A DNA stretch of 64,000 nt. Source: Opitutaceae bacterium (GTDB taxonomy: Bacteria; Verrucomicrobiota; Verrucomicrobiia; Opitutales; Opitutaceae). The translations under genes were made by a program, and so were the position numbers. The stretch spans positions 62,001-126,000 of the forward strand of contig JANQSC010000029.1 in the NCBI GenBank assembly GCA_028284235.1. Reading direction: 5' to 3'. Below are positions 1 through 64,000 of the stretch, one piece after another; the first letter of the stretch is position 1; every line of letters starts with the position of its first letter. The notes below the pieces were generated by a model. That model worked only from the letters and a program-made list of their open reading frames with translations. It ran no database searches and was not told the origin of the DNA.

Positions 1-166
1 CAAGCCCTATCCCGACAGCGAAATGGAGTCCTGGCGAGTTACGGACGAATTGAGGTCTTCAAAAACACACGACACGCCCGAAGTAATCGCCCCCCACGCC
101 GAGCCGAATTTCGAGATCGAGAAAGCCGATCCCGACGACGGCGAATTCCTGCTCAATTTCGACTGA
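1..166 (+). CDS. SOS response-associated peptidase (YedK/HMCES-like), C-terminal end only
   Basis: An open frame enters from the left edge (codons in phase from base 2) and stops with TGA at 164-166, giving about 54 residues. The segment PYPDSEMESWRVTDELRSS resembles the end of the SRAP/YedK fold, where a Pro-Tyr stretch precedes the M-E-x-W/Y-x-V-x strand. YedK proteins form covalent adducts with abasic sites in single-stranded DNA through an N-terminal Cys, which would lie outside the window. The tail after the conserved part is acidic and not conserved. It runs opposite to the neighbouring phage operon. The family call rests on a short stretch and is moderate. Confidence 0.6.
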   Translation, partial: KPYPDSEMESWRVTDELRSSKTHDTPEVIAPHAEPNFEIEKADPDDGEFLLNFD

Positions 167-248
167 GCAATCTTGTCCACATAAAAGGGATTATTTTCCC
201 TAACAACCCGCCGATGCTGACTCGCTACGCTCGCGCATGGCATCTGGG

Positions 249-449
249 TTAGTAATAAACAGCCAGAAGCTGCTCATCATCTTCATCAAAGTGTATCCCG
301 ACGGCGGAAACTAAACACCGTTCAAGGGCGATATTAACAACGTCCGCGAATTGCTCTTTTGGGAGCCCCGCATCGTTCGCTTCGTCCGCAAGAGTCTCCA
401 AAAAAACAAGAAGCTCCTGTTTGCTTACATCCTTTAACTCAATCTTCAT
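249..449 (-). CDS. Hypothetical acidic protein, 66 aa
   Basis: Small acidic protein beginning MKIELKDVSKQELL. The family is not recognised. It has no signal peptide or membrane segment and is predicted helical. It lies at the downstream end of the leftward phage operon, separated by 40 bases from the next upstream small membrane gene. Start codon ATG at 449; no clear Shine-Dalgarno sequence. It is kept because its strand and spacing match the operon, but coding status is uncertain. Confidence 0.5.
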   Translation of the reverse strand: MKIELKDVSKQELLVFLETLADEANDAGLPKEQFADVVNIALERCLVSAVGIHFDEDDEQLLAVYY

Positions 450-489
450 AACAATTATTCGTGCTCACTAGTCTCCGTGAAAAACGGTG

Positions 490-645
490 TTAGCTCGTAA
501 GTGCCAACCAGACAGCTCCCACCATCAAAATCAAGTAAAGGGCTTGGCCGACGTTGTCCCACCCAAGAATTGCCGCCGCCATCAAACCTCCCAAGATGGC
601 TAAAACTATTAGTGCCCCTATGTCGTACTTTCTGTTTGTCTTCAT
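490..645 (-). CDS. Small two-helix membrane protein, 51 aa
   Basis: Reading the minus strand from ATG at 645 to TAA at 490 gives a 51-residue protein beginning MKTNRKYDIGALIVLAIL and ending LALTS. Two hydrophobic helices (about residues 10-28 and 34-50) are joined by a short loop containing WDNVGQ. The charged N-terminus suggests an inside start. A different overlapping frame over the same bases is open but gives a low-complexity protein, so this frame is preferred. In a phage operon a small two-helix protein could be a holin-like or superinfection protein, but nothing specific supports that. Confidence 0.5.
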   Translation of the reverse strand: MKTNRKYDIGALIVLAILGGLMAAAILGWDNVGQALYLILMVGAVWLALTS

Positions 646-685
646 AAATCAATTACCGTGACGGTTCTCCAATAAAACGAGTGTT

Positions 686-1414
686 CTAGACAGGAACCGC
701 ATCCCAAGTGCGCCCATTCAATTCACGTCCGGTTTCATTCTTTCGAACGCCTCCCCACTGCTTGAAGAAGAACGCCGTTCGATCGTCGCATTGACCGCGG
801 AGCGATTCGACCCACTCCTTATGCATCGGTCTAGCGCCCGGACCCGATTCGCCCCCCACAATTAGCCAATTCGGGCGATGCTTCCCCATCTTGATGGGAC
901 CAAGCAGTGGTTCGGCACTTACGAAACGCACACTCGCCGGAATCGATGCCAAAACGGGAACCCGTTCGTCCCACCGCTCTTGATTCTCCGCAGTCGTTCC
1001 AAGCCAAATGTTCTTCGGCAGATAATCGTCAAACGTTGGTGTTAGCGGAATCACATTCTGCGGGCGCTTTGTCAAAAGCAGCCAGTCGAGATCCGGCGTA
1101 GAAGCGATGACTCGAAACAATCGGCGGCGCTGATCAACCAAGTCCTCGCGATCTTCAAACACATCCGCCATCGAAGCGCAGAATACCCGCCTTCGCACCC
1201 CATCCGCTTTTGCTTGGCGGTTCCATTTCAACGGCTTGTTCCAATGCTTGTCACCGAAGAAACGCCTCGGAGCATCCTTGCCCCAAACACTGTTCCCCGT
1301 ACGTTTCGCCCAAGTTTCGGCATAGCAATTTGCGCACGCTTCGGAGACCTTCCAGCAACCCCACCAAGGGTTGAAAGTGTGGTGGCACCATTCTATTTTT
1401 GTGTTCTCGCCCAT
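686..1414 (-). CDS. DUF5131 family protein (phage Gp37/Gp68-like)
   Basis: Protein of 242 residues starting MGENTKIEWCHHTFNPWWGC. The hallmark of the family is near the N-terminus: the TFNPWWGC block and a Cys cluster C20-x6-C27-x2-C30, followed by WAKR. Later conserved blocks are VFCASMADVFED, LLLTKRP, WLGTTAEN and the VGGESGPGARPM segment. The Cys pattern and barrel-like blocks resemble radical-SAM-type proteins, but the biochemical role of this phage and plasmid family is unknown to me. The open frame extends 25 codons further upstream, but that part overlaps the helicase stop; the ATG at 1414 lies just after it and fits the family start. The start is preceded by a 14-base sequence also found before the gene starting at 8790. 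Confidence 0.85.
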   Translation of the reverse strand: MGENTKIEWCHHTFNPWWGCWKVSEACANCYAETWAKRTGNSVWGKDAPRRFFGDKHWNKPLKWNRQAKADGVRRRVFCASMADVFEDREDLVDQRRRLFRVIASTPDLDWLLLTKRPQNVIPLTPTFDDYLPKNIWLGTTAENQERWDERVPVLASIPASVRFVSAEPLLGPIKMGKHRPNWLIVGGESGPGARPMHKEWVESLRGQCDDRTAFFFKQWGGVRKNETGRELNGRTWDAVPV

Positions 1415-1430
1415 AATTGTATCCAAATAT

Positions 1431-2828
1431 TCAATATTCGACAGGCTCCTCAGCCTCGTTCTCCTTGAAAAGCGTGTACATCTTTTCAAACCTAAGCTTC
1501 TCGTATCCAGTATGGCCCTCGCGATACTTCAACTGGCAAAGCCAGACCTCCGGCTCCGCGGTCATACGATCCTGTTCAATCTTGTCCGAATCCTCCTTCG
1601 GCATGTACAGCGCCCAAACCCGGTCCGCGTCGTTCTCGAGACTCCCGCTCTCCCCAAGATCGTTCAGCGACGGGAAACGCTGCTCCTTCTGCATCTCGCG
1701 ATTCGGTTGGCCCAGCGCCAGGCAAGTGCAACCCAGCTCCAACCCAAGCGGTTTGAAAAACGACGAAATATAGTCGATCTTCTCCTTCTTGTTCCGAAAA
1801 TTCCCAGACGCCTTCAGCTGGTGCATGTGGTCGACCACGATCAAGTCGATCGGACCATTCTTCGCCGCGATGTTCCTCGAACGACTCACCACGTTCTCGA
1901 TCGTGAAATTCGAGTCGTACACGAAAAGCAAGCCCTCAGCCTCGCCCCTCAGCCGTTGCAGTTCCGCCCTCGCCAGCCTTCTGCGATCATCCGGTTCGCC
2001 CCGATACCCGCGCATCGTCGTTTGCACCTTCGCACGCTGAGACGCCATCTGCAGCGCCAATTTGCGCTTCACCGTTTCGCCAAGAAAGCAAACCACGCGG
2101 TAGCCCCGGCTAATCTGCTCCGCTATCATCTTCGCAGCCAGCGAACTCTTGCCCGTCGACGTCGCCGCAAACAGAATCGCGTAGAAATCCCCCGTCGCCA
2201 CGTCGAGCGGATGTAGATTCCTGTCCACGCTCGGAATGCCCGTGAAAATGGGCCGGCTCATCCGCGGAGTCTCGTCGCACTCGATCGAATCCAAAAACGC
2301 CTCAGCCTCCGCGAACATGTCGCTAGGCTTGCCGCCATGCTCCGTGTTGCAAAGCTCTCCCAGCTCAGCCACGCACCCCTCGACCACCTGCCGAACGTCC
2401 AGGAAGCGAGTGTTCCGAGCCGCCTTGTACAGCTTCGCCGCCGTCTCCCTGAAGCGTCGTTGCGTGTATCCATCCAACACTATACGCAAATAGCTCTGGT
2501 AGTGCGCCGACGTTCCTGCGAACGAAAAAACCTCTCCGACCCGCGGCATTCCACCCACGTTCTCCAAAGTCGGGTCCTCGGAAGACAACTCGTCGACCAA
2601 CGTAGTCACGTTCAGAGCATCCCCACGAGTCTTGATCGCAACCATAGCCCTGGCCATCAACTCATGCGAATTGAGGTAGAAAACCTCCTCGCCGTAGCCC
2701 ATCGCGATGAACTCGTCTAGCAAGCTCGAGTCGAGCGTGAAACTGCAAAGCAAAGCCCGCTCCGCCTCCTCGAGCCCGAGATTGTTCTCGAACACCGAAA
2801 ACTCGTAGTCCTGCGCCACCTCGCTCAT
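1431..2828 (-). CDS. Replicative DNA helicase, DnaB family
   Basis: Protein of 465 residues with the DnaB layout. An N-terminal helical domain (about 15-140; EAERALLCSF corresponds to the usual start) and a linker precede a RecA-type ATPase domain (about 185-455). Walker A is at about 220-228 (AATSTGKSS), in a slightly unusual form without the first Gly. Walker B is IDLIVVDHMHQL at about 327-338. The late block SLNDLGESGSLENDAD corresponds to the DnaB H4 motif. It would unwind phage DNA 5' to 3' at the fork. Its start overlaps the stop of the upstream initiator/loader gene by four bases (ATGA type), consistent with loader and helicase being made together. Confidence 0.9.
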   Translation of the reverse strand: MSEVAQDYEFSVFENNLGLEEAERALLCSFTLDSSLLDEFIAMGYGEEVFYLNSHELMARAMVAIKTRGDALNVTTLVDELSSEDPTLENVGGMPRVGEVFSFAGTSAHYQSYLRIVLDGYTQRRFRETAAKLYKAARNTRFLDVRQVVEGCVAELGELCNTEHGGKPSDMFAEAEAFLDSIECDETPRMSRPIFTGIPSVDRNLHPLDVATGDFYAILFAATSTGKSSLAAKMIAEQISRGYRVVCFLGETVKRKLALQMASQRAKVQTTMRGYRGEPDDRRRLARAELQRLRGEAEGLLFVYDSNFTIENVVSRSRNIAAKNGPIDLIVVDHMHQLKASGNFRNKKEKIDYISSFFKPLGLELGCTCLALGQPNREMQKEQRFPSLNDLGESGSLENDADRVWALYMPKEDSDKIEQDRMTAEPEVWLCQLKYREGHTGYEKLRFEKMYTLFKENEAEEPVEY

Positions 2829-3715
2829 TTGAACCTTGGCCTCCCGGTAGACATCAAATCGCCCTGGCTAGCCGACGCGGATGGCCGGTTGCTGAAATCG
2901 CGATGAACCCACGTCGACGGATCATCGTCCCAACGCTCCTGATTGTACCAAGTCGCCGGATTCGGAATAAAGCTTTTGCGGTCAACGGGCCACTTCCCAA
3001 CAGCCGCCGCGAACTCTTTCGTTTTCGACAAAAGCAAATCAAAGTCCACCTTGCCCAACGCTTTCTCGATCGATTTCAACGCAGCGCCCTTGCCCGCCTT
3101 CTTCGGGTACTCCTGGTAGATCGCATTGACCGTCTTCGCTTTTGAAGATCTCGAAGTCACACGCGCAACGTCCCCATCGGGGACTATAGGGGTTGTATTA
3201 CTCTTCTCTACTCTACTCTTCTCTAGAGCGTTACGTGACGTAACGCGTGACGTAACGTTTTTCGTAACGCTTTCCCTCTCCTTTTTTCGCTCTCGATAGC
3301 GCCGCTGACGCTCTGCCGCGCTGGATCTTTTCTTATCCACCTCAGTATTAAGATCCTCAAAAAACCTATTGAGTATCAGCCCTTTACTCGTTTCCTTGAC
3401 CCAGCCAACAGCTTTCATAGCAGACCCAAAGCCAGGTAGATCCGCTATCTCATCGATCGTTTCGAGCGACGCCATTTCGATGAACAAATCATCGTCAACA
3501 CGCTCGCCTCTTTGGCGCAAAATTCCCCACACCGTTACGAGCGCGCCAACGCAAGCGTTACGCGTTACGTTACGCGTTATGGCCATGTCACACATGCAAA
3601 AGTGACTCACATATCCAGCAAGTTCACTGTCCTCCTTCATAAGAAGATCCGCCATAATGCAGACTTTCGGATGCTTGGCCAAATCGCTGCGCATCTTGAT
3701 CCACCCACCAGACAT
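2825..3715 (-). CDS. Phage replication initiator or helicase loader (lambda O / replisome organizer type)
   Basis: Protein of 296 residues directly upstream of, and overlapping, the DnaB-like gene. The N-terminal part (MSGGWIKMRSDLAKHPKV) looks like the winged-helix region of phage replisome organizers. A central basic, low-complexity linker contains RQRRYRERKKERE and repeated VTSR/VTRN units. The C-terminus has the family signature of a helical YPKK block followed by PVDRKSFIPNPATWYNQERW. Such proteins bind origin iterons and recruit helicase. The DNA of this gene contains two clusters of CGTTACG repeats, which also account for the repeated VTSR/VTRN residues. Whether this protein binds those repeats is inference. 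Confidence 0.7.
   Translation of the reverse strand: MSGGWIKMRSDLAKHPKVCIMADLLMKEDSELAGYVSHFCMCDMAITRNVTRNACVGALVTVWGILRQRGERVDDDLFIEMASLETIDEIADLPGFGSAMKAVGWVKETSKGLILNRFFEDLNTEVDKKRSSAAERQRRYRERKKERESVTKNVTSRVTSRNALEKSRVEKSNTTPIVPDGDVARVTSRSSKAKTVNAIYQEYPKKAGKGAALKSIEKALGKVDFDLLLSKTKEFAAAVGKWPVDRKSFIPNPATWYNQERWDDDPSTWVHRDFSNRPSASASQGDLMSTGRPRFK
3229..3269. repeat. Candidate origin iteron cluster 1 (CGTTACG/CGTAACG)
   Basis: Four copies of the 7-mer CGTTACG or its complement CGTAACG lie at 3229-3235 (direct), 3239-3245, 3251-3257 and 3263-3269 (all inverted), spaced 10, 12 and 12 bases apart, close to one helical turn. They lie inside the replication initiator gene. The spacing and location are like origin iterons, but repeated Val-Thr codons could produce the same pattern. 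Confidence 0.5.
3533..3581. repeat. Candidate origin iteron cluster 2 (CGTTACG)
   Basis: Three exact CGTTACG copies at 3533-3539, 3556-3562 and 3563-3569, a fourth overlapping at 3568-3574, and one single-mismatch copy (CGTTATG) at 3575-3581, all in the same orientation. They are opposite to most of cluster 1, so the clusters face each other across about 260 bases inside the initiator gene. Confidence 0.5.
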
Positions 3716-3904
3716 TTACGTTTTCGCAACCTCCAAACGACTGAGTCTCCTCTTCAGAAGAACGTTCTCGTTGGTCGCCTCGCGCAACTTGCGGTTGGAT
3801 CTCTCAAGCTCGCTCTGCAAATGGCGAATCGTAATCTGATCCGGAGTATCGCTATGCACGTGATGAACGCGTCGGCGAATCTGTGATGGCTTAAAATATG
3901 GCAT
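3716..3904 (-). CDS. Small basic coiled-coil phage protein, 62 aa
   Basis: The start is placed at the ATG at 3904 (MPYFKPSQIRRRV) because AGGA lies seven bases before it. An ATG at 3910 is too close to that site, and longer upstream extensions would read through the RBS. The N-terminal third is basic (IRRRVHHVH). The rest is a predicted coiled coil (HLQSELERSNRKLREATNEN) with heptad-like leucines. No family is recognised. It lies immediately upstream of the initiator gene, so an accessory role in replication or packaging control is possible but not shown. Confidence 0.55.
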   Translation of the reverse strand: MPYFKPSQIRRRVHHVHSDTPDQITIRHLQSELERSNRKLREATNENVLLKRRLSRLEVAKT

Positions 3905-3987
3905 ACTCATGTCCTTTCGTTTCGTTAAATTCAATGGAGCCAGGGGCGCGCAGACACCCCCGACTCCGGCTGTTCTTGGAGGAAGAT

Positions 3988-4206
3988 TCATATATTGAGA
4001 CTCGGCTGAATGACCGCGGGAGCCGCCCTCTCAGGCTCCACACGCTGGGTCTTGCGATGCTCGGCCACGTCCTTGCAGCCATCCATGTAGCCCGCGTAGA
4101 ACCGCTTCCAGTCCTCAGTACCGGGCGTGTGGATATTAGAGCTCCGCTCGTACATTGCGCCGCCCCTGTCCCACGCGAAATTAAAACCATCTTCATACGC
4201 GCTCAC
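3988..4206 (-). CDS. Hypothetical phage protein, 72 aa
   Basis: Starts MSAYEDGFNFAWDRG and contains EDWKRFYAGYMDGCKDVAEHRK. The spaced aromatic residues and the Y-x-x-G-Y-x-D-G pattern look like a small helical protein of the kind common in phage early operons, but no named family is recognised. It begins two bases before the end of the upstream gene (4208), consistent with cotranslation. A 77-base gap separates it from the next gene. Confidence 0.55.
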   Translation of the reverse strand: MSAYEDGFNFAWDRGGAMYERSSNIHTPGTEDWKRFYAGYMDGCKDVAEHRKTQRVEPERAAPAVIQPSLNI

Positions 4207-4207
4207 C

Positions 4208-4693
4208 TCAATCCTCGCAAAGATCGTTCCACCACTTTCTCCAGTCCACGAATCCGCCCTTCGGCCAGAATCCCCAAGTGCGCGTGTACCGGAACCGAAT
4301 AAACAAAGACCACGCCCGCTTCTCCTCTATCAACTCGACGCGGTGCCGGTAGGTGCATCTCCTGAAACGAGTTCCAATGATCGGATACACGCGCGTCACC
4401 CCACGGTCGTTGTGCTCCAGGTAGCCGCGCCAAATCGGGATCACAATAAAATCCCACGGGTGGTCGTGCAAAGCGCGGTCCTCGTCCGACCGAACAAACC
4501 TGTGAATAAACAACGCGAATCGCTCACGTTTGACCACGTACCAACGATACAAATACGGCTTGCGCTCGCAGTTCACGATCACTTTTCCAGTCAGAAAGAA
4601 ACTGATGAACTTACCAATCCGATCCACTCGCGGAACGCTCTTGCGAATGGGACGAGTCGACCCGTTGAAACTCTCGCTACTGTCCATATTCAC
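4208..4693 (-). CDS. Cupin-like phage protein
   Basis: Protein of 161 residues. The central block RALHDHPWDFIVIPIWRGYLE followed by RRCTYRHRVEL is a metal-binding cupin-type pattern: H-x-H early, and a second His in the TYRHRVEL strand. A Trp-rich end (WGFWPKGGFVDW) follows. Proteins of this type are frequent in tailed-phage early regions; their reaction is not known to me. The gene overlaps the stop of the upstream methyltransferase by four bases. There is no signal peptide. The family call rests on the HDHPWDF block. Confidence 0.6.
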   Translation of the reverse strand: MNMDSSESFNGSTRPIRKSVPRVDRIGKFISFFLTGKVIVNCERKPYLYRWYVVKRERFALFIHRFVRSDEDRALHDHPWDFIVIPIWRGYLEHNDRGVTRVYPIIGTRFRRCTYRHRVELIEEKRAWSLFIRFRYTRTWGFWPKGGFVDWRKWWNDLCED

Positions 4694-6399
4694 GATGCCG
4701 CCTTTCTCGTTTCAACCGCTGCGAGGTATGGAACGTTCGCCTTGGCAAGCGCGCAGGCCAAAACAGGAGACACTGAATTCCCGCACATTCTCACTTGCTC
4801 GGATTGAGTGAGCCGCAGAAAGCCACCTTCGTTTCCGATTATATAATTCTCAGGAAAGCCTTGAGCCCGGTAGAGCTCCCTCGGATTGAGCATACGCATT
4901 CCGATGTCAACAATCGCGTAGTCCTCGCCCGCCAATTGAACCAGACCGAATCTCGATTTGGTCGTTACGGTGCCAAGTGGAAGTTCAACTTCGTGGCCAC
5001 CCTTCTCGCTTCCATAATACTTCACCAGAAACGACTGGACTTGTGCGAAGTGATTGCCCCCCGCAGTTTGAGTGTGTAGTGGTTTTTTGGGGTCGTTCCC
5101 GTGGCACTGCCCTTTTAGATTGATCAGATTTCCAGCTACAAGCGCATTGTGATCCTTAGAAGTGACCGTGTGGACCGGCTCATCCAAACTGGATCCAACT
5201 ACGCCCCCATAGTGTTTCGCCAGGAACCCATACACCAGAGCGGACTTTCCTCCACCATTCGGCATTACAGTGCCAATCGGTTCGCCAGCTCCGGAACCCA
5301 CGCTCTCGCCAAAGTCCCGCTGAACATGCGCGGCGACAACACCCAGTGCGTGAGCAGCTCCTGCAGGGCGCTTGCAGTCGCCGCCCGCTGTTATTGTCGG
5401 CATCGGGTCCTTGATAGACGCGCCTTTGCTCTGGCCTCGAAATTTGGTCAAATGAGGAACGACCAACCCGTTCGCGTCCCTGCTAGCAGTAATCGTCGAA
5501 AGTGGATTTCGCAGGCTCTGCCCCCTGAATCCATCGCCACTGTGGTTGCAGGTGACAATGAACGGGTCGCGATCGCCCAGAACATATTTGAAAATTCCCT
5601 TGGCGATTCGCCTCATCGTGTTCTCTGCAAGCGGACGCTTCACCCCAAGCTCTCGACCTACCTCTTTGCTTAGGAAAATCGAGGGACACGGTAGGCTCCA
5701 ATCGATGCATTCAGCTGCAGTTCTCCAGGGTTTGAGTTTCCCAGACCTGACTTCAGCTGACTTGGGGTCACCATGAGTCGGTTCAGGCCAAACAATATCG
5801 CGACCGTCTCTTCTCGCTATCAAAAACAGACGCTTTCGAATTGTAGGTGCGCCGTAGTCACACGCTCTAAGCTCGCGCGTATCCACTTTGTAGCCACGCC
5901 GGCGAAGAGCGCCCACAAAGCACCGAAAGAACCAACCAGGGCGCCAGGGGCTGGGATCATTGTTCGAGTCAAGCGGGCACCATTTCTGGAACTCCTCGAC
6001 GTTCTCAAGCATTATGCACTCGGGGGAAACCGCGTTCACCCAACGAATCACTACCCAAGCGAGACCTCGGATATTCTTGTCTTTGGGCTTTCCACCCTTG
6101 GCTTTAGAGAAGTGCTTACAGTCTGGACTGAACCATGCGAAACCAACAGGACTTCCACCTGTTGCCGTCAAGGGGTTTACGTCCAAAACACTATGGGGAT
6201 AGTGAGTCGTTTGGGGATGGTTGGCAGCGTGCATCGCGATCGCCTTCTTATCGTGATTGATTGCGATGTCTGGCTCTCTCCCGAGAGCCATGCGGATACC
6301 CTCCGACGCTCCTCCACCTCCAGCAAAACTGTCAACGATCAAAGATGATCCGTGCTGAACAACAGTATTAAATCCAAGCTGTTTTTCTATAGATCTCAT
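4690..6399 (-). CDS. DNA (cytosine-5) methyltransferase with repeated target-recognition region
   Basis: Protein of 569 residues carrying the C5-methyltransferase motifs in order. Motif I is VDSFAGGGGASEG (22-34). Motif IV is FSPDCKHFSKAKGG with catalytic Cys about 94, where the usual P-C is replaced by P-D-C. Motif VI is ENVEEF (132-137), motif VIII is RKRLFLIARR, and motifs IX and X are ELYRAQGFPENY and MCGNSVSP. The region between motifs VIII and IX is unusually long (about 300 residues) and contains roughly five degenerate repeats of the form P-(L/M/I/V)-x-T-x-T followed by (L)V and an aromatic-rich strand. It probably modifies phage DNA against host restriction. No restriction enzyme lies beside it. 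Confidence 0.9.
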   Translation of the reverse strand: MRSIEKQLGFNTVVQHGSSLIVDSFAGGGGASEGIRMALGREPDIAINHDKKAIAMHAANHPQTTHYPHSVLDVNPLTATGGSPVGFAWFSPDCKHFSKAKGGKPKDKNIRGLAWVVIRWVNAVSPECIMLENVEEFQKWCPLDSNNDPSPWRPGWFFRCFVGALRRRGYKVDTRELRACDYGAPTIRKRLFLIARRDGRDIVWPEPTHGDPKSAEVRSGKLKPWRTAAECIDWSLPCPSIFLSKEVGRELGVKRPLAENTMRRIAKGIFKYVLGDRDPFIVTCNHSGDGFRGQSLRNPLSTITASRDANGLVVPHLTKFRGQSKGASIKDPMPTITAGGDCKRPAGAAHALGVVAAHVQRDFGESVGSGAGEPIGTVMPNGGGKSALVYGFLAKHYGGVVGSSLDEPVHTVTSKDHNALVAGNLINLKGQCHGNDPKKPLHTQTAGGNHFAQVQSFLVKYYGSEKGGHEVELPLGTVTTKSRFGLVQLAGEDYAIVDIGMRMLNPRELYRAQGFPENYIIGNEGGFLRLTQSEQVRMCGNSVSPVLACALAKANVPYLAAVETRKAAS

Positions 6400-6947
6400 C
6401 GCTGAGACACTCCTTTCGGATCTTTCTTGAACATGTAGTCCCTCTTCTCGAACGTTGGAATAATTTCGCCATTAACCACCGGCTCCAAAACGATTGATTT
6501 GTTGGATACGGTTGGACCCTCGAAAAACAGGACCTTAGCCCCTTTGCTAAATTCTATAGAGTGGATCTCGCTAGCCTTCATGCCGTAGCATTCACCTTCG
6601 TTGTAAATCTCCGGAGTCGACAGGAAATGAGCCTGGTCATTCCGCTTGATTGCGTAATTCCCTATCTCCCCTTCATAGGACAACTCGGAACACTGAAAGA
6701 GATCCCCCTTACTCGGAGACGTTCGCTCCCAAATCCGATTCTGAACATACCCCTCCAAAACCAAACATGCGAAATCAAAGCGGTGACTGTGAGGCGTTAT
6801 CTGGTCCTGATGCCACCGACTGCACTCAAACAAACGGACCTTCCCGTTTTGAAGCAAATGGCTATCCAAACCCGCTATAACATAGTTCCGAACAGAGTCG
6901 GACTTCATCTCTTCCAGAGCACTTACAATTAGATCAAGATTTTTCAT
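6396..6947 (-). CDS. Hypothetical phage protein with possible cupin-like core, 183 aa
   Basis: The start is the ATG at 6947, preceded by a strong GGAGGAA six bases upstream; this ATG overlaps the stop of the J-domain gene (ATGA). The segment ITPHSHRFDFACLVLEGYV places two His residues before a hydrophobic strand and a Gly-Tyr turn, like a cupin first motif. A further strand-rich block (IHSIEFSKGAKVLFFEGP) follows. The resemblance to the HDHPWDF protein two genes downstream suggests a related fold, but no named family is recognised. Confidence 0.6.
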   Translation of the reverse strand: MKNLDLIVSALEEMKSDSVRNYVIAGLDSHLLQNGKVRLFECSRWHQDQITPHSHRFDFACLVLEGYVQNRIWERTSPSKGDLFQCSELSYEGEIGNYAIKRNDQAHFLSTPEIYNEGECYGMKASEIHSIEFSKGAKVLFFEGPTVSNKSIVLEPVVNGEIIPTFEKRDYMFKKDPKGVSQR

Positions 6948-7609
6948 TTCAATTCCTCCTTCGCTTTTTCCCATGCTGCGTTAAGTTCACGCATACGCGG
7001 GTCCTCAACCCCGCCATTCGTATCCGGATGATACTGACGGGCTAAACGGTGATAGATCTGCTTGAACACTGTCAGAGGAACATCCTCCGGACACTCTTTG
7101 TACCCAAAAAATTCCCACCAAGGCTTCTCCTGGTTCGGATCCGGAAGAGCCGCGAAGCCAGTGAACGCGCGTTCCATGATTCCAGAGCCGTGACGCTCGA
7201 GTGTTCTCAGCGCGGAGAGAGTAGCAGCAACCGCAGCTATGTTCTGCTCAATCTTGCTGTACTGGTCGCACGGTACCACTTGCGGGTTTCCATCAAGCTC
7301 GAAATACACGGCCACTCCTGGATCGCTAGGAGTCCTTTGACCCGAACGAGGCAACCCGTCGTTTCTCAAAACGAGCATCGACGAAATAATCGCATGGTTC
7401 GGATTCACTCGGTACGGTCGACCCACCCGAGTGAACATTCCCAGTTCATTGAGAACCCGATTCACTGCCTGGCTCAAGGTGATGTCCTTGTTCCAGCCAG
7501 AATTGCTCTTCTTTGAGAACCTGCCAAACGCCCTCTTGGACGCTTCAGTTCGGGGCCAGCCCTCAGGCCAGCACAGTGGATATGCGGATACGTGTTCGAA
7601 GTGTTTCAT
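6944..7609 (-). CDS. J-domain protein (phage DnaJ-like cochaperone)
   Basis: Protein of 221 residues with a C-terminal J-domain. The segment KQIYHRLARQYHPDTNGG contains the HPD tripeptide (about 194-196) that stimulates DnaK ATPase, followed by the final helix LNAAWEKAKEEL. The N-terminal 150 residues are unlike DnaJ and contain no zinc finger. In phages, J-domain proteins of this kind recruit host DnaK, for example for replisome remodelling. Operon partners are a RuvC-like resolvase upstream and the methyltransferase downstream. Confidence 0.75.
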   Translation of the reverse strand: MKHFEHVSAYPLCWPEGWPRTEASKRAFGRFSKKSNSGWNKDITLSQAVNRVLNELGMFTRVGRPYRVNPNHAIISSMLVLRNDGLPRSGQRTPSDPGVAVYFELDGNPQVVPCDQYSKIEQNIAAVAATLSALRTLERHGSGIMERAFTGFAALPDPNQEKPWWEFFGYKECPEDVPLTVFKQIYHRLARQYHPDTNGGVEDPRMRELNAAWEKAKEELK

Positions 7610-7613
7610 AAAT

Positions 7614-8144
7614 TTATACTCCCAAATTCAAGCGTTCAATATGCCTGCCCATGTCTATCCCGCTAAAAGACGCAGCCAGTCGAAGAATCCAAAGAGCGTC
7701 CGCCTGGTCGTTTGACGCTATATGCTGATCCTTGAACTGAATTCTCGCTTTCTGGAGTACCAGATCCTTGCTAGCGTTTCCGAATCCAGTAGCCTCCTTC
7801 TTGATCTGCGAAGGCATGAACGACTTCAATGGAAGCCCCAGATCAAACGCTACAGCTTTCATCTGGCCCTCAATACCGAAATGGACACGAACTTGATTTA
7901 CGTTTCTGTCTTCGGTTATTACAAAGTTGATTTGCTCGTAAGAAATTAGGTCGCAACCTTCCGCGACACTAAGAAAAAAGCGCCTTGCTAACGAGTCTCT
8001 CTTGCCAGCATGGTCCCCTGCTTTCGGAGAAAAATTCTTAACGCCGCTTCGAACGAGTATCCCGCTGCCGAATACGTCATCGGCATCAGCCTCCAGCGTA
8101 GCCCAACCAACGTTGGTACCCAAATCGAACGCGGCTATCTTCAC
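7614..8144 (-). CDS. RuvC-like Holliday junction resolvase (phage type)
   Basis: Protein of 176 residues with an RNase H-like resolvase core. The first strand MKIAAFDLGTNVGWA carries Asp7, the second acidic residue is in LISYEQ (Glu70), and the final helix SNDQADALWIL carries Asp146 and Asp149. These match the D-E-DxxD arrangement of RuvC-type endonucleases. It would cleave branched recombination or replication intermediates of phage DNA. GTG at 8144 is the start, touching the stop of the preceding gene. Confidence 0.8.
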   Translation of the reverse strand: MKIAAFDLGTNVGWATLEADADDVFGSGILVRSGVKNFSPKAGDHAGKRDSLARRFFLSVAEGCDLISYEQINFVITEDRNVNQVRVHFGIEGQMKAVAFDLGLPLKSFMPSQIKKEATGFGNASKDLVLQKARIQFKDQHIASNDQADALWILRLAASFSGIDMGRHIERLNLGV

Positions 8145-8497
8145 TAGTTCTTCCCCCCTTGCTCACGCTCGAGCTCGAACTCAGCGACCTTCTTCAGAAG
8201 CTGTTCGTAGTTCTCACCGATTATCAATGACGCCTTTTTCCTCGCATCAAACGGAGTACGCTCTGCCATCCAACATAGTCTAAATCCCTCGCCGTAGTGG
8301 GAAACCGACCACGGGTACAACTCCACATTCGGATAGTCAGGATGCAAATACCTCACCTGGTGAACAACCCACCCCCCCAGATCACCCAACCCCTTGGGTA
8401 CAGGCGTGGTGAAAAGAAACCCCAAAATAGGATTGCTAGACACCACGCCCTTGTCCGAGCGCGGGAAAAACGAAACCTCCGTCAACCCGCCAGCCAT
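8144..8497 (-). CDS. Hypothetical phage protein, 117 aa
   Basis: Starts MAGGLTEVSFFPRSDKG. Probably a small mixed alpha/beta protein with a helical charged C-terminus (YEQLLKKVAEFELEREQ). No family is recognised. It overlaps the stop of the gene upstream and its own stop touches the start of the resolvase gene, so it is translated as part of the same operon. Confidence 0.6.
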   Translation of the reverse strand: MAGGLTEVSFFPRSDKGVVSSNPILGFLFTTPVPKGLGDLGGWVVHQVRYLHPDYPNVELYPWSVSHYGEGFRLCWMAERTPFDARKKASLIIGENYEQLLKKVAEFELEREQGGKN

Positions 8498-8790
8498 CAG
8501 TCCTGTTTCTCCTCGGGAAGCGCGTTGAACCCCTTCACAGCCCCAGCGACACCACCGCGGCGATTGATCTCGAATTGAGCAAGATTCTCGAAGTTGGCGA
8601 CAGCCTCCTCCTTGTCCTTGCCCTCTCGAGACGTGAAGACCTTCCCACCCGGAAGATAAACCCCAAGCAAGTTGCCCCGCTTGTGAAGCTCCAACGTGCC
8701 CAGTTTCGGCAAGATCTCGCTTGTGAACGTATGGACTGGAGTCCGTGAAGGAGTTCCAGCCGGTTTTGATGTTTTTGTTTCGTCTGACAT
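8497..8790 (-). CDS. Hypothetical phage protein, 97 aa
   Basis: The preferred start is the ATG at 8790 (MSDETKTSKPAG); an ATG four codons earlier is also in frame. A disordered Thr/Pro-rich N-terminus is followed by a compact domain (LGTLELHKRGNLLGVYLP) and a helical end containing NRRGGVAGAVKGF. No family is recognised. The start is preceded by a 14-base sequence identical to that before the DUF5131 gene. Confidence 0.6.
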   Translation of the reverse strand: MSDETKTSKPAGTPSRTPVHTFTSEILPKLGTLELHKRGNLLGVYLPGGKVFTSREGKDKEEAVANFENLAQFEINRRGGVAGAVKGFNALPEEKQD

Positions 8791-8801
8791 AATTGTATCC
8801 A

Positions 8802-9014
8802 CTATTTAGTTGCAGCTTTGTATACCCGCACAGCGCGTTTCATGAGCGACTTGAAGAAGCCGATCTTGTACTTGCTGCGGACTCGAGGAATGTACGGCAC
8901 GCGTCTCACCTTGTTCCTAGCCTTTTGGCTCGCCAGGTGGCCCGCTTCGCTACGTCGTTGGTATTTCTCCTCAAGCCGTTTTAAACGGCGACGTTTCTGG
9001 TTGTTCTTAATCAT
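8802..9014 (-). CDS. Very basic hypothetical protein, 70 aa
   Basis: Begins MIKNNQKRRRLKRLEEKY and remains strongly Lys/Arg-rich to the end. The ATG at 9014 overlaps the TGA of the upstream 49-residue gene (ATGA), which supports translation. The composition suggests nucleic-acid binding, or a protein associated with the replication genes around it. No family is recognised. Confidence 0.5.
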   Translation of the reverse strand: MIKNNQKRRRLKRLEEKYQRRSEAGHLASQKARNKVRRVPYIPRVRSKYKIGFFKSLMKRAVRVYKAATK

Positions 9015-9160
9015 CGACGGAGAAACCCTTTCAACAGTTTAGACGCGCTTTTGCCTGGTTTACATTTACCAAACGCTCCCTTGTTGTATCCACGCTTTAT
9101 ATACTCCTCGTTCTTTTCGTCTTTGTGAATTTGATCATTCGTTTTTGATCGATTGCCCAT
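9011..9160 (-). CDS. Small basic hypothetical protein, 49 aa
   Basis: The start is placed at the ATG at 9160 (MGNRSKTNDQIHKDEKNEE), which shares one base with the TGA of the upstream ATPase gene; a longer frame would run back into the ATPase gene. The C-terminus is rich in Lys and Gly (KCKPGKSASKLLKGF). No family is recognised. Overlaps at both ends show it is embedded in the operon. Confidence 0.5.
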   Translation of the reverse strand: MGNRSKTNDQIHKDEKNEEYIKRGYNKGAFGKCKPGKSASKLLKGFLRR

Positions 9161-10398
9161 CAGACTGCGGCCTCCGCTTCCAGCAAGTTGCCGTCCTCGA
9201 TGATGAACGAGCATTCGTCGCCAAGAGAAACACGCGTAGCGATAACCTGGAGACCCTGTTCAACTACCCAGGCGCTAAACTCGGCTAGAGTCTCGGCATC
9301 CATCTGCTCCAGCTTGTCCATCAAGATGAACTGGCACTCAGGCTTGATGCTCTTGATGATCGACACAGCGACGATCAGCTGCTCGGAGCCGCTCATGCCG
9401 TCCCAATGCTGGCCCTTGTAAGTAATCGAGCCCTGCTCCACATCCAGACCCTCGATCGGAATTTTCGAGTCAATCAAGAGCTTCCGCTTCTCGTCACTCA
9501 GAGCCGTCAAATTGCTTTCAATAGACTCCACCTGTTCAGTGAGATCCGAGATCTCCTTAGCTTTGGCGCGATAGTCCGCGTTCGCGCGAACCATCGCATT
9601 AATGTCCCCAGCAGACTCCAGCTGCTCAGAGATTTCAGACGTATCCAAAGGCTGAACATCGATCCCCTTTAAACGAGCAATCTCGGAGTCGATCGTAACA
9701 TTGTCTTCACGGATCGACTTGATCTTCTTCTCGAGCTCCTCAATCGCAATGAGGTTGGAAGACTTCATGCCCTCCGCTCGCTTCAAATCCGCAGCAACCT
9801 GCGTACGCCTAGAATTCTCCTCGTTCAACTCATTCAGCTTCCGAGTCAACTCGCCCACATCCACCTCCTCGTCAGGAACATCCGCATGACGCTCCATCGA
9901 CTCGTAAATAGACTGTACCGCCTTCAAGTCGCGCTTGGTAACGCGCCGGTCCGCGTACGCGTCCTGATACCGATCCTCAATCTCCTCGAGAGCATCCTTG
10001 ATCCCCAGCGAAGACATCAAAATCTCCACCTTCTCCTTCTCGGAAGAACTTAGGAAACGAGGAAGGTCCAAAGCCAGCTCGCAGAGGAAATCGTCCAGCA
10101 ACGTCTGGCCACCGCGCATCCCCTTTTCATCGGATACTTTGAGCGCGGAGTTCTTGCCCTTGCGCTCGACGATAAGACCATTGCTCGTTTCGATGCGAAT
10201 ATATGGGTCCGCCTCGCTATTCCGAGCGTTCGTCGGAGCGTGGCGACCGCCACCCAGGCCAAACGCCAAAGCGTCTAAAGTGGACGTCTTCCCCTGCCCG
10301 TTCTTGCCGCCGATGACGGTCAAGCCATTCGCCTCGAACTTCATTTCGACAGCGTGGATTCGCTTAAAATCGTTAATCTTCAGTGTAGTTATTTTCAT
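9160..10398 (-). CDS. SbcC/RecF-like ABC-type ATPase (phage)
   Basis: Protein of 412 residues with split ABC-ATPase halves around a coiled coil. Walker A is GGKNGQGKTS (30-39). A long charged helical region spans about 115-305. The signature-like MSGSEQLIVAVS precedes a Walker B in which ILMDKLEQMD has Lys where most ABC ATPases have the catalytic Glu. These proteins act in DNA end processing or recombination. Here the gene lies between a RecE-like exonuclease/annealing pair and a RuvC-like resolvase, so it completes a recombination module. The ATG at 10398 follows a 180-base non-coding stretch that may hold a promoter. Confidence 0.85.
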   Translation of the reverse strand: MKITTLKINDFKRIHAVEMKFEANGLTVIGGKNGQGKTSTLDALAFGLGGGRHAPTNARNSEADPYIRIETSNGLIVERKGKNSALKVSDEKGMRGGQTLLDDFLCELALDLPRFLSSSEKEKVEILMSSLGIKDALEEIEDRYQDAYADRRVTKRDLKAVQSIYESMERHADVPDEEVDVGELTRKLNELNEENSRRTQVAADLKRAEGMKSSNLIAIEELEKKIKSIREDNVTIDSEIARLKGIDVQPLDTSEISEQLESAGDINAMVRANADYRAKAKEISDLTEQVESIESNLTALSDEKRKLLIDSKIPIEGLDVEQGSITYKGQHWDGMSGSEQLIVAVSIIKSIKPECQFILMDKLEQMDAETLAEFSAWVVEQGLQVIATRVSLGDECSFIIEDGNLLEAEAAV

Positions 10399-10419
10399 GT
10401 TACCTTGCTTTCTAATGCG

Positions 10420-10467
10420 CCCGGACAGGACTAATTTCAGTGTATTAAAAGGAGAGGCCCGTCCGGG
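10420..10467. other. Inverted repeat and homopolymer in the 180-base gap upstream of the ATPase gene
   Basis: The arms CCCGGAC (10420-10426) and GTCCGGG (10461-10467) face each other across 34 bases. A run of eight G residues lies further on at 10514-10521. No gene is visible here. The repeat could be an operator or an attenuator-like structure, but the loop is long for a terminator. Confidence 0.3.
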
Positions 10468-10578
10468 ACTTACTCTTCTCTCCAGTTTCTTCTATGGTAT
10501 TTCCAATTTGACCGGGGGGGGCAGAATCGCGAATCCCATTAAGCCAAGGCGCGACCCTGACACCGGTAGTTAATTGTT

Positions 10579-10803
10579 CTATTTATCACTCTTCAGCTCG
10601 TAGCATCCGCTCATAATCACACACAGCATTACTGTAGTGCCGAGAAACCAACTTATCCACGTAAGCACCAATCCAATAACGAATGGGAACGCACTCCCAC
10701 CCCATCCGGATTCCTCATGTAGTCTTGTTAACAAGACAAGAAACACTAAATTGGACGCAACATGAGCGAGTAGAGCCGACAGGAATTTCAAGTGATTCTT
10801 CAT
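10579..10803 (-). CDS. Small membrane protein, 74 aa
   Basis: Two clear membrane segments are visible: residues about 8-27 (LSALLAHVASNLVFLVLLT) and about 40-65 (PFVIGLVLTWISWFLGTTVM). Charged ends (MKNHLKF and YELKSDK) flank them. No family is recognised. It begins four bases after the stop of the RecE-like gene, so it is cotranscribed. A role in membrane anchoring or superinfection exclusion is possible but not indicated by sequence. Confidence 0.55.
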   Translation of the reverse strand: MKNHLKFLSALLAHVASNLVFLVLLTRLHEESGWGGSAFPFVIGLVLTWISWFLGTTVMLCVIMSGCYELKSDK

Positions 10804-10807
10804 AACT

Positions 10808-11785
10808 CTACGCGCTCAAACGATCGTCGATCTCCCGTCTGTGCCAGGGCTTCAGCCCTACCAGTTTAGTGGTTTGGTCGTGCCAAGGGATCTCGCGCCG
10901 ATACGCCTTGCCAAGACGACTCAAATCGCTATCGACCTCCTTCATCCCGTACTCCCAAGCCTCGACGTCGCTCTCGAAAACGCGGCAACGAAACGGCTCC
11001 TTCTTCTCAACGAAAACGAAGTAGAACGTCTTGATTGGCTGCTCCGGACTAAGAGCATTGATCACCTTCGCATAGAAAGGACCCTGCCGATAGTAGCCCA
11101 AGTTGTAGAACCGCTGGTCGAAGTTGTCGAGATCGTCGATCGTCTTCAAGTCCGCTGCAAAACTATGGAATTCCGAGTACTCGCATCCATTGACCGAATA
11201 CGCGTCCGCCCTGCATTGGACCTGAAACCCATACGAAGTCATCGGAGTCCGGAACGTTACCTCAGGCTGGCAAGCCCTCAGAATATTCACCGCGTCAGGG
11301 TTCTTCTCGATACCCTCCTTAGCGTTCTGAAGCTTCGCCATCTCCTCGTAGGAAATGAAGTACTGACCCATGATCGTGGTCATGACCTTCTTCTCCTCGT
11401 CGTTCCGACTTTTCTGGCGAATCAGGCCAATCATCATCTCGCATTCGCGATTAGGCATCCGGTCGTCGTTGACCGCCTGCATCAGGAACTCGATGTAGTT
11501 GTCCTTGCCCTTCGTCGTGTTCAGAGCGAACGAAACGTCCGGAAGAACCCGGTACCGCTCATTGAACACCCTCTCACCCTCGAGGATGAAACAATGCCCG
11601 TGGGTTCCGAAATTCATCGCAGCCGAAGACTCGTGAGGAATCGACTTGTCGATGAACTTCTTCTTGTAGAGCTCGAGCGACTTGCGAGCCACCCCAAGCT
11701 TGCTGTTGGAAACAGCCTTACGGGAGTGGTAAACCTCGTTCGACTCGTTGAAGAGGATTCCGGTAGGTTCGGCAACTGTACTCAT
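10808..11785 (-). CDS. RecE/YqaJ-type PD-(D/E)XK exonuclease
   Basis: Protein of 325 residues resembling the C-terminal nuclease part of exodeoxyribonuclease VIII. The N-terminal block YHSRKAVSNSKL corresponds to the start of the RecE nuclease domain. MNFGTHGHCFILEGERVF carries the conserved G-x-x-x-H helix. The catalytic region reads VQCRADAY then SFAADLKTIDD (the D and DxK parts of PD-(D/E)XK), and YNLGYYRQGPFY is the usual QxxxY-type helix. It would resect double-stranded ends for annealing by the neighbouring protein. Its start overlaps the stop of that gene by four bases. Confidence 0.8.
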   Translation of the reverse strand: MSTVAEPTGILFNESNEVYHSRKAVSNSKLGVARKSLELYKKKFIDKSIPHESSAAMNFGTHGHCFILEGERVFNERYRVLPDVSFALNTTKGKDNYIEFLMQAVNDDRMPNRECEMMIGLIRQKSRNDEEKKVMTTIMGQYFISYEEMAKLQNAKEGIEKNPDAVNILRACQPEVTFRTPMTSYGFQVQCRADAYSVNGCEYSEFHSFAADLKTIDDLDNFDQRFYNLGYYRQGPFYAKVINALSPEQPIKTFYFVFVEKKEPFRCRVFESDVEAWEYGMKEVDSDLSRLGKAYRREIPWHDQTTKLVGLKPWHRREIDDRLSA

Positions 11786-12537
11786 GACGCCGCCCCTTCC
11801 TTCTCAAGCTCAAGACTGCTGCCCGAAGCGTCAGCCGCGGTGGACGGCTTCTCGGGACTCACGCGCTTCATGCGATCAACGTCGCCAGGTTCGGCCAATC
11901 CGAGATTGATACCCGTGATACGACGATAGACATCGCGCAGCATTCGCCGGCGAGCCTTGCCAAGGTAAGCGTCGAAACCAATGTACGTGTTCGCTTGCAA
12001 AACGTAGTTGTTTTTCAACTCCATCTGCTCGCCACCGTACTTCCACTTGGCACCGTACGTCACATAGCAAGCGTCGCCCTTCACTTGAGGAATGCCAGGT
12101 ATCTCCTCGAGAGCCCCTTCGATCGACTCGAAAACCAGACGCTCGAAACCCTGTTGAGTCACATACATGTTCCCGCCAATGATATTGACGACGTTCCCAT
12201 CCATGCTGAGCCCTATAATGAGGGTCTGAATCGCCACGTCCCGAACAATGTCCTCGGAATACCCAGGCCCCTTGGAGCCGTCGCGATTGCGGTCCTTGTC
12301 AGTCCGGAAACCAAGCGGAGACCCCTGCAAATGCATGAACGCCTTCAAAACAGGACCGTCGATGCACTTCCCCAAAACGTTCAACGCGATCGCCCTGCGA
12401 GCCATACGCTCCATCTCAGTAGGCGCGTCCTTCAGCTTCAGACTGATGTCCTGGCAAAGCTCGCCCAATTGAGCGAACGCCTCGCTCTTAGGCAACGCGA
12501 GCTCGGTAGGAATTTCTCTTTGTTGAGTATCGCTCAT
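11782..12537 (-). CDS. Putative single-strand annealing/recombination protein (RecT-like role)
   Basis: Protein of 251 residues placed immediately upstream of, and overlapping, the RecE-like exonuclease, the position normally occupied by a RecT-type annealing protein. Recognisable blocks shared with phage proteins in this position are HLQGSPLGFRTDKD, DGNVVNIIGGNMYVTQQGF and a late helix AYLGKARRRMLRDVYRRI. The acidic Ser-rich tail is probably disordered. I do not see the canonical RecT or Erf signatures, so annealing activity is inferred mainly from gene order. Confidence 0.6.
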   Translation of the reverse strand: MSDTQQREIPTELALPKSEAFAQLGELCQDISLKLKDAPTEMERMARRAIALNVLGKCIDGPVLKAFMHLQGSPLGFRTDKDRNRDGSKGPGYSEDIVRDVAIQTLIIGLSMDGNVVNIIGGNMYVTQQGFERLVFESIEGALEEIPGIPQVKGDACYVTYGAKWKYGGEQMELKNNYVLQANTYIGFDAYLGKARRRMLRDVYRRITGINLGLAEPGDVDRMKRVSPEKPSTAADASGSSLELEKEGAAS

Positions 12538-13205
12538 TGTACCTTGTCCTCCCCATCCTCGTCTTCGCTGTTCTCCAGATCAGCCTTCAATTCAGCCGCC
12601 TCCTTCTGGGCTTCCAGCCAGCCATTGTTCCAAGACTCGATCCGGTCAGGATCATCGTCGTTCTCCCTACGGAAAGGATTGTCCATAATGGCTTCCCCTT
12701 TCCCGAACGCGGCCTTCCCTTGGGCAAACGCAGTGCGAGTCTCCTCGTTCTTCTCCTGGATTGGACGGTCCAGCGACTTGCGATCCCCGTAGTAGTAGTC
12801 CTGCGCCAAGTCCAACACACGCTCGACCATCTCAGCCTCCTCGATCGAAAGAAAATCCTTCTCCTCGTTCTCGCAGGTGATCGGACGCGTAGGCGTATCA
12901 AACACGTGAGGCTCGCCCACATCCATACGCCGGGAAACCTTCATCCTCAGGGACTTGTGCCCCTCCTTCAAATACGACAAATACAGCCCTCTCACACGAA
13001 ACTGGTCGACAAGCGTCGACGGAAGCTCGCACATTCGCACTGCCAACCCATCCAACTTGCGAATCGCCTCGTCAAATACATCCAAAGGCTCCTCCTTCAG
13101 ACCCTGCAAAGGCTGCTTATAAAAGTCCTTTTGAGACTCGCTATAAGGACGGACGTCAACATCCAGACCCCCGTGCTTGTTATAATTTACCGATTGTATT
13201 CTCAT
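12534..13205 (-). CDS. Phage protein with C-terminal Rmf-like domain, 223 aa
   Basis: The start at 13205 (MRIQSVNYNKHGGL) is supported by AAGGAA a few bases upstream. The middle of the protein (residues about 35-140) is helical and unrecognised. Near the end, IMDNPFRRENDDDPDRIESW and NNGWLEAQ match the pattern of the ribosome modulation factor fold, in which N-P-[FY] is followed by W-x-x-G-W. A very acidic tail follows. Small Rmf-like domains occur in phages; whether this one binds ribosomes is unknown. Its stop overlaps the start of the annealing-protein gene. Confidence 0.65.
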   Translation of the reverse strand: MRIQSVNYNKHGGLDVDVRPYSESQKDFYKQPLQGLKEEPLDVFDEAIRKLDGLAVRMCELPSTLVDQFRVRGLYLSYLKEGHKSLRMKVSRRMDVGEPHVFDTPTRPITCENEEKDFLSIEEAEMVERVLDLAQDYYYGDRKSLDRPIQEKNEETRTAFAQGKAAFGKGEAIMDNPFRRENDDDPDRIESWNNGWLEAQKEAAELKADLENSEDEDGEDKVQ

Positions 13206-13206
13206 A

Positions 13207-13683
13207 TTATTCCTTGTTCTTATTGCTATTTTTATCCAAAAGTTTGATACGCAGAAGCTTCTGCAATCCCCTCACCCGCTTATTCGACTTGACCACCTTC
13301 TCCTCTTCCAACTCGCACTTCAGTCGCCACGTAAACGCCTCGTTTCGCCACAAGTGCCTCGCGTCGCTGTCGATCTGCCGCTCCCGCTCCCGCTCCCGCC
13401 TCTCGTCCTCCAGAATCCACCGGGTCCCCAGAAGCGCCCCGCGAGACGCTTCAAGCTGCGCCGCCATCTCCCTGAACTCGGGATTCGTACGCGTCGCGAC
13501 CCATGCAGACACTCTCCCAACTGTCTTAAACGAAACTCGTCTCCCCCACTCAGCGAGCCCGACCAGCATGAGTTCCCAATCCTCGAGGTCCCCTCTCGAG
13601 CGCTGGCCGGGCTCCGAACGATGCGACGCCACCCCGGCGCCGCCTCCTCTAACTGAAACTTCCTTGAAATGTCCACTTCTCAT
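13207..13683 (-). CDS. Hypothetical charged coiled-coil protein, 158 aa
   Basis: Begins MRSGHFKEVSVRGGG with GGAGGA just before the ATG at 13683. After a globular part (WELMLVGLAEWGRRVS), the protein is a long charged helix containing RRERERERQIDSDARH and a Lys-rich tail. No family is recognised. It is followed after one base by the Rmf-like gene. Confidence 0.55.
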   Translation of the reverse strand: MRSGHFKEVSVRGGGAGVASHRSEPGQRSRGDLEDWELMLVGLAEWGRRVSFKTVGRVSAWVATRTNPEFREMAAQLEASRGALLGTRWILEDERRERERERQIDSDARHLWRNEAFTWRLKCELEEEKVVKSNKRVRGLQKLLRIKLLDKNSNKNKE

Positions 13684-13704
13684 TCCTCCGTATCCAATCG
13701 ACGG

Positions 13705-13971
13705 TTACACATACTCCAGGCCCTTTTCCATCGCCGCCTCAACACGCTTGCGGCTGATCCGAACACCCTTCGCGAACTTCTTAACCTTGATTCCCTCGTC
13801 CCGAAGAAAACGCTTCAACTGGCGGTGCCGACCCGGTTCAGGCTTCATATTCAGAAACCGCTCAGCCTGGTCATAGGTCAGCCAGTCAGGAAAACTCTCA
13901 CGCCGCTCCATAACCTTGCGGAGGTTCGCCATTTCAGAATGCAAAGCCTCGAGCTGCGCCGAAATCATCAA
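13705..13971 (-). CDS. Excisionase/MerR-like helix-turn-helix protein, 88 aa
   Basis: Small basic protein with a coiled-coil start followed by a winged-helix-type segment: DWLTYDQAERFLNM, then LKRFLRDEGIKVKKFAKGVRISRKRVEAAM. The order of tyrosine- and leucine-containing helices and the final RISRKRV strand-helix is typical of excisionase-type DNA-binding domains. It might serve as the element's excisionase or as a transcription regulator. Its ATG overlaps the stop of the preceding gene. Confidence 0.6.
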   Translation of the reverse strand: MMISAQLEALHSEMANLRKVMERRESFPDWLTYDQAERFLNMKPEPGRHRQLKRFLRDEGIKVKKFAKGVRISRKRVEAAMEKGLEYV

Positions 13972-14261
13972 ATTACCCTTCCCGTCTCCAATTCCACTTC
14001 CATCTCCCGCAACAGCCTCAGCAATTGCTCTCTCTCCGCAGGAGTGATGACTCCATCGCTGATGATGTGCTCGAACAACGTCTGAGCCTCCCTAGCCTCG
14101 CGTATCAACTCAGCAGATACAGCTTCTTGCTGCTCTTGGCGTTTCCTAATAATTCCCGTGAAAAACGAGAGACTTGAAACGCGAAGCTGGGAAAACCGGC
14201 ACTCCAAACGATTAAGAAATCGCTGAACAGATTTTGAAGGATGTGAATCGGCAAGACTCAC
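13968..14261 (-). CDS. Hypothetical helical protein, 97 aa
   Basis: Begins MSLADSHPSKSVQRFL. The C-terminal half is a charged helix (REAREAQTLFEHIISDG) ending ITPAEREQLLRLL, which resembles the C-terminal helical region of small phage regulators. No family is recognised. Four-base overlaps with both neighbours place it firmly in the early operon. Confidence 0.55.
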   Translation of the reverse strand: MSLADSHPSKSVQRFLNRLECRFSQLRVSSLSFFTGIIRKRQEQQEAVSAELIREAREAQTLFEHIISDGVITPAEREQLLRLLREMEVELETGRVI

Positions 14262-14548
14262 GCAACCGCCTCCGCTTCCTTCTCAATCTGTTCTGAGATC
14301 TCTCTCATCTTCGACAGAGCGCCCCCCTTGTGAATCGAAACCAGCTGCTCGATTAACTCCTGCGCCGCGCTTTGAAGCTCCTTCCCCTCGTCAACACAAA
14401 GGTAGCCCGTCTCGCTCAGTTCTCTCTGAATTGCCTGATTGCAAAGCGCCGACTGATTGTCATCAAAGGACGTCTCTACCGCTGCATTGAATGGCTTAAC
14501 AAGATCACTCTTTAGCCTAAACGTAATTCTCACCGTGTTGTCTGACAT
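14258..14548 (-). CDS. Ribbon-helix-helix-like regulator, first gene of the leftward operon
   Basis: The start is the ATG at 14548 (MSDNTVRITFRLKSDLVKPF); an upstream TTG is also in frame but would lie across the operator palindrome. The beginning has the alternating polar/hydrophobic strand (VRITFRLK) followed by two helices expected for an Arc/CopG-type RHH DNA-binding domain; the rest is helical. The start codon overlaps a TGTCTGACA palindrome, so autoregulation is likely. It is transcribed divergently from a second RHH-like gene at 14678. Confidence 0.6.
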   Translation of the reverse strand: MSDNTVRITFRLKSDLVKPFNAAVETSFDDNQSALCNQAIQRELSETGYLCVDEGKELQSAAQELIEQLVSIHKGGALSKMREISEQIEKEAEAVA

Positions 14549-14663
14549 GACACACAATAAGAATTCTCCGGCCTCTCAAATCAAGATAAAATGTCGGACA
14601 ACGTGTGACGTGTGTGACAACTATTTGCGTTATAACGATTTACTGATGAAAAAAAGTCTGACA
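14539..14663. promoter_or_regulatory. Divergent control region with TGTCNGACA palindromes
   Basis: Two exact palindromes of form TGTC-N-GACA lie at 14539-14547 (TGTCTGACA) and 14592-14600 (TGTCGGACA). Two single-mismatch copies lie at 14611-14619 (TGTGTGACA) and 14655-14663 (AGTCTGACA). They occupy the gap between two divergently transcribed genes that each encode a possible ribbon-helix-helix protein, the expected arrangement for repressor-operator control of phage early transcription. No single -35/-10 pair stood out clearly. Confidence 0.6.
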
Positions 14664-14677
14664 ATAGTCATACTAAT

Positions 14678-15160
14678 ATGCCAGAGAGACTATCGATCCG
14701 ACTGACTGATGATAACATAGTCAAGAAACTCGACACCCATCTAACAATGTCGAAGCAGACTCCATCCGAGTATGTCAGAAACCTGATAGAAAACGACTTA
14801 CGCAACGTGAGAACCACGCCGTCAGATGAAGGGTGCATAATTCAGCTGCTCGAGAAGTTCGACCCCGCATACGTTAAAAAAGCGAAGAAAGTGCTCGTAA
14901 ACGCCGATCAGCCAATGCTACTCGCAAAAACCCTGCGAGGACTAGTCGACCAAGTGTCACGCCTAATCGACTTCGCCAAAGGACCAGCCATCAAAGAAGG
15001 CGACTATGACATCGAAATGAAAGTGGCGCACTGGGTGGAAGGCGAAGTACAAATGGTCGCAGAGACCGCAGGCGACTATCCACAAGGCTCTTTTGAAAGC
15101 ATGTCCGAAGTAGTGAAGCCCTCTACGCCACCCAAGAAATCCAAAAAGAAGAAAGCATGA
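14678..15160 (+). CDS. Ribbon-helix-helix-like regulator with long C-terminal region, 160 aa
   Basis: Begins MPERLSIRLTDDNIVKKLDT and continues KQTPSEYVRNLIENDL, a strand followed by two helices typical of CopG/Arc-type RHH domains. The remaining 110 residues are helical and end in a Lys-rich tail (KPSTPPKKSKKKKA). It is divergent from the leftward operon and shares the operator region with it, so it may be the lysogeny-side repressor. The stop overlaps the start of the next gene (ATGA). Confidence 0.6.
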   Translation: MPERLSIRLTDDNIVKKLDTHLTMSKQTPSEYVRNLIENDLRNVRTTPSDEGCIIQLLEKFDPAYVKKAKKVLVNADQPMLLAKTLRGLVDQVSRLIDFAKGPAIKEGDYDIEMKVAHWVEGEVQMVAETAGDYPQGSFESMSEVVKPSTPPKKSKKKKA

Positions 15161-15384
15161 GCAACCTACCGGAATTCAACAAATACATCCTAGTCGCGAT
15201 CGTGGCGCTAGCGATCCTCACGCTGCTCGCCCCCGACCGCATCTTCGATCGCTTCAAAAAGATAGCTGCGATATTCGTATACGTCGCCATCGCCGCTGGC
15301 GTCCTCTGGATCCCAGTCAACGAGCTCATCAAAAGCAAGCAGCCACCTGAGCAATCTGAGGAGCAAGAAACGACGCCATCGTAA
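15157..15384 (+). CDS. Small two-helix membrane protein, 75 aa
   Basis: Two membrane segments (about residues 10-25, ILVAIVALAILTLLAP, and 36-53, IAAIFVYVAIAAGVLWIP) with a short basic loop (RIFDRFKK) and a polar acidic tail. Its ATG overlaps the stop of the RHH-like gene, so the two are cotranslated. No family is recognised. Such an arrangement in a prophage may mark a lysogenic conversion protein. Confidence 0.55.
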   Translation: MSNLPEFNKYILVAIVALAILTLLAPDRIFDRFKKIAAIFVYVAIAAGVLWIPVNELIKSKQPPEQSEEQETTPS

Positions 15385-15450
15385 CGAGCTACCAAGACTG
15401 ACCTGAAGCACGGAGCCGCAGCGTCCGAGAATCTGTAAACTCATCAAGCA

Positions 15451-16569
15451 ATGGGAAATCCAAAAAAAGGCAAAAAACACGGTTGGCACACCCCCCCGAT
15501 CGCCGGACCCAGACCTTGGGCGAGGCCCCGTGGACCCTTCATAGGGCTCGGCCCGAGCTATGGCAAAACGACAGAAGGACCGACAAATATTGATACCCCG
15601 TTTTCGGGCTATAGAGGTCTGTTACTCTTTTCCATTTTACTAGCATTTACGTACGGAGCCCTGATTCTAGCGGAGCGACTCTTCGACTCAATCCAGCTGC
15701 TCAACCTCTTGACAAGGGAGCCGTTCACCGTGTTTTTAATGCTTGGAAGCGCATCCGTATTCATTTTCGCGATTCAACTTACAAGAGAGAAGAACAGGGA
15801 GAAGAGAATCGAATCAACCATTTCGGAACCTGTCACTGAACTCGAAGACCCCTTTTGTGAGACGGACAGTATCAGACCGAAAACGGCCTTTAGGGGCATA
15901 TTAACAAAGGAAGAGATAGAATCTCTCAAATCGCTGTCGAAGGAATCGATCGACGATCTTATGCTCGATAGGTTCGGAATCATCTCCGATGCCGAAGAAA
16001 TTGCCGCAATAAACGAAAAAATTGCCGCAATAAACGAAGAGACGGTAGAGCGCATCAAGTTGATGTCCGAAAAAATGAGTAAATGGGCGACACAGACCAG
16101 AGAGTCCCTTCACGACCTTGAGGAAAAAAACCGACAAGTCGCTTATAGCTTTATTGGCCATCAGGGAGAGGGAAAATCAGCTATCTCATACAAATTGGAA
16201 CGCGTGCTAAACAGCCCCGAAGACATTAAAGCGATCCTGCGCGCCGGTGGCCACGTGCGAATCTACGATATCGATTCCGAACAATTTATCGATTTGGATA
16301 CAGTTAGAGAGCGCTACAAAGACGAGAAAAAGAAGGGCTTCATCGATGTGAATTTTCTGCTGTACTTTGTGCCAGCGTTGATCGCGGTGGGGTTCTCGTT
16401 CACGATGCTCTTTCTTTTCATAGTTAACGCTGAAAAGGACGGCTATGAAACTCCCGACTCGCTAACGAATAGCGTTACTACAATACTCGGGTACTATTTT
16501 GGAATCGCCACCAGCGAGCGCCACGCTAAAGCAAAAGCCGCGAAGCAATCTGAAGCTCCCTCAGAATAA
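15451..16569 (+). CDS. Multi-spanning membrane protein with long cytoplasmic middle domain, 372 aa
   Basis: Residues 1-50 are Gly/Pro-rich and basic. Two membrane segments follow (about 55-75 and 90-112), then a soluble region of about 190 residues, then two more segments (about 305-330 and 343-352, the latter in TILGYYFGIA). The soluble region contains a perfect 18-base DNA repeat of period 21 (16000-16017 and 16021-16038) encoding a duplicated IAAINE unit in a predicted coiled coil. No enzyme motifs and no known family are recognised. It lies between the phage regulators and the integrase, a usual place for accessory or defence genes. Confidence 0.6.
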   Translation: MGNPKKGKKHGWHTPPIAGPRPWARPRGPFIGLGPSYGKTTEGPTNIDTPFSGYRGLLLFSILLAFTYGALILAERLFDSIQLLNLLTREPFTVFLMLGSASVFIFAIQLTREKNREKRIESTISEPVTELEDPFCETDSIRPKTAFRGILTKEEIESLKSLSKESIDDLMLDRFGIISDAEEIAAINEKIAAINEETVERIKLMSEKMSKWATQTRESLHDLEEKNRQVAYSFIGHQGEGKSAISYKLERVLNSPEDIKAILRAGGHVRIYDIDSEQFIDLDTVRERYKDEKKKGFIDVNFLLYFVPALIAVGFSFTMLFLFIVNAEKDGYETPDSLTNSVTTILGYYFGIATSERHAKAKAAKQSEAPSE

Positions 16570-16600
16570 CGGCTTCAGTTCTTGACTCCGTTTTCTGGGC

Positions 16601-16630
16601 ACAAAATAGCCGCTCGAGTTGAGCGGCTGA
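16601..16630 (-). terminator. Rho-independent-like terminator for the protease gene
   Basis: On the minus strand, an eight-base stem AGCCGCTC/GAGCGGCT with a five-base loop (16608-16628) is followed by ATTTTG. It lies just downstream of the leftward retropepsin-like gene. Rightward use is less likely because no T-run follows on the plus strand. Confidence 0.6.
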
Positions 16631-16637
16631 GAATAAT

Positions 16638-17114
16638 CTAGAGCGACAGTGTTATCTGCCCCCTAGGCCCGTTGTAGAACATCGTGCAGTGCGCGAGCAA
16701 ATCCCTGCCGAGAAGCGCAATCAGATCCTGATTTCCCAACTGCGCTCCCATCGCGCGAGGCAAGTCAATGGCAGTAGACAACCCGTTGATGAATATCTTC
16801 ACCGGATAAATGTTAGCATCGACGGCGGCATGGGAAGCGGAAGCCATTTGAACAACGTCGATTGGGTTAAGCTCCAATTGTGTCGCAACCCCGACATCAA
16901 TGCATGACGACGTAGCCCCCGAGTCTATCAGTGCTCTTCCAGAAACCGAAATCTGCTGGTCTTCGGGAATGTGGTTAGCCAGTGAATCCGAAACGCTGAT
17001 CGTGACATCAACCCAGGGCCCTTTAAATGCAAGCACTTGGACAGGCGGCACCCTTGCAGTCGACCCGTCAGGCTGAGTCGCTTCGCCGTGATACTGGTGG
17101 TGTAGCGAAGGCAC
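16638..17114 (-). CDS. Retropepsin-like aspartic protease
   Basis: Protein of 158 residues. GRALIDSGATSSCID contains the D-S-G-A catalytic triad and the following helix-start, and LIALLGRDLLAHC with FYNGPRGQITLS forms the second conserved hydrophobic strand and flap-like part of single-chain retropepsin folds. There is no signal peptide. Retropepsin-like proteins of this size act as dimers. The gene follows a DUF5678-like gene with three bases between them and shares its terminator; this pair is found together in many bacteria. Confidence 0.75.
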   Translation of the reverse strand: MPSLHHQYHGEATQPDGSTARVPPVQVLAFKGPWVDVTISVSDSLANHIPEDQQISVSGRALIDSGATSSCIDVGVATQLELNPIDVVQMASASHAAVDANIYPVKIFINGLSTAIDLPRAMGAQLGNQDLIALLGRDLLAHCTMFYNGPRGQITLSL

Positions 17115-17117
17115 CCT

Positions 17118-17381
17118 TTAGATCAAGCCGAGTGAAAGAACTGGAACAAAATTCACTGTTCCAATCGCATCGTTCACGTTACGAACGAGAAACGGCTGGT
17201 TACCAAATAGCCTTGCACCTTCATCCACGCCATCTTCTGGCTTATTGAACGTGTCAATGAGCTTTTCCCCTTTAACGAGGACGTATTTGTTCGGGTGCAA
17301 CTTCACCCATTCTTCCCTGTTGTCACGAAAGTAATTGAGTTCCACCTCGAGTACTTTTGGTTCATCGGTCATTGTAGTCAT
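17118..17381 (-). CDS. DUF5678-like protein, 87 aa
   Basis: The pattern NREEWVKLHPNKYVLVKGEK followed by DEGARLFGNQPFLVRNV matches the small DUF5678-type domain (a Tyr/Trp helix, a Y-V-x-x-K-G strand, then a helix and a P-F-L-V strand). The function is unknown. It precedes the retropepsin-like gene in the same orientation, a recurrent arrangement. Alternative in-frame ATG at 17372. Upstream is an AT-rich 160-base stretch that probably holds the promoter. Confidence 0.7.
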   Translation of the reverse strand: MTTMTDEPKVLEVELNYFRDNREEWVKLHPNKYVLVKGEKLIDTFNKPEDGVDEGARLFGNQPFLVRNVNDAIGTVNFVPVLSLGLI

Positions 17382-17504
17382 ATTAATCGGAAATCAACCA
17401 TCGAGCTGTACAAAGAATAAGTACAATTACTAATTGATTTCAAGTTATTAGTCACTTGTTTGACACTAGATCAACGATAATCGGTACAAATATGTTTCAA
17501 AACG

Positions 17505-17535
17505 GTAAAAAGCCGGCCCCGCCAGGGACCGGCCA
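17505..17535 (-). terminator. Rho-independent terminator after the 61-residue gene
   Basis: On the minus strand, the strong hairpin GGCCGGTCCC-tgg-CGGGGCCGGC (17512-17534) is followed by TTTTTA. It follows the stop of the leftward gene at 17548 by about 14 bases and would insulate the DUF5678/protease pair from the integrase side. Confidence 0.75.
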
Positions 17536-17547
17536 TCGAATTTCCAA

Positions 17548-17733
17548 TTAACCGTTGTTCATTTTCAGCTCGGGCGAGGCTGGCAGTCTACCATCATAGT
17601 GGACCGCCTCGATGTCCTCGAGCAGCTCTTCAGCCGCCTCCCGAAACTGCTCCCTTGTATGGCAGCGTCTCAGCTTCAGCCGCCAGTAAGTGAGCCAGTC
17701 GATTTCTAGTTTAACGATGTTACAGGATTCCAT
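17548..17733 (-). CDS. Hypothetical protein, 61 aa, next to the integrase
   Basis: Begins MESCNIVKLEIDWLTYWRLK and continues with a charged helix (REQFREAAEELLEDIEAVHYDG). AAGGAG lies just upstream of the ATG at 17733. It is followed by a strong terminator. Its place beside the integrase raises the possibility of a recombination directionality factor, but it shows no clear helix-turn-helix. Confidence 0.55.
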   Translation of the reverse strand: MESCNIVKLEIDWLTYWRLKLRRCHTREQFREAAEELLEDIEAVHYDGRLPASPELKMNNG

Positions 17734-17865
17734 ATTTCTCCTTGTTTTGGAGCCCGTTGGAACCCTCTTATATCCGCCAGAGGAATTGGCGAGCCGAGAG
17801 GAGTTGGACCTCTCGCGGTCCGCTTGGGCAAGCGATCCGCCGTTGCCAAAGAACTTACACCGAGA

Positions 17866-17888
17866 GGTAGGACAAATTCGGTCCTACC
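17866..17888 (-). terminator. Perfect hairpin just after the integrase stop
   Basis: GGTAGGAC (17866-17873) and GTCCTACC (17881-17888) form a perfect eight-base stem with a seven-base loop, beginning three bases after the integrase TGA. No clear U-run follows. A second, weaker hairpin (GAGAGG/CCTCTC) lies at 17796-17814 in the same gap. A terminator or a structure stabilising the 3' end are both possible. Confidence 0.4.
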
Positions 17889-17891
17889 CCC

Positions 17892-19106
17892 TCAATTGTT
17901 ATTCACAATCAGTTCACAACCGGGGTAAATTTGGAAGTAGGCCATACCCTCGTCTTCGGGCCTAAGACAACCCATATAGCTCTGCCAGAGCGTGTTCACG
18001 CTACGATGCTTGAGCATCAGCGCCGTCTTCTCAGTATTCCGGAAAGCCGAAATGTGGTAGGTGCAAAAACTGTCGCGCTTCGCGTTGACAGGCCACTCGT
18101 CCAGAATCCGCGCGTCGAGAATCGGAGTCCGGATGCAGTTGAACCAGTCCCACCAGCTAGCGGGAGCTCCGACCGGTCCCTCCCCCTCTCCGTATTTGTC
18201 GAACCAATACCAGAAGTTCCCCGGCACATCGTCCAGCGCCCAAGCGTCCTCCGTCTTCGAACCCTGTATCCGCTCGCCGTCTACCTCGTCCCAGCCGGGA
18301 ATGACCACCCGCTTCATCTTCGGATTGATCCACTCGAAACGGAAACGCGAAGCCTCCCCCTCCCGGAAGCCAAGGAAGAACTGCAAAGCAAGCCACATCG
18401 CCCGATCCGGAAAACGCTCCTCCGCGAGAGCCATGATCGCGGCCACCTGGTGAACCTCGAGCGGGTTCTTCTTGGTCGTCGCCTTCACCTTCGGCAAGTG
18501 CCGGCTGTTAACTTGGGCCACGGGATTCTCGTGAATCTCGGACCCCATGAAAAACTCGAAGAAGTTGAACCAGTCGTTGCGATAGTTCTTCACCGTCCTT
18601 GGAGCCAGAGTCTGCGTCAGCTCCTTCAGAAGCTCCAGAACCATCTTGCCCGATATTTCGCGAACTCCCATTAGCCCAAGTCGATCCTCGTTAGCCAGAT
18701 AGCCCACCCGCGTCTTCAGCGTGCGAATGTGATCGTATCCATTGCCGCGGCTAGTCTGGTGCTCGATGAACTCCTTGAAACACGAGTCGACCGACTTGCC
18801 CTTCCCGTCGCCAAACCGATCGACATAGTAGCGAGCCGCGTCGAGAACTGAAACACCGTTCGGAAGAATGTCCGCGGCCTCCGCAAACATGCGCCAGTCC
18901 TTCTGGTCGAACTGCGTTGCCAGCTTGCCGTACTTCTTAACGTTCGCCCACATCGACCGCTTGGCCTTCTGAGCCTTCTTGAGGGTGTCATACGACTCCG
19001 AGAACTTCTTGCCATTGATGGTCTGGCGCCACAGAAAAGGCTCCTTCCTGTTTCGGTCCGTGTACTCGTAAATTCCGGTCTCGTGAGTGATGTAGGGAGA
19101 TGACAT
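17892..19106 (-). CDS. Tyrosine recombinase (phage integrase)
   Basis: The start is placed at the ATG at 19106 (MSSPYITHETGIYEYTDRNR), which removes a 43-residue extension reading through the region next to the att site. The result is 404 residues. An N-terminal arm-binding part and a SAM-like core-binding domain (about 85-200) precede the catalytic domain. Visible residues are Arg about 248 (FLGFREGEASRF), Arg about 344 (KRDSFCTYH, where the usual His of HxxR is Asn), His about 367 (LKHRS) and nucleophile Tyr about 377 (LWQSYMG). The gene lies next to a tRNA 3'-end fragment, as expected for integration into a tRNA gene. Confidence 0.9.
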   Translation of the reverse strand: MSSPYITHETGIYEYTDRNRKEPFLWRQTINGKKFSESYDTLKKAQKAKRSMWANVKKYGKLATQFDQKDWRMFAEAADILPNGVSVLDAARYYVDRFGDGKGKSVDSCFKEFIEHQTSRGNGYDHIRTLKTRVGYLANEDRLGLMGVREISGKMVLELLKELTQTLAPRTVKNYRNDWFNFFEFFMGSEIHENPVAQVNSRHLPKVKATTKKNPLEVHQVAAIMALAEERFPDRAMWLALQFFLGFREGEASRFRFEWINPKMKRVVIPGWDEVDGERIQGSKTEDAWALDDVPGNFWYWFDKYGEGEGPVGAPASWWDWFNCIRTPILDARILDEWPVNAKRDSFCTYHISAFRNTEKTALMLKHRSVNTLWQSYMGCLRPEDEGMAYFQIYPGCELIVNNN

Positions 19107-19266
19107 CAGCCCGAAAGTGTGTGTGAATGTGTGAAAAGTGAAGGCTAAAAACGGCCTATATTTGGCATAAATAAGCCCAAGTTGCACCTTAATTTCGACT
19201 GCTCTATAGCACTTTAAGCATTGCTTACCAGTCACTTAACCCCTGAGGGACGAAACCCTACACCTT

Positions 19267-19292
19267 GGGTTCGAGTCCCTCTCTGAGCACCA
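19267..19292 (+). other. Right attachment site: 3' end of a tRNA gene
   Basis: The sequence contains a T-loop TTCGAGT (19270-19276), T-stem 3' strand CCCTC, acceptor 3' strand TCTGAGC, discriminator A and an encoded CCA at 19290-19292. Upstream bases (TTGGG) pair only partly with the T-stem and no 5' part of a tRNA is found, so this is a duplicated 3' end rather than a gene. It lies 160 bases upstream of the integrase start. The intact tRNA is predicted left of position 1, with a matching 5' acceptor strand GCTCAGA. Confidence 0.7.
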
Positions 19293-19326
19293 GGCTCCGC
19301 GAGGCGCGAGCCGTAGACGGAGCCTG
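19291..19326. other. Inverted repeat directly after the tRNA CCA end
   Basis: CAGGCTCCG (19291-19299) and CGGAGCCTG (19318-19326) form a perfect nine-base stem with an 18-base loop, beginning within the CCA of the tRNA fragment. It probably derives from the original downstream flank (terminator or repeat) of the tRNA gene. Confidence 0.4.
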
Positions 19327-19442
19327 TCGCGGCGTAACAACGTGAAGCCGGACTATTCCCCCAACCAGAGGGCTACGCCCCGGCATGCCGCTTCCGCAAT
19401 CACGCCTAGCAAGCTGAAAACCGAGAACTTAGGACCAAATAA

Positions 19443-19469
19443 GACCTATATGTCCTATACGACCTATAA
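19443..19469. repeat. Three tandem 9-base repeats upstream of the first chromosomal gene
   Basis: GACCTATAT, GTCCTATAC and GACCTATAA follow one another without spacing at 19443-19451, 19452-19460 and 19461-19469. They lie 58 bases before the start of the next gene. They could be binding sites or a short repeat relic. The rest of the interval 19327-19527 shows no gene. Confidence 0.4.
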
Positions 19470-19527
19470 GTCCAATCCCCAACACCCCCGCATTGACAGC
19501 CCGCGCGTCGAACGCTTGAACTCACTC

Positions 19528-22101
19528 ATGCCCCTGCGTCTCGCACTGCTGCTCACTGTACTCCCTGCCACGCTGCTCGCGCAAACTCACGTGTTCAAAG
19601 GCGATTCGCCATTGTACACGGAATTCCTCGATCGCGACTTCCCCTTTCTCGAAGCGACCGTAGACCTGAGAGGAATCGCCCCCGCCGGCGCATCCGACAA
19701 TTTGATCCCCCGGGCAATCATTCTGCCGCTCGAACGCGATTTCTACGTCTGCTTCGATACCGAACTGCTGCGCGTCGCCGGAATCTGGAAAGGCGACTTC
19801 ACCACCATGGAAGGGCTCGCCCTCCTCTCCTACGAGGTCCCGCTTCGAAAAAAAGGCGGCGGACAAAAGGTCCTTCCGCAGCCGCAAGGAAAGGTGTTCG
19901 CCGCCACCGGCCTCTACCCAGGATGGCAGAGGGAGGGACAGATCTCATTGGAAGACCCACGCCCGCGCGGGCCCGACGCCTTGGAACTCGGACGCGGCCC
20001 CCTCCCGCCCGAACACGGCGAATGGCTCGGTATCGAAGACACCGGCTCGTCCGCCGTTCTCCACTACACGCAATTTGGCGGAACCGTCGCCGAGACCTTT
20101 CGAGTCGCGCAAATCGATGGCGAATGGGCCGTCGTCCGCTCCATCCAGACCAAAGGGGTCGATCCCGCTTCCACCGTAATTCTGACAGACGCCGGAACCG
20201 GCGCTGGCGCGGAACGTGTCACCACTTTCAAACTACCGGCCGAAAACAGTCAATTTGCCGTCGCCTACAGGCCCAACGGATCCGCGCGCGTAGTTTCAGA
20301 CAGCCGTCTCAGCGAAGGACTCGACGCCAAAAAAACCCGTCCCCATTGGCCCGAACTCGCGACCACCGAAATCGACCTCGGAGCCCCTCAAGGCGCCTAC
20401 GCGGTCGACGAACTGCGCCTTCCCTACCCCAATCCATGGGAGCGCCGCATTCGGCCCTACGGAATCGAGTTCCTGCCCAACGGCGACGCGATCGTCGTCA
20501 CCTTCGACGGCGACGTCTACCGTATCTCCAACCTCGGCTCGAACGACGACTCGGTACAGTGGCGCAAAATCGCCGCCGGATTCAACGAACCAGCCTCCGT
20601 CGGCATTCGAGGCGACGACTTGTTTGTATTCAGCCGATTGGGAATCACCCAGCTTGTCGACAACGACGGCGACGGCGAAACCGACTTCTATAAAATGTTC
20701 TGCAACCGCTTTACCCAAAGCGCGGATACACGAGACTTCGCCCACAGCCTCACCGCTTGGAAAGACGGCAGCTGGATCATTTGCAAAGGCGGCCAGCAAA
20801 ACGACCACCGCTCCCCGCACAGCGGGCGCGTCCTCGAAATATCCGCGGACGGAAAAGAGGTTTCCTATTTCGCCTACGGACTGCGCAACGGCTACGTAAA
20901 CGCGATCAACAACGCCGAGTTCCTCGTCACCAGCGACCAGCAAGGCCATTGGGTTCCGACCACACCCTTCCACATCGTGCGCAAAAACAGCTTTCTCGGA
21001 TTTCAACCCGGAGCCGCAACCGAGCCAACGGAAATCCAACCCGCCGCGCTGCTTTTCCCCCACCGCGTTGCCCAATCGGGAATCGGCACCCTCTGGAGCG
21101 ACGACCCGCGGCTCGGCTCGCTCGCCGGCTCGATCCTCTACATCGAATACAAAAAGCCGAGCCTGATAAAGATTCTCGCCCCCGACCGCGGCGACACAAT
21201 CCAAGCTTCAGGGACTCCGCTCGATATCGAGTTCGAAGTCCCCATCCTCAAAGGCGACACCAACCCTGTCGACGGCATGCCCTACTTGGTCGGATTCCAA
21301 ATTTGGGATAGCCAAGCGACGCGACTGGAAGGCATCTGCAGAGTGCGCGTCGTCGAGCCGATCGACGACACGCCAGTGCAAGCGGAAGTATTCAAAGAAG
21401 GCGTCCTCCTTCGCTTCGAGAAACCGTTCAAGGACGCCGACGCGCTCAACCCCGCGAATTTTCAAGCGAACTCCTGGGAGTACCTGCGCCAGCCATCGTA
21501 TGGATCCGCTCAATACAAAGCAGACGGAACCCCCGGAGTCGACAGCCGTTTCATCCATTCGACCCTCTTGTCCAAAGACAAAAAATCGGTCTTCCTGGCG
21601 ATCGACCAGATGAGCAAGACCATGCAGCTCGAAATCCAGTACCATCTGTTCGGCAAATGGGACAGCATGTATTTCACCATCAACGAACTCCCCAAGGTCG
21701 CCCTCAAGAAAGAAGGCTTCGAACCGCTTTCGTTTACAAAACTCTTTGCCAGCACGCCCGTTGAGCGAGCGGTCGACACGCTCACACCCATTGTATCCGA
21801 AGCGCGCGGACAGGAACTCGCGACGCTGTACGGTTGCATCGGCTGTCACTCGCTCGACGGAAGCACCGAAGGCAAAAGCGGCCCCTCCTGGAAGGGCCTC
21901 TACCAAAGCCGCCGAAAACTCATGGACGGCACCACCGTGAAAGCCACGGAACCCTACTTGCGTGACTCCATCCTCGAACCCGCCAAGGCCATGGTTGCAG
22001 GATTCGACGCCACCGAAGCGGGAATGCCCTCCTATCTCGGAATTTTATCCGACGCCGACGTCGATTCGCTTGTCTTGTTCATCGCCTCCCTGCGCCGTTA
22101 A
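19528..22101 (+). CDS. Secreted DUF6797-type protein with dehydrogenase-like propeller and cytochrome c domain
   Basis: Start ATG at 19528 (MPLRLALLLTVLPATLLAQ), a signal peptide; the open frame upstream of it lacks protein character. The 857-residue product has an N-terminal beta-rich domain of the DUF6797 type, then a propeller of the PVC membrane-bound dehydrogenase kind (RIRPYGIEFLPNGDAIVVTF onward), and a C-terminal class I cytochrome c with heme motif CIGCH at about 770-774 and a likely axial Met near 833 (GMPSY). It probably oxidises a sugar or alcohol outside the cytoplasmic membrane and passes electrons to its heme. It is followed at 22128 by a ThuA lipoprotein on the same strand. 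Confidence 0.8.
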   Translation: MPLRLALLLTVLPATLLAQTHVFKGDSPLYTEFLDRDFPFLEATVDLRGIAPAGASDNLIPRAIILPLERDFYVCFDTELLRVAGIWKGDFTTMEGLALLSYEVPLRKKGGGQKVLPQPQGKVFAATGLYPGWQREGQISLEDPRPRGPDALELGRGPLPPEHGEWLGIEDTGSSAVLHYTQFGGTVAETFRVAQIDGEWAVVRSIQTKGVDPASTVILTDAGTGAGAERVTTFKLPAENSQFAVAYRPNGSARVVSDSRLSEGLDAKKTRPHWPELATTEIDLGAPQGAYAVDELRLPYPNPWERRIRPYGIEFLPNGDAIVVTFDGDVYRISNLGSNDDSVQWRKIAAGFNEPASVGIRGDDLFVFSRLGITQLVDNDGDGETDFYKMFCNRFTQSADTRDFAHSLTAWKDGSWIICKGGQQNDHRSPHSGRVLEISADGKEVSYFAYGLRNGYVNAINNAEFLVTSDQQGHWVPTTPFHIVRKNSFLGFQPGAATEPTEIQPAALLFPHRVAQSGIGTLWSDDPRLGSLAGSILYIEYKKPSLIKILAPDRGDTIQASGTPLDIEFEVPILKGDTNPVDGMPYLVGFQIWDSQATRLEGICRVRVVEPIDDTPVQAEVFKEGVLLRFEKPFKDADALNPANFQANSWEYLRQPSYGSAQYKADGTPGVDSRFIHSTLLSKDKKSVFLAIDQMSKTMQLEIQYHLFGKWDSMYFTINELPKVALKKEGFEPLSFTKLFASTPVERAVDTLTPIVSEARGQELATLYGCIGCHSLDGSTEGKSGPSWKGLYQSRRKLMDGTTVKATEPYLRDSILEPAKAMVAGFDATEAGMPSYLGILSDADVDSLVLFIASLRR

Positions 22102-22127
22102 CCCAATTCTAAAAAACCAATCTCACC

Positions 22128-22964
22128 ATGAACCAACCTTTCTTTCGCCGCATCCTCCCCGTAATCACAAGCCTCGCCCTGGCTTTTCTCGTCGCCTGCC
22201 AACCCGCCGAGAACGATTCGGCGCAAACCGGCAAAACCGCCTTCTTCCTCGTGGGCGAACACGAATATGGCACGCCCGAAAGTCTGCCGCAATTCGCCGC
22301 TGCCCACCTTGAGCCGCTCGGAATCGAGTCCGTTTTCGCAATGGCCAAAACCGACGACCGCGCCTCGCTGGAGTGCCACGAGTTCACCAATATGGACGCT
22401 CTCGAATCCGCCGACATCCTCGTCCTCAGCACCCGCAGACGCTTCCCCCTCGAATCCCAACTCGCCGCCATACGCGACTGGATCGAGTCCGGCAAACCCG
22501 TAATCGCTATTCGCACTGCTAGCCACGCCTTCGGCGCTCGAGAAAAAGGAGAAGGCTACCAGCCGCCAAGCGGGCACGCTTCCTGGAACACCTTCGACAC
22601 CGACGCGCTCGGCGCCAAATACGGAGGGCACTATCGATCCAAACAAGGACAGCCCGTTCTCAGCGTCGACGCGTGGATTGAAGACGACGCCTCCAATCAT
22701 CCCATCATCCAACAGTTGTCAGACAAACGACCCTTTTCCGTCGGCGACAAACTCTACAAGTACACCCAAGTCGCGCCCGAGGCGCAGGTTATCATGAGCG
22801 CCCGATGGGACGACGGCGAACCGCCTCAACCGATCGCCTGGACCTACGAAGGCGACGGGAAACGCGTCTTCTACATGTCGCCCGGTGGAACCGAGGAAAT
22901 GGGAACCCCGCAAATCCAAGACCTCCTCACCGCGGCCATCCAATGGGGACTCGAAGCGCCCTAG
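22128..22964 (+). CDS. ThuA-domain lipoprotein (glutamine amidotransferase-like fold)
   Basis: 278 residues. The N-terminus has a lipoprotein signal (ITSLALAFLVAC, modified Cys about 25). The ThuA fold is recognisable from GEHEYGTPESLP, DILVLSTRRR, GKPVIAIRTASHAF, the GGHYRS block and SPGGTEEMGTPQIQ near the end. In the PVC group ThuA-type proteins accompany secreted dehydrogenases and are linked to sugar metabolism; the exact reaction is unknown. The 26-base gap to the upstream gene indicates one operon. Confidence 0.8.
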   Translation: MNQPFFRRILPVITSLALAFLVACQPAENDSAQTGKTAFFLVGEHEYGTPESLPQFAAAHLEPLGIESVFAMAKTDDRASLECHEFTNMDALESADILVLSTRRRFPLESQLAAIRDWIESGKPVIAIRTASHAFGAREKGEGYQPPSGHASWNTFDTDALGAKYGGHYRSKQGQPVLSVDAWIEDDASNHPIIQQLSDKRPFSVGDKLYKYTQVAPEAQVIMSARWDDGEPPQPIAWTYEGDGKRVFYMSPGGTEEMGTPQIQDLLTAAIQWGLEAP

Positions 22965-22989
22965 GATGTCGTCATACAACTTGAAATAG

Positions 22990-23071
22990 GTAGGGCTCGA
23001 CCGCCGGGCGAGCCGCGCCGGTTGAGCAGTTACCCCAAGACAATGCGGACCGTCTGGCAGCCGGTCCCTAC
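22990..23071. repeat. GTAG-type REP pair (BIME-like), copy B1
   Basis: The element begins GTAGGGCTCGACCGCC and ends with a facing copy closing in GGTCCCTAC, so both outer ends carry the GTAG tetranucleotide in inverted orientation. Inside are short hairpins. It is a diverged member of the family at 49302, 51994, 52932 and 63334. Confidence 0.6.
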
Positions 23072-23196
23072 CAACAGGGTTCGATTTCCGAAACTACCGG
23101 ACACCCCAAACAACACCTCTCCCACTCAAGCAATCGTACCCTCCCCCTGGATACTTTTGCCTCGACCCAAACACCGTCCCACGGTAGCAAAATCGC

Positions 23197-26100
23197 GTGA
23201 ACGCCCCAACCCCATCCCCGCAAAACTCCCGACTCTCCCCCTCGCTCCTTCCCTCCATCCCCCTCGCCCTCTCCCTCCTTCTCTCCCTCCCTCCATCCCA
23301 AAGCTCCGCTCAATCGCGACCCAAGGAATCCGACTCCGCATCGCTCAGCCCCACCGATTCCCACGCCCAATTCATCCCCGCCGCCGGACTCGCCGTCGAC
23401 CTCATCGCCGCCGAACCCGTCGTCCAACAGCCTTCCTTCCTTCGATTCGACGAACGGGGTCGCCTGTGGGTCGTCCAGTACCGCCAGTACCCAATGCCCG
23501 CCGGCCTCGAGATCGAAAGCCGCGACAACTTTTGGCGCAATCGCTACGACCGTTCGCCCCCGCCTCCCGGCCACCCGGGACACGTCCCCGGCGCCGACCG
23601 CATCACCATCCACGAAGACAGCAACGGCGACGGAGAATTCGACTCCGTCAAAACCTTCGCCGACGGACTCAGCCTCGCCACCGGTCTCGCGTGGGACAAG
23701 GACGGCGTTTGGGTTCTCCAGCCACCGTACCTTCTGTTCTATCCCAACGCAGACGGCGACGATATTCCCGACGCCGCTCCCGAAATCCACTTGAGCGGAT
23801 TCGGAATCGAAGACTCGCATTCTATCGCCAACAGCCTCGCCTGGGGACCGGACGGCTGGCTCTACGGCGCCCAAGGATCAACCGTCACCGCCTCCATCGA
23901 AGTCGCCGGCAACGACGCCCCGCCCATAAAAAGCGTCGGCCAGCTCATGTGGCGCTTCCACCCGAAAAAACGAATCTACGAAGTCTTCGCCGAAGGCGGC
24001 GGCAACATCTGGAGCTGCCAATTCGACTCCCTTGGGCGACTCTACGCTGGCGCCAACGAAGGCGGAAAACTCGGCTACCACTACATGCAAGGCTCCTACA
24101 GCCGAAAGAACTTCCGCAAGCACGGCGAACTCTCCAACCCCTACGCCTTCGACTACTTCAACGGCATCGAAGAACCCGAGTCCCAGCGCGTCACCACCAA
24201 CCTGATGATTTACGAAGAGCAAGCGCTGCCCGATCGCTATTTCGGGTCGATTATCACCGCCAATCCGCTCGCCAGTCGACTCTTCGCCTCCAAACCCGTC
24301 CCGCAAGGGCCCACTTTCCACTCCGACCCCATCGACATTCTCCTCGATTCCAACGACCGGTGGTTTCGACCCGTCTACACCGAAACCGGCCCCGACGGCG
24401 CGATCTACGTCGCCGACTGGTACGACTTTCAAGTCAACCACATGGAAAACAGCGAAGGACGCATCAGCTTGAAAGACGGCCGAATCCAGCGCGTGCGCCC
24501 ATCCGGCGCCTATCAAACGCCACGGATCGACCTAGGCAAGGCGTCCTCGGAAGAATTGCTTGCCTACCTCAAAGACGATCGACGCTGGTACCGAAATACC
24601 GCCCGTCGCCTCATCAACGAACGGCAAGACGTATCCATTGTTTCAACACTCGATGCTTGGCTTGCGAACGAAACCGGACAAACCGCGCTCGAAGCGCTCT
24701 GGGCCCTCAACTTGCTCGACGCCTTCAGCGGCGCGACGCGCGAAAACGCGCTCAACCACGCCAATCCGCACGTCCGAAAATGGGCGGTCCGCCTCATTGG
24801 CGACAACCGCGATCCGTCCGACTCCGAACTCGCCCGCATGCAAGCGCTCGCCGCTAGCGACCCCAATGTCGAAGTCCGCCAGCAACTCGCTTCCTCCGCC
24901 AAGCGCCTGCAATCCCCCGGCGGCCTGGCCATCGTCCGCAACCTCGCCCTTCGCGACGAGAACGTCGACGACCGCTACATGCCGTCACTCGTCTGGTGGG
25001 CGCTCGAGTCCCACCTCGGCTCGGATCCCAGCGCAGTCGTCGATCTATTCAAAGATCCCAAACTCAGAAATAGCGCCACCGCCCGCCATTCGCTCCTCCG
25101 CCTCACCATGAGACGTCTCGCCGCCGAAGGCAGCCGGCAATCGCTCAAAGAATGCGCCCGACTCCTTTTGCTCGCCGGGTCAGACGCAACCAAGGAGCCC
25201 CTGCTCCGCGGCTTTGAAGACGCCTTTCGCGGTCGATCCATGACAGGCCTACCAGCCGACCTGCTCGACGCTATGAGCCAAGCCGGTGGCGGCAGTCTCG
25301 CCATGCAACTGCGGCAAGGCGGCCCCGAAGCGGTCGTCCAAGCCCAGGCCGCTTTGACCAATCCGAACTACGACCCAGCCGAACTCCAGCGCATCATTGA
25401 AACTCTCGGAGAAGCGCCGCAGCCGAAATTGCTCGGAACGCTGCTGGAAGAAATCGAGAACTACGACGAGTCGGCGCAAGACAGCGTCCTCGCAGCCCTC
25501 CGAGCCTACAACGATCCCCGCGTCGGTATTCGGATCACACAACTGTACCCGAAATTCAATGACATGCTCCGCTCCTCCTCGGAAGCGCTCCTCCTCAGCC
25601 GTTCCGAATGGACGCGGCGCTGGCTCGACGCTATCCGAAAAGGCGCCATCGACAAGTCACTCGTGTCCGCCGCCGCGTTGACACGCCTCCGACTCGAGGA
25701 ATCCCCCGAAATCAAGAACGCGCTCGCTTCAATCTGGGGCGCCAGCAATTCGATTTCTGAAGCCAGCCGCGAGCAGATCGCCGCCGTCCGAGCCATCCTC
25801 GCCAATCCCAGCGCCGAGCCCGACCGCTACAAGGGCAAAGACCTTTACGATCAGCGTTGCGCCTCCTGCCACTCGCTACACGACGAAGGCGGCAGCATCG
25901 GACCCGAACTCACCGGCTACCAGCGAAACGACCTCCAAAGCCTCCTCTTGGCAATCGTCACACCCAACGCGGAGATCCGCGAGGGCTTTGAAAACTACGT
26001 GGTCAAAACCAAAGACGGCCAAACCATCGCCGGCTTCATATCCGACCAAGACGAGCACGTCGTCGTCCTCCGCCCCATCGCCGGGCAACCCGCCATCATC

Positions 26101-26241
26101 GACCAAGCCAATATCGAGTCCATGACCACCGCCGGTGTGTCACTCATGCCACCGGGCCTACTCGCCCAGCTCGACAACCAAGCCATCGTCGACCTCTTCG
26201 CCTACATTCAGTCAACCCAACCTTTATTCAAGCGACGCTAA
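23197..26241 (+). CDS. Secreted PVC-type dehydrogenase with HEAT-like repeats and cytochrome c domain
   Basis: 1014 residues beginning at GTG 23197 with a signal sequence (SIPLALSLLLSLPPSQ). Residues about 60-430 form the propeller dehydrogenase domain typical of Planctomycetes and Verrucomicrobia (FDERGRLWVVQYRQYP, ADRITIHEDSNGDGEFD, ADWYDFQVNH). Residues about 440-830 are helical HEAT-like repeats. The C-terminal heme domain has CASCH at 888-892 and a likely axial Met in LMPPGLL near 984. It probably oxidises a carbohydrate in the periplasm. A long open frame in another phase overlaps the first half but is Arg/Pro-rich and rejected. Confidence 0.85.
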   Translation: MNAPTPSPQNSRLSPSLLPSIPLALSLLLSLPPSQSSAQSRPKESDSASLSPTDSHAQFIPAAGLAVDLIAAEPVVQQPSFLRFDERGRLWVVQYRQYPMPAGLEIESRDNFWRNRYDRSPPPPGHPGHVPGADRITIHEDSNGDGEFDSVKTFADGLSLATGLAWDKDGVWVLQPPYLLFYPNADGDDIPDAAPEIHLSGFGIEDSHSIANSLAWGPDGWLYGAQGSTVTASIEVAGNDAPPIKSVGQLMWRFHPKKRIYEVFAEGGGNIWSCQFDSLGRLYAGANEGGKLGYHYMQGSYSRKNFRKHGELSNPYAFDYFNGIEEPESQRVTTNLMIYEEQALPDRYFGSIITANPLASRLFASKPVPQGPTFHSDPIDILLDSNDRWFRPVYTETGPDGAIYVADWYDFQVNHMENSEGRISLKDGRIQRVRPSGAYQTPRIDLGKASSEELLAYLKDDRRWYRNTARRLINERQDVSIVSTLDAWLANETGQTALEALWALNLLDAFSGATRENALNHANPHVRKWAVRLIGDNRDPSDSELARMQALAASDPNVEVRQQLASSAKRLQSPGGLAIVRNLALRDENVDDRYMPSLVWWALESHLGSDPSAVVDLFKDPKLRNSATARHSLLRLTMRRLAAEGSRQSLKECARLLLLAGSDATKEPLLRGFEDAFRGRSMTGLPADLLDAMSQAGGGSLAMQLRQGGPEAVVQAQAALTNPNYDPAELQRIIETLGEAPQPKLLGTLLEEIENYDESAQDSVLAALRAYNDPRVGIRITQLYPKFNDMLRSSSEALLLSRSEWTRRWLDAIRKGAIDKSLVSAAALTRLRLEESPEIKNALASIWGASNSISEASREQIAAVRAILANPSAEPDRYKGKDLYDQRCASCHSLHDEGGSIGPELTGYQRNDLQSLLLAIVTPNAEIREGFENYVVKTKDGQTIAGFISDQDEHVVVLRPIAGQPAIIDQANIESMTTAGVSLMPPGLLAQLDNQAIVDLFAYIQSTQPLFKRR

Positions 26242-26302
26242 AGTAGTCATCAACTAACTACAAACGAGACACACCAAATCCCTCAACAAGAGAAACCTTA
26301 CT

Positions 26303-26371
26303 GTCCTCGTCGGAGACGAGGACTCCTTACTTGCTGCAAAGCAGCATCCTGCGAACGCAGAGAGCGATGAC
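26303..26371. repeat. Short variant of multi-hairpin family A (A0)
   Basis: Between convergent genes. Three small hairpins follow one another: CCTCGTC/GACGAGG, GCTGC/GCAGC and TGCG/CGCA. The element ends GAGAGCGATGAC, the closing box of family A. It begins GTCCTCG instead of GTCATCG. Position between two gene ends suggests it may also terminate transcription. Nothing else is seen in 26242-26403. Confidence 0.5.
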
Positions 26372-26403
26372 AAAAAAGAACACCGTTCCTTGCTCATCTT
26401 GAC

Positions 26404-29286
26404 TTACTTCCACTGCAGATAAGCCACCAAATCGCGGACTTCCGTTTCACTCAGTCCTTGAAGCAATCCTTCCGGCATGGTCGATTGCTCGAATTGTTCC
26501 ATTTTTTGGATATCGGCGTGAGCGATCACTTCTTCGCCAGACAATCCAGTCAAAGTAATCGAATGCGTCGAACGAGCGCTGATCGAACCCGTTGCGACGC
26601 GACCGTTCGTCAGCTCCACCACCGTCATCCAGTAGTCCCGCGGCAATACCGCTCCCGGATCGATAATATTCTCGAGCACATAATAAAGGTTCGAACGATC
26701 CGACCCGTTTAATTCCGGGCCCAATTTACCACCTTCGCCATACAGCGAGTGACAGGCCGCGCAGGTTGCATCAAATACCGCCTTGCCGTTCTCCAAGTTC
26801 GCATCCGCCAGTTTCTCTGTAGACAACGTCCGCTCCCAATCCTGAATCAACGCCACCTTTTCTTCCGGACTCGCTCGGAGTCGCCCCCAAACAGAACGCA
26901 GATTCCGCGACAGTTCCGCGTCCCCCAAACGGTCAATCTGACGCGCATAGTACGCGGAAACCTCGCTGGGCGGCACCTGCCCGTCGCGCATCGCCTGCAT
27001 CAAGTACTGGGCGAACAAAACCCGCGAGCTCAGCGTCGCCAAAGCCGCATCTCGGTCTTCCAACCCAAGGCGTCTGTAGTCCTTGAGCAGTCGCTCGGGA
27101 ATAGACGGATCGTCGAACGCGGCCAACTCCCGGATCGCCTGCCGACGACGAGTCGCGTTGTCCAACAAAGCCATCCAGTCCTCGAGGCCCATCGCAGTTC
27201 TCGATTCGAATACGGGATCGAACTTTCCCGCAACGGCTTGAACGTCCTCGCTCGCCATACGCTCAATGCGGTCCCAGTGATCCGGTTTTCGGATACCTTT
27301 CAGTCCATGCCAAGCCAGCTCCATCCCGGTAAGAGCGGCAACTGCGAACTCCTGGCGACCTTCGTTGCTCGCGTTCGCGATTCGCTCGACCAATCGGGAA
27401 ATCAAGGTGGCATTCCGTTCAAAATCCGACGCGATGCGGCGGGCGACATTTCGAACCATGCGGCTGTCCTGTCTCGACTCGAGCAACGCCAATCCACGCC
27501 CCGGGTCCTTCCCGACCAAAGGCTCGACACCGTACCAAGTCATTTGGAATAAGTTGGGATCGTCTTCGTATCCAGAATTTAAAATCAATCGTTCTGCCAA
27601 ACGCCACTGCAGCGCTTCCGCAAACCGCGGCATCGTCGAGGCAATATACAGCTTCACCAAGGGAGACGCGTCGCTCTCCGCCATGTCCTCGATTCGCTTC
27701 TGCTGCGCGTCAGTCGGCGTCCCATCTTCGCCAATCAACCGCACCGCCCAGCTGCGCGCGTGCTCGTTTTCATCCGACAACAGTTGCGTCAATCGCTCCT
27801 CGCCCAGCCCTCCCGAGCTGTGGAGACTCCACACCGCTTTGAGTCGCAACGCCGCCGAAGCGGACGCGTCGTCGAGAATCGCCAACAATCTCTCTCGCGC
27901 CGCATCGAGATCGGCCCCCGCGTGGAATCGCTCCTGCAAGAGCCGCCGCGCCCGTCGCGCAAACCACTCATTCTCGTGATTGAGCAGATCCACAAGCGCG
28001 ACCGAATCGAGCGCGGCCACGTCGATCGGAACGAAATCCTCGATCGTTCCGTGAGTGATTTTATAGATACGCCCGCTCGTCCGGTGAACCCCGTCGTTGT
28101 CGTGACACTCACCATTGTCAGTCCAGTCCGACGCGTAGACGCCGCCGTCCGGCCCGTAAAGTTGCGTCACTCCCTTGTACCACGAGTGATTGGCCTTCAT
28201 AAAGTCCGGACGATGGATACTCGTGTAGCCAGAACCGTCGCGAACGAGCGTTTCGTTGTTAATGCGACGCCCGTGCGTGTTGCTCATGAAGATCGTCCCG
28301 CGGTACGTTTCCGGCCAATTGTCGCCTAAATAAATCATCGCCCCGCAGTGCGAATGCCCACCGCCCACCGCGTCGGTCGATGGCGGGACGCCGTAGTGAT
28401 CCTTGCGCGTGTCCCTCCAGTCACCCACATGATGCAGGTGCCCGGCGCAACTTTGTATCCGGTCGTACACGTGCGGGAAAAAGCCCGAACCAAACATGCG
28501 CGGGTAGAACGCTCCGGGAATCACGTGCCACAAATGCCCATTGACGTTGCCCGACATGAACAGCTCGCCCATCTCGTTCCAATCCATCCCCCACGGATTC
28601 GTTGTGCCGCGGGCCACGACTTCGAAATCATGCGACACCGGATGTATCCGAAAAACCCCACAATCGATTGCGGTTCGCTCGTTTTTCGGCGTTCCGGGCT
28701 TGCCCACGAAGGACGGGGCGAGAATTCCATGACGACCATAGAGCCAACCGTCGGGCCCCCACTTGAGTCCGTTGAAGAAATTGTGGCTGGCGGTCGTGGT
28801 GAATCCGTCCAAGACGATTTCGGGCGGCCCGTCCGGCACGTCGTCCCGGTCCCGGTCCGGAATGAAGGTCAAATTGGGCGAATCGCAAATCCAAACCCCG
28901 CCGAAACCGAGAGCGAACCCCGACAAATGGGTCGCCCCGGTGTAAAAGACCGTTCGCTTGTCAAAGACTCCATCGTTGTCCGCGTCTTCGAAGATCAATA
29001 TCCGATCCTCCCCTTTCATCTCCCACTCTTTATACGAATACGACTCCGCCACCCAGACACGTCCGCGGTCGTCGATATTCATCGCGATTGGCTGACGTAC
29101 ATCGGGTTCCCCGGCGAATAGAGAGACTTCAAATCCCGGTGGCACCGTCATCATCGCAGTCGCCTCCGCGGCCGAAGGCGGTTCGTCGCCCGGCTTTTGG
29201 GTGTTGATTGGCACGTACGTATCCTGGCCAAATGCAGCGGGAACCAATCGCGACAGGATCAGGAGCAACCAAAGATAACGAACCAT
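26404..29286 (-). CDS. Secreted PVC-type dehydrogenase with HEAT-like repeats and cytochrome c domain
   Basis: The start is the ATG at 29286 (MVRYLWLLLILSRLVPAAFG), a signal peptide. The 960-residue product repeats the architecture of the gene at 23197. The propeller domain (PPGFEVSLFAGEPDVRQP, IDDRGRVWVAESYSYKEW, GDNWPETYRGTIFMSNTHG) is followed by helical repeats (about 430-800) and a terminal cytochrome c with CAACH near 842-846 and Met in TMPEGLL near 937. The two genes converge, so they are separate transcription units rather than a tandem duplication. The substrate is unknown. Confidence 0.85.
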   Translation of the reverse strand: MVRYLWLLLILSRLVPAAFGQDTYVPINTQKPGDEPPSAAEATAMMTVPPGFEVSLFAGEPDVRQPIAMNIDDRGRVWVAESYSYKEWEMKGEDRILIFEDADNDGVFDKRTVFYTGATHLSGFALGFGGVWICDSPNLTFIPDRDRDDVPDGPPEIVLDGFTTTASHNFFNGLKWGPDGWLYGRHGILAPSFVGKPGTPKNERTAIDCGVFRIHPVSHDFEVVARGTTNPWGMDWNEMGELFMSGNVNGHLWHVIPGAFYPRMFGSGFFPHVYDRIQSCAGHLHHVGDWRDTRKDHYGVPPSTDAVGGGHSHCGAMIYLGDNWPETYRGTIFMSNTHGRRINNETLVRDGSGYTSIHRPDFMKANHSWYKGVTQLYGPDGGVYASDWTDNGECHDNDGVHRTSGRIYKITHGTIEDFVPIDVAALDSVALVDLLNHENEWFARRARRLLQERFHAGADLDAARERLLAILDDASASAALRLKAVWSLHSSGGLGEERLTQLLSDENEHARSWAVRLIGEDGTPTDAQQKRIEDMAESDASPLVKLYIASTMPRFAEALQWRLAERLILNSGYEDDPNLFQMTWYGVEPLVGKDPGRGLALLESRQDSRMVRNVARRIASDFERNATLISRLVERIANASNEGRQEFAVAALTGMELAWHGLKGIRKPDHWDRIERMASEDVQAVAGKFDPVFESRTAMGLEDWMALLDNATRRRQAIRELAAFDDPSIPERLLKDYRRLGLEDRDAALATLSSRVLFAQYLMQAMRDGQVPPSEVSAYYARQIDRLGDAELSRNLRSVWGRLRASPEEKVALIQDWERTLSTEKLADANLENGKAVFDATCAACHSLYGEGGKLGPELNGSDRSNLYYVLENIIDPGAVLPRDYWMTVVELTNGRVATGSISARSTHSITLTGLSGEEVIAHADIQKMEQFEQSTMPEGLLQGLSETEVRDLVAYLQWK

Positions 29287-29369
29287 TTCCGACACCCTAA
29301 GCCGAGTCGCGACGCGAACTCAAGCGGCAGAACAAATTGGCCGGAAATAAAAGTCATCAGGGTCAAACT

Positions 29370-29443
29370 AAACCCGCCGGGACGGCGGGTTCCACCTTCT
29401 CCAACTGAGCTTAAGGTGGAACACGCCGTCCCGGCGCGTTTTT
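29370..29443. repeat. Palindromic element family C, copy C1
   Basis: AACCCGCCGGGACGGCGGGT folds on itself and is followed by TCCACCTT; after a short middle comes AAGGTGGA and then ACGCCGTCCCGGCGCGTTTTT. Each arm is a hairpin, and the two arms also pair with each other. It lies between two divergent genes, so it is not a simple terminator of either. A second copy is at 30902. Confidence 0.65.
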
Positions 29444-29531
29444 CTACGGGTGAGTTACGCAGTGCGCAAAGCTACCCGGGCGAAGGAAATTAAAAATTGA
29501 AGCCCACCCCCGATGAAGGTAGATCCGAGTC

Positions 29532-30896
29532 ATGCTCTTAAACTCGTCGCGTCCCAAGCGAACTGCGTTCTTTCTCCTCACCCCTGCCCTAACCGCCCTC
29601 TGCATCGCCCTCGCGAGCCACGCGGAAGACCGCCCGCCCAACGTCGTTCTCATCTTCGCAGACGACATCGGAATCGAAACGGTCGGCGCCTATGGAAGCG
29701 AGTACGCCACCCCGCACATAGACTCGCTCGCCCAAAACGGCGTTCGATTCGACTACGGCCACGCTACCCCCGTTTGCACCACTTCGCGCACACGCCTCCT
29801 CACCGGCACCTACAACTTCAAGCACTACCAAGCCTTCGCCCACCTCGACCCGACGCTCTACACTCTTCCCCGATACATGAAGGACGCTGGCTACCGCACT
29901 TGTGTAGTCGGAAAATGGCAACTCGCAGGCAATATGGAGTACGGAGGCGTCGGCTCCTACCCCAGCGACATCGGCTTCGACGAGCATTTCGTCTGGCAGA
30001 TCGAGCGCACTTTGAAAGGGAGCCGCTACTGGCAGCCTACGCTCTCCGACAACGGCGTCGCCAAAACCTATTGCAAAGACGATTTCGCGCCGACTCTGCT
30101 CAACGAATACCTGCTCGACTTCATCGACCGCGATCCGGGCGCCCCATTCTTCGCCCTCTACAATCCCGTGCTGGCCCACGACCCCTGGACCACCACGCCC
30201 GACTCCCTCGACGCTAAGACGCCGAAAGAGAAGTTTCGCGGCATGATGGCCTACCTCGACAAAATGGTTGGCCGCTTGCTGGCCAAGCTTGACGAGCATG
30301 CGCTCACCGAAAACACGCTCGTGTTCTTTATCGGAGACAACGGCACCCATCCGGAAATCACTTCGCTTCGAAACGGCAAACCAATCACCGGCGGCAAATG
30401 GCACTCCAAAGACGCCGGCACACACGTTCCTTTCCTCGCCCAGTGGCCCAACGGCATCCCAGCCGGGCGCGTCCGCAAAGACCTCGTCGAAGTCATGGAC
30501 GTTTTTCCCGCAATCGCCGCCGCCGTCGGGCAACCCGCGAATACCGAATTCGACGGGATTGACTTCTTCGCGTCGAAACAAAAGCGCGAGTGGATCTTCA
30601 TGCACTACGACCCGCAATGGGGTAGCGACTATTTCAATACCGCCATGCCCGCCGCTCGATTTCTTTTCGACAAGAAGTGGAAACTCTACGGTGACGGCCG
30701 TGTCTACCGCGTCGATCGCGACCCGCTCGAAGAGAGCCCCATCGATCCGGAATCCCTCAAAGGAGCCCGCCTCCGGGAATACAAGCAGCTCAAATCGACT
30801 TTCGAAAACATGAACGACGGCCCGCTCAAGCCCGGCTATCTCAACAAGCCCCTCAAAGGAACCATTCCCCCGCCCAACCCGGATTGCGATCCCTAA
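29532..30896 (+). CDS. Secreted sulfatase with non-consensus active-site motif
   Basis: 454 residues with a signal peptide (about 1-31, ending SHAED). The S1 sulfatase core starts PPNVVLIFADDIG, with metal-binding Asp44-Asp45. The formylglycine segment reads VCTTSRTRLLTG, with Cys82 and Arg86 but Thr instead of Pro at the third position of C-x-P-x-R. FFIGDNGTHPE carries the second metal site. It would act on a sulfated sugar outside the cytoplasm after maturation of the Cys. No maturase gene is in the window. Whether the missing Pro limits maturation is not known. Confidence 0.8.
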   Translation: MLLNSSRPKRTAFFLLTPALTALCIALASHAEDRPPNVVLIFADDIGIETVGAYGSEYATPHIDSLAQNGVRFDYGHATPVCTTSRTRLLTGTYNFKHYQAFAHLDPTLYTLPRYMKDAGYRTCVVGKWQLAGNMEYGGVGSYPSDIGFDEHFVWQIERTLKGSRYWQPTLSDNGVAKTYCKDDFAPTLLNEYLLDFIDRDPGAPFFALYNPVLAHDPWTTTPDSLDAKTPKEKFRGMMAYLDKMVGRLLAKLDEHALTENTLVFFIGDNGTHPEITSLRNGKPITGGKWHSKDAGTHVPFLAQWPNGIPAGRVRKDLVEVMDVFPAIAAAVGQPANTEFDGIDFFASKQKREWIFMHYDPQWGSDYFNTAMPAARFLFDKKWKLYGDGRVYRVDRDPLEESPIDPESLKGARLREYKQLKSTFENMNDGPLKPGYLNKPLKGTIPPPNPDCDP

Positions 30897-30901
30897 AGAA
30901 T

Positions 30902-30975
30902 AAACGCGTCGGGACGTCGCGTTCCACCCTACCCTCAAGAAGAGAAAGGTGGAACCCGCCGTCCCGGCGGGTTTT
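30902..30975. repeat. Palindromic element family C, copy C2
   Basis: AACGCGTCGGGACGTCGCGTT and GGTGGAACCCGCCGTCCCGGC flank a short middle and pair with each other through TTCCACC/GGTGGAA. The end reads GGCGGGTTTTATT, which could terminate the upstream sulfatase transcript. Compared with C1, both hairpin stems have changed but remain paired. Confidence 0.65.
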
Positions 30976-31005
30976 ATTCCAAACCTGGCCCAGTCAACTG
31001 CAAAA

Positions 31006-34000
31006 ATGAGCAAGCACTCCCTTCCGAAATCCTTCTGGTGGCTCAACGCCACCCAGTTCGGAGGAGCTATGAACGACAATGTCTTCAAGCTCCTGATGAT
31101 CTACGCCCTCATCGCCTGGAACGGGGACTCCGAGTCGGCCAACATCCTCGCGGCTGTTGGAATCGTCTTCGCCGTTCCATTCATCCTGATCGTCCCCATC
31201 GCCGGCAATTTCGCGGACCGATTCAGCAAGCGGAACATGATTGTCAAACTGAAGGCCACCGAGCTAGGGGTTATGGCTTTCGGCGTCACCGCCCTTCAAC
31301 TACAGAGCAGTCCGATGCTCTACGTCACCATGTTCCTCATGGCGGCTCAAAGCGCCTTTTTCGGACCCGCCAAATACGGCCTCATCCCCGAACAAGTCCC
31401 CACCGAACAGCTCTCGAAAGCCAATGGGTCCATCCAGCTATTTACGTTTCTCGCCATCATCAGCGGGACGGTGCTCGCCCCCGAGCTCAGCCTCTTCGCC
31501 GACGGCAAATTCGGGCTGGCGGCAACCGTTTGCCTGCTCATTTCAGCGCTTGGATTCGCCGCCGCGATCCAAATGGGCCCGAGCCCGGCCCATCCGAACC
31601 GCTCGCTTAGCCTCAATGGGTTCGGATCCGTTTTCAAAACGCTGTATCGAATTCGCAAGGACGGATTCCTAACCCTGTCCGTTCTCGCGCTTGCGATCTT
31701 CACCCTCGCCGCCGCCTACATTCAACTCAACGTCATCGACTACGGCGAGGAGCACCTCGGATTGAAACCCGAGGAATCGACCCGACTCTTCCTTCTCACC
31801 GCCATCGGCATCGGCGTCGGCTCAACCACGGCGGGCTGGCTGAGCGGACGCTCCATCGAGTGGGGAATCGTGCCCATCGGCTCCATGCTCATGAGTATTT
31901 GCTTGTTCTTCCTAGGCACGATCGAAACCGGCAACACGCTCGCTGCAGCGATCAACATGTCCCTCCTCGGGTTCGCCGCCGGCCTGTTCATCGTCCCGCT
32001 CAACGCCTTCATCCAGTTTCGCAGTCCCAAGGACCGCGTCGGCTCCATCCAAGCCGCCAACGGCTTCCTCAGCTGGGTCGGCATCCTCGCCGCCAGCGGC
32101 CTGATCTACCTGAATTCGTCCGTTCTCGAACTGACCGCCCAAAAAGGCTTTCTCATTCTCTCCATCGGGATCGCTATCCTCGCCGTATTCAGTCTTTGGG
32201 TTCTTCCGGACTTCTTTGTCAAATTCGTCTGCATGCTGATCACGCGATTCTGCTACCGCTTCCACGTACGCGGCATCGACCAGCTTCCGCCCTTCGGGCC
32301 CGCACTGCTCGTCAGCAACCACGTCAGTCTCATGGACGCCGTCTTGGTTACTTCCAGCCAGCAACGGCGTATCCGCATGCTCATGTCCCGCGGATTCTAT
32401 AAGAAATCCAATTGGTTCACGCGCAAGATGTGCGATTTGGCGAAAGTCATCCTAATCCACGAGGCCGACAATCCCAAAAAGCTGATTCAATCCCTGCGAA
32501 CCGCCACTGACGCCCTCAACGAAGGCTACCTCGTTTGCATTTTCGCCGAGGGCACGCTCAGCCGCACCGGCATGATGCGGCCCTTCAAATCGGGTTTCGA
32601 GCGAATCGTTAAAGGAACGGACCACCCCATCATTCCCGTCTACATCGGCGGGGCCTGGGGCAGTATCGCTAGCTACTACAAAGGTCTCCCGAAACTGAGA
32701 ATGCTACAGGACTTTCGCTATCCGGTGAGCGTCCACTACGGCGCGCCCCTACCTTCCGACGCGACCACCTTCGAGGTCCAGCAAGCCGTTAGCGAATTAT
32801 CTGGGGACGCCTTCGAACTCGTCAAAAGCGACCGACGCGGCCTCGGACACGCATTCATCGATTCGGCCCGGCAAAACTGGGGCAAGCTCGCTATCGCCGA
32901 CAGCGACGGGAAGGAACTGAAATTCGGTGAACTCCTTATCGCCAGTCTCATTCTCAAGGATCGTCTCCGCCCCATTCTGGCCAAGGAAGAGAACGCCATC
33001 GGCATCCTCCTCCCCACCAGCTCGGCATCCGTCATAGCCAATCTCGCCGCCACTTTGCTCGGCCGGCTCGGCGTAAACCTAAACTACACCGCGCCCAACG
33101 CCAGCATCCGTTCCGCTCAAGAGCAATGCGAGCTGACCACCGTCATCACCGCTCGCCCGTTCACGGAGCGTTTTCCAGAAATCCCCCTTCCAGAGAACAC
33201 GCTTTATATCGAAGATTTGCTAAAGGACATTTCATCCAAAGAGAAAACCTGGACGTTCCTAAAGGCCCGATTTTCCCCCGCAAGCGCCCTCATCGACGGA
33301 CCGCGACTCGAGCCCGACGACGTCGCGACGATTCTCTTTTCCAGCGGATCCACCGCCGAGCCGAAGGGCGTCATGCTCACCCACCACAACATTTTATCCA
33401 ATATCGAGTCGTTCCGATCCGTCATCAGCCTGCAACGCGACGATGTCATCCTCGCGACGCTGCCCTACTTCCACTCGTTTGGATACACCGTCCTGTTTTG
33501 GTTCCCCCTCCTTTCCGGGATCACCATCGCCTGCCACTCCAATCCGCTCGAATCGGAAACCATCGGCGCCCTCTCGGAGAAACACAAAGCGTCCATCCTG
33601 CTCACCACCCCCAGCTTCCTCCTCGCCTACACACGCAAAATCAAGCCTGAGCAATTCGCCAGTATCCGTTACGTCTTTACAGGCGCCGAAAAATTGCAGC
33701 CACGCGTCGCCGCCCTGTTTGAAAAGCGCTTCGGCGTGCAGCCGCTCGAGGGTTATGGGGCCACGGAGCTTTCCCCCGTTTGCGCCGTCAGCCTCCCCAA
33801 CGTCTTTATCGACGACCTCGAGGAAACCGGCAACCGCGAGGAACGGCTCGGCCGCGTCCTCCCAGGGATGGCCATGAAAATCGTCCATCCCGACACTTCG
33901 GAAACGCTCCCCCCCGGCGAAGAGGGACTCATCTTTGTAAAGGGACCGAATGTGATGCTCGGCTACTTGAACAAGGAAGCGCTCACCAATGAAGTTCTCA

Positions 34001-34389
34001 TCGACGGCTGGTACAACACCAGCGACGTCGGGATCATGGATGCCGACGGCTTTTTCGCCATCACCGGACGTCTCTCCCGATTCAGTAAACTGGGCGGCGA
34101 GATGATCTCGCACGGCGCCGTGGAAAAAGCCCTACAAGAAACCTTCGACCTGCCACAAGACGCCCTCGCCGTCGTCGCCATCGCCGACGAACGCAAAGGC
34201 GAGCGACTCTGCGTCATCCACACGCCCATCGAGATATCCGACGAAGTGATACGCGAACGACTCAACGCCCTGGATGTACCCAATCTTTGGAAACCAAACG
34301 CAAACGACTGGCACGAAGTCGACGCACTCCCCATGCTCGGCGTCGGAAAACTCGACTACCGAGCCATGAAAGAACTCGCCCAAGGATAG
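31006..34389 (+). CDS. Fused MFS lysophospholipid flippase, PlsC acyltransferase and acyl-ACP synthetase
   Basis: The start is placed at the ATG at 31006 (MSKHSLPKSFWWLNATQFGG), giving 1127 residues. Residues about 1-410 form a 12-helix MFS domain of the LplT type (NDNVFKLLMIY, FADRFSKRNMIVK). About 420-620 is PlsC-like, with NHVSLMDAV (the NHx4D-type motif) and FAEGTLSRTG. About 640-1120 is an AMP-forming ligase with SSGSTAEPKGVMLTHHNI and YGATELSPVC. The fusion imports lysophospholipids and reacylates them in the inner membrane. Fusions of lplT and aas are known in several phyla. Confidence 0.88.
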   Translation: MSKHSLPKSFWWLNATQFGGAMNDNVFKLLMIYALIAWNGDSESANILAAVGIVFAVPFILIVPIAGNFADRFSKRNMIVKLKATELGVMAFGVTALQLQSSPMLYVTMFLMAAQSAFFGPAKYGLIPEQVPTEQLSKANGSIQLFTFLAIISGTVLAPELSLFADGKFGLAATVCLLISALGFAAAIQMGPSPAHPNRSLSLNGFGSVFKTLYRIRKDGFLTLSVLALAIFTLAAAYIQLNVIDYGEEHLGLKPEESTRLFLLTAIGIGVGSTTAGWLSGRSIEWGIVPIGSMLMSICLFFLGTIETGNTLAAAINMSLLGFAAGLFIVPLNAFIQFRSPKDRVGSIQAANGFLSWVGILAASGLIYLNSSVLELTAQKGFLILSIGIAILAVFSLWVLPDFFVKFVCMLITRFCYRFHVRGIDQLPPFGPALLVSNHVSLMDAVLVTSSQQRRIRMLMSRGFYKKSNWFTRKMCDLAKVILIHEADNPKKLIQSLRTATDALNEGYLVCIFAEGTLSRTGMMRPFKSGFERIVKGTDHPIIPVYIGGAWGSIASYYKGLPKLRMLQDFRYPVSVHYGAPLPSDATTFEVQQAVSELSGDAFELVKSDRRGLGHAFIDSARQNWGKLAIADSDGKELKFGELLIASLILKDRLRPILAKEENAIGILLPTSSASVIANLAATLLGRLGVNLNYTAPNASIRSAQEQCELTTVITARPFTERFPEIPLPENTLYIEDLLKDISSKEKTWTFLKARFSPASALIDGPRLEPDDVATILFSSGSTAEPKGVMLTHHNILSNIESFRSVISLQRDDVILATLPYFHSFGYTVLFWFPLLSGITIACHSNPLESETIGALSEKHKASILLTTPSFLLAYTRKIKPEQFASIRYVFTGAEKLQPRVAALFEKRFGVQPLEGYGATELSPVCAVSLPNVFIDDLEETGNREERLGRVLPGMAMKIVHPDTSETLPPGEEGLIFVKGPNVMLGYLNKEALTNEVLIDGWYNTSDVGIMDADGFFAITGRLSRFSKLGGEMISHGAVEKALQETFDLPQDALAVVAIADERKGERLCVIHTPIEISDEVIRERLNALDVPNLWKPNANDWHEVDALPMLGVGKLDYRAMKELAQG

Positions 34390-34405
34390 CTAAGCGACCA
34401 ATTCC

Positions 34406-34580
34406 GTCACCGCCCCGTCACAGACGGGGCTAGGAGCCCCCGCGAAGCGGGGCCAATAAGGATCTCCGACAAGTCGGAGAATTAAAGTTATTCCCCCCAA
34501 AAACCTTATTTGCCTACCGAAGGGAGGCATCCCTATTTCCGCAGCGCGGATCCTAGCCCCGACCTTGTCGGGGCGATGAC
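34406..34580. repeat. Multi-hairpin family A, copy A1
   Basis: Starts GTCACCGCCCCGTC and ends GGGGCGATGAC, beginning 16 bases after the acyltransferase stop. Hairpins in order: GCCCCGTC/GACGGGGC, CCCCGC/GCGGGG, CTCCGAC/GTCGGAG, a weaker GCCTACC/GGGAGGC, CCGC/GCGG and CCCCGAC/GTCGGGG. Linkers are CTAGGAG, CCAATAAGGAT, AATTAAAGTTATT, ACCTTATTTGCC, GGCATCC-CTATTT and GATCCTAG. Confidence 0.8.
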
Positions 34581-34611
34581 AAAAACCCCATTTCCCGAGT
34601 CCTTGAATTAA

Positions 34612-34641
34612 TTGACAGTCTCCAAACCGAAACGCTTTATT
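34612..34641 (+). promoter_or_regulatory. Candidate promoter for the NhaC gene
   Basis: TTGACA at 34612-34617 and TTTATT at 34636-34641, separated by 18 bases, lie 23 bases before the start codon of the antiporter gene. The -35 is perfect and the -10 is weak. Confidence 0.4.
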
Positions 34642-34664
34642 CAGCTCACGCTTTCTCCTCCCTC

Positions 34665-36110
34665 ATGTCGCATCCTACCCCTCGAAAAACCACTTTTCTA
34701 CAAGCCCTTTTCCCCGTCGCCGGTCTCGTCATCGTCCTGACCTACGGCCTGATCATTCGCCCGCAGTTTCAAGAGCTCGCCGCCTTTCCGCTGGAAATCG
34801 TTTTCCTCACCGCCGCCGTCATCGCTATTTCCCAGCTCGCCTGGCTCGGCTTCACTTGGCAGGAGATCCAAGACTCCATCGTAGCCAAGCTCGCCAAAGC
34901 CTTCCCCACCATCCTGATCCTCTTCACCATCGGAATGATCATCGGGAGCTGGATCGTTTCCGGCACGATACCCATGATGATCTACTACGGCATAAAAATC
35001 ATCCATCCGGGATACATCTATCTGATTTCCTTCCTCGTCGCCTCCGTGTTCTCGACGTGTACGGGAACGTCCTGGGGTTCCGTCGGCACCGTCGGACTAG
35101 TCCTAATCGGCGTCGCCGCCACTATCAACGCCGATCTCGCTATCACCGCCGGGGCGATCATCGGCGGGGCCTTCTTTGGCGACAAGATGTCGCCGCTCTC
35201 CGACACCACCAACGTTGCCGCCCTCGCCGCCGAAGTTCCCCTCTGGGACCACATCCAGTCCATGATGTACACCACGATGCCCTCGGCCTTTCTGGCGAGC
35301 ATTCTCTATTTCGTACTGGGCTTCGTGTATCCAGTCGACGCGGACGGGGTCGAAGCGGTCGCTCAAACGGAGTCCATTCTCAGCGGCATCGAAGCCATGT
35401 TCCGCTTCAATATTCTCCTGCTTATCCCCGTCGCCATCGTCCTCTACGGCTCGATCAAACGCAAGGCCACCCTCCCCGTCTTAGTCGCTTCCTCGTTCTC
35501 CGCCTGCCTACTCGCCCTGATTTTCCAGCAGACCACTCTCGCCGACGTCGTCCAGTCGTTGTACAAAGGATACGACACCTCAATGGCGACTTGGATGCCT
35601 GAAATCCCCGAGCAGCTGAGCACGCTCTTCAATCGCGGCGGACTGTACGAGTTGAGCGAACCAGTCATTATTTCCGTTATCGTTTTCGTCTACGTTGGAG
35701 CCATCGACAAGATCGACGCCATGCCACTCATCGTCGATCGGGCCTTCGCCTTCGCCAAGTCGCGCGGAGCCACCATTCTGGCCACGCTCGCTTCCACCTC
35801 CTTCATCAACGCCTTCACCTCCAACCAAATGGCCGCCAGCTTCATCGTCGGCGAAGCCTTCCATAAGAACTACGACCGCAAAGGGATCCCGCGCAAGGTG
35901 CTTTCCCGCTCACTGGAAGATTCGGGAACGATGATCGAGAACCTTATCCCCTGGCACACCACTGCCCTCTTCATCGGCGGCACACTCGGTGTCACTGTAG
36001 CCGAATACTGGCAGTGGCAATTTCTGTCATTAATCAACTTTGTCGTTGCGATCACGCTCGCGTTGACCGGTATCGGTTGTTTCTACCAGAAAACCAAAAC
36101 CGATCCATGA
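34665..36110 (+). CDS. nhaC: Na+/H+ antiporter, NhaC family
   Basis: 481 residues with about 11 predicted membrane helices. Conserved NhaC blocks are TIPMMIYYGIKIIHP, the polar FSTCTGTSWGSVGT and GGAFFGDKMSPLSDTTNVA region that forms the transport centre, and late FTSNQMAASFIVGE with the LEDSGTMIENLIPWHT segment. It exchanges sodium for protons at the inner membrane and fits a marine or saline lifestyle. The stop codon overlaps the start of the next gene (ATGA), so the antiporter and a PLP enzyme are translationally coupled. Confidence 0.9.
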   Translation: MSHPTPRKTTFLQALFPVAGLVIVLTYGLIIRPQFQELAAFPLEIVFLTAAVIAISQLAWLGFTWQEIQDSIVAKLAKAFPTILILFTIGMIIGSWIVSGTIPMMIYYGIKIIHPGYIYLISFLVASVFSTCTGTSWGSVGTVGLVLIGVAATINADLAITAGAIIGGAFFGDKMSPLSDTTNVAALAAEVPLWDHIQSMMYTTMPSAFLASILYFVLGFVYPVDADGVEAVAQTESILSGIEAMFRFNILLLIPVAIVLYGSIKRKATLPVLVASSFSACLLALIFQQTTLADVVQSLYKGYDTSMATWMPEIPEQLSTLFNRGGLYELSEPVIISVIVFVYVGAIDKIDAMPLIVDRAFAFAKSRGATILATLASTSFINAFTSNQMAASFIVGEAFHKNYDRKGIPRKVLSRSLEDSGTMIENLIPWHTTALFIGGTLGVTVAEYWQWQFLSLINFVVAITLALTGIGCFYQKTKTDP

Positions 36111-37309
36111 TAGAGCGCCCCTGCGTCGATCCCAAACTGTTCCCCCTCGATCCCGAAACCGTATTTCTCAATCACGGCTCCTTCGGTAGCTGCCCGCTTG
36201 CCGTACTCGACTATCAGAACGAAATTCGTCTACGACTGGAACGCCAGTCCGTCCAGTTCTACCAACGCGATTTCGAGCCCCTGCTCGACGAGGCCCGCGC
36301 CGCCGTCGGCGAATTCGTCGGCGCCCAGGCCGACGATCTCGTATTCGTCGACAACGCCACCTCCGGCGTCAATACCGTCTTGCGCTCCATCCCCATCGAG
36401 CCCGGCGACGAGCTCCTCGTATCCAACCATGAATACAATGCTTGTAGCAATGCTCTGCGCTACGCAGCGGAAAAGCGCGGAGCCAAAGCTATTACGGTCG
36501 AAATTCCCTTTCCGATAAAGTCGCCCGACGAGGTCATCGAAGCAGCGATGTCGAAAGTCACCGACAAGACCCGCCTCCTCCTCATCGATCACGTCACTAG
36601 CCAGACTGGACTCGTCCTTCCAATCGAACCGATCATTCGCGCATTGGCCGAACGCGGCATCGACACGCTCGTCGACGGCGCGCACGCCCCCGGCATGATT
36701 CCGCTCAATATCGAAAGGCTCGGCGCCGCCTACTACACCGGCAACTGCCACAAGTGGATCAGCGGACCGAAAACGGCTGCCTTTCTTTACGTTCAACCCG
36801 ACAAACAACACGACATTCGACCCCTCACAATCAGCCACGGAGCCAACTCGCCACGCACGGACCGTTCCCGACTGCAAATCGAATTCGGCTGGATGGGCAC
36901 TCGCGACCCTAGCGCGGCCTTGTCCGTCCCCTTCACAATCGACTACATCGGCGGACTCCATCCCGAAGGCTGGGCCGGAATCCGGAAACGCAACCGCGCG
37001 CTCACCCTGGCCGCCCGTACAAAGATTCTCGACGCATTGAATCAATCCGAACCCGCCCCGGAAAGCATGATTGGCTCGCTCGCTTCAATCCCGCTGGAGT
37101 ACCCATCTCTGGGAGAGCCGTATCAGTCACTCCAATACCAATCTAAATGGCAAGAAACGCTCGTGCGAGAACACAACATCGAACTCCCGCTCTTCGCCTG
37201 GCCCGAGCATCCGAAACACATCGCCCGCATCTCCTGCCACCTCTACAACGCGCTCCCGCAATACGAATTGCTCGCCGAGCGACTGGAGGAGCTGAGTGCA
37301 CAAGGTTGA
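36107..37309 (+). CDS. PLP-dependent class V aminotransferase (isopenicillin N epimerase/cysteine desulfurase-like fold)
   Basis: 400 residues from ATG 36107 (MIERPCVDPKLFPLDPETVF), chosen because it overlaps the NhaC stop by four bases. LNHGSFGSCP, FVDNATSGVNTVLRS, DGAHAPGMIPL and YTGNCHKWISGPKTAAF are the blocks of the isopenicillin-N-epimerase subgroup, with the PLP-binding Lys in HKWISG. The substrate cannot be told from sequence; this subgroup includes many enzymes of unknown role. Coupling to an antiporter is unusual and may indicate only shared expression. A family A repeat begins nine bases after the stop. Confidence 0.8.
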   Translation: MIERPCVDPKLFPLDPETVFLNHGSFGSCPLAVLDYQNEIRLRLERQSVQFYQRDFEPLLDEARAAVGEFVGAQADDLVFVDNATSGVNTVLRSIPIEPGDELLVSNHEYNACSNALRYAAEKRGAKAITVEIPFPIKSPDEVIEAAMSKVTDKTRLLLIDHVTSQTGLVLPIEPIIRALAERGIDTLVDGAHAPGMIPLNIERLGAAYYTGNCHKWISGPKTAAFLYVQPDKQHDIRPLTISHGANSPRTDRSRLQIEFGWMGTRDPSAALSVPFTIDYIGGLHPEGWAGIRKRNRALTLAARTKILDALNQSEPAPESMIGSLASIPLEYPSLGEPYQSLQYQSKWQETLVREHNIELPLFAWPEHPKHIARISCHLYNALPQYELLAERLEELSAQG

Positions 37310-37318
37310 CTGTTTATT

Positions 37319-37503
37319 GTCACCGCCCCGATTCCATCGGGGCTAGGAGTCCCCGCACAGCGGGGACAATAAGGATCTCTCCCGCTTTACGGGAGAGAAT
37401 TAAAGTCATTTAAAGATTAAAAACCTTATTTGCCGACCAAAGGGAGGCATCCTATTTCCGCGAAGCGGATCCTAGCGATCCCGCTCAGCGGGTGAGCGAT
37501 GAC
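37319..37503. repeat. Multi-hairpin family A, copy A2
   Basis: Begins GTCACCGCCCCGATTCC and ends GTGAGCGATGAC. Compared with A1 the stems have changed but still pair: CCCCGAT/ATCGGGG, CCCCGC/GCGGGG, CTCTCCCG/CGGGAGAG, CCGC/GCGG and CCCGC/GCGGG. The linkers CTAGGAGT, CAATAAGGAT, ATTAAAGTCATT, ACCTTATTTGCC and GGCATCCTATTT are almost unchanged. It occupies most of the gap between the aminotransferase gene and the convergent PhoD gene. Confidence 0.8.
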
Positions 37504-37531
37504 TTAAAACCAATCTGTCTCAATTTTCCTC

Positions 37532-38590
37532 CTAAAACCGAATCTCATCGAGCGGTATTGTGTATTCGACTCGCTGATTGCCTCGAATGTCCCAGATCTC
37601 GGCTTTCACTCGAGGGGATTCATGATCGAAATCAACCGTCAGCAAACCAAAGTGATTGTCCATGATGGGACCTTCAATCCGGTTTTTGTTCGGAGTGGCG
37701 AATTTCCAAGTCGACGACAAACCGCTCGAGGTGACATCGTAAATTGGATACGTATCCGGATGCTCGAATTTTGAAATTTCACCGTAGTGCACGTCGCCGG
37801 TAATAAAAATCAAGTGGTCCGCTTTTGTCTTACTGACAAGCTGAATCAAGCGTTCTCGTTCGTGAGGAAAATTGGCCCAGGCTTCATAGCCATTGTACTC
37901 GATCGAAAACTGTGACCCCGAGGCGATGATGCGTAGATCCGCCGACTTTTTCAGCTCCTGCTCCAGCCAAGCCCACTGCTTTTTTCCTAGAAGCGTTTTG
38001 GATTTATCCGTGTGAGGAACGTAGTCTAATTTATAGAAAAAACGTTTGTCCGCTTCCTTCCCTTTCGGGAAGCGTTTCAACTTGTCGCGAAAGGTTCGGT
38101 TATCCAGCAGGATAATTTGTATCGTCTTGTCTCCGACAGATTTGTAGACGGAGTGGTAGATTCCCTTGTGGTCATAGCGAGGCGAGTCTTTGGGTTCGTT
38201 GAAGAACTCCAAGAACACCTGCTTAGACGCCTCCTTGTGCGGGTACTCCTTACCAGCGTCGTTGCGCCCGTAATCATGATCATCCCACGTGGCCAAAATC
38301 TCCGTGTTCTGCACGAGGAGCTGGTAGGACTCCTTTTGACCGAGTTGCCCATACTTCTCTCGCAACACATCCATGTCGTCGGTATCCCCGTAGATGTTGT
38401 CTCCCAGGAAAACGAATACATCGGGATTCTGCTTAACGACCTCTTTGAAGATCGGAAGCGGATGAGTCTGTCGACCACACGACCCAAACGCAATTTTGTA
38501 GCTTGAGTCGGAGGCATCACCTGAAGCCGCGGTCAAGAGCTGCCCCGCAGCGGTTAAGAACAAGATAGGTTGTAATAGTATTTTTGTCAT
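37532..38590 (-). CDS. PhoD-like secreted phosphodiesterase/alkaline phosphatase
   Basis: 352 residues with a signal peptide (ILLQPILFLTAAGQLLTAAS). Metal-site motifs of the PhoD/metallophosphatase family are visible: IAFGSCGRQ, FVFLGDNIYGD, ILATWDDHDYGRND, ASGSQFS and FITGDVHYGEI. These bind Ca/Fe or similar ions and hydrolyse phosphoesters outside the cytoplasm. The gene is shorter than many PhoD proteins, lacking the N-terminal Ig-like domain. It opens the more AT-rich stretch described separately. Confidence 0.85.
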   Translation of the reverse strand: MTKILLQPILFLTAAGQLLTAASGDASDSSYKIAFGSCGRQTHPLPIFKEVVKQNPDVFVFLGDNIYGDTDDMDVLREKYGQLGQKESYQLLVQNTEILATWDDHDYGRNDAGKEYPHKEASKQVFLEFFNEPKDSPRYDHKGIYHSVYKSVGDKTIQIILLDNRTFRDKLKRFPKGKEADKRFFYKLDYVPHTDKSKTLLGKKQWAWLEQELKKSADLRIIASGSQFSIEYNGYEAWANFPHERERLIQLVSKTKADHLIFITGDVHYGEISKFEHPDTYPIYDVTSSGLSSTWKFATPNKNRIEGPIMDNHFGLLTVDFDHESPRVKAEIWDIRGNQRVEYTIPLDEIRF

Positions 38591-38629
38591 TTTGTGTTGG
38601 AAATTGTGGAACGTTCGGGAGCCATGGGA

Positions 38630-39343
38630 TCAAGGTAGTTGGCTCGAATTGAGACTATTAGATTGCCCGATACACAGCTCAAACGTTTTAGAAAGGAGCG
38701 CCACTGTAACTACAGTCGTAGCACACCCGAAAATACTCCCAAAAATTGTCCCGATTAAAGTCTCAGGTATAAAATGTGCAGGCAGGTTTATAAGTAGCGG
38801 CATTACTCCTACGAGAAATAGTACCAAAAATTTGTGCTCCTTGGTTAGACGCCAGGATTCTCGAAACGAGAGCTTCTGGTTTATCGCGATAGAGGGAAAA
38901 ACCAGCGAGAGTCTCGCTATGATAAGCAACACCGGAAGAAATCGGAGATTCATAGGAATCTTTGAATCGAGCGGCACAACCAATGTCGTTAGGAACAGCC
39001 ACGGAACAATGATGGCGAACCAGACCCCGATGCTATGCAAAAAAAATGAAGTCTCACGTTTGCCCCAAGCTCTAATGCCCCAGGACGGAATCGAGTTACT
39101 ACCGATTAAGACAACTCGGTGCACAATAATTGCGAGATACACGAACGCAATCAAGCTGGCTATACTCGCTACAAATCTCACCCCTAGTTGAACTCCTTCC
39201 TCAAGTCCTCCAACAAGCTCTCCACGAATCACTAAGTCAGAAGACACAATGATCAAACTTGGAAACGCGACTCCCTGAAGAACACTCCTCTTCCTCACCG
39301 ATAAAATAAGGAGAGTGTTGGAAATTGTGTCAGCGACTACCAT
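38630..39343 (-). CDS. Polytopic membrane protein, 237 aa, unknown function
   Basis: About six membrane segments, starting about residue 20 (a signal-like hydrophobic part) and clear at 55-75, 100-125, 130-150 and 175-215. RESWRLTKEHKFLVLFLVGV resembles the segment seen in membrane proteins with a repeated S-x-x-E-x-W-x-L motif, often near lipid or glycerophosphoryl enzymes. No named family can be given. Its composition is richer in A and T than the flanks. Confidence 0.6.
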   Translation of the reverse strand: MVVADTISNTLLILSVRKRSVLQGVAFPSLIIVSSDLVIRGELVGGLEEGVQLGVRFVASIASLIAFVYLAIIVHRVVLIGSNSIPSWGIRAWGKRETSFFLHSIGVWFAIIVPWLFLTTLVVPLDSKIPMNLRFLPVLLIIARLSLVFPSIAINQKLSFRESWRLTKEHKFLVLFLVGVMPLLINLPAHFIPETLIGTIFGSIFGCATTVVTVALLSKTFELCIGQSNSLNSSQLP

Positions 39344-39402
39344 CGAGCGCTAAGGTGTCACGCGCGCACGAAATGCTGACTTTGACAACTGACTTGTTGG
39401 TC

Positions 39403-39729
39403 CTATTTTCTAAACCATTCATAGTATTGATCTTTGTCCGACTGAATTACCTCTGGTCGGTGGTATCCATATCCTTCTCTTGATTGCGCTGGGTATTCCG
39501 CCACCATGAGCAAATCGCGAAAATCGGTATTCGCCAAATCGATCATCTGTTTTAATCTCTCAAAATTGCCTTCTCCCTCCTTGAGGGCTGCTGCATAGAC
39601 TCTGTAAGATTCTCCATAACCGTGTCGCTTAAGAACTTCCCAAACCTGTTCCACAGAGCACTCCGGATAATCGCGTTTGGCGATTCGATCGATATCCTGC
39701 CTCGTTACAGTTGGCGTATAATCGGTCAT
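39403..39729 (-). CDS. Hypothetical protein, 108 aa
   Basis: Begins MTDYTPTVTRQDIDRIAKRD. The first half (VEQVWEVLKRHGYGESYRVYAAALK) is helical, with Tyr/Trp at regular places. EVIQSDKDQYYEWF ends the protein. No family is recognised; similar short cytoplasmic proteins are often annotated only as hypothetical. It lies between two unrelated small genes on the same strand. Confidence 0.6.
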   Translation of the reverse strand: MTDYTPTVTRQDIDRIAKRDYPECSVEQVWEVLKRHGYGESYRVYAAALKEGEGNFERLKQMIDLANTDFRDLLMVAEYPAQSREGYGYHRPEVIQSDKDQYYEWFRK

Positions 39730-39801
39730 TAGTTTCTAAAGAACGTCGAGCACAGTTCACGGCTGCAGTAATCGTCATTGCCCGACGGCATCTGTTGGAT
39801 G

Positions 39802-40332
39802 CTAGTCAACCAACGCGTTGAGGTTGTCGTTCCAGTAAAAATTGTTTAGTGTCCAATTGTCCGTTGCCTTGTAGAACGTGAAGTTGAAAACCAACACGTG
39901 GTTCCTGCACTTTGCCAAGTAGACGTAATTAGCGAGGGATGGACTGACGAACTCTTCACTGACGAATTCATGACCGATAAACTCGCCAAATCGGTTACTC
40001 AGAAGCTCCAATTGTGGTTTGCTACCTTCAAGCGCATTGTTGATCTCTTTCTCAGGGAGCCATGTGTGCTTTTTGATTACTTCAAACCCTGAGTCGAAGT
40101 CTCCTTTCCCCATGTGGCTCATGATCTCTTCACAAGTGCCCCTAATTTCTTCAGCGTCCTGGATTTGTTCTTCGGTGATGGGGTTGATAGTCGACGTGAG
40201 ATCTTTGTACATCATCAATTTTCGACTGTCGGAAATGACTTTCCGCGCGGCCTCGAGCTCCGCGACGTCGTTGGGTTTTCCGCACCCCAGGAGGAGCGCC
40301 GCGATACATAGGAGTGGATATACTTTATTCAT
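39802..40332 (-). CDS. Hypothetical lipoprotein, 176 aa
   Basis: N-terminus MNKVYPLLCIAALLLGCGKP contains a lipobox (LLGC), so the mature protein would be lipid-anchored at Cys17. The mature part starts with a charged helix (VAELEAARKVISDSRK) and later contains alternating strands (NYVYLAKCRNHVLVFNFTFY). No family is recognised. Confidence 0.65.
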   Translation of the reverse strand: MNKVYPLLCIAALLLGCGKPNDVAELEAARKVISDSRKLMMYKDLTSTINPITEEQIQDAEEIRGTCEEIMSHMGKGDFDSGFEVIKKHTWLPEKEINNALEGSKPQLELLSNRFGEFIGHEFVSEEFVSPSLANYVYLAKCRNHVLVFNFTFYKATDNWTLNNFYWNDNLNALVD

Positions 40333-40349
40333 AAATTTTCGTCCGAGGT

Positions 40350-41372
40350 CTACTTCTCCTTTTGAGTTGTCTTGACCAGATCAGACGTAACCCGGTTAGG
40401 GCATGCGTTTCCTTGATCAATGTCAGTGAGATTTTGCAAGGTTGTCGTTGCAATATTTTTTAAGGCGTCGCTCGTAAAAAATGCCTGGTGCCCCGTAATG
40501 AGAACATTCGAAAAGGTGAGCAACCGCGCGAATGTATCGTCTTCAAGAATTCGATTGGAGATATCCTCAAAAAACAAATCCCCTTCCTCCTCGTACACGT
40601 CTAGACCCAAGTACCCAATTTTTCCTGACTTTAGATTCTTGATCACCGAGCTTGTATCCACCAAGGCTCCTCTACTCGTATTGATCAACATAACACCATC
40701 TTTCATTTTAGAAATGGCCTCGTCATCAATCAGGTGGTAAGTCTCCGGCGTCAGCGGACAATGCAAGCTAACGATATCCGACTTTTTTAGTAGATCCTCC
40801 AGATCCGTATATTGAATACCGTTTGCTGCAAGTGTCTCATTGGGGTACGGATCATAAGCGAGTATAGAACAGCCGAAACCCTTCATGATCTCGCAAAACG
40901 CGAGGCCAATTTTTCCCGTGCCAATCACTCCGACGACCTTTGTGTTCAGATTGAATCCCAGTAGACCCTCCAACAAGAAATTGCCCTCGCGCACCCGGTT
41001 ATAGGCTTTATGTATTTTTCGATTCAAAGCTAGAATCAAGGCAACAGCATGCTCCGCAACACCGTGGGGAGAGTATTCCGGAACGCGAACAACCGAAATG
41101 CCGAGCGACTCCGCCGCCTCTAAGTCTACATTATTGAAGCCAGCGCACCGGAGGGCGACAACCCTTACCCCACTATCTGATAGTTTCGCAAGACACTCGC
41201 CATCCAAGGCGTCATTGACAAACGCGCACACTCCCTCGAACCCCGCTGCAAGGGTCGCATTCGTAGCGTTTAAGTGAGCCTCTAGAAAAACGAGCTCGTG
41301 ACCAAAATTCTGATTCTCTGCTGAGAAAAACTCTTTGTCGTACGATCTTGCGCCAAACACCGCCACTCTCAT
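40350..41372 (-). CDS. ldhA: D-lactate dehydrogenase (D-2-hydroxyacid dehydrogenase family)
   Basis: 340 residues, the size of fermentative D-LDH. The NAD-binding motif GTGKIG is at 151-156, the substrate-binding Arg is in NTSRGALVDT, and the Glu and His are in VYEEEGDLFFED and ITGHQAFFT. The DLFFED segment is characteristic of LdhA-type enzymes. It reduces pyruvate to D-lactate with NADH in the cytoplasm. No partner gene is nearby. Confidence 0.88.
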   Translation of the reverse strand: MRVAVFGARSYDKEFFSAENQNFGHELVFLEAHLNATNATLAAGFEGVCAFVNDALDGECLAKLSDSGVRVVALRCAGFNNVDLEAAESLGISVVRVPEYSPHGVAEHAVALILALNRKIHKAYNRVREGNFLLEGLLGFNLNTKVVGVIGTGKIGLAFCEIMKGFGCSILAYDPYPNETLAANGIQYTDLEDLLKKSDIVSLHCPLTPETYHLIDDEAISKMKDGVMLINTSRGALVDTSSVIKNLKSGKIGYLGLDVYEEEGDLFFEDISNRILEDDTFARLLTFSNVLITGHQAFFTSDALKNIATTTLQNLTDIDQGNACPNRVTSDLVKTTQKEK

Positions 41373-41473
41373 AGCAAACTACCCTTCTCTTGTGTTCCAA
41401 CAAGTTATTCAATGACTCTCAGCGAGCATCCGTGTTGACCCGAGGCTTTTCAAGCTCGATCGACTGGAGAATT

Positions 41474-41671
41474 GTCATCGCCCCGACAAGGTCGGGGCTA
41501 GGAGTCCCCGCGCAGCGGGGCCAATAGGGATCCCCGGCAAGCCGGGGAAATAAAGTCATTCAAAAAATCCCAACTGCCGAGAAAACCTTATTTGCCGAAC
41601 GTAGAGAGGCATCCTTATTTCCCCGACACGTCGGGGATCCTAGCTCTCCCGCGAAGCGGAAGAGCGATGAC
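41474..41671. repeat. Multi-hairpin family A, copy A3
   Basis: Starts GTCATCGCCCCGAC and ends AGAGCGATGAC. Stems are CCCCGAC/GTCGGGG, CCCCGC/GCGGGG, CCCCGGC/GCCGGGG, CCCCGAC/GTCGGGG and CCCGC/GCGG. A CTGCCGAGAAAACCTTATTTGCC insert lengthens the middle. It stands directly before a half copy (A4). Together they fill most of the 429-base gap 41373-41802; the first 100 bases of that gap show nothing else. Confidence 0.8.
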
Positions 41672-41684
41672 AAAAAGTTATTTC

Positions 41685-41775
41685 GTCACCGCCCCGATCT
41701 CATCGGGGCTAGGAGTCTCTGCCGAGCAGAGCCAATAGGATCCCTCCCGCTCGGCGGGAGGGAAATAAAGTCATT
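41685..41775. repeat. Multi-hairpin family A, half copy A4
   Basis: Only the left half is present: GTCACCGC, stem CCCCGAT/ATCGGGG, CTAGGAGT, stem CTCTGC/GCAGAG, CCAATAGGATC, stem CCTCCCG/CGGGAGG, and it ends at AAATAAAGTCATT. The truncation coincides with the centre of the complete copies. It follows A3 after 13 bases. Confidence 0.75.
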
Positions 41776-41802
41776 TACCTCCAATAGCGTCAATGCGTGC
41801 TG

Positions 41803-42765
41803 CTAGCTATTCCCCTTCTTGGATTGGTAGAAAATAATGAATCCAAACACATACTCTATTATCGCCCCTGCAAACGCCCCAACATAGGCAGGGGCCTGGA
41901 ATGCGGCCAGGAGGAATCCTGAAAGAGCGAGCGTAGCGCCGAACAACAGATAGATCTTTGTTCCGTAGAGCGTTTCGAAGGTGAGATAACGACCGCCAAT
42001 CATCAAGAGCATCGCCGGGAAAAACAACGCTGGGCGATGAAGCGACAAGACAAAGGCAATCGGGATGGAGAGCAGCATCCAGACCGTTCCGTAAACTGCT
42101 AACGGAGCGAGCGGATTGTCTTTGGCATGCTTTCCCGTTCTGCCGAGGATCTTCGACAAGATCACCGATGCCGGAAAGATAGCCATGCCTCCGAAAATCA
42201 ATGTGAATATGCCTTCTTTTGAACCGACAAACGTCGCAACAATAGCCGCAGCGAGCCAAGCGGACGCAGAGCACACCGCTCCCGTGGCCCCGCCGAAGTA
42301 GGCGGACTGCATGTCTTTTTGAGCTTCTGTGATGTCTTTCATTTTCTTACCTGGCGTTGAGTTCAGACGCGTCGGCTTACCAACGGTATCACCACCGTCT
42401 TGTTCTCCCAATTTTTCAATTTGGACTTTGATTGCTTTTAGAACGAAATCTGAATCTAGATCATATCCCGTTACATTTGCCCCTGACCAATTCACTCCTA
42501 CCAATAGCCCATCTCTCTTCAGTTTAGGCAGCCATCGGTCCTTAAATGCTTCCCAAGAAATCTCGTAGGGTTCAAAATTTGCGTACGCAGGAGCTTTTTC
42601 CCTAATTCTCTGGATTCTGGATACAGATGACCAAAAGGGCTGGACTCGTATTCCATCTATATTCTTTGGAGCCGGAAATCCTTCTTCGTCCTTTATCGTC
42701 CAAACTCTCTTTTCTTTCGCTACCTGACGATAAAATGCGTGCGCGTGCGATGCAGAGTTGCTCAC
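41803..42765 (-). CDS. DUF2750-like domain fused to a polytopic membrane domain
   Basis: 320 residues. Residues about 1-110 match the DUF2750 pattern: FYRQVAKEKRVWTIKD, then PFWSSVSRIQRI, WEAFKDRWLPKLKRDG and GVNWSG. After a linker, about 150-315 contain six membrane segments with DMQSAYFGGATGAVCSASAW at the start, similar to the DUF7010-like membrane domain. Neither domain has a known activity. A fusion of the two is unusual to me and may link a cytosolic sensor to the membrane. Confidence 0.7.
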   Translation of the reverse strand: MSNSASHAHAFYRQVAKEKRVWTIKDEEGFPAPKNIDGIRVQPFWSSVSRIQRIREKAPAYANFEPYEISWEAFKDRWLPKLKRDGLLVGVNWSGANVTGYDLDSDFVLKAIKVQIEKLGEQDGGDTVGKPTRLNSTPGKKMKDITEAQKDMQSAYFGGATGAVCSASAWLAAAIVATFVGSKEGIFTLIFGGMAIFPASVILSKILGRTGKHAKDNPLAPLAVYGTVWMLLSIPIAFVLSLHRPALFFPAMLLMIGGRYLTFETLYGTKIYLLFGATLALSGFLLAAFQAPAYVGAFAGAIIEYVFGFIIFYQSKKGNS

Positions 42766-42841
42766 TTTTCAAAATCGAGGTCGCACGACGTGCTCATGCA
42801 ATTGTACTCTAGCGTCTCGACTGGTTCGGCTTAAAATAGAT

Positions 42842-43042
42842 CTACTTCGCTTTGAACTTCGCGGCGTCGATGATTGACCACAGATGGATCAGCCAACCGA
42901 GAAGGAATACCCAGAGGGCTGCCGCGAGCACAAACTGAATGATGGCGATTACCAACCTCCCCTGCAGCAACTGCCCGAGCCCCGGGATGAAAAAACTACA
43001 GAGCGCCGCAAGCACGTTCCCTCCTGATCCTTGTCCTGACAT
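42842..43042 (-). CDS. Small two-helix membrane protein, 66 aa (TM2-like)
   Basis: MSGQGSGGNVLAALCSFFIPGLGQLLQGR shows the Ser-x-x-x-Pro-Gly-Leu-Gly-Gln turn common to TM2-domain and related small proteins, followed by a second helix (AIIQFVLAAALWVFLLGWLI) and a short charged end. Function unknown. It is followed by a 76-base gap and the DUF2750 fusion gene. Confidence 0.65.
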   Translation of the reverse strand: MSGQGSGGNVLAALCSFFIPGLGQLLQGRLVIAIIQFVLAAALWVFLLGWLIHLWSIIDAAKFKAK

Positions 43043-43143
43043 AGTGAAGTAATGTGTTTTAATTTATTTTTTTGAAAAGCTAGGCCCACTACCGTTAGGA
43101 CACGCGAGCTTACAAATCTGTGTACACCGTATTGTCCGGTTGG

Positions 43144-43311
43144 TTACTTTTTCTTTTTGGGTTTGATGAGTCCTCGGGCTTGGAGCGCTTCATCCACGAG
43201 CTGCCTAACCACGTATCCCATGGTTCGGTCGTCTTTTTCTGCCAGAGATCTAACGATCTTTTCAGTTTCCTCGTCGACCCTAACAGAAAGCGTCGTGTTC
43301 TTCTTCGTCAT
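43144..43311 (-). CDS. CopG-type ribbon-helix-helix protein, 55 aa
   Basis: Minus-strand reading from ATG 43311 to TAA 43144 gives MTKKNTTLSVRVDEETEKIV, then RSLAEKDDRTMGYVVRQLVD and a Lys-rich tail. The strand NTTLSVRVD and the two helices, with the turn between them, match CopG/Arc antitoxin-like DNA-binding proteins. It is divergent from the gene at 43394, with an inverted repeat between them, as in autoregulated toxin-antitoxin or repressor loci. No ribosome-binding site is obvious. Confidence 0.7.
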   Translation of the reverse strand: MTKKNTTLSVRVDEETEKIVRSLAEKDDRTMGYVVRQLVDEALQARGLIKPKKKK

Positions 43312-43322
43312 GATCCGCGAAA

Positions 43323-43397
43323 ATGAAGAAAATGCCTTTACAGACCAATCCGATTATCGCAATTATTGCAGTAATCGCAGTAACTGCAATATTATGA
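43323..43397 (+). CDS. Possible 24-residue hydrophobic peptide
   Basis: From ATG 43323 to TGA 43397 the frame reads MKKMPLQTNPIIAIIAVIAV followed by TAIL. The end overlaps the ATG at 43394 (ATGA). The Ala/Ile/Val-rich part resembles a membrane peptide. However, the same bases contain the TTGCAGT/ACTGCAA repeat, which could produce the pattern by itself, and no clear ribosome-binding site is seen. Kept only as a candidate. Confidence 0.25.
   Translation: MKKMPLQTNPIIAIIAVIAVTAIL
43366..43389. promoter_or_regulatory. Candidate operator between CopG-like gene and divergent gene
   Basis: TTGCAGT (43366-43372) and ACTGCAA (43383-43389) form an inverted repeat with a 10-base centre that contains a further GCAGT. 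It lies 55 bases from the start of the RHH gene and just before the divergent gene, so it is a plausible binding site for the RHH protein. Confidence 0.4.
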
Positions 43398-43681
43398 TCA
43401 AAGGAATGGACTCTGAAACAATTCGCCGCTACGCGGTAACACGAAACCAAGTCGACGAAAACGCGGACCTAATCATCTGCATCGCTTCGGTCTTTTCCGT
43501 TCTCGAGGAATGGCCAGACGACCGGATAGAAATCAGTCCCTTTGCCTTGGGCAAACTGAACAACCTAATAACGCTCTATTCATGCCGCATCCTCTCTGCC
43601 TTGGAGGACTTCGCATCTGCCCGGGACGCTGAGGACTTTGTTGAGAAACTGGAAGAAAGCGACGAATCAGGAGAATCTTAG
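43394..43681 (+). CDS. Hypothetical protein divergent from the CopG-like gene, 95 aa
   Basis: The start at ATG 43394 (MIKGMDSETIRRYAVTRNQ) is favoured over 43406 because it overlaps the stop of the small upstream frame; a GGA precedes the second ATG by only two bases. The protein is helical and acidic (LNNLITLYSCRILSALEDFA, then a Glu-rich end). No family is recognised. The arrangement with the RHH gene is reminiscent of a toxin-antitoxin pair in divergent layout, but the sequence does not support a toxin family. Confidence 0.5.
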   Translation: MIKGMDSETIRRYAVTRNQVDENADLIICIASVFSVLEEWPDDRIEISPFALGKLNNLITLYSCRILSALEDFASARDAEDFVEKLEESDESGES

Positions 43682-43744
43682 TTGCCTACAACGCCAACAA
43701 CTTACTGATCCCCTGCCGCATGGTGTAGGCGACGCCCCTGTTGA

Positions 43745-44197
43745 TTATTGACTATTGACCCCTTTTGGGGCTCCCGGCACTTCGCCGACATCTATGGCGA
43801 GAGGGTTCCCGTTCGGATCCAGTTGAACGAGGCGGAAGAAGTACGAAATCGACCCTCCCAAGATCTGCAGGTCGAGCGAGAAGGAAACCACGCCATCGTC
43901 CGTCGAAGTGCGCTCGGTAAAGATCACCCAAGTCACGAGGTCATTGGAGACCTCCACACCGTAGAGCTGTCCAGAGCCTGCATTATCGTACTCGAAGGTC
44001 GCTTCAGTCCCCTCGAAGCTGATGTCTCGGATTCGCGGTTGTGCCTGTACGGGTTGGGGGAAAAGCAAGAGGCAGAGCAATAGCGCGGACGCTAGAAGAA
44101 TGAAATGCGAACTGCACCCTGCTCCCTTCCTCCCTACGATTCGTGGATAGAAGTTCCCGAAGAACCGTGAAGACACTGGTTTTCCCTGTATTTCCAT
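43745..44197 (-). CDS. Secreted hypothetical protein, 150 aa
   Basis: A long N-terminal leader is followed by a hydrophobic segment (FILLASALLLCLLLFPQPVQAQ), probably a signal peptide. The mature part is a single beta-rich domain (ATFEYDNAGSGQLYGVEVS, then LVTWVIFTE and YFFRLV) resembling a fibronectin-type or immunoglobulin-like fold of the kind seen in Verrucomicrobia surface proteins. No enzyme motifs. Confidence 0.6.
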   Translation of the reverse strand: MEIQGKPVSSRFFGNFYPRIVGRKGAGCSSHFILLASALLLCLLLFPQPVQAQPRIRDISFEGTEATFEYDNAGSGQLYGVEVSNDLVTWVIFTERTSTDDGVVSFSLDLQILGGSISYFFRLVQLDPNGNPLAIDVGEVPGAPKGVNSQ

Positions 44198-44561
44198 GTC
44201 ATTGCCTTTCTGCCAACACGTTATTCTGACAACGTTGCCATATCATCCCACGTTTGAATTCACCTAGCTATCAACAAGGAGTTCAGTTCGGCAAGCAGAT
44301 TGTCATTCGCCTCAGCGACTTGCTGATCCATGACTCCCTTTTGTCAAACACATCGCCTCGCAGAGGCGCCCATTTGCGACGAAGGCGCAACAAGCGAACA
44401 GAGTGAGCGTTGTTTAACATCGGTCGTTCCGACCTAGCGCCGACTCGTCGGCGATGGGTGTTCGTCGAAGACCCCGGCAAAGTCGGCGGCGACACGAACA
44501 ATTGGTTTGATTTTCACAACGATTCTTCGAGCCTTGTGTGGCCCAAAGAAACTTGTATTAC
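44198..44561. other. Gene-free interval rich in small hairpins
   Basis: No coding frame is convincing here. Short stems follow one another: GCCTC/GAGGC near 44350, GGTCG/CGACC near 44421-44433, and CGCCGAC/GTCGGCG near 44438-44454, the last two joined by CTAG-type linker TAG and followed by CGATGGG. This resembles a decayed right end of family A. Confidence 0.35.
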
Positions 44562-45944
44562 CTACGGAGTCGCCTTCTTCACCTCGGCAACTGCCTTCAC
44601 CGCGGCGGCCAAAATACACTCGTTCAAACCGGGATGGATGTAGATCATGTCCGCCAATTCGCGGACGTCGTTTTTCAAGTGCATCACCGCGAGGACTTGG
44701 TGAATAAGCGTGCACGATTCGGGTCCGACCAGGTGGCAGCCCAAGATCGAATAGTCCTCTACTGAAACCAGAAGTTTGATACGCGGATAGTCGACGCGCA
44801 TGGCCATGGCACGGGCGCTGGCGAGCCAGTCTTCGAATACGGACACGTAGGGCGTTCCGCTTGCTTTGACTTCTTCTTCGGTCAAGCCCACCGATGCCAC
44901 TTCCGGATGGGAGAATACCGCATGGGCGATGAGGCACTCGTCGATCGGTTCTGTGTTGCCTTTGAGAAACTGCGAACGCAAATAGCGCACTTCGTAGGTC
45001 GCCGCGTGTTGGAGCATGTAGCGTCCGTTCACATCGCCCGCGGCGTAGATGCCGGGTACTTGCGTCTGCAAGTGATCGTCGACCGTAATAAAACCGCGCG
45101 AGTTGGTTTCCAATCCCGTCCGCTCGAGATTGAGTCGCTCCGTATTCGGCTTGCGGCCGATGGCAAAGAGGATTCGCTCCGCTTCGAAGGTCACCGATTC
45201 GCCATGGATTGTGAAGGTCGCGATAAAGCGTCCCTCCTCGTACACCAGATCCGTCAAGTTCGCGTGACAATGCGTGGAGACGCTTTTGCTGAATTCGGTT
45301 TGAAAGACCGACTCAATATCGCTGTCCTCGCGACCGAGCAGCCGATCCCCGCGGGCGAAGAGATGCGTTTCGATGCCGACGCCGGCGAAAAAGGACGCCA
45401 TCTCGCAGCCGATAAATCCACCACCGACTACCAGGATGCTCTTCGGAGGATCTCCATCCAAGGGGAAGAGCGAATCGCTCGTCCAAACGGGCAGTTCCTT
45501 GAACGGCGGATCCGTCGGGTGTGATCCGGTTGCCAATACGATTCGCTCCGCCGTCAGCGAGCGGTCGTTGACTGAGAGCGTTTTCTCACCGGTAAAGCTC
45601 GCCTCCCCGCGGATGAGCTCGACGCCCGCGTCGAGCATGCGCGTTTCATAACGTCCGTCCACGCCACCGATGTAGTCGTCGACACTGTCGAATATCCGCT
45701 TCGTATCGATATTCTGGATCTCGGTATCGATAAAATGCCGCCCCGACTCCCGAGCGTGACGGGCCGCTTCGGCAAATCCGATGAGCAACTTGGAAGGAAC
45801 GCAGCCGCGATTTGGGCAGGTCCCACCCAATGTTCTCTCTTCGATCAGGGCCGTCTTCAGTCCCGCTTGAGCCGCCGCGGCCGCCAAAACGGATGCCCGG
45901 CCTCCTCCGACGACGATCAGATCAAAGGTCTCAACCGAACTCAC
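44562..45944 (-). CDS. FAD-dependent pyridine nucleotide-disulfide oxidoreductase (mycothione/mercuric reductase-like)
   Basis: 460 residues. The FAD-binding start is FDLIVVGGGRASVLAAAAA, in which Arg-Ala-Ser replaces the usual S/P-G-G after GxG. The redox-active disulfide is in GGTCPNRGCVPSK. The NAD-binding motif is LVVGGGFIGCEMASFF, and the second FAD motif is GIYAAGDVNG. The C-terminal dimer domain ends YIHPGLNECI, with the His-Pro catalytic pair. It is most like mycothione or glutathione-type reductases, though the substrate thiol is unknown. Its GTG start overlaps the stop of the MsrBA gene, linking it with thiol-dependent repair. Confidence 0.82.
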   Translation of the reverse strand: MSSVETFDLIVVGGGRASVLAAAAAQAGLKTALIEERTLGGTCPNRGCVPSKLLIGFAEAARHARESGRHFIDTEIQNIDTKRIFDSVDDYIGGVDGRYETRMLDAGVELIRGEASFTGEKTLSVNDRSLTAERIVLATGSHPTDPPFKELPVWTSDSLFPLDGDPPKSILVVGGGFIGCEMASFFAGVGIETHLFARGDRLLGREDSDIESVFQTEFSKSVSTHCHANLTDLVYEEGRFIATFTIHGESVTFEAERILFAIGRKPNTERLNLERTGLETNSRGFITVDDHLQTQVPGIYAAGDVNGRYMLQHAATYEVRYLRSQFLKGNTEPIDECLIAHAVFSHPEVASVGLTEEEVKASGTPYVSVFEDWLASARAMAMRVDYPRIKLLVSVEDYSILGCHLVGPESCTLIHQVLAVMHLKNDVRELADMIYIHPGLNECILAAAVKAVAEVKKATP

Positions 45945-46948
45945 AGGGTCGGCTCTCCCTGCAATCGATCGCTAAATTGAGCCCGCAGTTTCGCCAACTT
46001 CGGACTGATCACCGCCATGCAGTATCCAGCCTGCGGATTCGTTCGGTAGTAATTCTGGTGGTCGGCTTCTGCAGGATAAAACATCTCGAATTCCGCCAAC
46101 TCCGTCACAACTGGCGCGCCCAGTTCACTCGCTACCTCGTCTCTTACCGCAATCGCCTGTTCCCGCTCCGCGTCGTTGCGATAAAAAAGAACACTCCGAT
46201 ACTGCGTGCCCACATCCGCTCCTTGGCGGTTCAACGTTGTCGGATCATGGCTCGCGAAATGGAGACGAGCGAGATCGCCATAAGAAATCTCGGAAGGATC
46301 GTATTCGATCTGCACCACTTCCGCGTGACCGGTTTCACCTGTGCAGACTTGCCGGTAGCTCGGGTTTTCCGTAGCGCCGCCCGCGTAGCCGCTGGTCACG
46401 CTCTTCACGCCGCGCAGCTCTTGAAAAAACGCTTCCGTACACCAGAAGCACCCGCCGCCGAAAGTGGCGAGAGCGAGAGTCTTCTCCGATTCATCGGGTT
46501 CCTGTACCTTTTTCATGGATACCGCATTGATACAGTACCGCAGTCCACTGGGAGCAGGCCCATCAGGAAAGACATGGCCGAGGTGAGCGTCGCAAGTATT
46601 GCAGGTGGTCTCGATGCGGGTCATTCCGTGCGAACTGTCGCCGTGGTAGGCGACCGCGTTTTCCTTGACCGGCTGCGTGAAGGACGGCCAGCCCGTTCCG
46701 CTTTCAAATTTCTCCGAGGCGTCGAAGAGCAAGGTGCCACAACACACGCAGGCATACCGCCCCGGCTCGAACAAACCACACATCTCCGAGCTGAAGGGAC
46801 GCTCGGTCCCTTTCAATCGCGTAACCCGAAACTCCTCTTCGCTCAACTGAGCGCTCCATTCCTCTTCGGTTTTCGTTACTCGCCGATCCGGTTCCGGGTT
46901 CCCCTTCTCCGCGAATTCAAGAATCTTGCTCCAGTTCAACATAGTCAC
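45941..46948 (-). CDS. msrBA: Bifunctional peptide methionine sulfoxide reductase (MsrB-MsrA fusion)
   Basis: 335 residues. The N-terminal MsrB domain (about 20-145) has zinc Cys pairs (CVCCG and CNTC) and the catalytic Cys in RYCINAVSM. The C-terminal MsrA domain starts at about 158 and has GGGCFWCTEAFF with the catalytic Cys, SGYAGG, and FASHDPTTLNRQGADVG. It repairs both epimers of methionine sulfoxide using thiol reductants. The next gene, overlapping by four bases, is a disulfide reductase which could supply electrons. Confidence 0.93.
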   Translation of the reverse strand: MTMLNWSKILEFAEKGNPEPDRRVTKTEEEWSAQLSEEEFRVTRLKGTERPFSSEMCGLFEPGRYACVCCGTLLFDASEKFESGTGWPSFTQPVKENAVAYHGDSSHGMTRIETTCNTCDAHLGHVFPDGPAPSGLRYCINAVSMKKVQEPDESEKTLALATFGGGCFWCTEAFFQELRGVKSVTSGYAGGATENPSYRQVCTGETGHAEVVQIEYDPSEISYGDLARLHFASHDPTTLNRQGADVGTQYRSVLFYRNDAEREQAIAVRDEVASELGAPVVTELAEFEMFYPAEADHQNYYRTNPQAGYCMAVISPKLAKLRAQFSDRLQGEPTL

Positions 46949-47025
46949 AGTACAGGACGCTCCAAAGCGCGGAAATGTTGCAATGGGCGTATCGTTGGCG
47001 ACAAAGCGCTCGGCCGCCGGACACG

Positions 47026-47652
47026 TTAGGAGTTCTTGGTCGCGGTCACGTCGAGCCGGATCACGACCTCGTCGCGAATCAAGTCGTCCGCCTTGCCTTT
47101 GTACGCGACCCCGAAATCAAAGCGCATGATGTCGAATTCCGCTTTCAAACGCACCTCCGAATCCGTGATGTCGACCTCGGGCGAAAACGAAATACTCTTG
47201 GTCACGCCGCGCAAAGTGAGATTGCCGGTCATCTCCAGTCCCGATCCCGTGCTTGTGACAGACGTCACCGCGAATTCCGCAGTCGGGTGTTCCGGCACGG
47301 CGAAAAAGTCGTCGTTCTTCAAATGCCCCGTGAGTCGGTTGCTGTCGGAATGAAGGGAGTTCATGTCGATAGTCACCTTGCTCGGCGGCACAATCTGCCC
47401 ACCCGCAACCGCGATGACCCCGTCGAAGGAATTAAAACCCCCGCTGTGGCTCCCCGTCACTTTCGAACCCACGAATTCGATTGTGGAATCCGAACTAATC
47501 GCGTAGGTCGCCGCATCCGCGACTGCCGCAACATCTTTAACCGCGTCCGCGACACGAGCCGACTCCGTATCGTCGGCAGGGTTGGAGCAGCCAGTGAGAA
47601 TCAAGAAGGCGGCAGAGGAAATAGCGAGCGAATGGATCTTAAGTGTATTCAT
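47026..47652 (-). CDS. YceI-family lipoprotein
   Basis: The start is the ATG at 47652 (MNTLKIHSLAISSAAFLILT), which gives a lipobox LTGC and a mature Cys near 22; the open frame runs 12 codons further upstream. The YceI beta-barrel is visible from TIEFVGSKVTGSHSGGF, the DMNSLHSD strand, HLKNDDFF and MTGNLTLRGVTKSISF. YceI proteins bind isoprenoid-type lipids in the periplasm. It follows MsrBA in the same orientation across 77 bases. Confidence 0.82.
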   Translation of the reverse strand: MNTLKIHSLAISSAAFLILTGCSNPADDTESARVADAVKDVAAVADAATYAISSDSTIEFVGSKVTGSHSGGFNSFDGVIAVAGGQIVPPSKVTIDMNSLHSDSNRLTGHLKNDDFFAVPEHPTAEFAVTSVTSTGSGLEMTGNLTLRGVTKSISFSPEVDITDSEVRLKAEFDIMRFDFGVAYKGKADDLIRDEVVIRLDVTATKNS

Positions 47653-47731
47653 ACCCGCTACCCCAATCCCCCGCGACGGCTGAGTCAATTCCGTAAGGAC
47701 TCACTCCTCCCCTCAACCAAAGAAACCTAAT

Positions 47732-47848
47732 GTCATCGTTCCACGAGGACTCCCTATTTGCTGCAACATGTCTCGGCGTAGTCTCACCAGTGGGACGAAG
47801 ACGGAAGCAGCACCCTAGCCATCCCGTCAAAGACGGGAGAGCGATGAC
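47732..47848. repeat. Shortened, diverged family A copy (A5')
   Basis: Begins GTCATCGTTCCACGAGGACTC and ends AGACGGGAGAGCGATGAC, keeping both end boxes and CCCTAGCC, CCCGTC/GACGGG, but most inner hairpins are lost or altered. It directly precedes copy A5. Confidence 0.5.
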
Positions 47849-47854
47849 AAAGAA

Positions 47855-48063
47855 GTCATCGTTCCTTACTCGCTTCGCTCGCTCGTCACTAGGAGTCTCC
47901 GCCCCGCGGGGCCACTAAAGATCCCTCCCGCTTAGCGGGAGAGAAATAAAGTCATTAGAAAGGGACCTTACTTGCCGATCGAAGGGAGGCATCCTTATTT
48001 CCGCAGCGCGGATCCTAGCCCCGACCATGTCGGGATCTTCGACGAAGCAACGAGAGCGATGAC
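47855..48063. repeat. Multi-hairpin family A, copy A5
   Basis: Begins GTCATCGTTCCTTACTCGC and ends AGAGCGATGAC. The first stem is changed to a GCG-rich form, then CTAGGAGT, stem CCGC-CCC-GCGG, stem CCCTCCCG/CGGGAGAG, AATAAAGTCATT, GGCATCCTTATTT, CCGC/GCGG and GATCCTAG. An extra stem ATCTTCGACGAAG stands near its right end. It lies 73 bases downstream of the mannonate dehydratase stop. With A5' it fills the gap 47653-48136. Confidence 0.75.
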
Positions 48064-48136
48064 AAAACTTCGTCGATTGTGTACTGTAATCCGAATACAC
48101 CGTCTTTGGACAACATCGGAAGCGCTTTTGGAAAAG

Positions 48137-49213
48137 CTACCGAACCTCCCGCTTCACCCGTTCCATAGTCGCCTTCAAATAACCCATCGCGTAAGCCATC
48201 CCCGCATGCCACGGCGCGCCGCAAGAAACTTCCGGCGTGTGGTCCGGAACAACCACCCCGTCGAAACCATTCCGCTCCAAAATCGATAATGCCCGAAACA
48301 TGTTGATGTCCCCTTCGTCGATGAATACCTCTTGGTAGCGCGGCACCTTCCCCGTCACATTCCGAGCATGCACATACGCGATATCGCCTGACTTGGAATA
48401 GCGGTCGATGTTCTCGTACAAGTCGCCCGTGCTCATTTCCTGGATACTACCCATACAATACTCGAGCGCATTGGAGGGACTCCGGACCACATCCAGCAGT
48501 CGATCATACTTGTCCGGCTGGTTCACCAGCCGCGCCATCCCTCTCAAAGTTTCAACCGGCGGATCGTCTGGATGAGCCGCCAATCGCACGCCACTCTCCT
48601 CCGCCACGGGAACCAATTCTTCTAGAAAAACAGTCAACCGCTCCCACAGTTCCGTTTCGCTCACCGGCGGAATCTCGCCTTCGGGCGCATCCGGATCGTA
48701 GGTCATATTCCACGCCATGCCCCGAGGAATCGGCTGCGACAAATCCACATTTTCCGAATCAAACACTAGCGATTCCGCTTTCCCACGCCCCACCGGCTCC
48801 TTCGTCCAACCCCACACACCGGCAATGCTGAAATTGTAGCCCACGATCGGGATGCCCGCCTTCCCAATGTCACGAATCACCGCCTTCAGCCCATCCAACT
48901 GCTCCGCCCGTTTCGGTCCATCCAGCAATACATCGTACCAATGAGACGGATCGAAATTCTCGATCGCTTCCAAAACCAAACCGTGCGATTCAACCTCCCG
49001 CCGCAAAGCCGTCAGCTCTTCCAGCTCCCAGAGCTTCCCCTCATTTTGCGTCACCCCCCAACCGCGCCGATCGTCGCCGCGCGACAAACTCGGATTCCGC
49101 CCCCCAAAATAGTCGACCAAATGAACCACCACATGCGTTGCTCCCAGTTGACGAGCAAAGCGAAAATTGTCCCGATTCAACGACTGCCGATAAAGACTGA
49201 ACCCCAGTTTCAT
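48137..49213 (-). CDS. uxuA: Mannonate dehydratase (UxuA family)
   Basis: 358 residues with the TIM-barrel pattern of UxuA. The start is MKLGFSLYRQSLNRDNFRFA. The metal/substrate segments VGYNFSIAGVWGW, GVRLAAHPDDPP, EYCMGSIQEM and FIDEGDINMFRAL are visible, the last with Asp and Glu residues expected at the metal site. It dehydrates D-mannonate to 2-keto-3-deoxygluconate in glucuronate or alginate breakdown. No uxuB or kdgK gene is adjacent. Confidence 0.87.
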   Translation of the reverse strand: MKLGFSLYRQSLNRDNFRFARQLGATHVVVHLVDYFGGRNPSLSRGDDRRGWGVTQNEGKLWELEELTALRREVESHGLVLEAIENFDPSHWYDVLLDGPKRAEQLDGLKAVIRDIGKAGIPIVGYNFSIAGVWGWTKEPVGRGKAESLVFDSENVDLSQPIPRGMAWNMTYDPDAPEGEIPPVSETELWERLTVFLEELVPVAEESGVRLAAHPDDPPVETLRGMARLVNQPDKYDRLLDVVRSPSNALEYCMGSIQEMSTGDLYENIDRYSKSGDIAYVHARNVTGKVPRYQEVFIDEGDINMFRALSILERNGFDGVVVPDHTPEVSCGAPWHAGMAYAMGYLKATMERVKREVR

Positions 49214-49301
49214 ACACCAAAGCTACACCCACCCGCTCAAAACTCCATTCCCAATACGGCTTTACGGTCGACCAAAGAAGTAACCAACAACCGCAGCGAA
49301 G

Positions 49302-49381
49302 GTAGGGCCCGATCGCCGAGCGGGCCGCGTTGGTTGAGTCACACTCTCGTGAATGCGGCCCGATCGCCGAGCGGGCCCTAC
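49302..49381. repeat. GTAG-type REP pair, copy B2
   Basis: GTAGGGCCCGATCGCCGAGC opens the element and its closely matching inverse GATCGCCGAGCGGGCCCTAC closes it, with GTAG on both outside ends. It lies in the 446-base gap 49214-49660 together with the hairpin chain at 49454. Confidence 0.7.
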
Positions 49382-49453
49382 CAAAGAAACCCAGTTTTCA
49401 AAACACTCACTAGAACACGATTTTAACTAGTTTTGTGACTTCGCTTAGTTGTG

Positions 49454-49600
49454 CAACAGTCGCTTCGCGAAATGCTGCGTTCGCAGCAACAGGATCCCAC
49501 TTCGCGGGAACAAGATTTGGTTTTGAGGTGAGTATCTTGCTCCCGCGCAGCGGGATCCTGCTATCGCGCAGCGATATCTGATTCCGGAGGAATCACTGTT
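49454..49600. repeat. Multi-hairpin palindrome, family D
   Basis: Opens AACAGT and closes ACTGTT. Successive stems are TCGC/GCGA, GCTGC/GCAGC, CCC/GGG, CCCGC/GCGGG, ATCGC/GCGAT and GATTCC/GGAATC. Linkers in the left half (CAGGATCCC, AACAAGAT) are the reverse complement of those in the right half (ATCTTG, GGGATCCTG). The logic is the same as in family A, but the linker sequences differ. Confidence 0.65.
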
Positions 49601-49660
49601 CTAATTCAATTTGGCAGTCCCTAACACTTTACTGAAAAGCGAATTTCACATGGAGTCTCA

Positions 49661-51043
49661 ATGGCAATTCCGCAACTCTCAGCCCATCCCTCAATCTCCC
49701 AATCCCTCAATCCCGTGATAAATAGACGCGACTTCCTAGGCCTCGCAGCGATCGCGGGAATCGCGGCGCCTTCGCTCAACGGCGCCCTCTACTCGAAAAC
49801 CGCCCGCTCGGTTCGCCACAAAATTCCCCGCCAATCGCTCGACGACCTAGTCGAACAATGCAGAACGCAGTTGTTCGACGAATACCTCCCATTCTGGGAG
49901 CACGGCGGACTCGACCGGGAACACGGCGGCATACTCTGCTACCTCTTCGACGATGGCGCGGTCGAAAACGACCGCAAAGACATCTGGTACCAAGGCCGAG
50001 CCATCTGGGTGTATTCATATCTCCACAACGAGATCGACCCGAAGCAAAAGTGGCTGGACGAAGCCCGCCACATTCGCGACTTCATGGTCGCCCACATGCA
50101 TCAGGGCGACGGGACCTGGCTCGACACCGTTAATAGAACCGGTGAACCTGTCGACGGGATCGCGGTCGATCGAGACGGAACCATCTACGGCGCCCTGTTC
50201 GCCGCCGTCGGGCTCATCCAATACGCCCAAGCAACCGGTTCGCAGGAGGACCTGGATCTCGCCGAACTCTCTCTACGCAAATCAATCGAGTGCTACGAAG
50301 ACCGAACCTATCGCGGCGGCATGCTCAGCGACGTGCAAGCGACCGGACTGCGCGCTCAAGGAGTCTCCTTCATGCTCGTGTGGATTCTCCCCCAGCTAAT
50401 CGCCCTCGATCCCGACACCCCCCTCAGACACTGGCTCCGCGCCCACCTCCACACGCTCGAACGCAAGTTCTGGAATCCTGAATACGGCATCTCCAACGAA
50501 TCGCTCTTCCACGACTACTCCCGCATCCCTCGCCACGCCAACCGAATGGTCCCCGGACACAGCATCGAAGCTCAGTGGATGTGCCTCGATGCCGCTCGCC
50601 GATTCGATCTCGATTCCGATCCCGAACTCTTCCAGAACCGCATGCTGCGGCTCATCGAAATGAGCTGGGACTACCCATTCAGCGGCGTGGGCGATACGGC
50701 TTACAATGTATTCAAAACGAAAACACACCCAGCCGGACCCGATTTCGAAACCAAAACCATGTGGGCCCAAACCGAGGTAGCGATCGGCTGTTTGCTGGCC
50801 TTCGCGCATTCCGGCAACACCCAAGCCCTCCAGTGGTTCGACCGCAGTTGGGAATTCCTGCAACGAACCATGACCACGCCACACGGCGTTTGGCGACAAG
50901 CCGTGAACCGAAAAGGCGAGGACAAGCAGCGAGCGGGAATCTCCATCTACCGCAAAGGGAATTTCCACCAGCCGCGGGCGCTGATGTACATTATCCGATT
51001 GGCAACGCAGCTAAAATCGGGCAAACGAGTTCCCATCCTATGA
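49661..51043 (+). CDS. AGE-family epimerase/isomerase with twin-arginine signal
   Basis: 460 residues. NRRDFLGLAAIAGIAAP near residues 21-37 is a twin-arginine signal, so the enzyme is probably exported folded. The (alpha/alpha)6-barrel of N-acylglucosamine 2-epimerase is seen from REHGGILCYLFDDGA, DIWYQGRAIWVYSYLHN, PGHSIEAQWMCLDA and KTMWAQTEVAIG, which carry the usual His and Glu residues. It may interconvert N-acetylglucosamine and N-acetylmannosamine or a related sugar. The stop overlaps the nagA start (ATGA). A GTG at codon 19 is an alternative start. Confidence 0.75.
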   Translation: MAIPQLSAHPSISQSLNPVINRRDFLGLAAIAGIAAPSLNGALYSKTARSVRHKIPRQSLDDLVEQCRTQLFDEYLPFWEHGGLDREHGGILCYLFDDGAVENDRKDIWYQGRAIWVYSYLHNEIDPKQKWLDEARHIRDFMVAHMHQGDGTWLDTVNRTGEPVDGIAVDRDGTIYGALFAAVGLIQYAQATGSQEDLDLAELSLRKSIECYEDRTYRGGMLSDVQATGLRAQGVSFMLVWILPQLIALDPDTPLRHWLRAHLHTLERKFWNPEYGISNESLFHDYSRIPRHANRMVPGHSIEAQWMCLDAARRFDLDSDPELFQNRMLRLIEMSWDYPFSGVGDTAYNVFKTKTHPAGPDFETKTMWAQTEVAIGCLLAFAHSGNTQALQWFDRSWEFLQRTMTTPHGVWRQAVNRKGEDKQRAGISIYRKGNFHQPRALMYIIRLATQLKSGKRVPIL

Positions 51044-51963
51044 CCCCTCTCGATGGAGCCCAGCTATTCGATTTTCAAGTCAACGGATTCGGCGGAGTTG
51101 ATTTTCAGTCGCCCGATCTCGATGTCGAAGCCATGCGCCACGCGGTGGCCGCCCTTTCACAACACCAAACGACACGCATCTTCTTCACACTGATCACCGA
51201 CGATATCGACGCCCTGTGCCGCAAGCTGGAAAACATCGAGTCGCTTCGGACCAAAGACGCCGCAATCGCAGCTATGGTGCAAGGCTACCACCTGGAAGGC
51301 CCTTGGATTTCCACCGAGACTGGATACAACGGAGCACACCCGATCGAACACGCCCGCCATGGATCCATCGCCGACTACCAGCGCCTTCGAGACGCCGCTG
51401 GTGGACGCCTTAAACTCATCACCCTCGCTCCCGAAACGCCCGACTGCCTGCCACTCATCGAAGCTGCAACGTCGGACGGAATCCGTATTTCCCTCGGACA
51501 TACAAATGCCTCCGAGGCGGCGATTGACAACGCCATTCGAGCAGGTGCAACTATGGCCACGCACCTCGGCAACGCAGTGCCCGCGGAAATGCATCGCCAC
51601 GACAATATCATCCAGCGCCTGCTCGCTCGCGACGAACTCATCGCCTGCCTTATCCCCGATGGCATCCACCTGCCTCCATTCGTCCTCAAAAACTACTTCC
51701 GAGCCAAACCGATCGGTAAGGCATTTTTCACTACCGACTGCATGTCGGCCGCAGGCGCTCCGCCCGGACGCTACCAAGTCGGTCCCCACGAAATGGATGT
51801 CGGCTCCGACGGCATCGTCCATCTTCCTGGCGACACCCGCTTCGCCGGCTCGTCCCTCACACTCGACCGCGGAGTCGAGAATATAGCCGAATGGCTAGAC
51901 CTCGCGCCCAAAGACGCGATCAGCCTTTGCTCCGACATTCCCGCAGAGTATTTTGGTATCTGA
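51040..51963 (+). CDS. nagA: N-acetylglucosamine-6-phosphate deacetylase, short form
   Basis: 307 residues from ATG 51040 (MTPLDGAQLFDFQVNGFGGV), chosen for its ATGA overlap with the epimerase stop; the frame is open further upstream but lies inside the epimerase gene. Metal and substrate residues are in YHLEGPWISTETGYNGAHP, SLGHTNASE, THLGNAVPAEMHRHD and PDGIHLPPF, with catalytic Asp in FFTTDCMSAAG. Usual NagA proteins are about 380 residues; this lacks the N-terminal part of the beta-sandwich. It removes acetate from GlcNAc-6-phosphate in the cytoplasm. Confidence 0.85.
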   Translation: MTPLDGAQLFDFQVNGFGGVDFQSPDLDVEAMRHAVAALSQHQTTRIFFTLITDDIDALCRKLENIESLRTKDAAIAAMVQGYHLEGPWISTETGYNGAHPIEHARHGSIADYQRLRDAAGGRLKLITLAPETPDCLPLIEAATSDGIRISLGHTNASEAAIDNAIRAGATMATHLGNAVPAEMHRHDNIIQRLLARDELIACLIPDGIHLPPFVLKNYFRAKPIGKAFFTTDCMSAAGAPPGRYQVGPHEMDVGSDGIVHLPGDTRFAGSSLTLDRGVENIAEWLDLAPKDAISLCSDIPAEYFGI

Positions 51964-51993
51964 CATAATCGATGTATCCAATAAATCGAAAAC

Positions 51994-52072
51994 GTAGGGC
52001 TGGCGCTTGCGCCATGCCGAGGATGTAGCTAGAAACTCAACCTACGCGGCGCTTCGCAAGCGAAGGCCCTAC
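51994..52072. repeat. GTAG-type REP pair, copy B3
   Basis: GTAGGGCTGGCGCTTGCGCC opens it and CTTCGCAAGCGAAGGCCCTAC closes it. The hairpins GGCGC/GCGCC and CTTCG/CGAAG are visible. It lies between nagA and nagB. Confidence 0.75.
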
Positions 52073-52119
52073 GGGAGAGTTAACGTAGATCTTTCTAGTA
52101 AACAATTTCTTCAATAACT

Positions 52120-52914
52120 ATGACCGAATCCGAACTTCCATCACCCATTCGCTCCTTCCAGTCCGACCGACTTCAAGTCGCGATCTACCCCGACCGCCCG
52201 TCGATGGGGGCCGCTGCCGCCCGCGCGGTTGTCGCCCATCTCAAAGAACTGCAATCGACAAAAGACGAGATCCGAATCCTCGTCGGAAGCGCTCCGTCGC
52301 AGGACGAGTTTTTCGCCAGCCTGACCACTTCCACCAACGCTTCTCAAATCGACTGGAGCCGCATCGTCGTCTTTCACATGGACGAGTACGTCGGGCTCTC
52401 CGCTGATCACCCGCAGAGTTTTCGCGCCTACCAACAAACGCACTTCGTGGGTAAAGTGAATCTGAAAGCCTTTCACGCCATCCGCGGAGAAGCGCCCGAC
52501 CCAGAAGCGGAATGCGAACGACTCAGCGCCCTCCTCGCCGAAGCGCCACTCGATCTCGCCTGCTGCGGAATTGGCGAAAACGGTCACCTCGCCTTCAACG
52601 ATCCACCCGTCGCAGACTTCAACGATCCCAAGCTCGCCAAGATTGTCGCCATGGACGCGATTTGCCGCCAACAGCAAGTCAACGATGGGTGCTTTCCCAC
52701 ACTCAACGCGGTGCCCACTCACGCCATTACACTGACACTGCCAGTATTTTCAAACGCCGCTAAGCTCAGCTGCGTCGTCCCCGCCACCACCAAGGCCAAC
52801 GCCGTCGCCGCCACAATCAACGGCCCCATCTCCACCGAGTGCCCCGCCACCCTGCTCCGCGAACACCCCAACGCGACCCTCTTCCTCGAACCGAATTCGG
52901 CATCCAAACTGTAG
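52120..52914 (+). CDS. nagB: Glucosamine-6-phosphate deaminase
   Basis: 264 residues, near the usual 266. VGSAPSQDEF stands in the phosphate-binding part, VFHMDEYVGLSADHPQSF contains the Asp general base and family signature, and CCGIGENGHLAFNDP contains the catalytic His-loop. It converts GlcN-6-P to fructose-6-P and ammonia. It acts after nagA, from which it is separated by 156 bases holding a REP pair. Confidence 0.9.
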   Translation: MTESELPSPIRSFQSDRLQVAIYPDRPSMGAAAARAVVAHLKELQSTKDEIRILVGSAPSQDEFFASLTTSTNASQIDWSRIVVFHMDEYVGLSADHPQSFRAYQQTHFVGKVNLKAFHAIRGEAPDPEAECERLSALLAEAPLDLACCGIGENGHLAFNDPPVADFNDPKLAKIVAMDAICRQQQVNDGCFPTLNAVPTHAITLTLPVFSNAAKLSCVVPATTKANAVAATINGPISTECPATLLREHPNATLFLEPNSASKL

Positions 52915-52931
52915 ACCGGAGCATTGAGTCT

Positions 52932-53009
52932 GTAGGGCTGGCGCTTGCGCCACGCCGCGTATTCTTGTTTGAAAGTTCATTCGCGGCATGGCACCAGCGC
53001 CAGCCCTAC
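52932..53009. repeat. GTAG-type REP pair, copy B4, overlapping the symporter stop
   Basis: Opens GTAGGGCTGGCGCTTGCGCC and closes GCACCAGCGCCAGCCCTAC. Its right-hand GTAG (minus strand, 53009-53006) supplies the TAG stop codon of the symporter gene. It lies between the convergent nagB and symporter genes. Confidence 0.75.
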
Positions 53010-54712
53010 AACAACGATATCCGATACACCAAATAGATAATCGCAACCACACACAACCATCCCACCGCGAATCCAGCGACCGATCGCTTTGACGGAACTG
53101 GTATTTCCAATTCCGTTTTCGGAAAAAACACCCGCCTCGGCAATGGCTCAACCCCCGCGGGAATCCGACACGGCTCGCCGCTCTCCGGCTCTTCGCCTAG
53201 TACCGGCGTCCGCGTCAGCGCATAATAGCGCTCCAACTTCTCTCTATCCGGTCGCCGCGAAACGAAACTGACAACTACCCCCACGATCACCCCGACCGAC
53301 AAATAGAAGATCATCTGCCACGGCAGCGAGACGAGGGTCCCGGTTTCCGACTCTTCGACCATTCGAGCGCTCACCGCCCCCGGAACGCCAGCCAGCCAAT
53401 CCACAAAGAACGACTGGGTCGAAATCCACCAGGTGAACAACGCTGCCAATGTCGACGCCCACGCTGCCGCAGTCGTGGCGCGCCTCCAAAACAAGCCCAT
53501 CCAAAACGCGATCCCCATCATCGGCCCGATCTTCCAAAGAATCTCCAGCCCTTGAATGACTCCAGAAAGCCAATACGCGTACAACACGCCCAATACCACG
53601 ACCCCGCCCGAAGCGAATCGAGCGACGCGTAGATAGTGGCCTTCGCTTTTGTCGGGAAAGCTCTTTTGGTAGACATTGCGCGTAAACAAGGCCGAAGCCG
53701 CAATCATAAACGAGTCGCACGAGCTCATCACAGACGCCAACAGCGTCGCGATAAACAACCCCAACGCGCCAGGAAGCAGCCCCGGCAAAAACTCCTTCGC
53801 CAGCAATCCGTATAGATTATCCGGATTCACCGTCTGCCCCGCGTAGAAAGCCAGACCCGCCAAACCGGTCAGACACCAGGCCACCGTGCAAAAACGTTTC
53901 GTAAAACTCCCCACCATGAACCCGAACTGCCCCTCCCGCTCCGTTCTCCCCGCCGCGCAATTGGCCAAAATGTGAGGCTGGGTAACGATCCCGATCAGCG
54001 CGTTGATAGAGATTATCGTTATGTAGAAAACGCCAATCCCTTCGGGCGCGGAAAGCGAAAACACGGCCGGATCGTTGATCGTCGCCCGAATCCCATCGAA
54101 TCCGCCCACGGCGCCCATGACCGATGGCAGCAAAAGGAAGGAAAAAGCAATGGTGAGAATGCCCTGCACAAAATCGGTCACGATCGCCGCGCTCAAACCG
54201 CCGGCTGCTCCGTATCCAACAAACAGGAGCGTCATAAATATTATCGCGACCTCCGAAGAGATCGCCCCGCCACTAGCGCCCTCGATCACCGCGCCCGATC
54301 CCTTGAGCATCAGACCGATCGTTGTAATCATCATTACAATACTGATCAACGAATAGAGAATCGCCACACCGCGACTGTAGCGCAGCTCGAAAATGTCCGC
54401 CGTCGTCAAGGCGCGAAAGCGACGCATCATGGGGGCGATCAGCCAGTAAAACGGCGTGCCGAACAAATAGAGCCACTGGTACCAAATCCCCGACAAGCCG
54501 CTGGTGTAGGTTTTCGACGCCACCCCGACCGCTTGATCCGAATGCGTGCCGCTTCCAAACGCGTGCATCGTCAACATCCACTTGCCAAAACGACGCGGCA
54601 TAATGAAGTCCGACACCTGCTTGACCTTCCGAAACGAAAGCGCCCCCAGCAACGTCACGCCCGCCAGATACGCCAATAAAACGACAACGTCGACTACACT
54701 GATACCGAACAT
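53006..54712 (-). CDS. Sodium:solute symporter (SSS family)
   Basis: 568 residues and about 13 membrane helices. The SSS core is visible from FGSGTHSDQAVGVASK (helix 1-2 sodium site), GGLSAAIVTDFVQGIL, and ASVMSSCDSFMIAASALFT, which forms the conserved sodium-binding region. A long extension of helices and a cytoplasmic Arg/Glu-rich loop near the end precede a final helix. The proximity to nagA/nagB suggests uptake of an amino sugar or a related sugar; the gene is convergent with them, so this is inference. The final residues are fixed by a REP element. Confidence 0.85.
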   Translation of the reverse strand: MFGISVVDVVVLLAYLAGVTLLGALSFRKVKQVSDFIMPRRFGKWMLTMHAFGSGTHSDQAVGVASKTYTSGLSGIWYQWLYLFGTPFYWLIAPMMRRFRALTTADIFELRYSRGVAILYSLISIVMMITTIGLMLKGSGAVIEGASGGAISSEVAIIFMTLLFVGYGAAGGLSAAIVTDFVQGILTIAFSFLLLPSVMGAVGGFDGIRATINDPAVFSLSAPEGIGVFYITIISINALIGIVTQPHILANCAAGRTEREGQFGFMVGSFTKRFCTVAWCLTGLAGLAFYAGQTVNPDNLYGLLAKEFLPGLLPGALGLFIATLLASVMSSCDSFMIAASALFTRNVYQKSFPDKSEGHYLRVARFASGGVVVLGVLYAYWLSGVIQGLEILWKIGPMMGIAFWMGLFWRRATTAAAWASTLAALFTWWISTQSFFVDWLAGVPGAVSARMVEESETGTLVSLPWQMIFYLSVGVIVGVVVSFVSRRPDREKLERYYALTRTPVLGEEPESGEPCRIPAGVEPLPRRVFFPKTELEIPVPSKRSVAGFAVGWLCVVAIIYLVYRISLL

Positions 54713-54787
54713 GGAAACGAGAGACCACGCAACCCTATCCTCTCGTTTAAGACAGCCTCAATCCAGAATTACGGTAAAACATTTAAC

Positions 54788-54997
54788 GTCATCGCCCCGA
54801 TCCTATCGGGGCTAGGAGTCTCCGTTTCGCGGAGCCAATAAGGATCCCCGACAAGTCGGGGAACTAAAGTCATTCAAAAAATCTATCTGCCGAAAGAACC
54901 TCATCCGCCGAGAAAACCTTATTTGCCGACCAGAGGTCGGCATCCTTATTTCCGCAGCGCGGATCCTAGCGAACCCGCCAAGCGGGTGAGCGATGAC
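54788..54997. repeat. Multi-hairpin family A, copy A6
   Basis: Begins GTCATCGCCCCGATCC and ends GGTGAGCGATGAC, seven bases from the sulfatase stop on the minus strand. Stems are CCCCGAT/ATCGGGG, CTCCG/CGGAG, CCCCGAC/GTCGGGG, GCCGACC/GGTCGGC, CCGC/GCGG and CCCGC/GCGGG. The symmetric linkers (AATAAGGAT against ATCCTTATT, CTAGGA against TCCTAG) are all intact. It fills most of the 54713-55004 interval. Confidence 0.85.
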
Positions 54998-55004
54998 AAT
55001 ATCG

Positions 55005-56378
55005 TTATTTTCGCTCCGCATCCACCAAATACAAATGCGCGAGAAGCCGATTCTTCATCGCCTCGGCACGTTGAGGATCATCGGTGATTTCGCGCCCCTC
55101 TTCCGTCGGATTGGGTTCAACTTGGTAGAGCGCCGTTCGATCGACAGAGCCACTCTCATTCCAGTAAACCATGAGCTTGTAGTCGCCTTCGCGTATGGCC
55201 GACTCCCCGCGATCCGGGCGATGAAAAAACAGAGCCTTCTGGGGGCGTTCAAACGCGTCTTGCGTCTCGTCGCGAAACAAGGGCTCTATGCTCGCGCCGT
55301 CCACTTCGCTCGTCAATTCCTCCGCCTCGCCCCCGGCGATGGCGTAAAAGGTCGAAAGCAAGTCATATCCAGCAACCGGCACGGTACAGATGGAACCGCC
55401 TTGTATCCCTGGACCAACGACAATAAACGGCACACGTATCCCACCCTCCAGTAGTTGATGCTTCGCCCCAGACAAGGGGAAGTTCGGGGCCGCTCTATTC
55501 CCCCTTCCCCCAGGCACGCTGCCACGTCCGCCATTGTCGGTAGTGAAAACTAAATAGGTATTCGAATCGACTCCGAGTTTTTCCACTGCGTCCAGTAATC
55601 TTCCCACTCCTGTATCCAATTCTTCAAGCATAGCCGCCCAAGCTGGCGTGTATTTCCGATCCGGAACGCCCTTCGCTTCGTACTTATCAAGTAGCCGTTG
55701 ACGAGTGACCACCGAAAGATGCTGAGCATAGTAACTCACTTGCACGTAGAATGGATTGTCGCTCTCAACCTGTTCAGTCATGAACTCGATCGCGCGATCG
55801 GTAACCGTCACTGTTCTTTTCGGGTCTATGTCGTCTATAAAATGCGGAGGACCGTCGCCATGCCGCCCCGATTCAACTCCGAGTGTGGTAGGCATGCCTC
55901 CTGTGCCGTTGGAGGTCATACCATCACTCGCATCGTATCCACATTGTTCGGGCGTCGAGATCATTTGACTTCCCCATTTCCCAAAATGAGCCGCACGATA
56001 TTTCGGATCCACCGCCTTGAGCGCCTTCGGGATAGTCAAGTGCTCGGCAGGAATCCAATTTGGGCTGGCAAACTCCGTTCCGCTCCGCGCAGCCGTCGTG
56101 CCGCACAGGATCGACCGACGTGTCGGAGTGCACAGCGGAGCGGGCGAATACCCGCTCGTAAAACGACGGCCTTGCTCAATCAGTCGCTCCAGGTTCGGCG
56201 ACTCCAGGTAGTCTGACTTTGAATTTTCAATACGAGGATCCATATGGGCCGACAATTGGCTCCATCCTTGATCGTCAGTCAAAATTAGCAGGATATTGGG
56301 GACAGCAGCAAACACGCTGGGAACAGACCACGCGAGTAGAGCTGCCAGGATCGTGGAACGAAGAGTTGGAATTGGCAT
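55005..56378 (-). CDS. Secreted sulfatase
   Basis: 457 residues with a signal peptide (ILAALLAWSVPSVFAA). Residues PNILLILTDDQGWSQ include Asp35 and Asp36. The formylglycine segment is LCTPTRRSILCG with Cys83, fitting the C-x-P-x-R consensus. TTDNGGRGS and a GGIRVPFIVVGPG block follow. It removes sulfate from an external carbohydrate. The family A repeat directly after the stop probably forms part of its transcript. Confidence 0.88.
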   Translation of the reverse strand: MPIPTLRSTILAALLAWSVPSVFAAVPNILLILTDDQGWSQLSAHMDPRIENSKSDYLESPNLERLIEQGRRFTSGYSPAPLCTPTRRSILCGTTAARSGTEFASPNWIPAEHLTIPKALKAVDPKYRAAHFGKWGSQMISTPEQCGYDASDGMTSNGTGGMPTTLGVESGRHGDGPPHFIDDIDPKRTVTVTDRAIEFMTEQVESDNPFYVQVSYYAQHLSVVTRQRLLDKYEAKGVPDRKYTPAWAAMLEELDTGVGRLLDAVEKLGVDSNTYLVFTTDNGGRGSVPGGRGNRAAPNFPLSGAKHQLLEGGIRVPFIVVGPGIQGGSICTVPVAGYDLLSTFYAIAGGEAEELTSEVDGASIEPLFRDETQDAFERPQKALFFHRPDRGESAIREGDYKLMVYWNESGSVDRTALYQVEPNPTEEGREITDDPQRAEAMKNRLLAHLYLVDAERK

Positions 56379-56519
56379 TCCTCGATAGACCTTCGCCCCC
56401 CGACGCCTGTCAACAATTTACGACGCGGATTCACTGACTCAATAAATTCCTCGTTCAAAATCCGCGTTAACCCCCATACGAACCTGTATCCAACATTTGC
56501 TCCTCACGAAAAAATGTAT

Positions 56520-56745
56520 GTCATCGCCCCGACCCTATCGGGGCTAGGAGTCTCCGCCGCGCGGAGCCAATAAGGATCACCGACAAGTCGGTGAATTAAA
56601 GTCATTCTCAAAAACCTATTCGCCAAGAAAACCTTATTTGCCGAGAAAACCTTATTTGCCGGCCGAGGGTCGGCATCCTTATTTCCGCAGCGCGGATCCT
56701 AGCCCCGACCGCGTCGGGGTCTTCGACGAGCCCGCGAGCGGTGAT
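56520..56745. repeat. Multi-hairpin family A, copy A7
   Basis: Begins GTCATCGCCCCGACCC and ends near GCGGTGATA. Stems are CCCCGA-TCGGGG, CTCCGC/GCGGAG, CACCGAC/GTCGGTG, GCCGGCC-GGTCGGC (imperfect), CCGC/GCGG and CCCCGAC/GTCGGGG, plus CTTCGACGAG near the right end. The A-to-T exchange in CACCGAC pairs with GTCGGTG. It lies between two divergent genes in the 430-base gap 56379-56809; no gene is seen in the rest. Confidence 0.8.
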
Positions 56746-56809
56746 AAAAGTTCCTCGTCGCCAAGACATTGACTCGACCCGCTCCCCAACCAAGAGTCGT
56801 AACTACCCC

Positions 56810-58240
56810 ATGTACACCCGATTCTCCACGCTTCTCCTAATCCCCCTAATCGCGTCCTGTTCCCATCGCTCCGATCCGAACGTCGGCGACCAGGCTACCC
56901 GAGCCACCAGCGCAGACGGCGCCTACATCAGTTGGCAGGAACACGTGATCGACGACGCAACCATTGCCGGATTCGGCCTCAGCGGAAGCGACGGGTTGGT
57001 CATGGGCGATCTCGACGGCGACGGCTTCGAGGACATCGTTTCCGTTCACGAATCCGACAACGAGTATAATTCCAGTGAATACGATCCCGACTATGTCCCT
57101 GACATCGCCGGGCACGTTCGCATCGCCTTTGGCTCCGCAGATCCAAACGCATGGGTCAACGTCACCCTGGCCGAAAACGCGGACTCGCCCGCCCCCGAAG
57201 ACGCAGCCATTGCCGATCTCAACGGCGACGGTCATCTCGACGTCGTCGTCGCCGCCGAGCTCTCCCATCTGATCTACCTGCAAAATCCAGGTCAGAACCA
57301 ACGCGCCCAACCCTGGCCCCGGCTCATCGTCCCCAAAACCCAAGGACGCGGCTCCTACATTCGCGTGTTCTTCGCCGACTACAACCAAGACGGCGTCCCC
57401 GACCTATCCGCCGCCAACAAAGGCTCACAGCGCCCCGGCCCGGAAGACTTCGCCCGCAAAACCCCCGTCCATATATTCCACATCACCGGCAATCCCCTCA
57501 AACCGGAGAGCTGGCAGGAAAAAGAAATCGGCCGATTCAAGGTCCCGCAAAACGCCCAACCCGTCGACCTCGACGGCGATGGCGACCTCGACATCATCGT
57601 CGGAACACGCGGCGAAGAGCGCATCGCCTTTTTCGAAAACGTCGACCCCGCCAACTTCGAGTTCGTCGAGCGCCCGATCACCGTTAGCGGAATCTACATG
57701 GCCGGCTTCAACCTCGAATACCACGACCTGGACGGCGATGGTCGGCTCGACATCATCGGCGCCAGCAACGAATACGACGGCACCGTTTGGATACAACAAC
57801 CCGAGAATCTCGAAGACGAGTGGATTGTCTACCCGATCGGCGACTTCGGCCCGGATTGGATGATTGGATACGGAATCGCCGACATCGACGGCGACGGTGA
57901 CATCGACGTTCTGTGCGGCAGCTACAGCAAAGGATCGCGCATGGGCGACGAGGAGGTCGACCGATTCGACGGGCTCGGCCGCCTCGGCTGGTTCGAGAAT
58001 CCCGGCGACCCGAAAGACGCCTGGACCCGGCACGACATCTCCCGCCGCAAACGCGGCATGTTCGACAAGCTCATTCCCCGCGACCTCGACAACGACGGCG
58101 ACATCGACTTCGTCGCCACGCGCGGCAACAGCGATCCATTCGACGGAGTCATTTGGCTCGAGCAAGTTCGCAGCGCCAAATCGAAAACCGTTTTTCAGGC
58201 GGCTCGCGAAAACGAGAGCCCCGAAATGCCCTTGCCCTAG
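56810..58240 (+). CDS. Secreted FG-GAP/VCBS-repeat lipoprotein
   Basis: 476 residues from ATG 56810 (MYTRFSTLLLIPLIASC), a lipoprotein signal with the lipid Cys at residue 17. Several FG-GAP type Ca-binding repeats are present: DLDGDGFEDIV, DLNGDGHLDVVV, DYNQDGVPDLS, DLDGDGDLDII, DLDGDGRLDII, DIDGDGDIDVL and DLDNDGDIDF. They should fold as a seven-bladed propeller, one blade per repeat. Function unknown; in Verrucomicrobia such proteins accompany polysaccharide genes. Confidence 0.82.
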   Translation: MYTRFSTLLLIPLIASCSHRSDPNVGDQATRATSADGAYISWQEHVIDDATIAGFGLSGSDGLVMGDLDGDGFEDIVSVHESDNEYNSSEYDPDYVPDIAGHVRIAFGSADPNAWVNVTLAENADSPAPEDAAIADLNGDGHLDVVVAAELSHLIYLQNPGQNQRAQPWPRLIVPKTQGRGSYIRVFFADYNQDGVPDLSAANKGSQRPGPEDFARKTPVHIFHITGNPLKPESWQEKEIGRFKVPQNAQPVDLDGDGDLDIIVGTRGEERIAFFENVDPANFEFVERPITVSGIYMAGFNLEYHDLDGDGRLDIIGASNEYDGTVWIQQPENLEDEWIVYPIGDFGPDWMIGYGIADIDGDGDIDVLCGSYSKGSRMGDEEVDRFDGLGRLGWFENPGDPKDAWTRHDISRRKRGMFDKLIPRDLDNDGDIDFVATRGNSDPFDGVIWLEQVRSAKSKTVFQAARENESPEMPLP

Positions 58241-58385
58241 GCGCGGAACGCGACAAATCCGCTCGATTTTGAAGCGAAATCAGACCCCGGGATGCGGAAA
58301 ACGCCTCTCCCGACGCATCCCTATTGACACCCGTATCCAGGCCAGCATCGTCTGCATTCGCCGCAATAGGCCATACGCTTGAACA

Positions 58386-61300
58386 ATGAAAAAACTGCTT
58401 GCCGCCAACCGTAGCGAAATCGCCGTCCGCATCTTTCGCAGCGCCACCGAACTGGGTTACCGCACCGTCGCCATCTACGCCAATGAAGACCGCTTCGGCG
58501 TGCACCGCTTCAAAGCCGACGAAGCCTACCTCGTCGGCCAAGGCAAGGGCCCCGTCGCCGCGTACTTGGAAATCGCCGACATCATCGATCTCGCCAAGCG
58601 TAAGAAAGTCGACCTCATCCATCCGGGGTACGGATTCCTCTCCGAAAACGCGAACTTCGCTCGCGCCTGCGAGGAAAACGGCATCACCTTCGTCGGCCCC
58701 AGCGCCGAACTCCTCGAACGTATGGGCGACAAAATCGAAGCCCGCAAAATCGCCGAAGGAGCCAAAGTCCCCACGCTTCCCGGAACCCCCGACCCCGTAA
58801 CCGATCCAGCAAAAGCAGTCCGGATCGCCAAGAAGATCGGTTTCCCGCTCATCATCAAAGCGGCCTTCGGCGGCGGTGGTCGCGGCATGCGCGTCGTCAA
58901 GAACCCCAAAGACCTCAAGCCGCTCCTCGAAGAAGCCCAAGGCGAAGCGGAACGCGCCTTCGGCAACTCCGCCGTCTTCCTCGAACGCTACATCGGACGC
59001 GCCAAGCACATCGAAGTGCAAATCCTCGGCGACAAGCACGGGAATGTCGTCCACCTGCACGAACGCGATTGCTCCGTCCAACGACGCCACCAGAAGGTGG
59101 TCGAAGTCGCGCCGTCTATCGGACTCCCGGACGAGGTTCGCGAAGATCTCTGCAACGCCGCGGTCAAAATCGCCAAGTCAATCGGCTACTACAACGCAGG
59201 CACTGTAGAGTTTCTCTTGGATCTCGATACGCACGAATGGTTCTTTATTGAAATGAACCCGCGTATCCAAGTAGAGCATACCGTTACCGAGGTTATTACC
59301 GGTATCGACATCGTTCGCGCCCAAGCGCTCATCGCTCAAGGCCACTCGCTCTTCGGCGACGCGATCGCCATCCCGTCCCAAAACGAGATTCCGCGCAACG
59401 GCTACGCAATCCAAGCCCGCATCACCACCGAGGACCCCGAACACAACTTCGCTCCCGACTACGGAAAAATCGTCAACTACCGCAGCGCCGCCGGTCTCGG
59501 TATCCGACTTGACGGAGCCATGGGCGACACTGGCGCAGTCATCACTCCCTTCTACGATTCGCTTCTCGTCAAGCTCACCGCTTCCTCCCGCACATTCCCG
59601 CTCGCTATCCAGCGAATGGATCGAGCCCTCCGTGAAATGCGTATCCGCGGCGTAAAGACAAACATACCGTTCATCGAGAACGTCATCCACCACGAGAGTT
59701 TTCAATCGGGCGATGCGATCACAACCCTCATCGACACCACGCCAGAGCTATTCCGCTTTAAACGCCGCCGCGACCGGGCCACCAAACTTCTAAACCTGCT
59801 TGGCGAAACCATCGTCAACGGCAATCCGCAGGTGAAAAACCGGCCCGTGCCGGACATGAACCTGCCGGTGATTATTCCGAACCACGAGCCGAAAGCTCGA
59901 AAGCCGAAGGGAACTCGCGACTACCTCCTCGCCCACGGCCCCGAAAAATTCGCCGAGTGGACCCGCAAGCAAAAACGTCTCCTCGTAACGGATACCACGC
60001 TCCGCGACGCCCATCAATCCCTGCTCGCCGCTCGCATGCGCAGTTTCGACATGCTGCAAGTCGCGGACAGCATCGCCGAGCGCGCCCACAACCTATACAG
60101 CCTCGAATGTTGGGGCGGCGCCACCTTCGACACCTGCATGCGCTTCCTCAGCGAGGATCCGTTCCAGCGCCTGCGGGACCTGCGCGAAAAAATTCCCAAC
60201 GTTTGCTTCCAGATGCTCCTGCGCGGGGCCAACGCGGTCGGCTACTCCAACTACCCCGACAACGTCGTGCGCGGCTTCGTCAAGCACTCGGCCGAAGCGG
60301 GGATGGATATCTTTCGCATATTCGATTCCCTCAACTACCTGCCTAATCTCAAAGTCGCCATGGAAGCGGTCCGAAAGGACACGCAGTCCGTCTGCGAAGC
60401 TACCGTTTGCTACACCGGCGACATTCTCGACTCCGATCGCGACAAGTACACGCTCGACTACTTTGTCAACTTCGCGAAAGAGCTCGAGTCGATGGGCGCC
60501 CACATCCTCGCCCTCAAAGACATGTCCGGGCTCTGCCACCCGCGGGCCGCCTACAAACTGATCAAGGCCCTGCGCTCCGCAATCGGCATTCCCGTCCATT
60601 TCCACACGCACGACACCAGCGGCATCGCCGCCGCCTCCATCGTTAAAGCCGCCGAAGCGGGAGTCGACGTAGTGGATTTGTCGATATCCTCACTCTCCGG
60701 CCTCACCGCCCAGCCGAACCTCAATTCGATCGTCAACGCCTTCAAAGGCGACAAGCGGGACACGAAACTCGACCTCGACTACTTCAACGAACTCTCCATC
60801 TACTGGGAAGCCGTGCGTCAGTTCTACGAGCCCTTCGACACCAGCCCCAAGTTCGGAACCGCCGAAGTCTACACGCACGAAATGCCGGGAGGCCAATACA
60901 CCAACCTCCGCGAGCAGGCTCGCGCCCTCGGCCTCGGGCCTCGCTGGCCGGAAGTCGTTCGCTACTACACGGAAGTCAACCAAATCCTCGGCGACATCGT
61001 CAAAGTCACGCCCAGCAGCAAGGTCGTCGGCGACCTCGCCATGTTCCTCCTCACCAAAGGCGTCGAGCCTGCGGACCTCGTCAACCTGCCCGAAGGCACG
61101 CCGTTCCCGGAGTCCGTCGTCGACATGCTCTCCGGCGGTCTCGGCCAACCCAAAGGCGGATGGCCTAAGGCGGTGCAGAAAGTCGTTCTGGGCGACCGCA
61201 AAGCCTACCGTGGGCGCCCCGGAGCGCGAGCCGAGAAAATCGACCTCGACGAAACGCGCAAAACCGTCAAGCAGATCACAAAACGCAAGTGCACTGACGA

Positions 61301-61823
61301 CGAACTATACGAGTACCTCATGTACCCACAGGTATTCAAGGACTTCGTGTCTTTTAAAAACCAATACGGTCACGCTGCCGTTCTCCCGACGCCGGCGTTC
61401 TTCTACGGCCTCAAACCCGGCCAGGAAATCTCGGTCGACATCGAAGAAGGCAAAACTCTCATCGTGAAACTCATCTACGTGAGCGAGCCCAACGATGACG
61501 GAGAGCGCACGCTCACCTTCGAGCTCAACGGAAAGGCCCGCGAATGCTTGATCGTCGACAAGTCGGTCAAGACCGAGTCCAAGCGTCGCCAAAAAGCGGA
61601 TTCCGCCGACCCCAAGCAAGTGGGCGCTCCGATTCCAGCAATGGTCAGCAGCGTAACCGTCACCGTTGGCAGCCAAGTCAAGAAAGGCGACAAGCTCGCC
61701 ATCCTCGAAGCTATGAAAATGCAGACGACCGTGTACGCTCAGCAAGACGGCGTCGTCGATACAATCGCCGTGCAAACGGGCGACCAAGTCGAAAGCAAAG
61801 ACCTCCTCGTCGCCATTCGCTAG
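58386..61823 (+). CDS. pyc: Pyruvate carboxylase
   Basis: 1145 residues, the usual length. Biotin carboxylase (about 1-450) begins MKKLLAANRSEIAVRIFRSA and contains the Gly-rich GGGGRGM loop and EMNPRIQVEHTVTE. The carboxyltransferase domain (about 530-830) begins DTTLRDAHQSLLAARMR and contains the metal-binding HFHTHDTSG. The biotin carrier is at the C-terminus with EAMKMQT, the biotinylated Lys being about 1111. It converts pyruvate to oxaloacetate to supply the citric acid cycle and gluconeogenesis. Neighbouring genes are unrelated. Confidence 0.96.
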   Translation: MKKLLAANRSEIAVRIFRSATELGYRTVAIYANEDRFGVHRFKADEAYLVGQGKGPVAAYLEIADIIDLAKRKKVDLIHPGYGFLSENANFARACEENGITFVGPSAELLERMGDKIEARKIAEGAKVPTLPGTPDPVTDPAKAVRIAKKIGFPLIIKAAFGGGGRGMRVVKNPKDLKPLLEEAQGEAERAFGNSAVFLERYIGRAKHIEVQILGDKHGNVVHLHERDCSVQRRHQKVVEVAPSIGLPDEVREDLCNAAVKIAKSIGYYNAGTVEFLLDLDTHEWFFIEMNPRIQVEHTVTEVITGIDIVRAQALIAQGHSLFGDAIAIPSQNEIPRNGYAIQARITTEDPEHNFAPDYGKIVNYRSAAGLGIRLDGAMGDTGAVITPFYDSLLVKLTASSRTFPLAIQRMDRALREMRIRGVKTNIPFIENVIHHESFQSGDAITTLIDTTPELFRFKRRRDRATKLLNLLGETIVNGNPQVKNRPVPDMNLPVIIPNHEPKARKPKGTRDYLLAHGPEKFAEWTRKQKRLLVTDTTLRDAHQSLLAARMRSFDMLQVADSIAERAHNLYSLECWGGATFDTCMRFLSEDPFQRLRDLREKIPNVCFQMLLRGANAVGYSNYPDNVVRGFVKHSAEAGMDIFRIFDSLNYLPNLKVAMEAVRKDTQSVCEATVCYTGDILDSDRDKYTLDYFVNFAKELESMGAHILALKDMSGLCHPRAAYKLIKALRSAIGIPVHFHTHDTSGIAAASIVKAAEAGVDVVDLSISSLSGLTAQPNLNSIVNAFKGDKRDTKLDLDYFNELSIYWEAVRQFYEPFDTSPKFGTAEVYTHEMPGGQYTNLREQARALGLGPRWPEVVRYYTEVNQILGDIVKVTPSSKVVGDLAMFLLTKGVEPADLVNLPEGTPFPESVVDMLSGGLGQPKGGWPKAVQKVVLGDRKAYRGRPGARAEKIDLDETRKTVKQITKRKCTDDELYEYLMYPQVFKDFVSFKNQYGHAAVLPTPAFFYGLKPGQEISVDIEEGKTLIVKLIYVSEPNDDGERTLTFELNGKARECLIVDKSVKTESKRRQKADSADPKQVGAPIPAMVSSVTVTVGSQVKKGDKLAILEAMKMQTTVYAQQDGVVDTIAVQTGDQVESKDLLVAIR

Positions 61824-61930
61824 CGTCACCCTCGAGCCTCGCCTCGCATTCAATTTCCCCATCGCAGGTCGAGCGCCATTGACCTGCGTGGAGAATTCGC
61901 CACTCTGCACACTATTCACCCCGCTACCCC

Positions 61931-63304
61931 ATGAATACCCGCGCCCTCATCCAAAAATGTATCCTCTCGATAGTCGCCTTCCCCATTTTCGTCACGATTC
62001 CGTCGTTTGCGGCCGATAAGCCCAACGTCCTATTGCTACTCAGCGACGACCAAGCCTGGACCGACTATTCCTTCCTCGGACACCCACACGTCCAAACACC
62101 CAATATCGATAAACTCGCCAGCGAGAGCATTGTATTTCCTCGCGGATACGTTCCCACCGCCCTGTGCCGTCCGTCCTTGATGACTCTCGCCACCGGCCAC
62201 TACGCTCACCGTCACGGCGTCACCGGAAACGACCCGTCGCCCAAATATGCGGAAAGAGACTCGCCTCTCTACAACGCTCGTCGGGCTCAGCTCATCTCCT
62301 ATATCGACGAATTCGATACACTCCCCGAACTGCTCGGCGAACAGGGCTACCTCAGTCACCAAAGCGGCAAATGGTGGGAAGGCAATTTCCGCCGCGGCGG
62401 CTTCACCCACGGCATGACCCGTGGTTTTCCTCAACGCGGAGGACGTCACGGCGACGACGGACTCAAAATCGGTCGCGAAGGTCTCGACGAGTGCTTCGAC
62501 TTCATCGACCTAGCCATCGAGCAGGACAAGCCATTCTACATGTGGTACGCCGCTTTCCTGCCACACACTCCGCACAACCCGCCCGACCGCTTGCTCGACA
62601 AGTACAAAGACGACCATCCGCTCACCATCGCTAAATACTACGCCATGATCGAGTGGTGGGATGAAACCTGCGGCGACCTCGTCGACCACCTCGAAAAACG
62701 CGGAATCCGCGAGAACACTCTCATTGTCTACGTCGGCGACAATGGCTGGATTCAGCATCCCGAGCGAAACGGCTACGACGCCCGCTCCAAGCAAACGCCC
62801 TACGAGGGCGGTATCCGACAACCCACGCTCTACTCTTGGCCCGGCACGCTCAAGCCGGAAACCCGTGACGAATTGGTAAGCAGTATCGACATTTTCCCGA
62901 CAACGCTCGCCGCCGCCGGAGCCCGACAGCCCGCAATCCCGGTTCCCGGCCTCAACCTGCTCGACGCCATGAAGACGGGGAAGAAAATCAAGCGCGACAC
63001 GATCTTCGGCGAGTCCTTCGCCCACGACATCGCCGACATCGAAAACCCCGAGGCCTCGCTTCTCTTCCGCTGGTGCATCCAAGGGAAATGGAAACTGCTC
63101 CTCACCTACGATGGCGAAGTGAACCGCTACAAAAGCACGCATCCGAGAGACGAAAAACGGCCGCAACTTTTCGACCTAATCAACGACCCTCACGAGAAAA
63201 CCAACCTCGCTGCCAAGAACCCGAAAGTAGTCGCTCGACTGGCCAAGCTCATCGAGGAGTGGTATCCGGTGACCGAACGGAAAGTGATTACGAAGTTCAA
63301 CTAG
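61931..63304 (+). CDS. Secreted sulfatase with CRPSL active-site motif
   Basis: 457 residues, signal peptide (ILSIVAFPIFVTIPSFAA). PNVLLLLSDDQAW carries Asp39-Asp40. The formylglycine segment is ALCRPSLMTLATG: Cys79 and Pro81 are present but the usual Arg at the fifth position is Leu83. Such CxPSL forms are found in PVC-group sulfatases. YVGDNGWIQHPE and TPYEGGIRQPTLY follow. The C-terminus is a long positively charged helix. Its substrate is unknown. It follows pyc after 107 bases. Confidence 0.85.
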   Translation: MNTRALIQKCILSIVAFPIFVTIPSFAADKPNVLLLLSDDQAWTDYSFLGHPHVQTPNIDKLASESIVFPRGYVPTALCRPSLMTLATGHYAHRHGVTGNDPSPKYAERDSPLYNARRAQLISYIDEFDTLPELLGEQGYLSHQSGKWWEGNFRRGGFTHGMTRGFPQRGGRHGDDGLKIGREGLDECFDFIDLAIEQDKPFYMWYAAFLPHTPHNPPDRLLDKYKDDHPLTIAKYYAMIEWWDETCGDLVDHLEKRGIRENTLIVYVGDNGWIQHPERNGYDARSKQTPYEGGIRQPTLYSWPGTLKPETRDELVSSIDIFPTTLAAAGARQPAIPVPGLNLLDAMKTGKKIKRDTIFGESFAHDIADIENPEASLLFRWCIQGKWKLLLTYDGEVNRYKSTHPRDEKRPQLFDLINDPHEKTNLAAKNPKVVARLAKLIEEWYPVTERKVITKFN

Positions 63305-63333
63305 GCGACATACATGTGTTCAAATCGCGAATC

Positions 63334-63412
63334 GTAGGGCTGGCGCTTGCGCCACGCCGCGTATGTGATTAAAAATCAGTCCCACGCGGCGCTTCGCAAA
63401 CGAAGGCCCTAC
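63334..63412. repeat. GTAG-type REP pair, copy B5
   Basis: Opens GTAGGGCTGGCGCTTGCGCC and closes CTTCGCAAACGAAGGCCCTAC. Nearly identical to B3 and the left half of B4. It lies between the sulfatase and the next secreted-protein gene. Confidence 0.75.
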
Positions 63413-63458
63413 ACTGAAACTCAAAAAATCAGGCTCTGCCGCTCTCAGGGTGCCTACT

Positions 63459-64000
63459 ATGAGACATTCAATTCTACCCCTCCTCTACATCGCCGCCCTC
63501 TCCCCTTGCCTCCTCGCCGATTCACGCGAGCTCGAGGTCGAGGTCGAACAAATCACCCACGGACCGAAACACACCTTTTTCGGCTATATCGGACACGTGC
63601 AAAACATCCCCTGGAACGGAAATGAACGCTACATCGTCGCCCTGCAATCAACCTTCCAAGACCATTTGCCAGGCAAAGGCGAACCCGCCGACGTCGTCTT
63701 GATCGACACTCACGACGGCAACAAAATCGAAGTCGTCGACCAATCGCTCGGCTGGAACCCCCAGCAAGGCACCATGCTCTACTGGAATCCTGAAAAACCG
63801 GATACACAGTTCTTTTTCAACGATCGGGACCCGAAAACGGGACACGTATTCGCCGTCCTCTACGACATCGAATCACGCAAGCGCATCCGCGAGTACCGTT
63901 TCCCTAAAAACCCAATCGGCAACTACGGCGTCAAACAATCCGGCGGGGCATTTGCCGGAGTCAATTTCGCCCGCATGGCCCGCCTCCGTCCCGTCACCGG
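63459..64000 (+). CDS. Secreted beta-propeller-like protein, cut by the right edge
   Basis: From ATG 63459 (MRHSILPLLYIAALSPCLLA), a signal peptide, the frame stays open to the end of the window (180 residues). Conserved-looking blocks are FGYIGHVQNIPWNGNERY, NPQQGTMLYWNPE, FFNDRDPKTGHVF and FPKNPIGNYG. These suggest a propeller related to oligogalacturonate-lyase-like or WD40-like secreted proteins of the PVC group, often near sulfatases. No catalytic residue can be named from the part visible. Confidence 0.6.
   Translation, partial: MRHSILPLLYIAALSPCLLADSRELEVEVEQITHGPKHTFFGYIGHVQNIPWNGNERYIVALQSTFQDHLPGKGEPADVVLIDTHDGNKIEVVDQSLGWNPQQGTMLYWNPEKPDTQFFFNDRDPKTGHVFAVLYDIESRKRIREYRFPKNPIGNYGVKQSGGAFAGVNFARMARLRPVT

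Follow-up and report, generated by a model that had tools for sequence, protein, structure and literature searches.

Two described systems, REP/REPIN sequences with their RAYTs (REPtrons) and TIRtrons, in which long inverted repeats surround a gene, likewise consist of many gene-less intergenic palindromes together with rarer copies that flank a putative mover gene (PMC3733652). The elements described here differ from both in two respects. First, the gene enclosed by repeats of this kind encodes a PD-(D/E)XK nuclease of the GxxExxY family, whereas theirs encodes an HUH/Y1 transposase. Second, the palindrome consists of four words set apart by hairpins and carries no GTAG or CGTC tag. At integron attC sites a folded single strand is recognised while its sequence is variable, and the double-hairpin elements of fungal mitochondria are mobile hairpins with varying stems. 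The architecture of our elements differs from that of attC sites, and no integrase or gene cassettes are known to accompany them; the mitochondrial elements consist of two hairpins and are organellar, whereas ours are palindromes of chained hairpins, and we know of no nuclease linked to the former.

Build and copies of the element in the window

A half-element reads, in order, word A (GTCAYCG), a hairpin, word B (CTAGGA), a hairpin, word C (AAT(A)AGGAT), a hairpin and word D (AATAAGGT), and a full element joins one half to the reverse complement of another. Within the window, by which we mean the whole 64,000-nucleotide stretch of DNA analysed, the six palindromes reported by the initial annotation (175-226 bp) are all real and lie where it placed them. 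All are complete on the plus strand, with the right half running on the minus strand: 34406-34580 (left half 34406-34488, right half 34503-34580), 37319-37503 (37319-37406 and 37423-37503), 41474-41671 (41474-41556 and 41585-41671), 47855-48063 (47855-47952 and 47965-48063), 54788-54997 (54788-54870 and 54916-54997) and 56520-56745 (56520-56602 and 56649-56745), the last of which repeats the ACCTTATTTGCC word in its spacer. The window holds further pieces that the list of six did not include: an extra left half on the plus strand at 41685-41771, which begins 14 nt past the element at 41474-41671 and for which no right half was found; a degenerate element with a right-type half on the minus strand at 47732-47848 (17.6 bits, its start placed by eye), 6 nt ahead of the element at 47855; and a diverged lone half-element on the minus strand at 26271-26371 (25.5 bits), which lies beyond the range previously covered.

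The boxes shared by the six copies had been described as constant. They are near-constant, with exact matches in two to six of the six: GTCATCGC in three (the remaining copies reading GTCACCGC or GTCATCGT), CTAGGAGT in five, CCAATAAGGATC in three, AATTAAAGTCATT in two, ACCTTATTTGCC in five, GGCATCCTTATTT in four, GATCCTAGC in all six and GCGATGAC in five. The description of the element as a palindrome with arms made of chained hairpins, six in total, is borne out, with three hairpins in each arm. One of the third-hairpin stems quoted in the annotation, CCCTCCCG/CGGGAGGG, comes from the extra half at 41685-41771. In the two copies subjected to shuffling, 56520 and 41474, folding gave z scores of -5.6 and -7.7, and none of 200 shuffles did as well.

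Hairpin covariation and copying across the genome

A search with a covariance-type model, as the initial annotation had proposed, yielded 138 half-element matches in the searched parts of the 6.1-Mb genome, where our parser listed 68 half-elements (6 of these parses being over-extended). Across the 138 matches, all 19 modelled pairs change on both sides; two-sided change occupies 501 cells against 128.7 in a shuffled alignment, and the covariation score is 0.449 against 0.132 after shuffling and 0.034-0.062 after sliding, values to be read in the knowledge that the alignment was fitted to the structure and is thus biased towards it. Covariation is overwhelming in the local hairpins and confined to them, and the suggestion that the left and right arms pair with each other found no support, there being no arm-to-arm covariation among 16 parsed pairs.

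Such structure had been ascribed to RNA or to single-stranded DNA. The RNA side of this proposal is disfavoured by a census of the hairpin stems, in which Watson-Crick pairs number 968, G·U pairs 9, A·C pairs 15 and other combinations 69. Since G·U is not above A·C, pairing looks to be maintained in DNA, not RNA, and the hairpin covariation in this genome seems to be derived from DNA. This bears on the view that the elements are transcribed RNAs selected for their fold, be it as small RNAs, as stabilisers of mRNA 3' ends or as terminators. Covarying hairpins would fit such a role, as would the position of the elements, which often lie near gene 3' ends (24 of 38 distances from a gene 3' end to an element do not exceed 50 bp) and between convergent genes (13 of 28 element pairings, compared with 65 of 261 adjacent ORF pairs). 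The missing wobble excess, however, speaks against it, as do the variable presence of elements at orthologous sites and the lack of a T-run immediately beyond the outer arm among the listed flanks. No Rfam family matched at the gathering score, which likewise counts against an RNA and agrees with the earlier remark that the element was not recognised as a described repeat; of eight weak matches below threshold, one (RF00183, E 0.33) overlaps an element. On the strength of the G·U/A·C comparison and of the evidence for mobility given below, we rejected RNA as the leading interpretation and regard it as very unlikely.

Mobility of the hairpin-chain palindromes is well supported. Three copies (the C66 trio) are 0.90-0.95 identical inside and 0.47-0.55 identical in their flanks, and this likeness inside, with about 50% outside, implies that each unit is copied as a whole, with precise boundaries. 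Two further copies (the C80 pair) share 0.82 identity inside, with flanks at 0.56 and 0.54, and differ by a 30-nt hairpin module within hairpin 1. Another candidate transposition pair (C10) was rejected: its right flanks match at 0.89, and it looks like a segmental duplicate. Among congeners of the source genome (Opitutales, Verrucomicrobiota) the sites of elements vary. One congener (G007) carries an element between two genes where the source genome, G001, G002, G004, G006 and G009 show none; conversely, the element at 34406 was not seen past the end of the orthologous gene in G004, G005 and G007. Placement is largely outside genes, 130 of the 138 matches not lying mainly within an ORF of at least 120 aa, whereas 2245 of 2760 random windows do.

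In being short, non-coding, multicopy inverted repeats with precise ends, as in the C66 trio and the C80 pair, the elements resemble MITEs, from which they differ in having arms made of hairpin chains. A target duplication was not visible by eye in the 28 listed left-right pairings, for which no close empty site was available for comparison. No parent transposon was found either, and no transposase was seen between the arms or recurrently beside them, DDE families having been outside the search; nor does anything suggest that the copies are fragments of a conventional insertion sequence. The viral contigs searched contained no relative. A search for recurrent genes near the elements gave one large cluster (25 ORFs in 16 searched regions), which we provisionally took as genome background. 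Its members look like sulfatases, the single one scanned, in the window, being PF00884.

Candidate movers: Y1 transposases and GxxExxY nucleases

RAYTs, which are Y1 transposases, are thought to move REPs (PMC3733652), and the source genome has three Y1 matches as well as REP-type repeats, so that the elements might be an elaborate REP/REPIN family moved by such an enzyme. Of these Y1 genes, however, two have other repeats on their flanks, of the GTAGGGC and AAGGTGGAACGC types, and the third has neither; the element grammar shows, by eye, no 20-40 bp hairpin accompanied by a GTAG or CGTC tag; and our half-element model found no match in 30 Y1 loci of the genus, searched up to 1.5 kb on each side. 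Many Y1 loci carry other palindromes. We have rejected a RAYT as the mover on the basis of these 30 loci and of the differing flanks of the genome's own Y1 genes, and consider this origin highly unlikely. The earlier suggestion, to look for a RAYT or other transposase gene between the same boxes, was well aimed; the gene enclosed there encodes not a RAYT but a GxxExxY nuclease.

The source genome has six GxxExxY genes, five of which score at least 30 for inverted repeats on their flanks; C15, the remaining one, reaches 24, yet by eye lies between complete elements. Hairpin chains stand on both sides of four of the six. Just two loci were found at which the arms belong to exactly the family described here, one in the source genome (C38; 44.8 and 25.8 bits) and one in a congener (G008, 3856156-3856921; 40.2/67.2 and 34.5/70.4 bits), other GxxExxY genes carrying other words. 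In a wider set of 92 GxxExxY loci, inverted repeats flank 69 (score at least 30) and the other 23 score lower, compared with 6 of 191 control ORFs (Mann-Whitney p 1.4e-34) and 13 of 135 intergenic-matched controls (Fisher 8e-25), one of these 13 being itself a GxxExxY gene (L087, 15573-15944). These loci, 93 before the loss of one cut by a contig end (L243), are the top-scoring matches, no more than 30 from any one search, and not a random sample; three pairs from the genus (L225/L230, L223/L231 and L228/L234) are each pieces of one gene, and the count corrected for them is 67 of 89. An earlier statistic, in which 10 of 28 loci exceeded the 95th percentile of controls, suffered from poor gene bounds or from controls at element-rich loci and is superseded. 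Folding of both flanks separates the loci poorly, z falling below -2 on both sides in 6 of 86 (genus, order and phylum). The nuclease family, which three papers in the literature searched mention by name or accession, was found in 173 of the 288 genomes sampled from the phylum. Across congeners, the copy number of the palindrome family does not track the number of GxxExxY genes (111 and 6 in the source genome, 37 and 7 in G008, 0 and 4 in G010, 1 and 0 in G006).

It could be argued that the palindromes are spread by a host process, for instance slippage during replication or a switch of strands at hairpins, or by some transposase, and that GxxExxY genes are passengers that settled in them. Copies with a gene are far outnumbered by those without, the exchange of whole hairpins and the nesting of hairpin inserts resemble strand switching, and one gene is inverted in place between its arms, all of which would suit this explanation. 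Against it, the tie between GxxExxY genes and inverted repeats spans the phylum and plasmids of three other phyla, with words that differ between loci, a pattern hard to obtain by chance settling. We think this explanation unlikely.

In 34 GxxExxY proteins the predicted active-site residues D66, K78 and Q90 are invariant and E76 is conserved in at least 90%. The profile matches T7 endonuclease I weakly (E 0.23 and 0.27), with D and ExK residues aligned, and 18 of the 34 members match Cas4 under a permissive threshold (best E 0.0023). From sequence alone, these likenesses to PD-(D/E)XK nucleases fall short of significance, and the top PDB match is the unrelated-looking lmo1582 (E 0.023). A single-sequence fold model was unusable (pLDDT 40.5).

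A nuclease-based proposal for the palindromes

We propose that the six copies are probably non-autonomous, gene-less mobile palindromes of a mobile system based on a GxxExxY nuclease, whose role we infer. The four words A to D form an inverted repeat, and the gap hairpins would be free in sequence as long as they remain hairpins. In single-stranded or cruciform DNA the hairpins would fold aside and the words adjoin, giving a stem with branch points in which the words may serve as recognition sites. The enzyme would be the small GxxExxY nuclease encoded between arms of the same kind, which could cleave the folded element at its branch points or close to them, so that copies are launched or landed, acting in cis on gene-bearing elements and in trans on gene-less ones, including the six copies. 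Repair might then copy one hairpin arm from the other, which would account for the replacement of entire stems at a time with pairing left almost perfect. Several observations weigh against the proposal: just two gene-bearing loci with arms of exactly this family were found, other GxxExxY genes carry other words, 23 of the 92 loci score below 30, copy and gene numbers are uncoupled across congeners, and neither a target duplication nor arm-to-arm covariation was seen.

More tentatively, and at somewhat less than even confidence, GxxExxY nucleases with their flanking trains of inverted words may constitute a class of mobile DNA that is widespread and has so far gone unrecognised, in which a lone, possibly junction-cutting enzyme recognises folded palindromes through their hairpin-joined words and drives the wholesale turnover by which stems stay paired, the elements in the window being its gene-less form. 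To our knowledge, no PD-(D/E)XK nuclease acts alone as a transposase. A single 125-aa protein and synthetic oligonucleotides would suffice to test the idea directly. It offers a candidate function for a little-studied nuclease family and, at the same time, names an enzyme that may serve those palindromic repeats which are not explained by any RAYT.

Architecture, spread and mobility of the hairpin-chain elements

The six palindromic copies that the initial annotation placed between 34406 and 56745 of the window are present as stated. A four-word, free-gap parser found 68 half-elements in the window and the fetched parts of the source genome (6 of the 68 over-extended), laid out as word A (GTCAYCG), a hairpin, word B (CTAGGA), a hairpin, word C (AAT(A)AGGAT), a hairpin and word D (AATAAGGT). 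In a full element a short spacer separates a left half from a reverse-complemented right half; in 26 of the 28 pairings listed this spacer measures 12–52 nt, which leaves no room for a gene. The two halves are mostly of unlike type, with no hairpin in common in 16 parsed pairs. Hairpin length varies from 5 to about 50 nt and the words are kept constant, which suggests that the words are brought together only once the hairpins have folded.

The first covariance model of the half-element, R1, built from 14 left halves, gave 114 matches in the source genome at E ≤0.1 and 138 in a smaller fetched set at E 0.01. Run with stricter filters, R1 matched one of 177 genomes of the order, namely the source, and among relatives 8 of 38 genomes, the source counted. 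The sole one outside the genus, G027, belongs to another family of the order, and at the three loci inspected among its seven matches (L064, L071, L078) the hairpin chain is of another kind and uses words of its own. The generic model R2, searched across the genus, matched 10 of 11 genomes (source counted), with numbers falling from 111 in the source to 0 in G010. When 84,980 species were scanned for the repeat pattern, 12 stretches came up, in three metagenome assemblies whose titles name Opitutales or Opitutaceae. The source genome also holds more hairpin-chain families (L095 1485–1580, L100 2490–2640, L026 1600–1700), with the words AACAGGAT and CCCATCG/AATGGG.

We hold with high confidence that the hairpin-chain elements are real, mobile and DNA-level. 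A trio of near-identical copies (C66) is 0.90–0.95 identical inside the element and 0.47–0.55 outside, ending at GTCACCG and CG(A/G)TGAC. The congener G007 has an element in the gap that separates an antiporter gene from an aminotransferase gene, a gap in which none of this family is found in the source, G001, G002, G004, G006 or G009, and which in G005 (1.3 kb) contains no R1 match; the source element at 34406 was not seen in G004, G005 or G007. The same gap elsewhere carries gene-less palindromes of CGCAAAG/CGCTAAG-like words (L144 6080–6260, L148 1690–1830). The left flank of an element tends to be rich in T and the right flank in A, and by eye no target duplication was seen in the 28 pairings listed. 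Most half-element matches (130/138) do not lie mainly within ORFs, genes converge on either side of 13 of 28 left-right pairings, and the distance to a gene 3' end is at most 50 bp in 24 of 38.

Pairing and exchange of stems

Across the 138 half-element matches, all 19 modelled pairs vary on both sides and 93.2% of cells are paired, as against 68.1% in shuffled controls; the signal is lost when pairing partners are slid, and adding congeners gave a similar outcome, both alignments being structure-fitted and hence biased towards structure. In 146 of the 153 distinct hairpins, counted with G·U and A·C treated identically and without an RNA positive control, 968 pairs were Watson-Crick and 69 of other kinds, with G·U (9) no commoner than A·C (15). 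RNA under selection tolerates G·U; because G·U is not in excess, the counts point to pairing maintained at the DNA level, on both strands. At gathering score, Rfam gave no match in the window, and of eight weak matches one overlaps an element (E 0.33).

Stems can change as whole units between near-identical copies. In the C66 trio one copy has the hairpin CTCGC..GCGAG where the other two have CCCCGC..GCGGGG; the members of a C80 pair are set apart by a 30-nt hairpin module within the loop of hairpin 1, and similar modules occur in further hairpins at C57, C74, C10 and C11. At a locus common to the source and G008 (L205 1480–1851, L218 1489–1860), a gene of the small GxxExxY nuclease family has flipped within its arms: the flanks align in the same orientation (0.70 and 0.79), the gene aligns better in reverse (0.71) than directly (0.49), and the words are nearly alike, the hairpins unlike. 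Such whole-unit swaps, as opposed to single compensating bases, would fit a process in which one arm is the template for the other.

Candidate partner enzymes

RAYT-type (Y1) transposases were considered as partner and rejected. Two of the three Y1 genes in the source have clear flanking repeats of other kinds, also present in the window, and none of 30 Y1 loci of the genus bears a family arm. The GTAGGGC..GCCCTAC palindromes at 51990–52072, 52932–52962 and 63330–63412 resemble the repeat flanking the RAYT gene at C17:126174 (L031) and are an ordinary REPIN-type family; the AAGGTGGAACxCGCCGTCCCGGCG repeats at 29413–29442 and 30946–30975 recur at the flanks of the RAYT gene at C75:86481 (L032), and a similar copy is inserted within a family element at C18:39265. 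Separately, DNA at 43391–43657 recurs on C80, C53, C60 and C49 at 75–82% identity; Pfam gave no match for the 174-aa ORF that overlaps it.

An R1 pair at C38 95440–96097 encloses a 123-aa gene for a GxxExxY nuclease (PF13366/TIGR04256). Five of six such genes in the source have a flanking inverted-repeat score of at least 35; the sixth, on C15, scores 24, yet by eye two complete hairpin-chain elements stand either side. The genes on C38, C70, C2 and C15 lie between hairpin chains of differing words, those on C44 and C49 are flanked by simple trains in which one word repeats, and one in G008 lies between two near-identical complete family elements (R2 40.2/67.2 and 34.5/70.4 bits). GxxExxY loci were gathered across the genus, the order, the phylum and six plasmid records, 93 in all; of the 92 that could be scored, 69 have a flanking inverted repeat (score at least 30; 67/89 without double-counted gene pieces), against 6 of 191 controls and 13 of 135 controls with intergenic flanks. 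By group these are 19/32 in the genus, 22/28 in the order, 24/26 in the phylum and 4/6 on plasmids (Gemmatirosa, Bacteroides, Bernardetia and Sphingomonas, with none of that score in Treponema or Prevotella). A 6-mer word occurring at least three times was found in 49 of 68 arms versus 12.9% of shuffled arms. Because some trains (L279, L294) use ACAGGAT, a word of the source's own hairpin chains, we interpret a hairpin chain as a train of words with gaps since filled by hairpins.

These genes occupy common sites in different species, two species per site: in the source (C49) and G007 (L208, L212; proteins 39% identical, flanking words differing) with a gene of the isocitrate/isopropylmalate dehydrogenase family on one side and an alanyl-tRNA synthetase gene on the other, and in the source (C44) and G008 (L203, L226) next to ATP synthase genes.

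Three of the open-access papers searched give the nuclease by name or accession: PMC8934634 and PMC12085832, in passages that do not concern repeats, and PMC9756366. Among the open-access papers listed we found no description of nuclease-linked palindromes of this kind, earlier notice elsewhere being possible; the closest description found, in PMC3733652, is that of REPtrons and TIRtrons.

All 34 GxxExxY proteins compared share D66, K78 and Q90, and nearly all have E76, together a PD-(D/E)XK site. The family profile gave five PDB matches, all weak: the best is lmo1582 (E 0.023), two are T7 endonuclease I (E 0.23 and 0.27), for which the D and ExK residues line up, and two further entries complete the list. 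At a loose Pfam cut-off, 18 of the 34 members match Cas4 (best 0.0023) and 4 match phage endonuclease I (best 0.0093). T7 endonuclease I cuts branched DNA, and a folded element would present a series of branch points; the likeness is suggestive only. We consider it likely, with moderate confidence for the statement as a whole, that the GxxExxY nuclease is the partner of the hairpin-chain elements.
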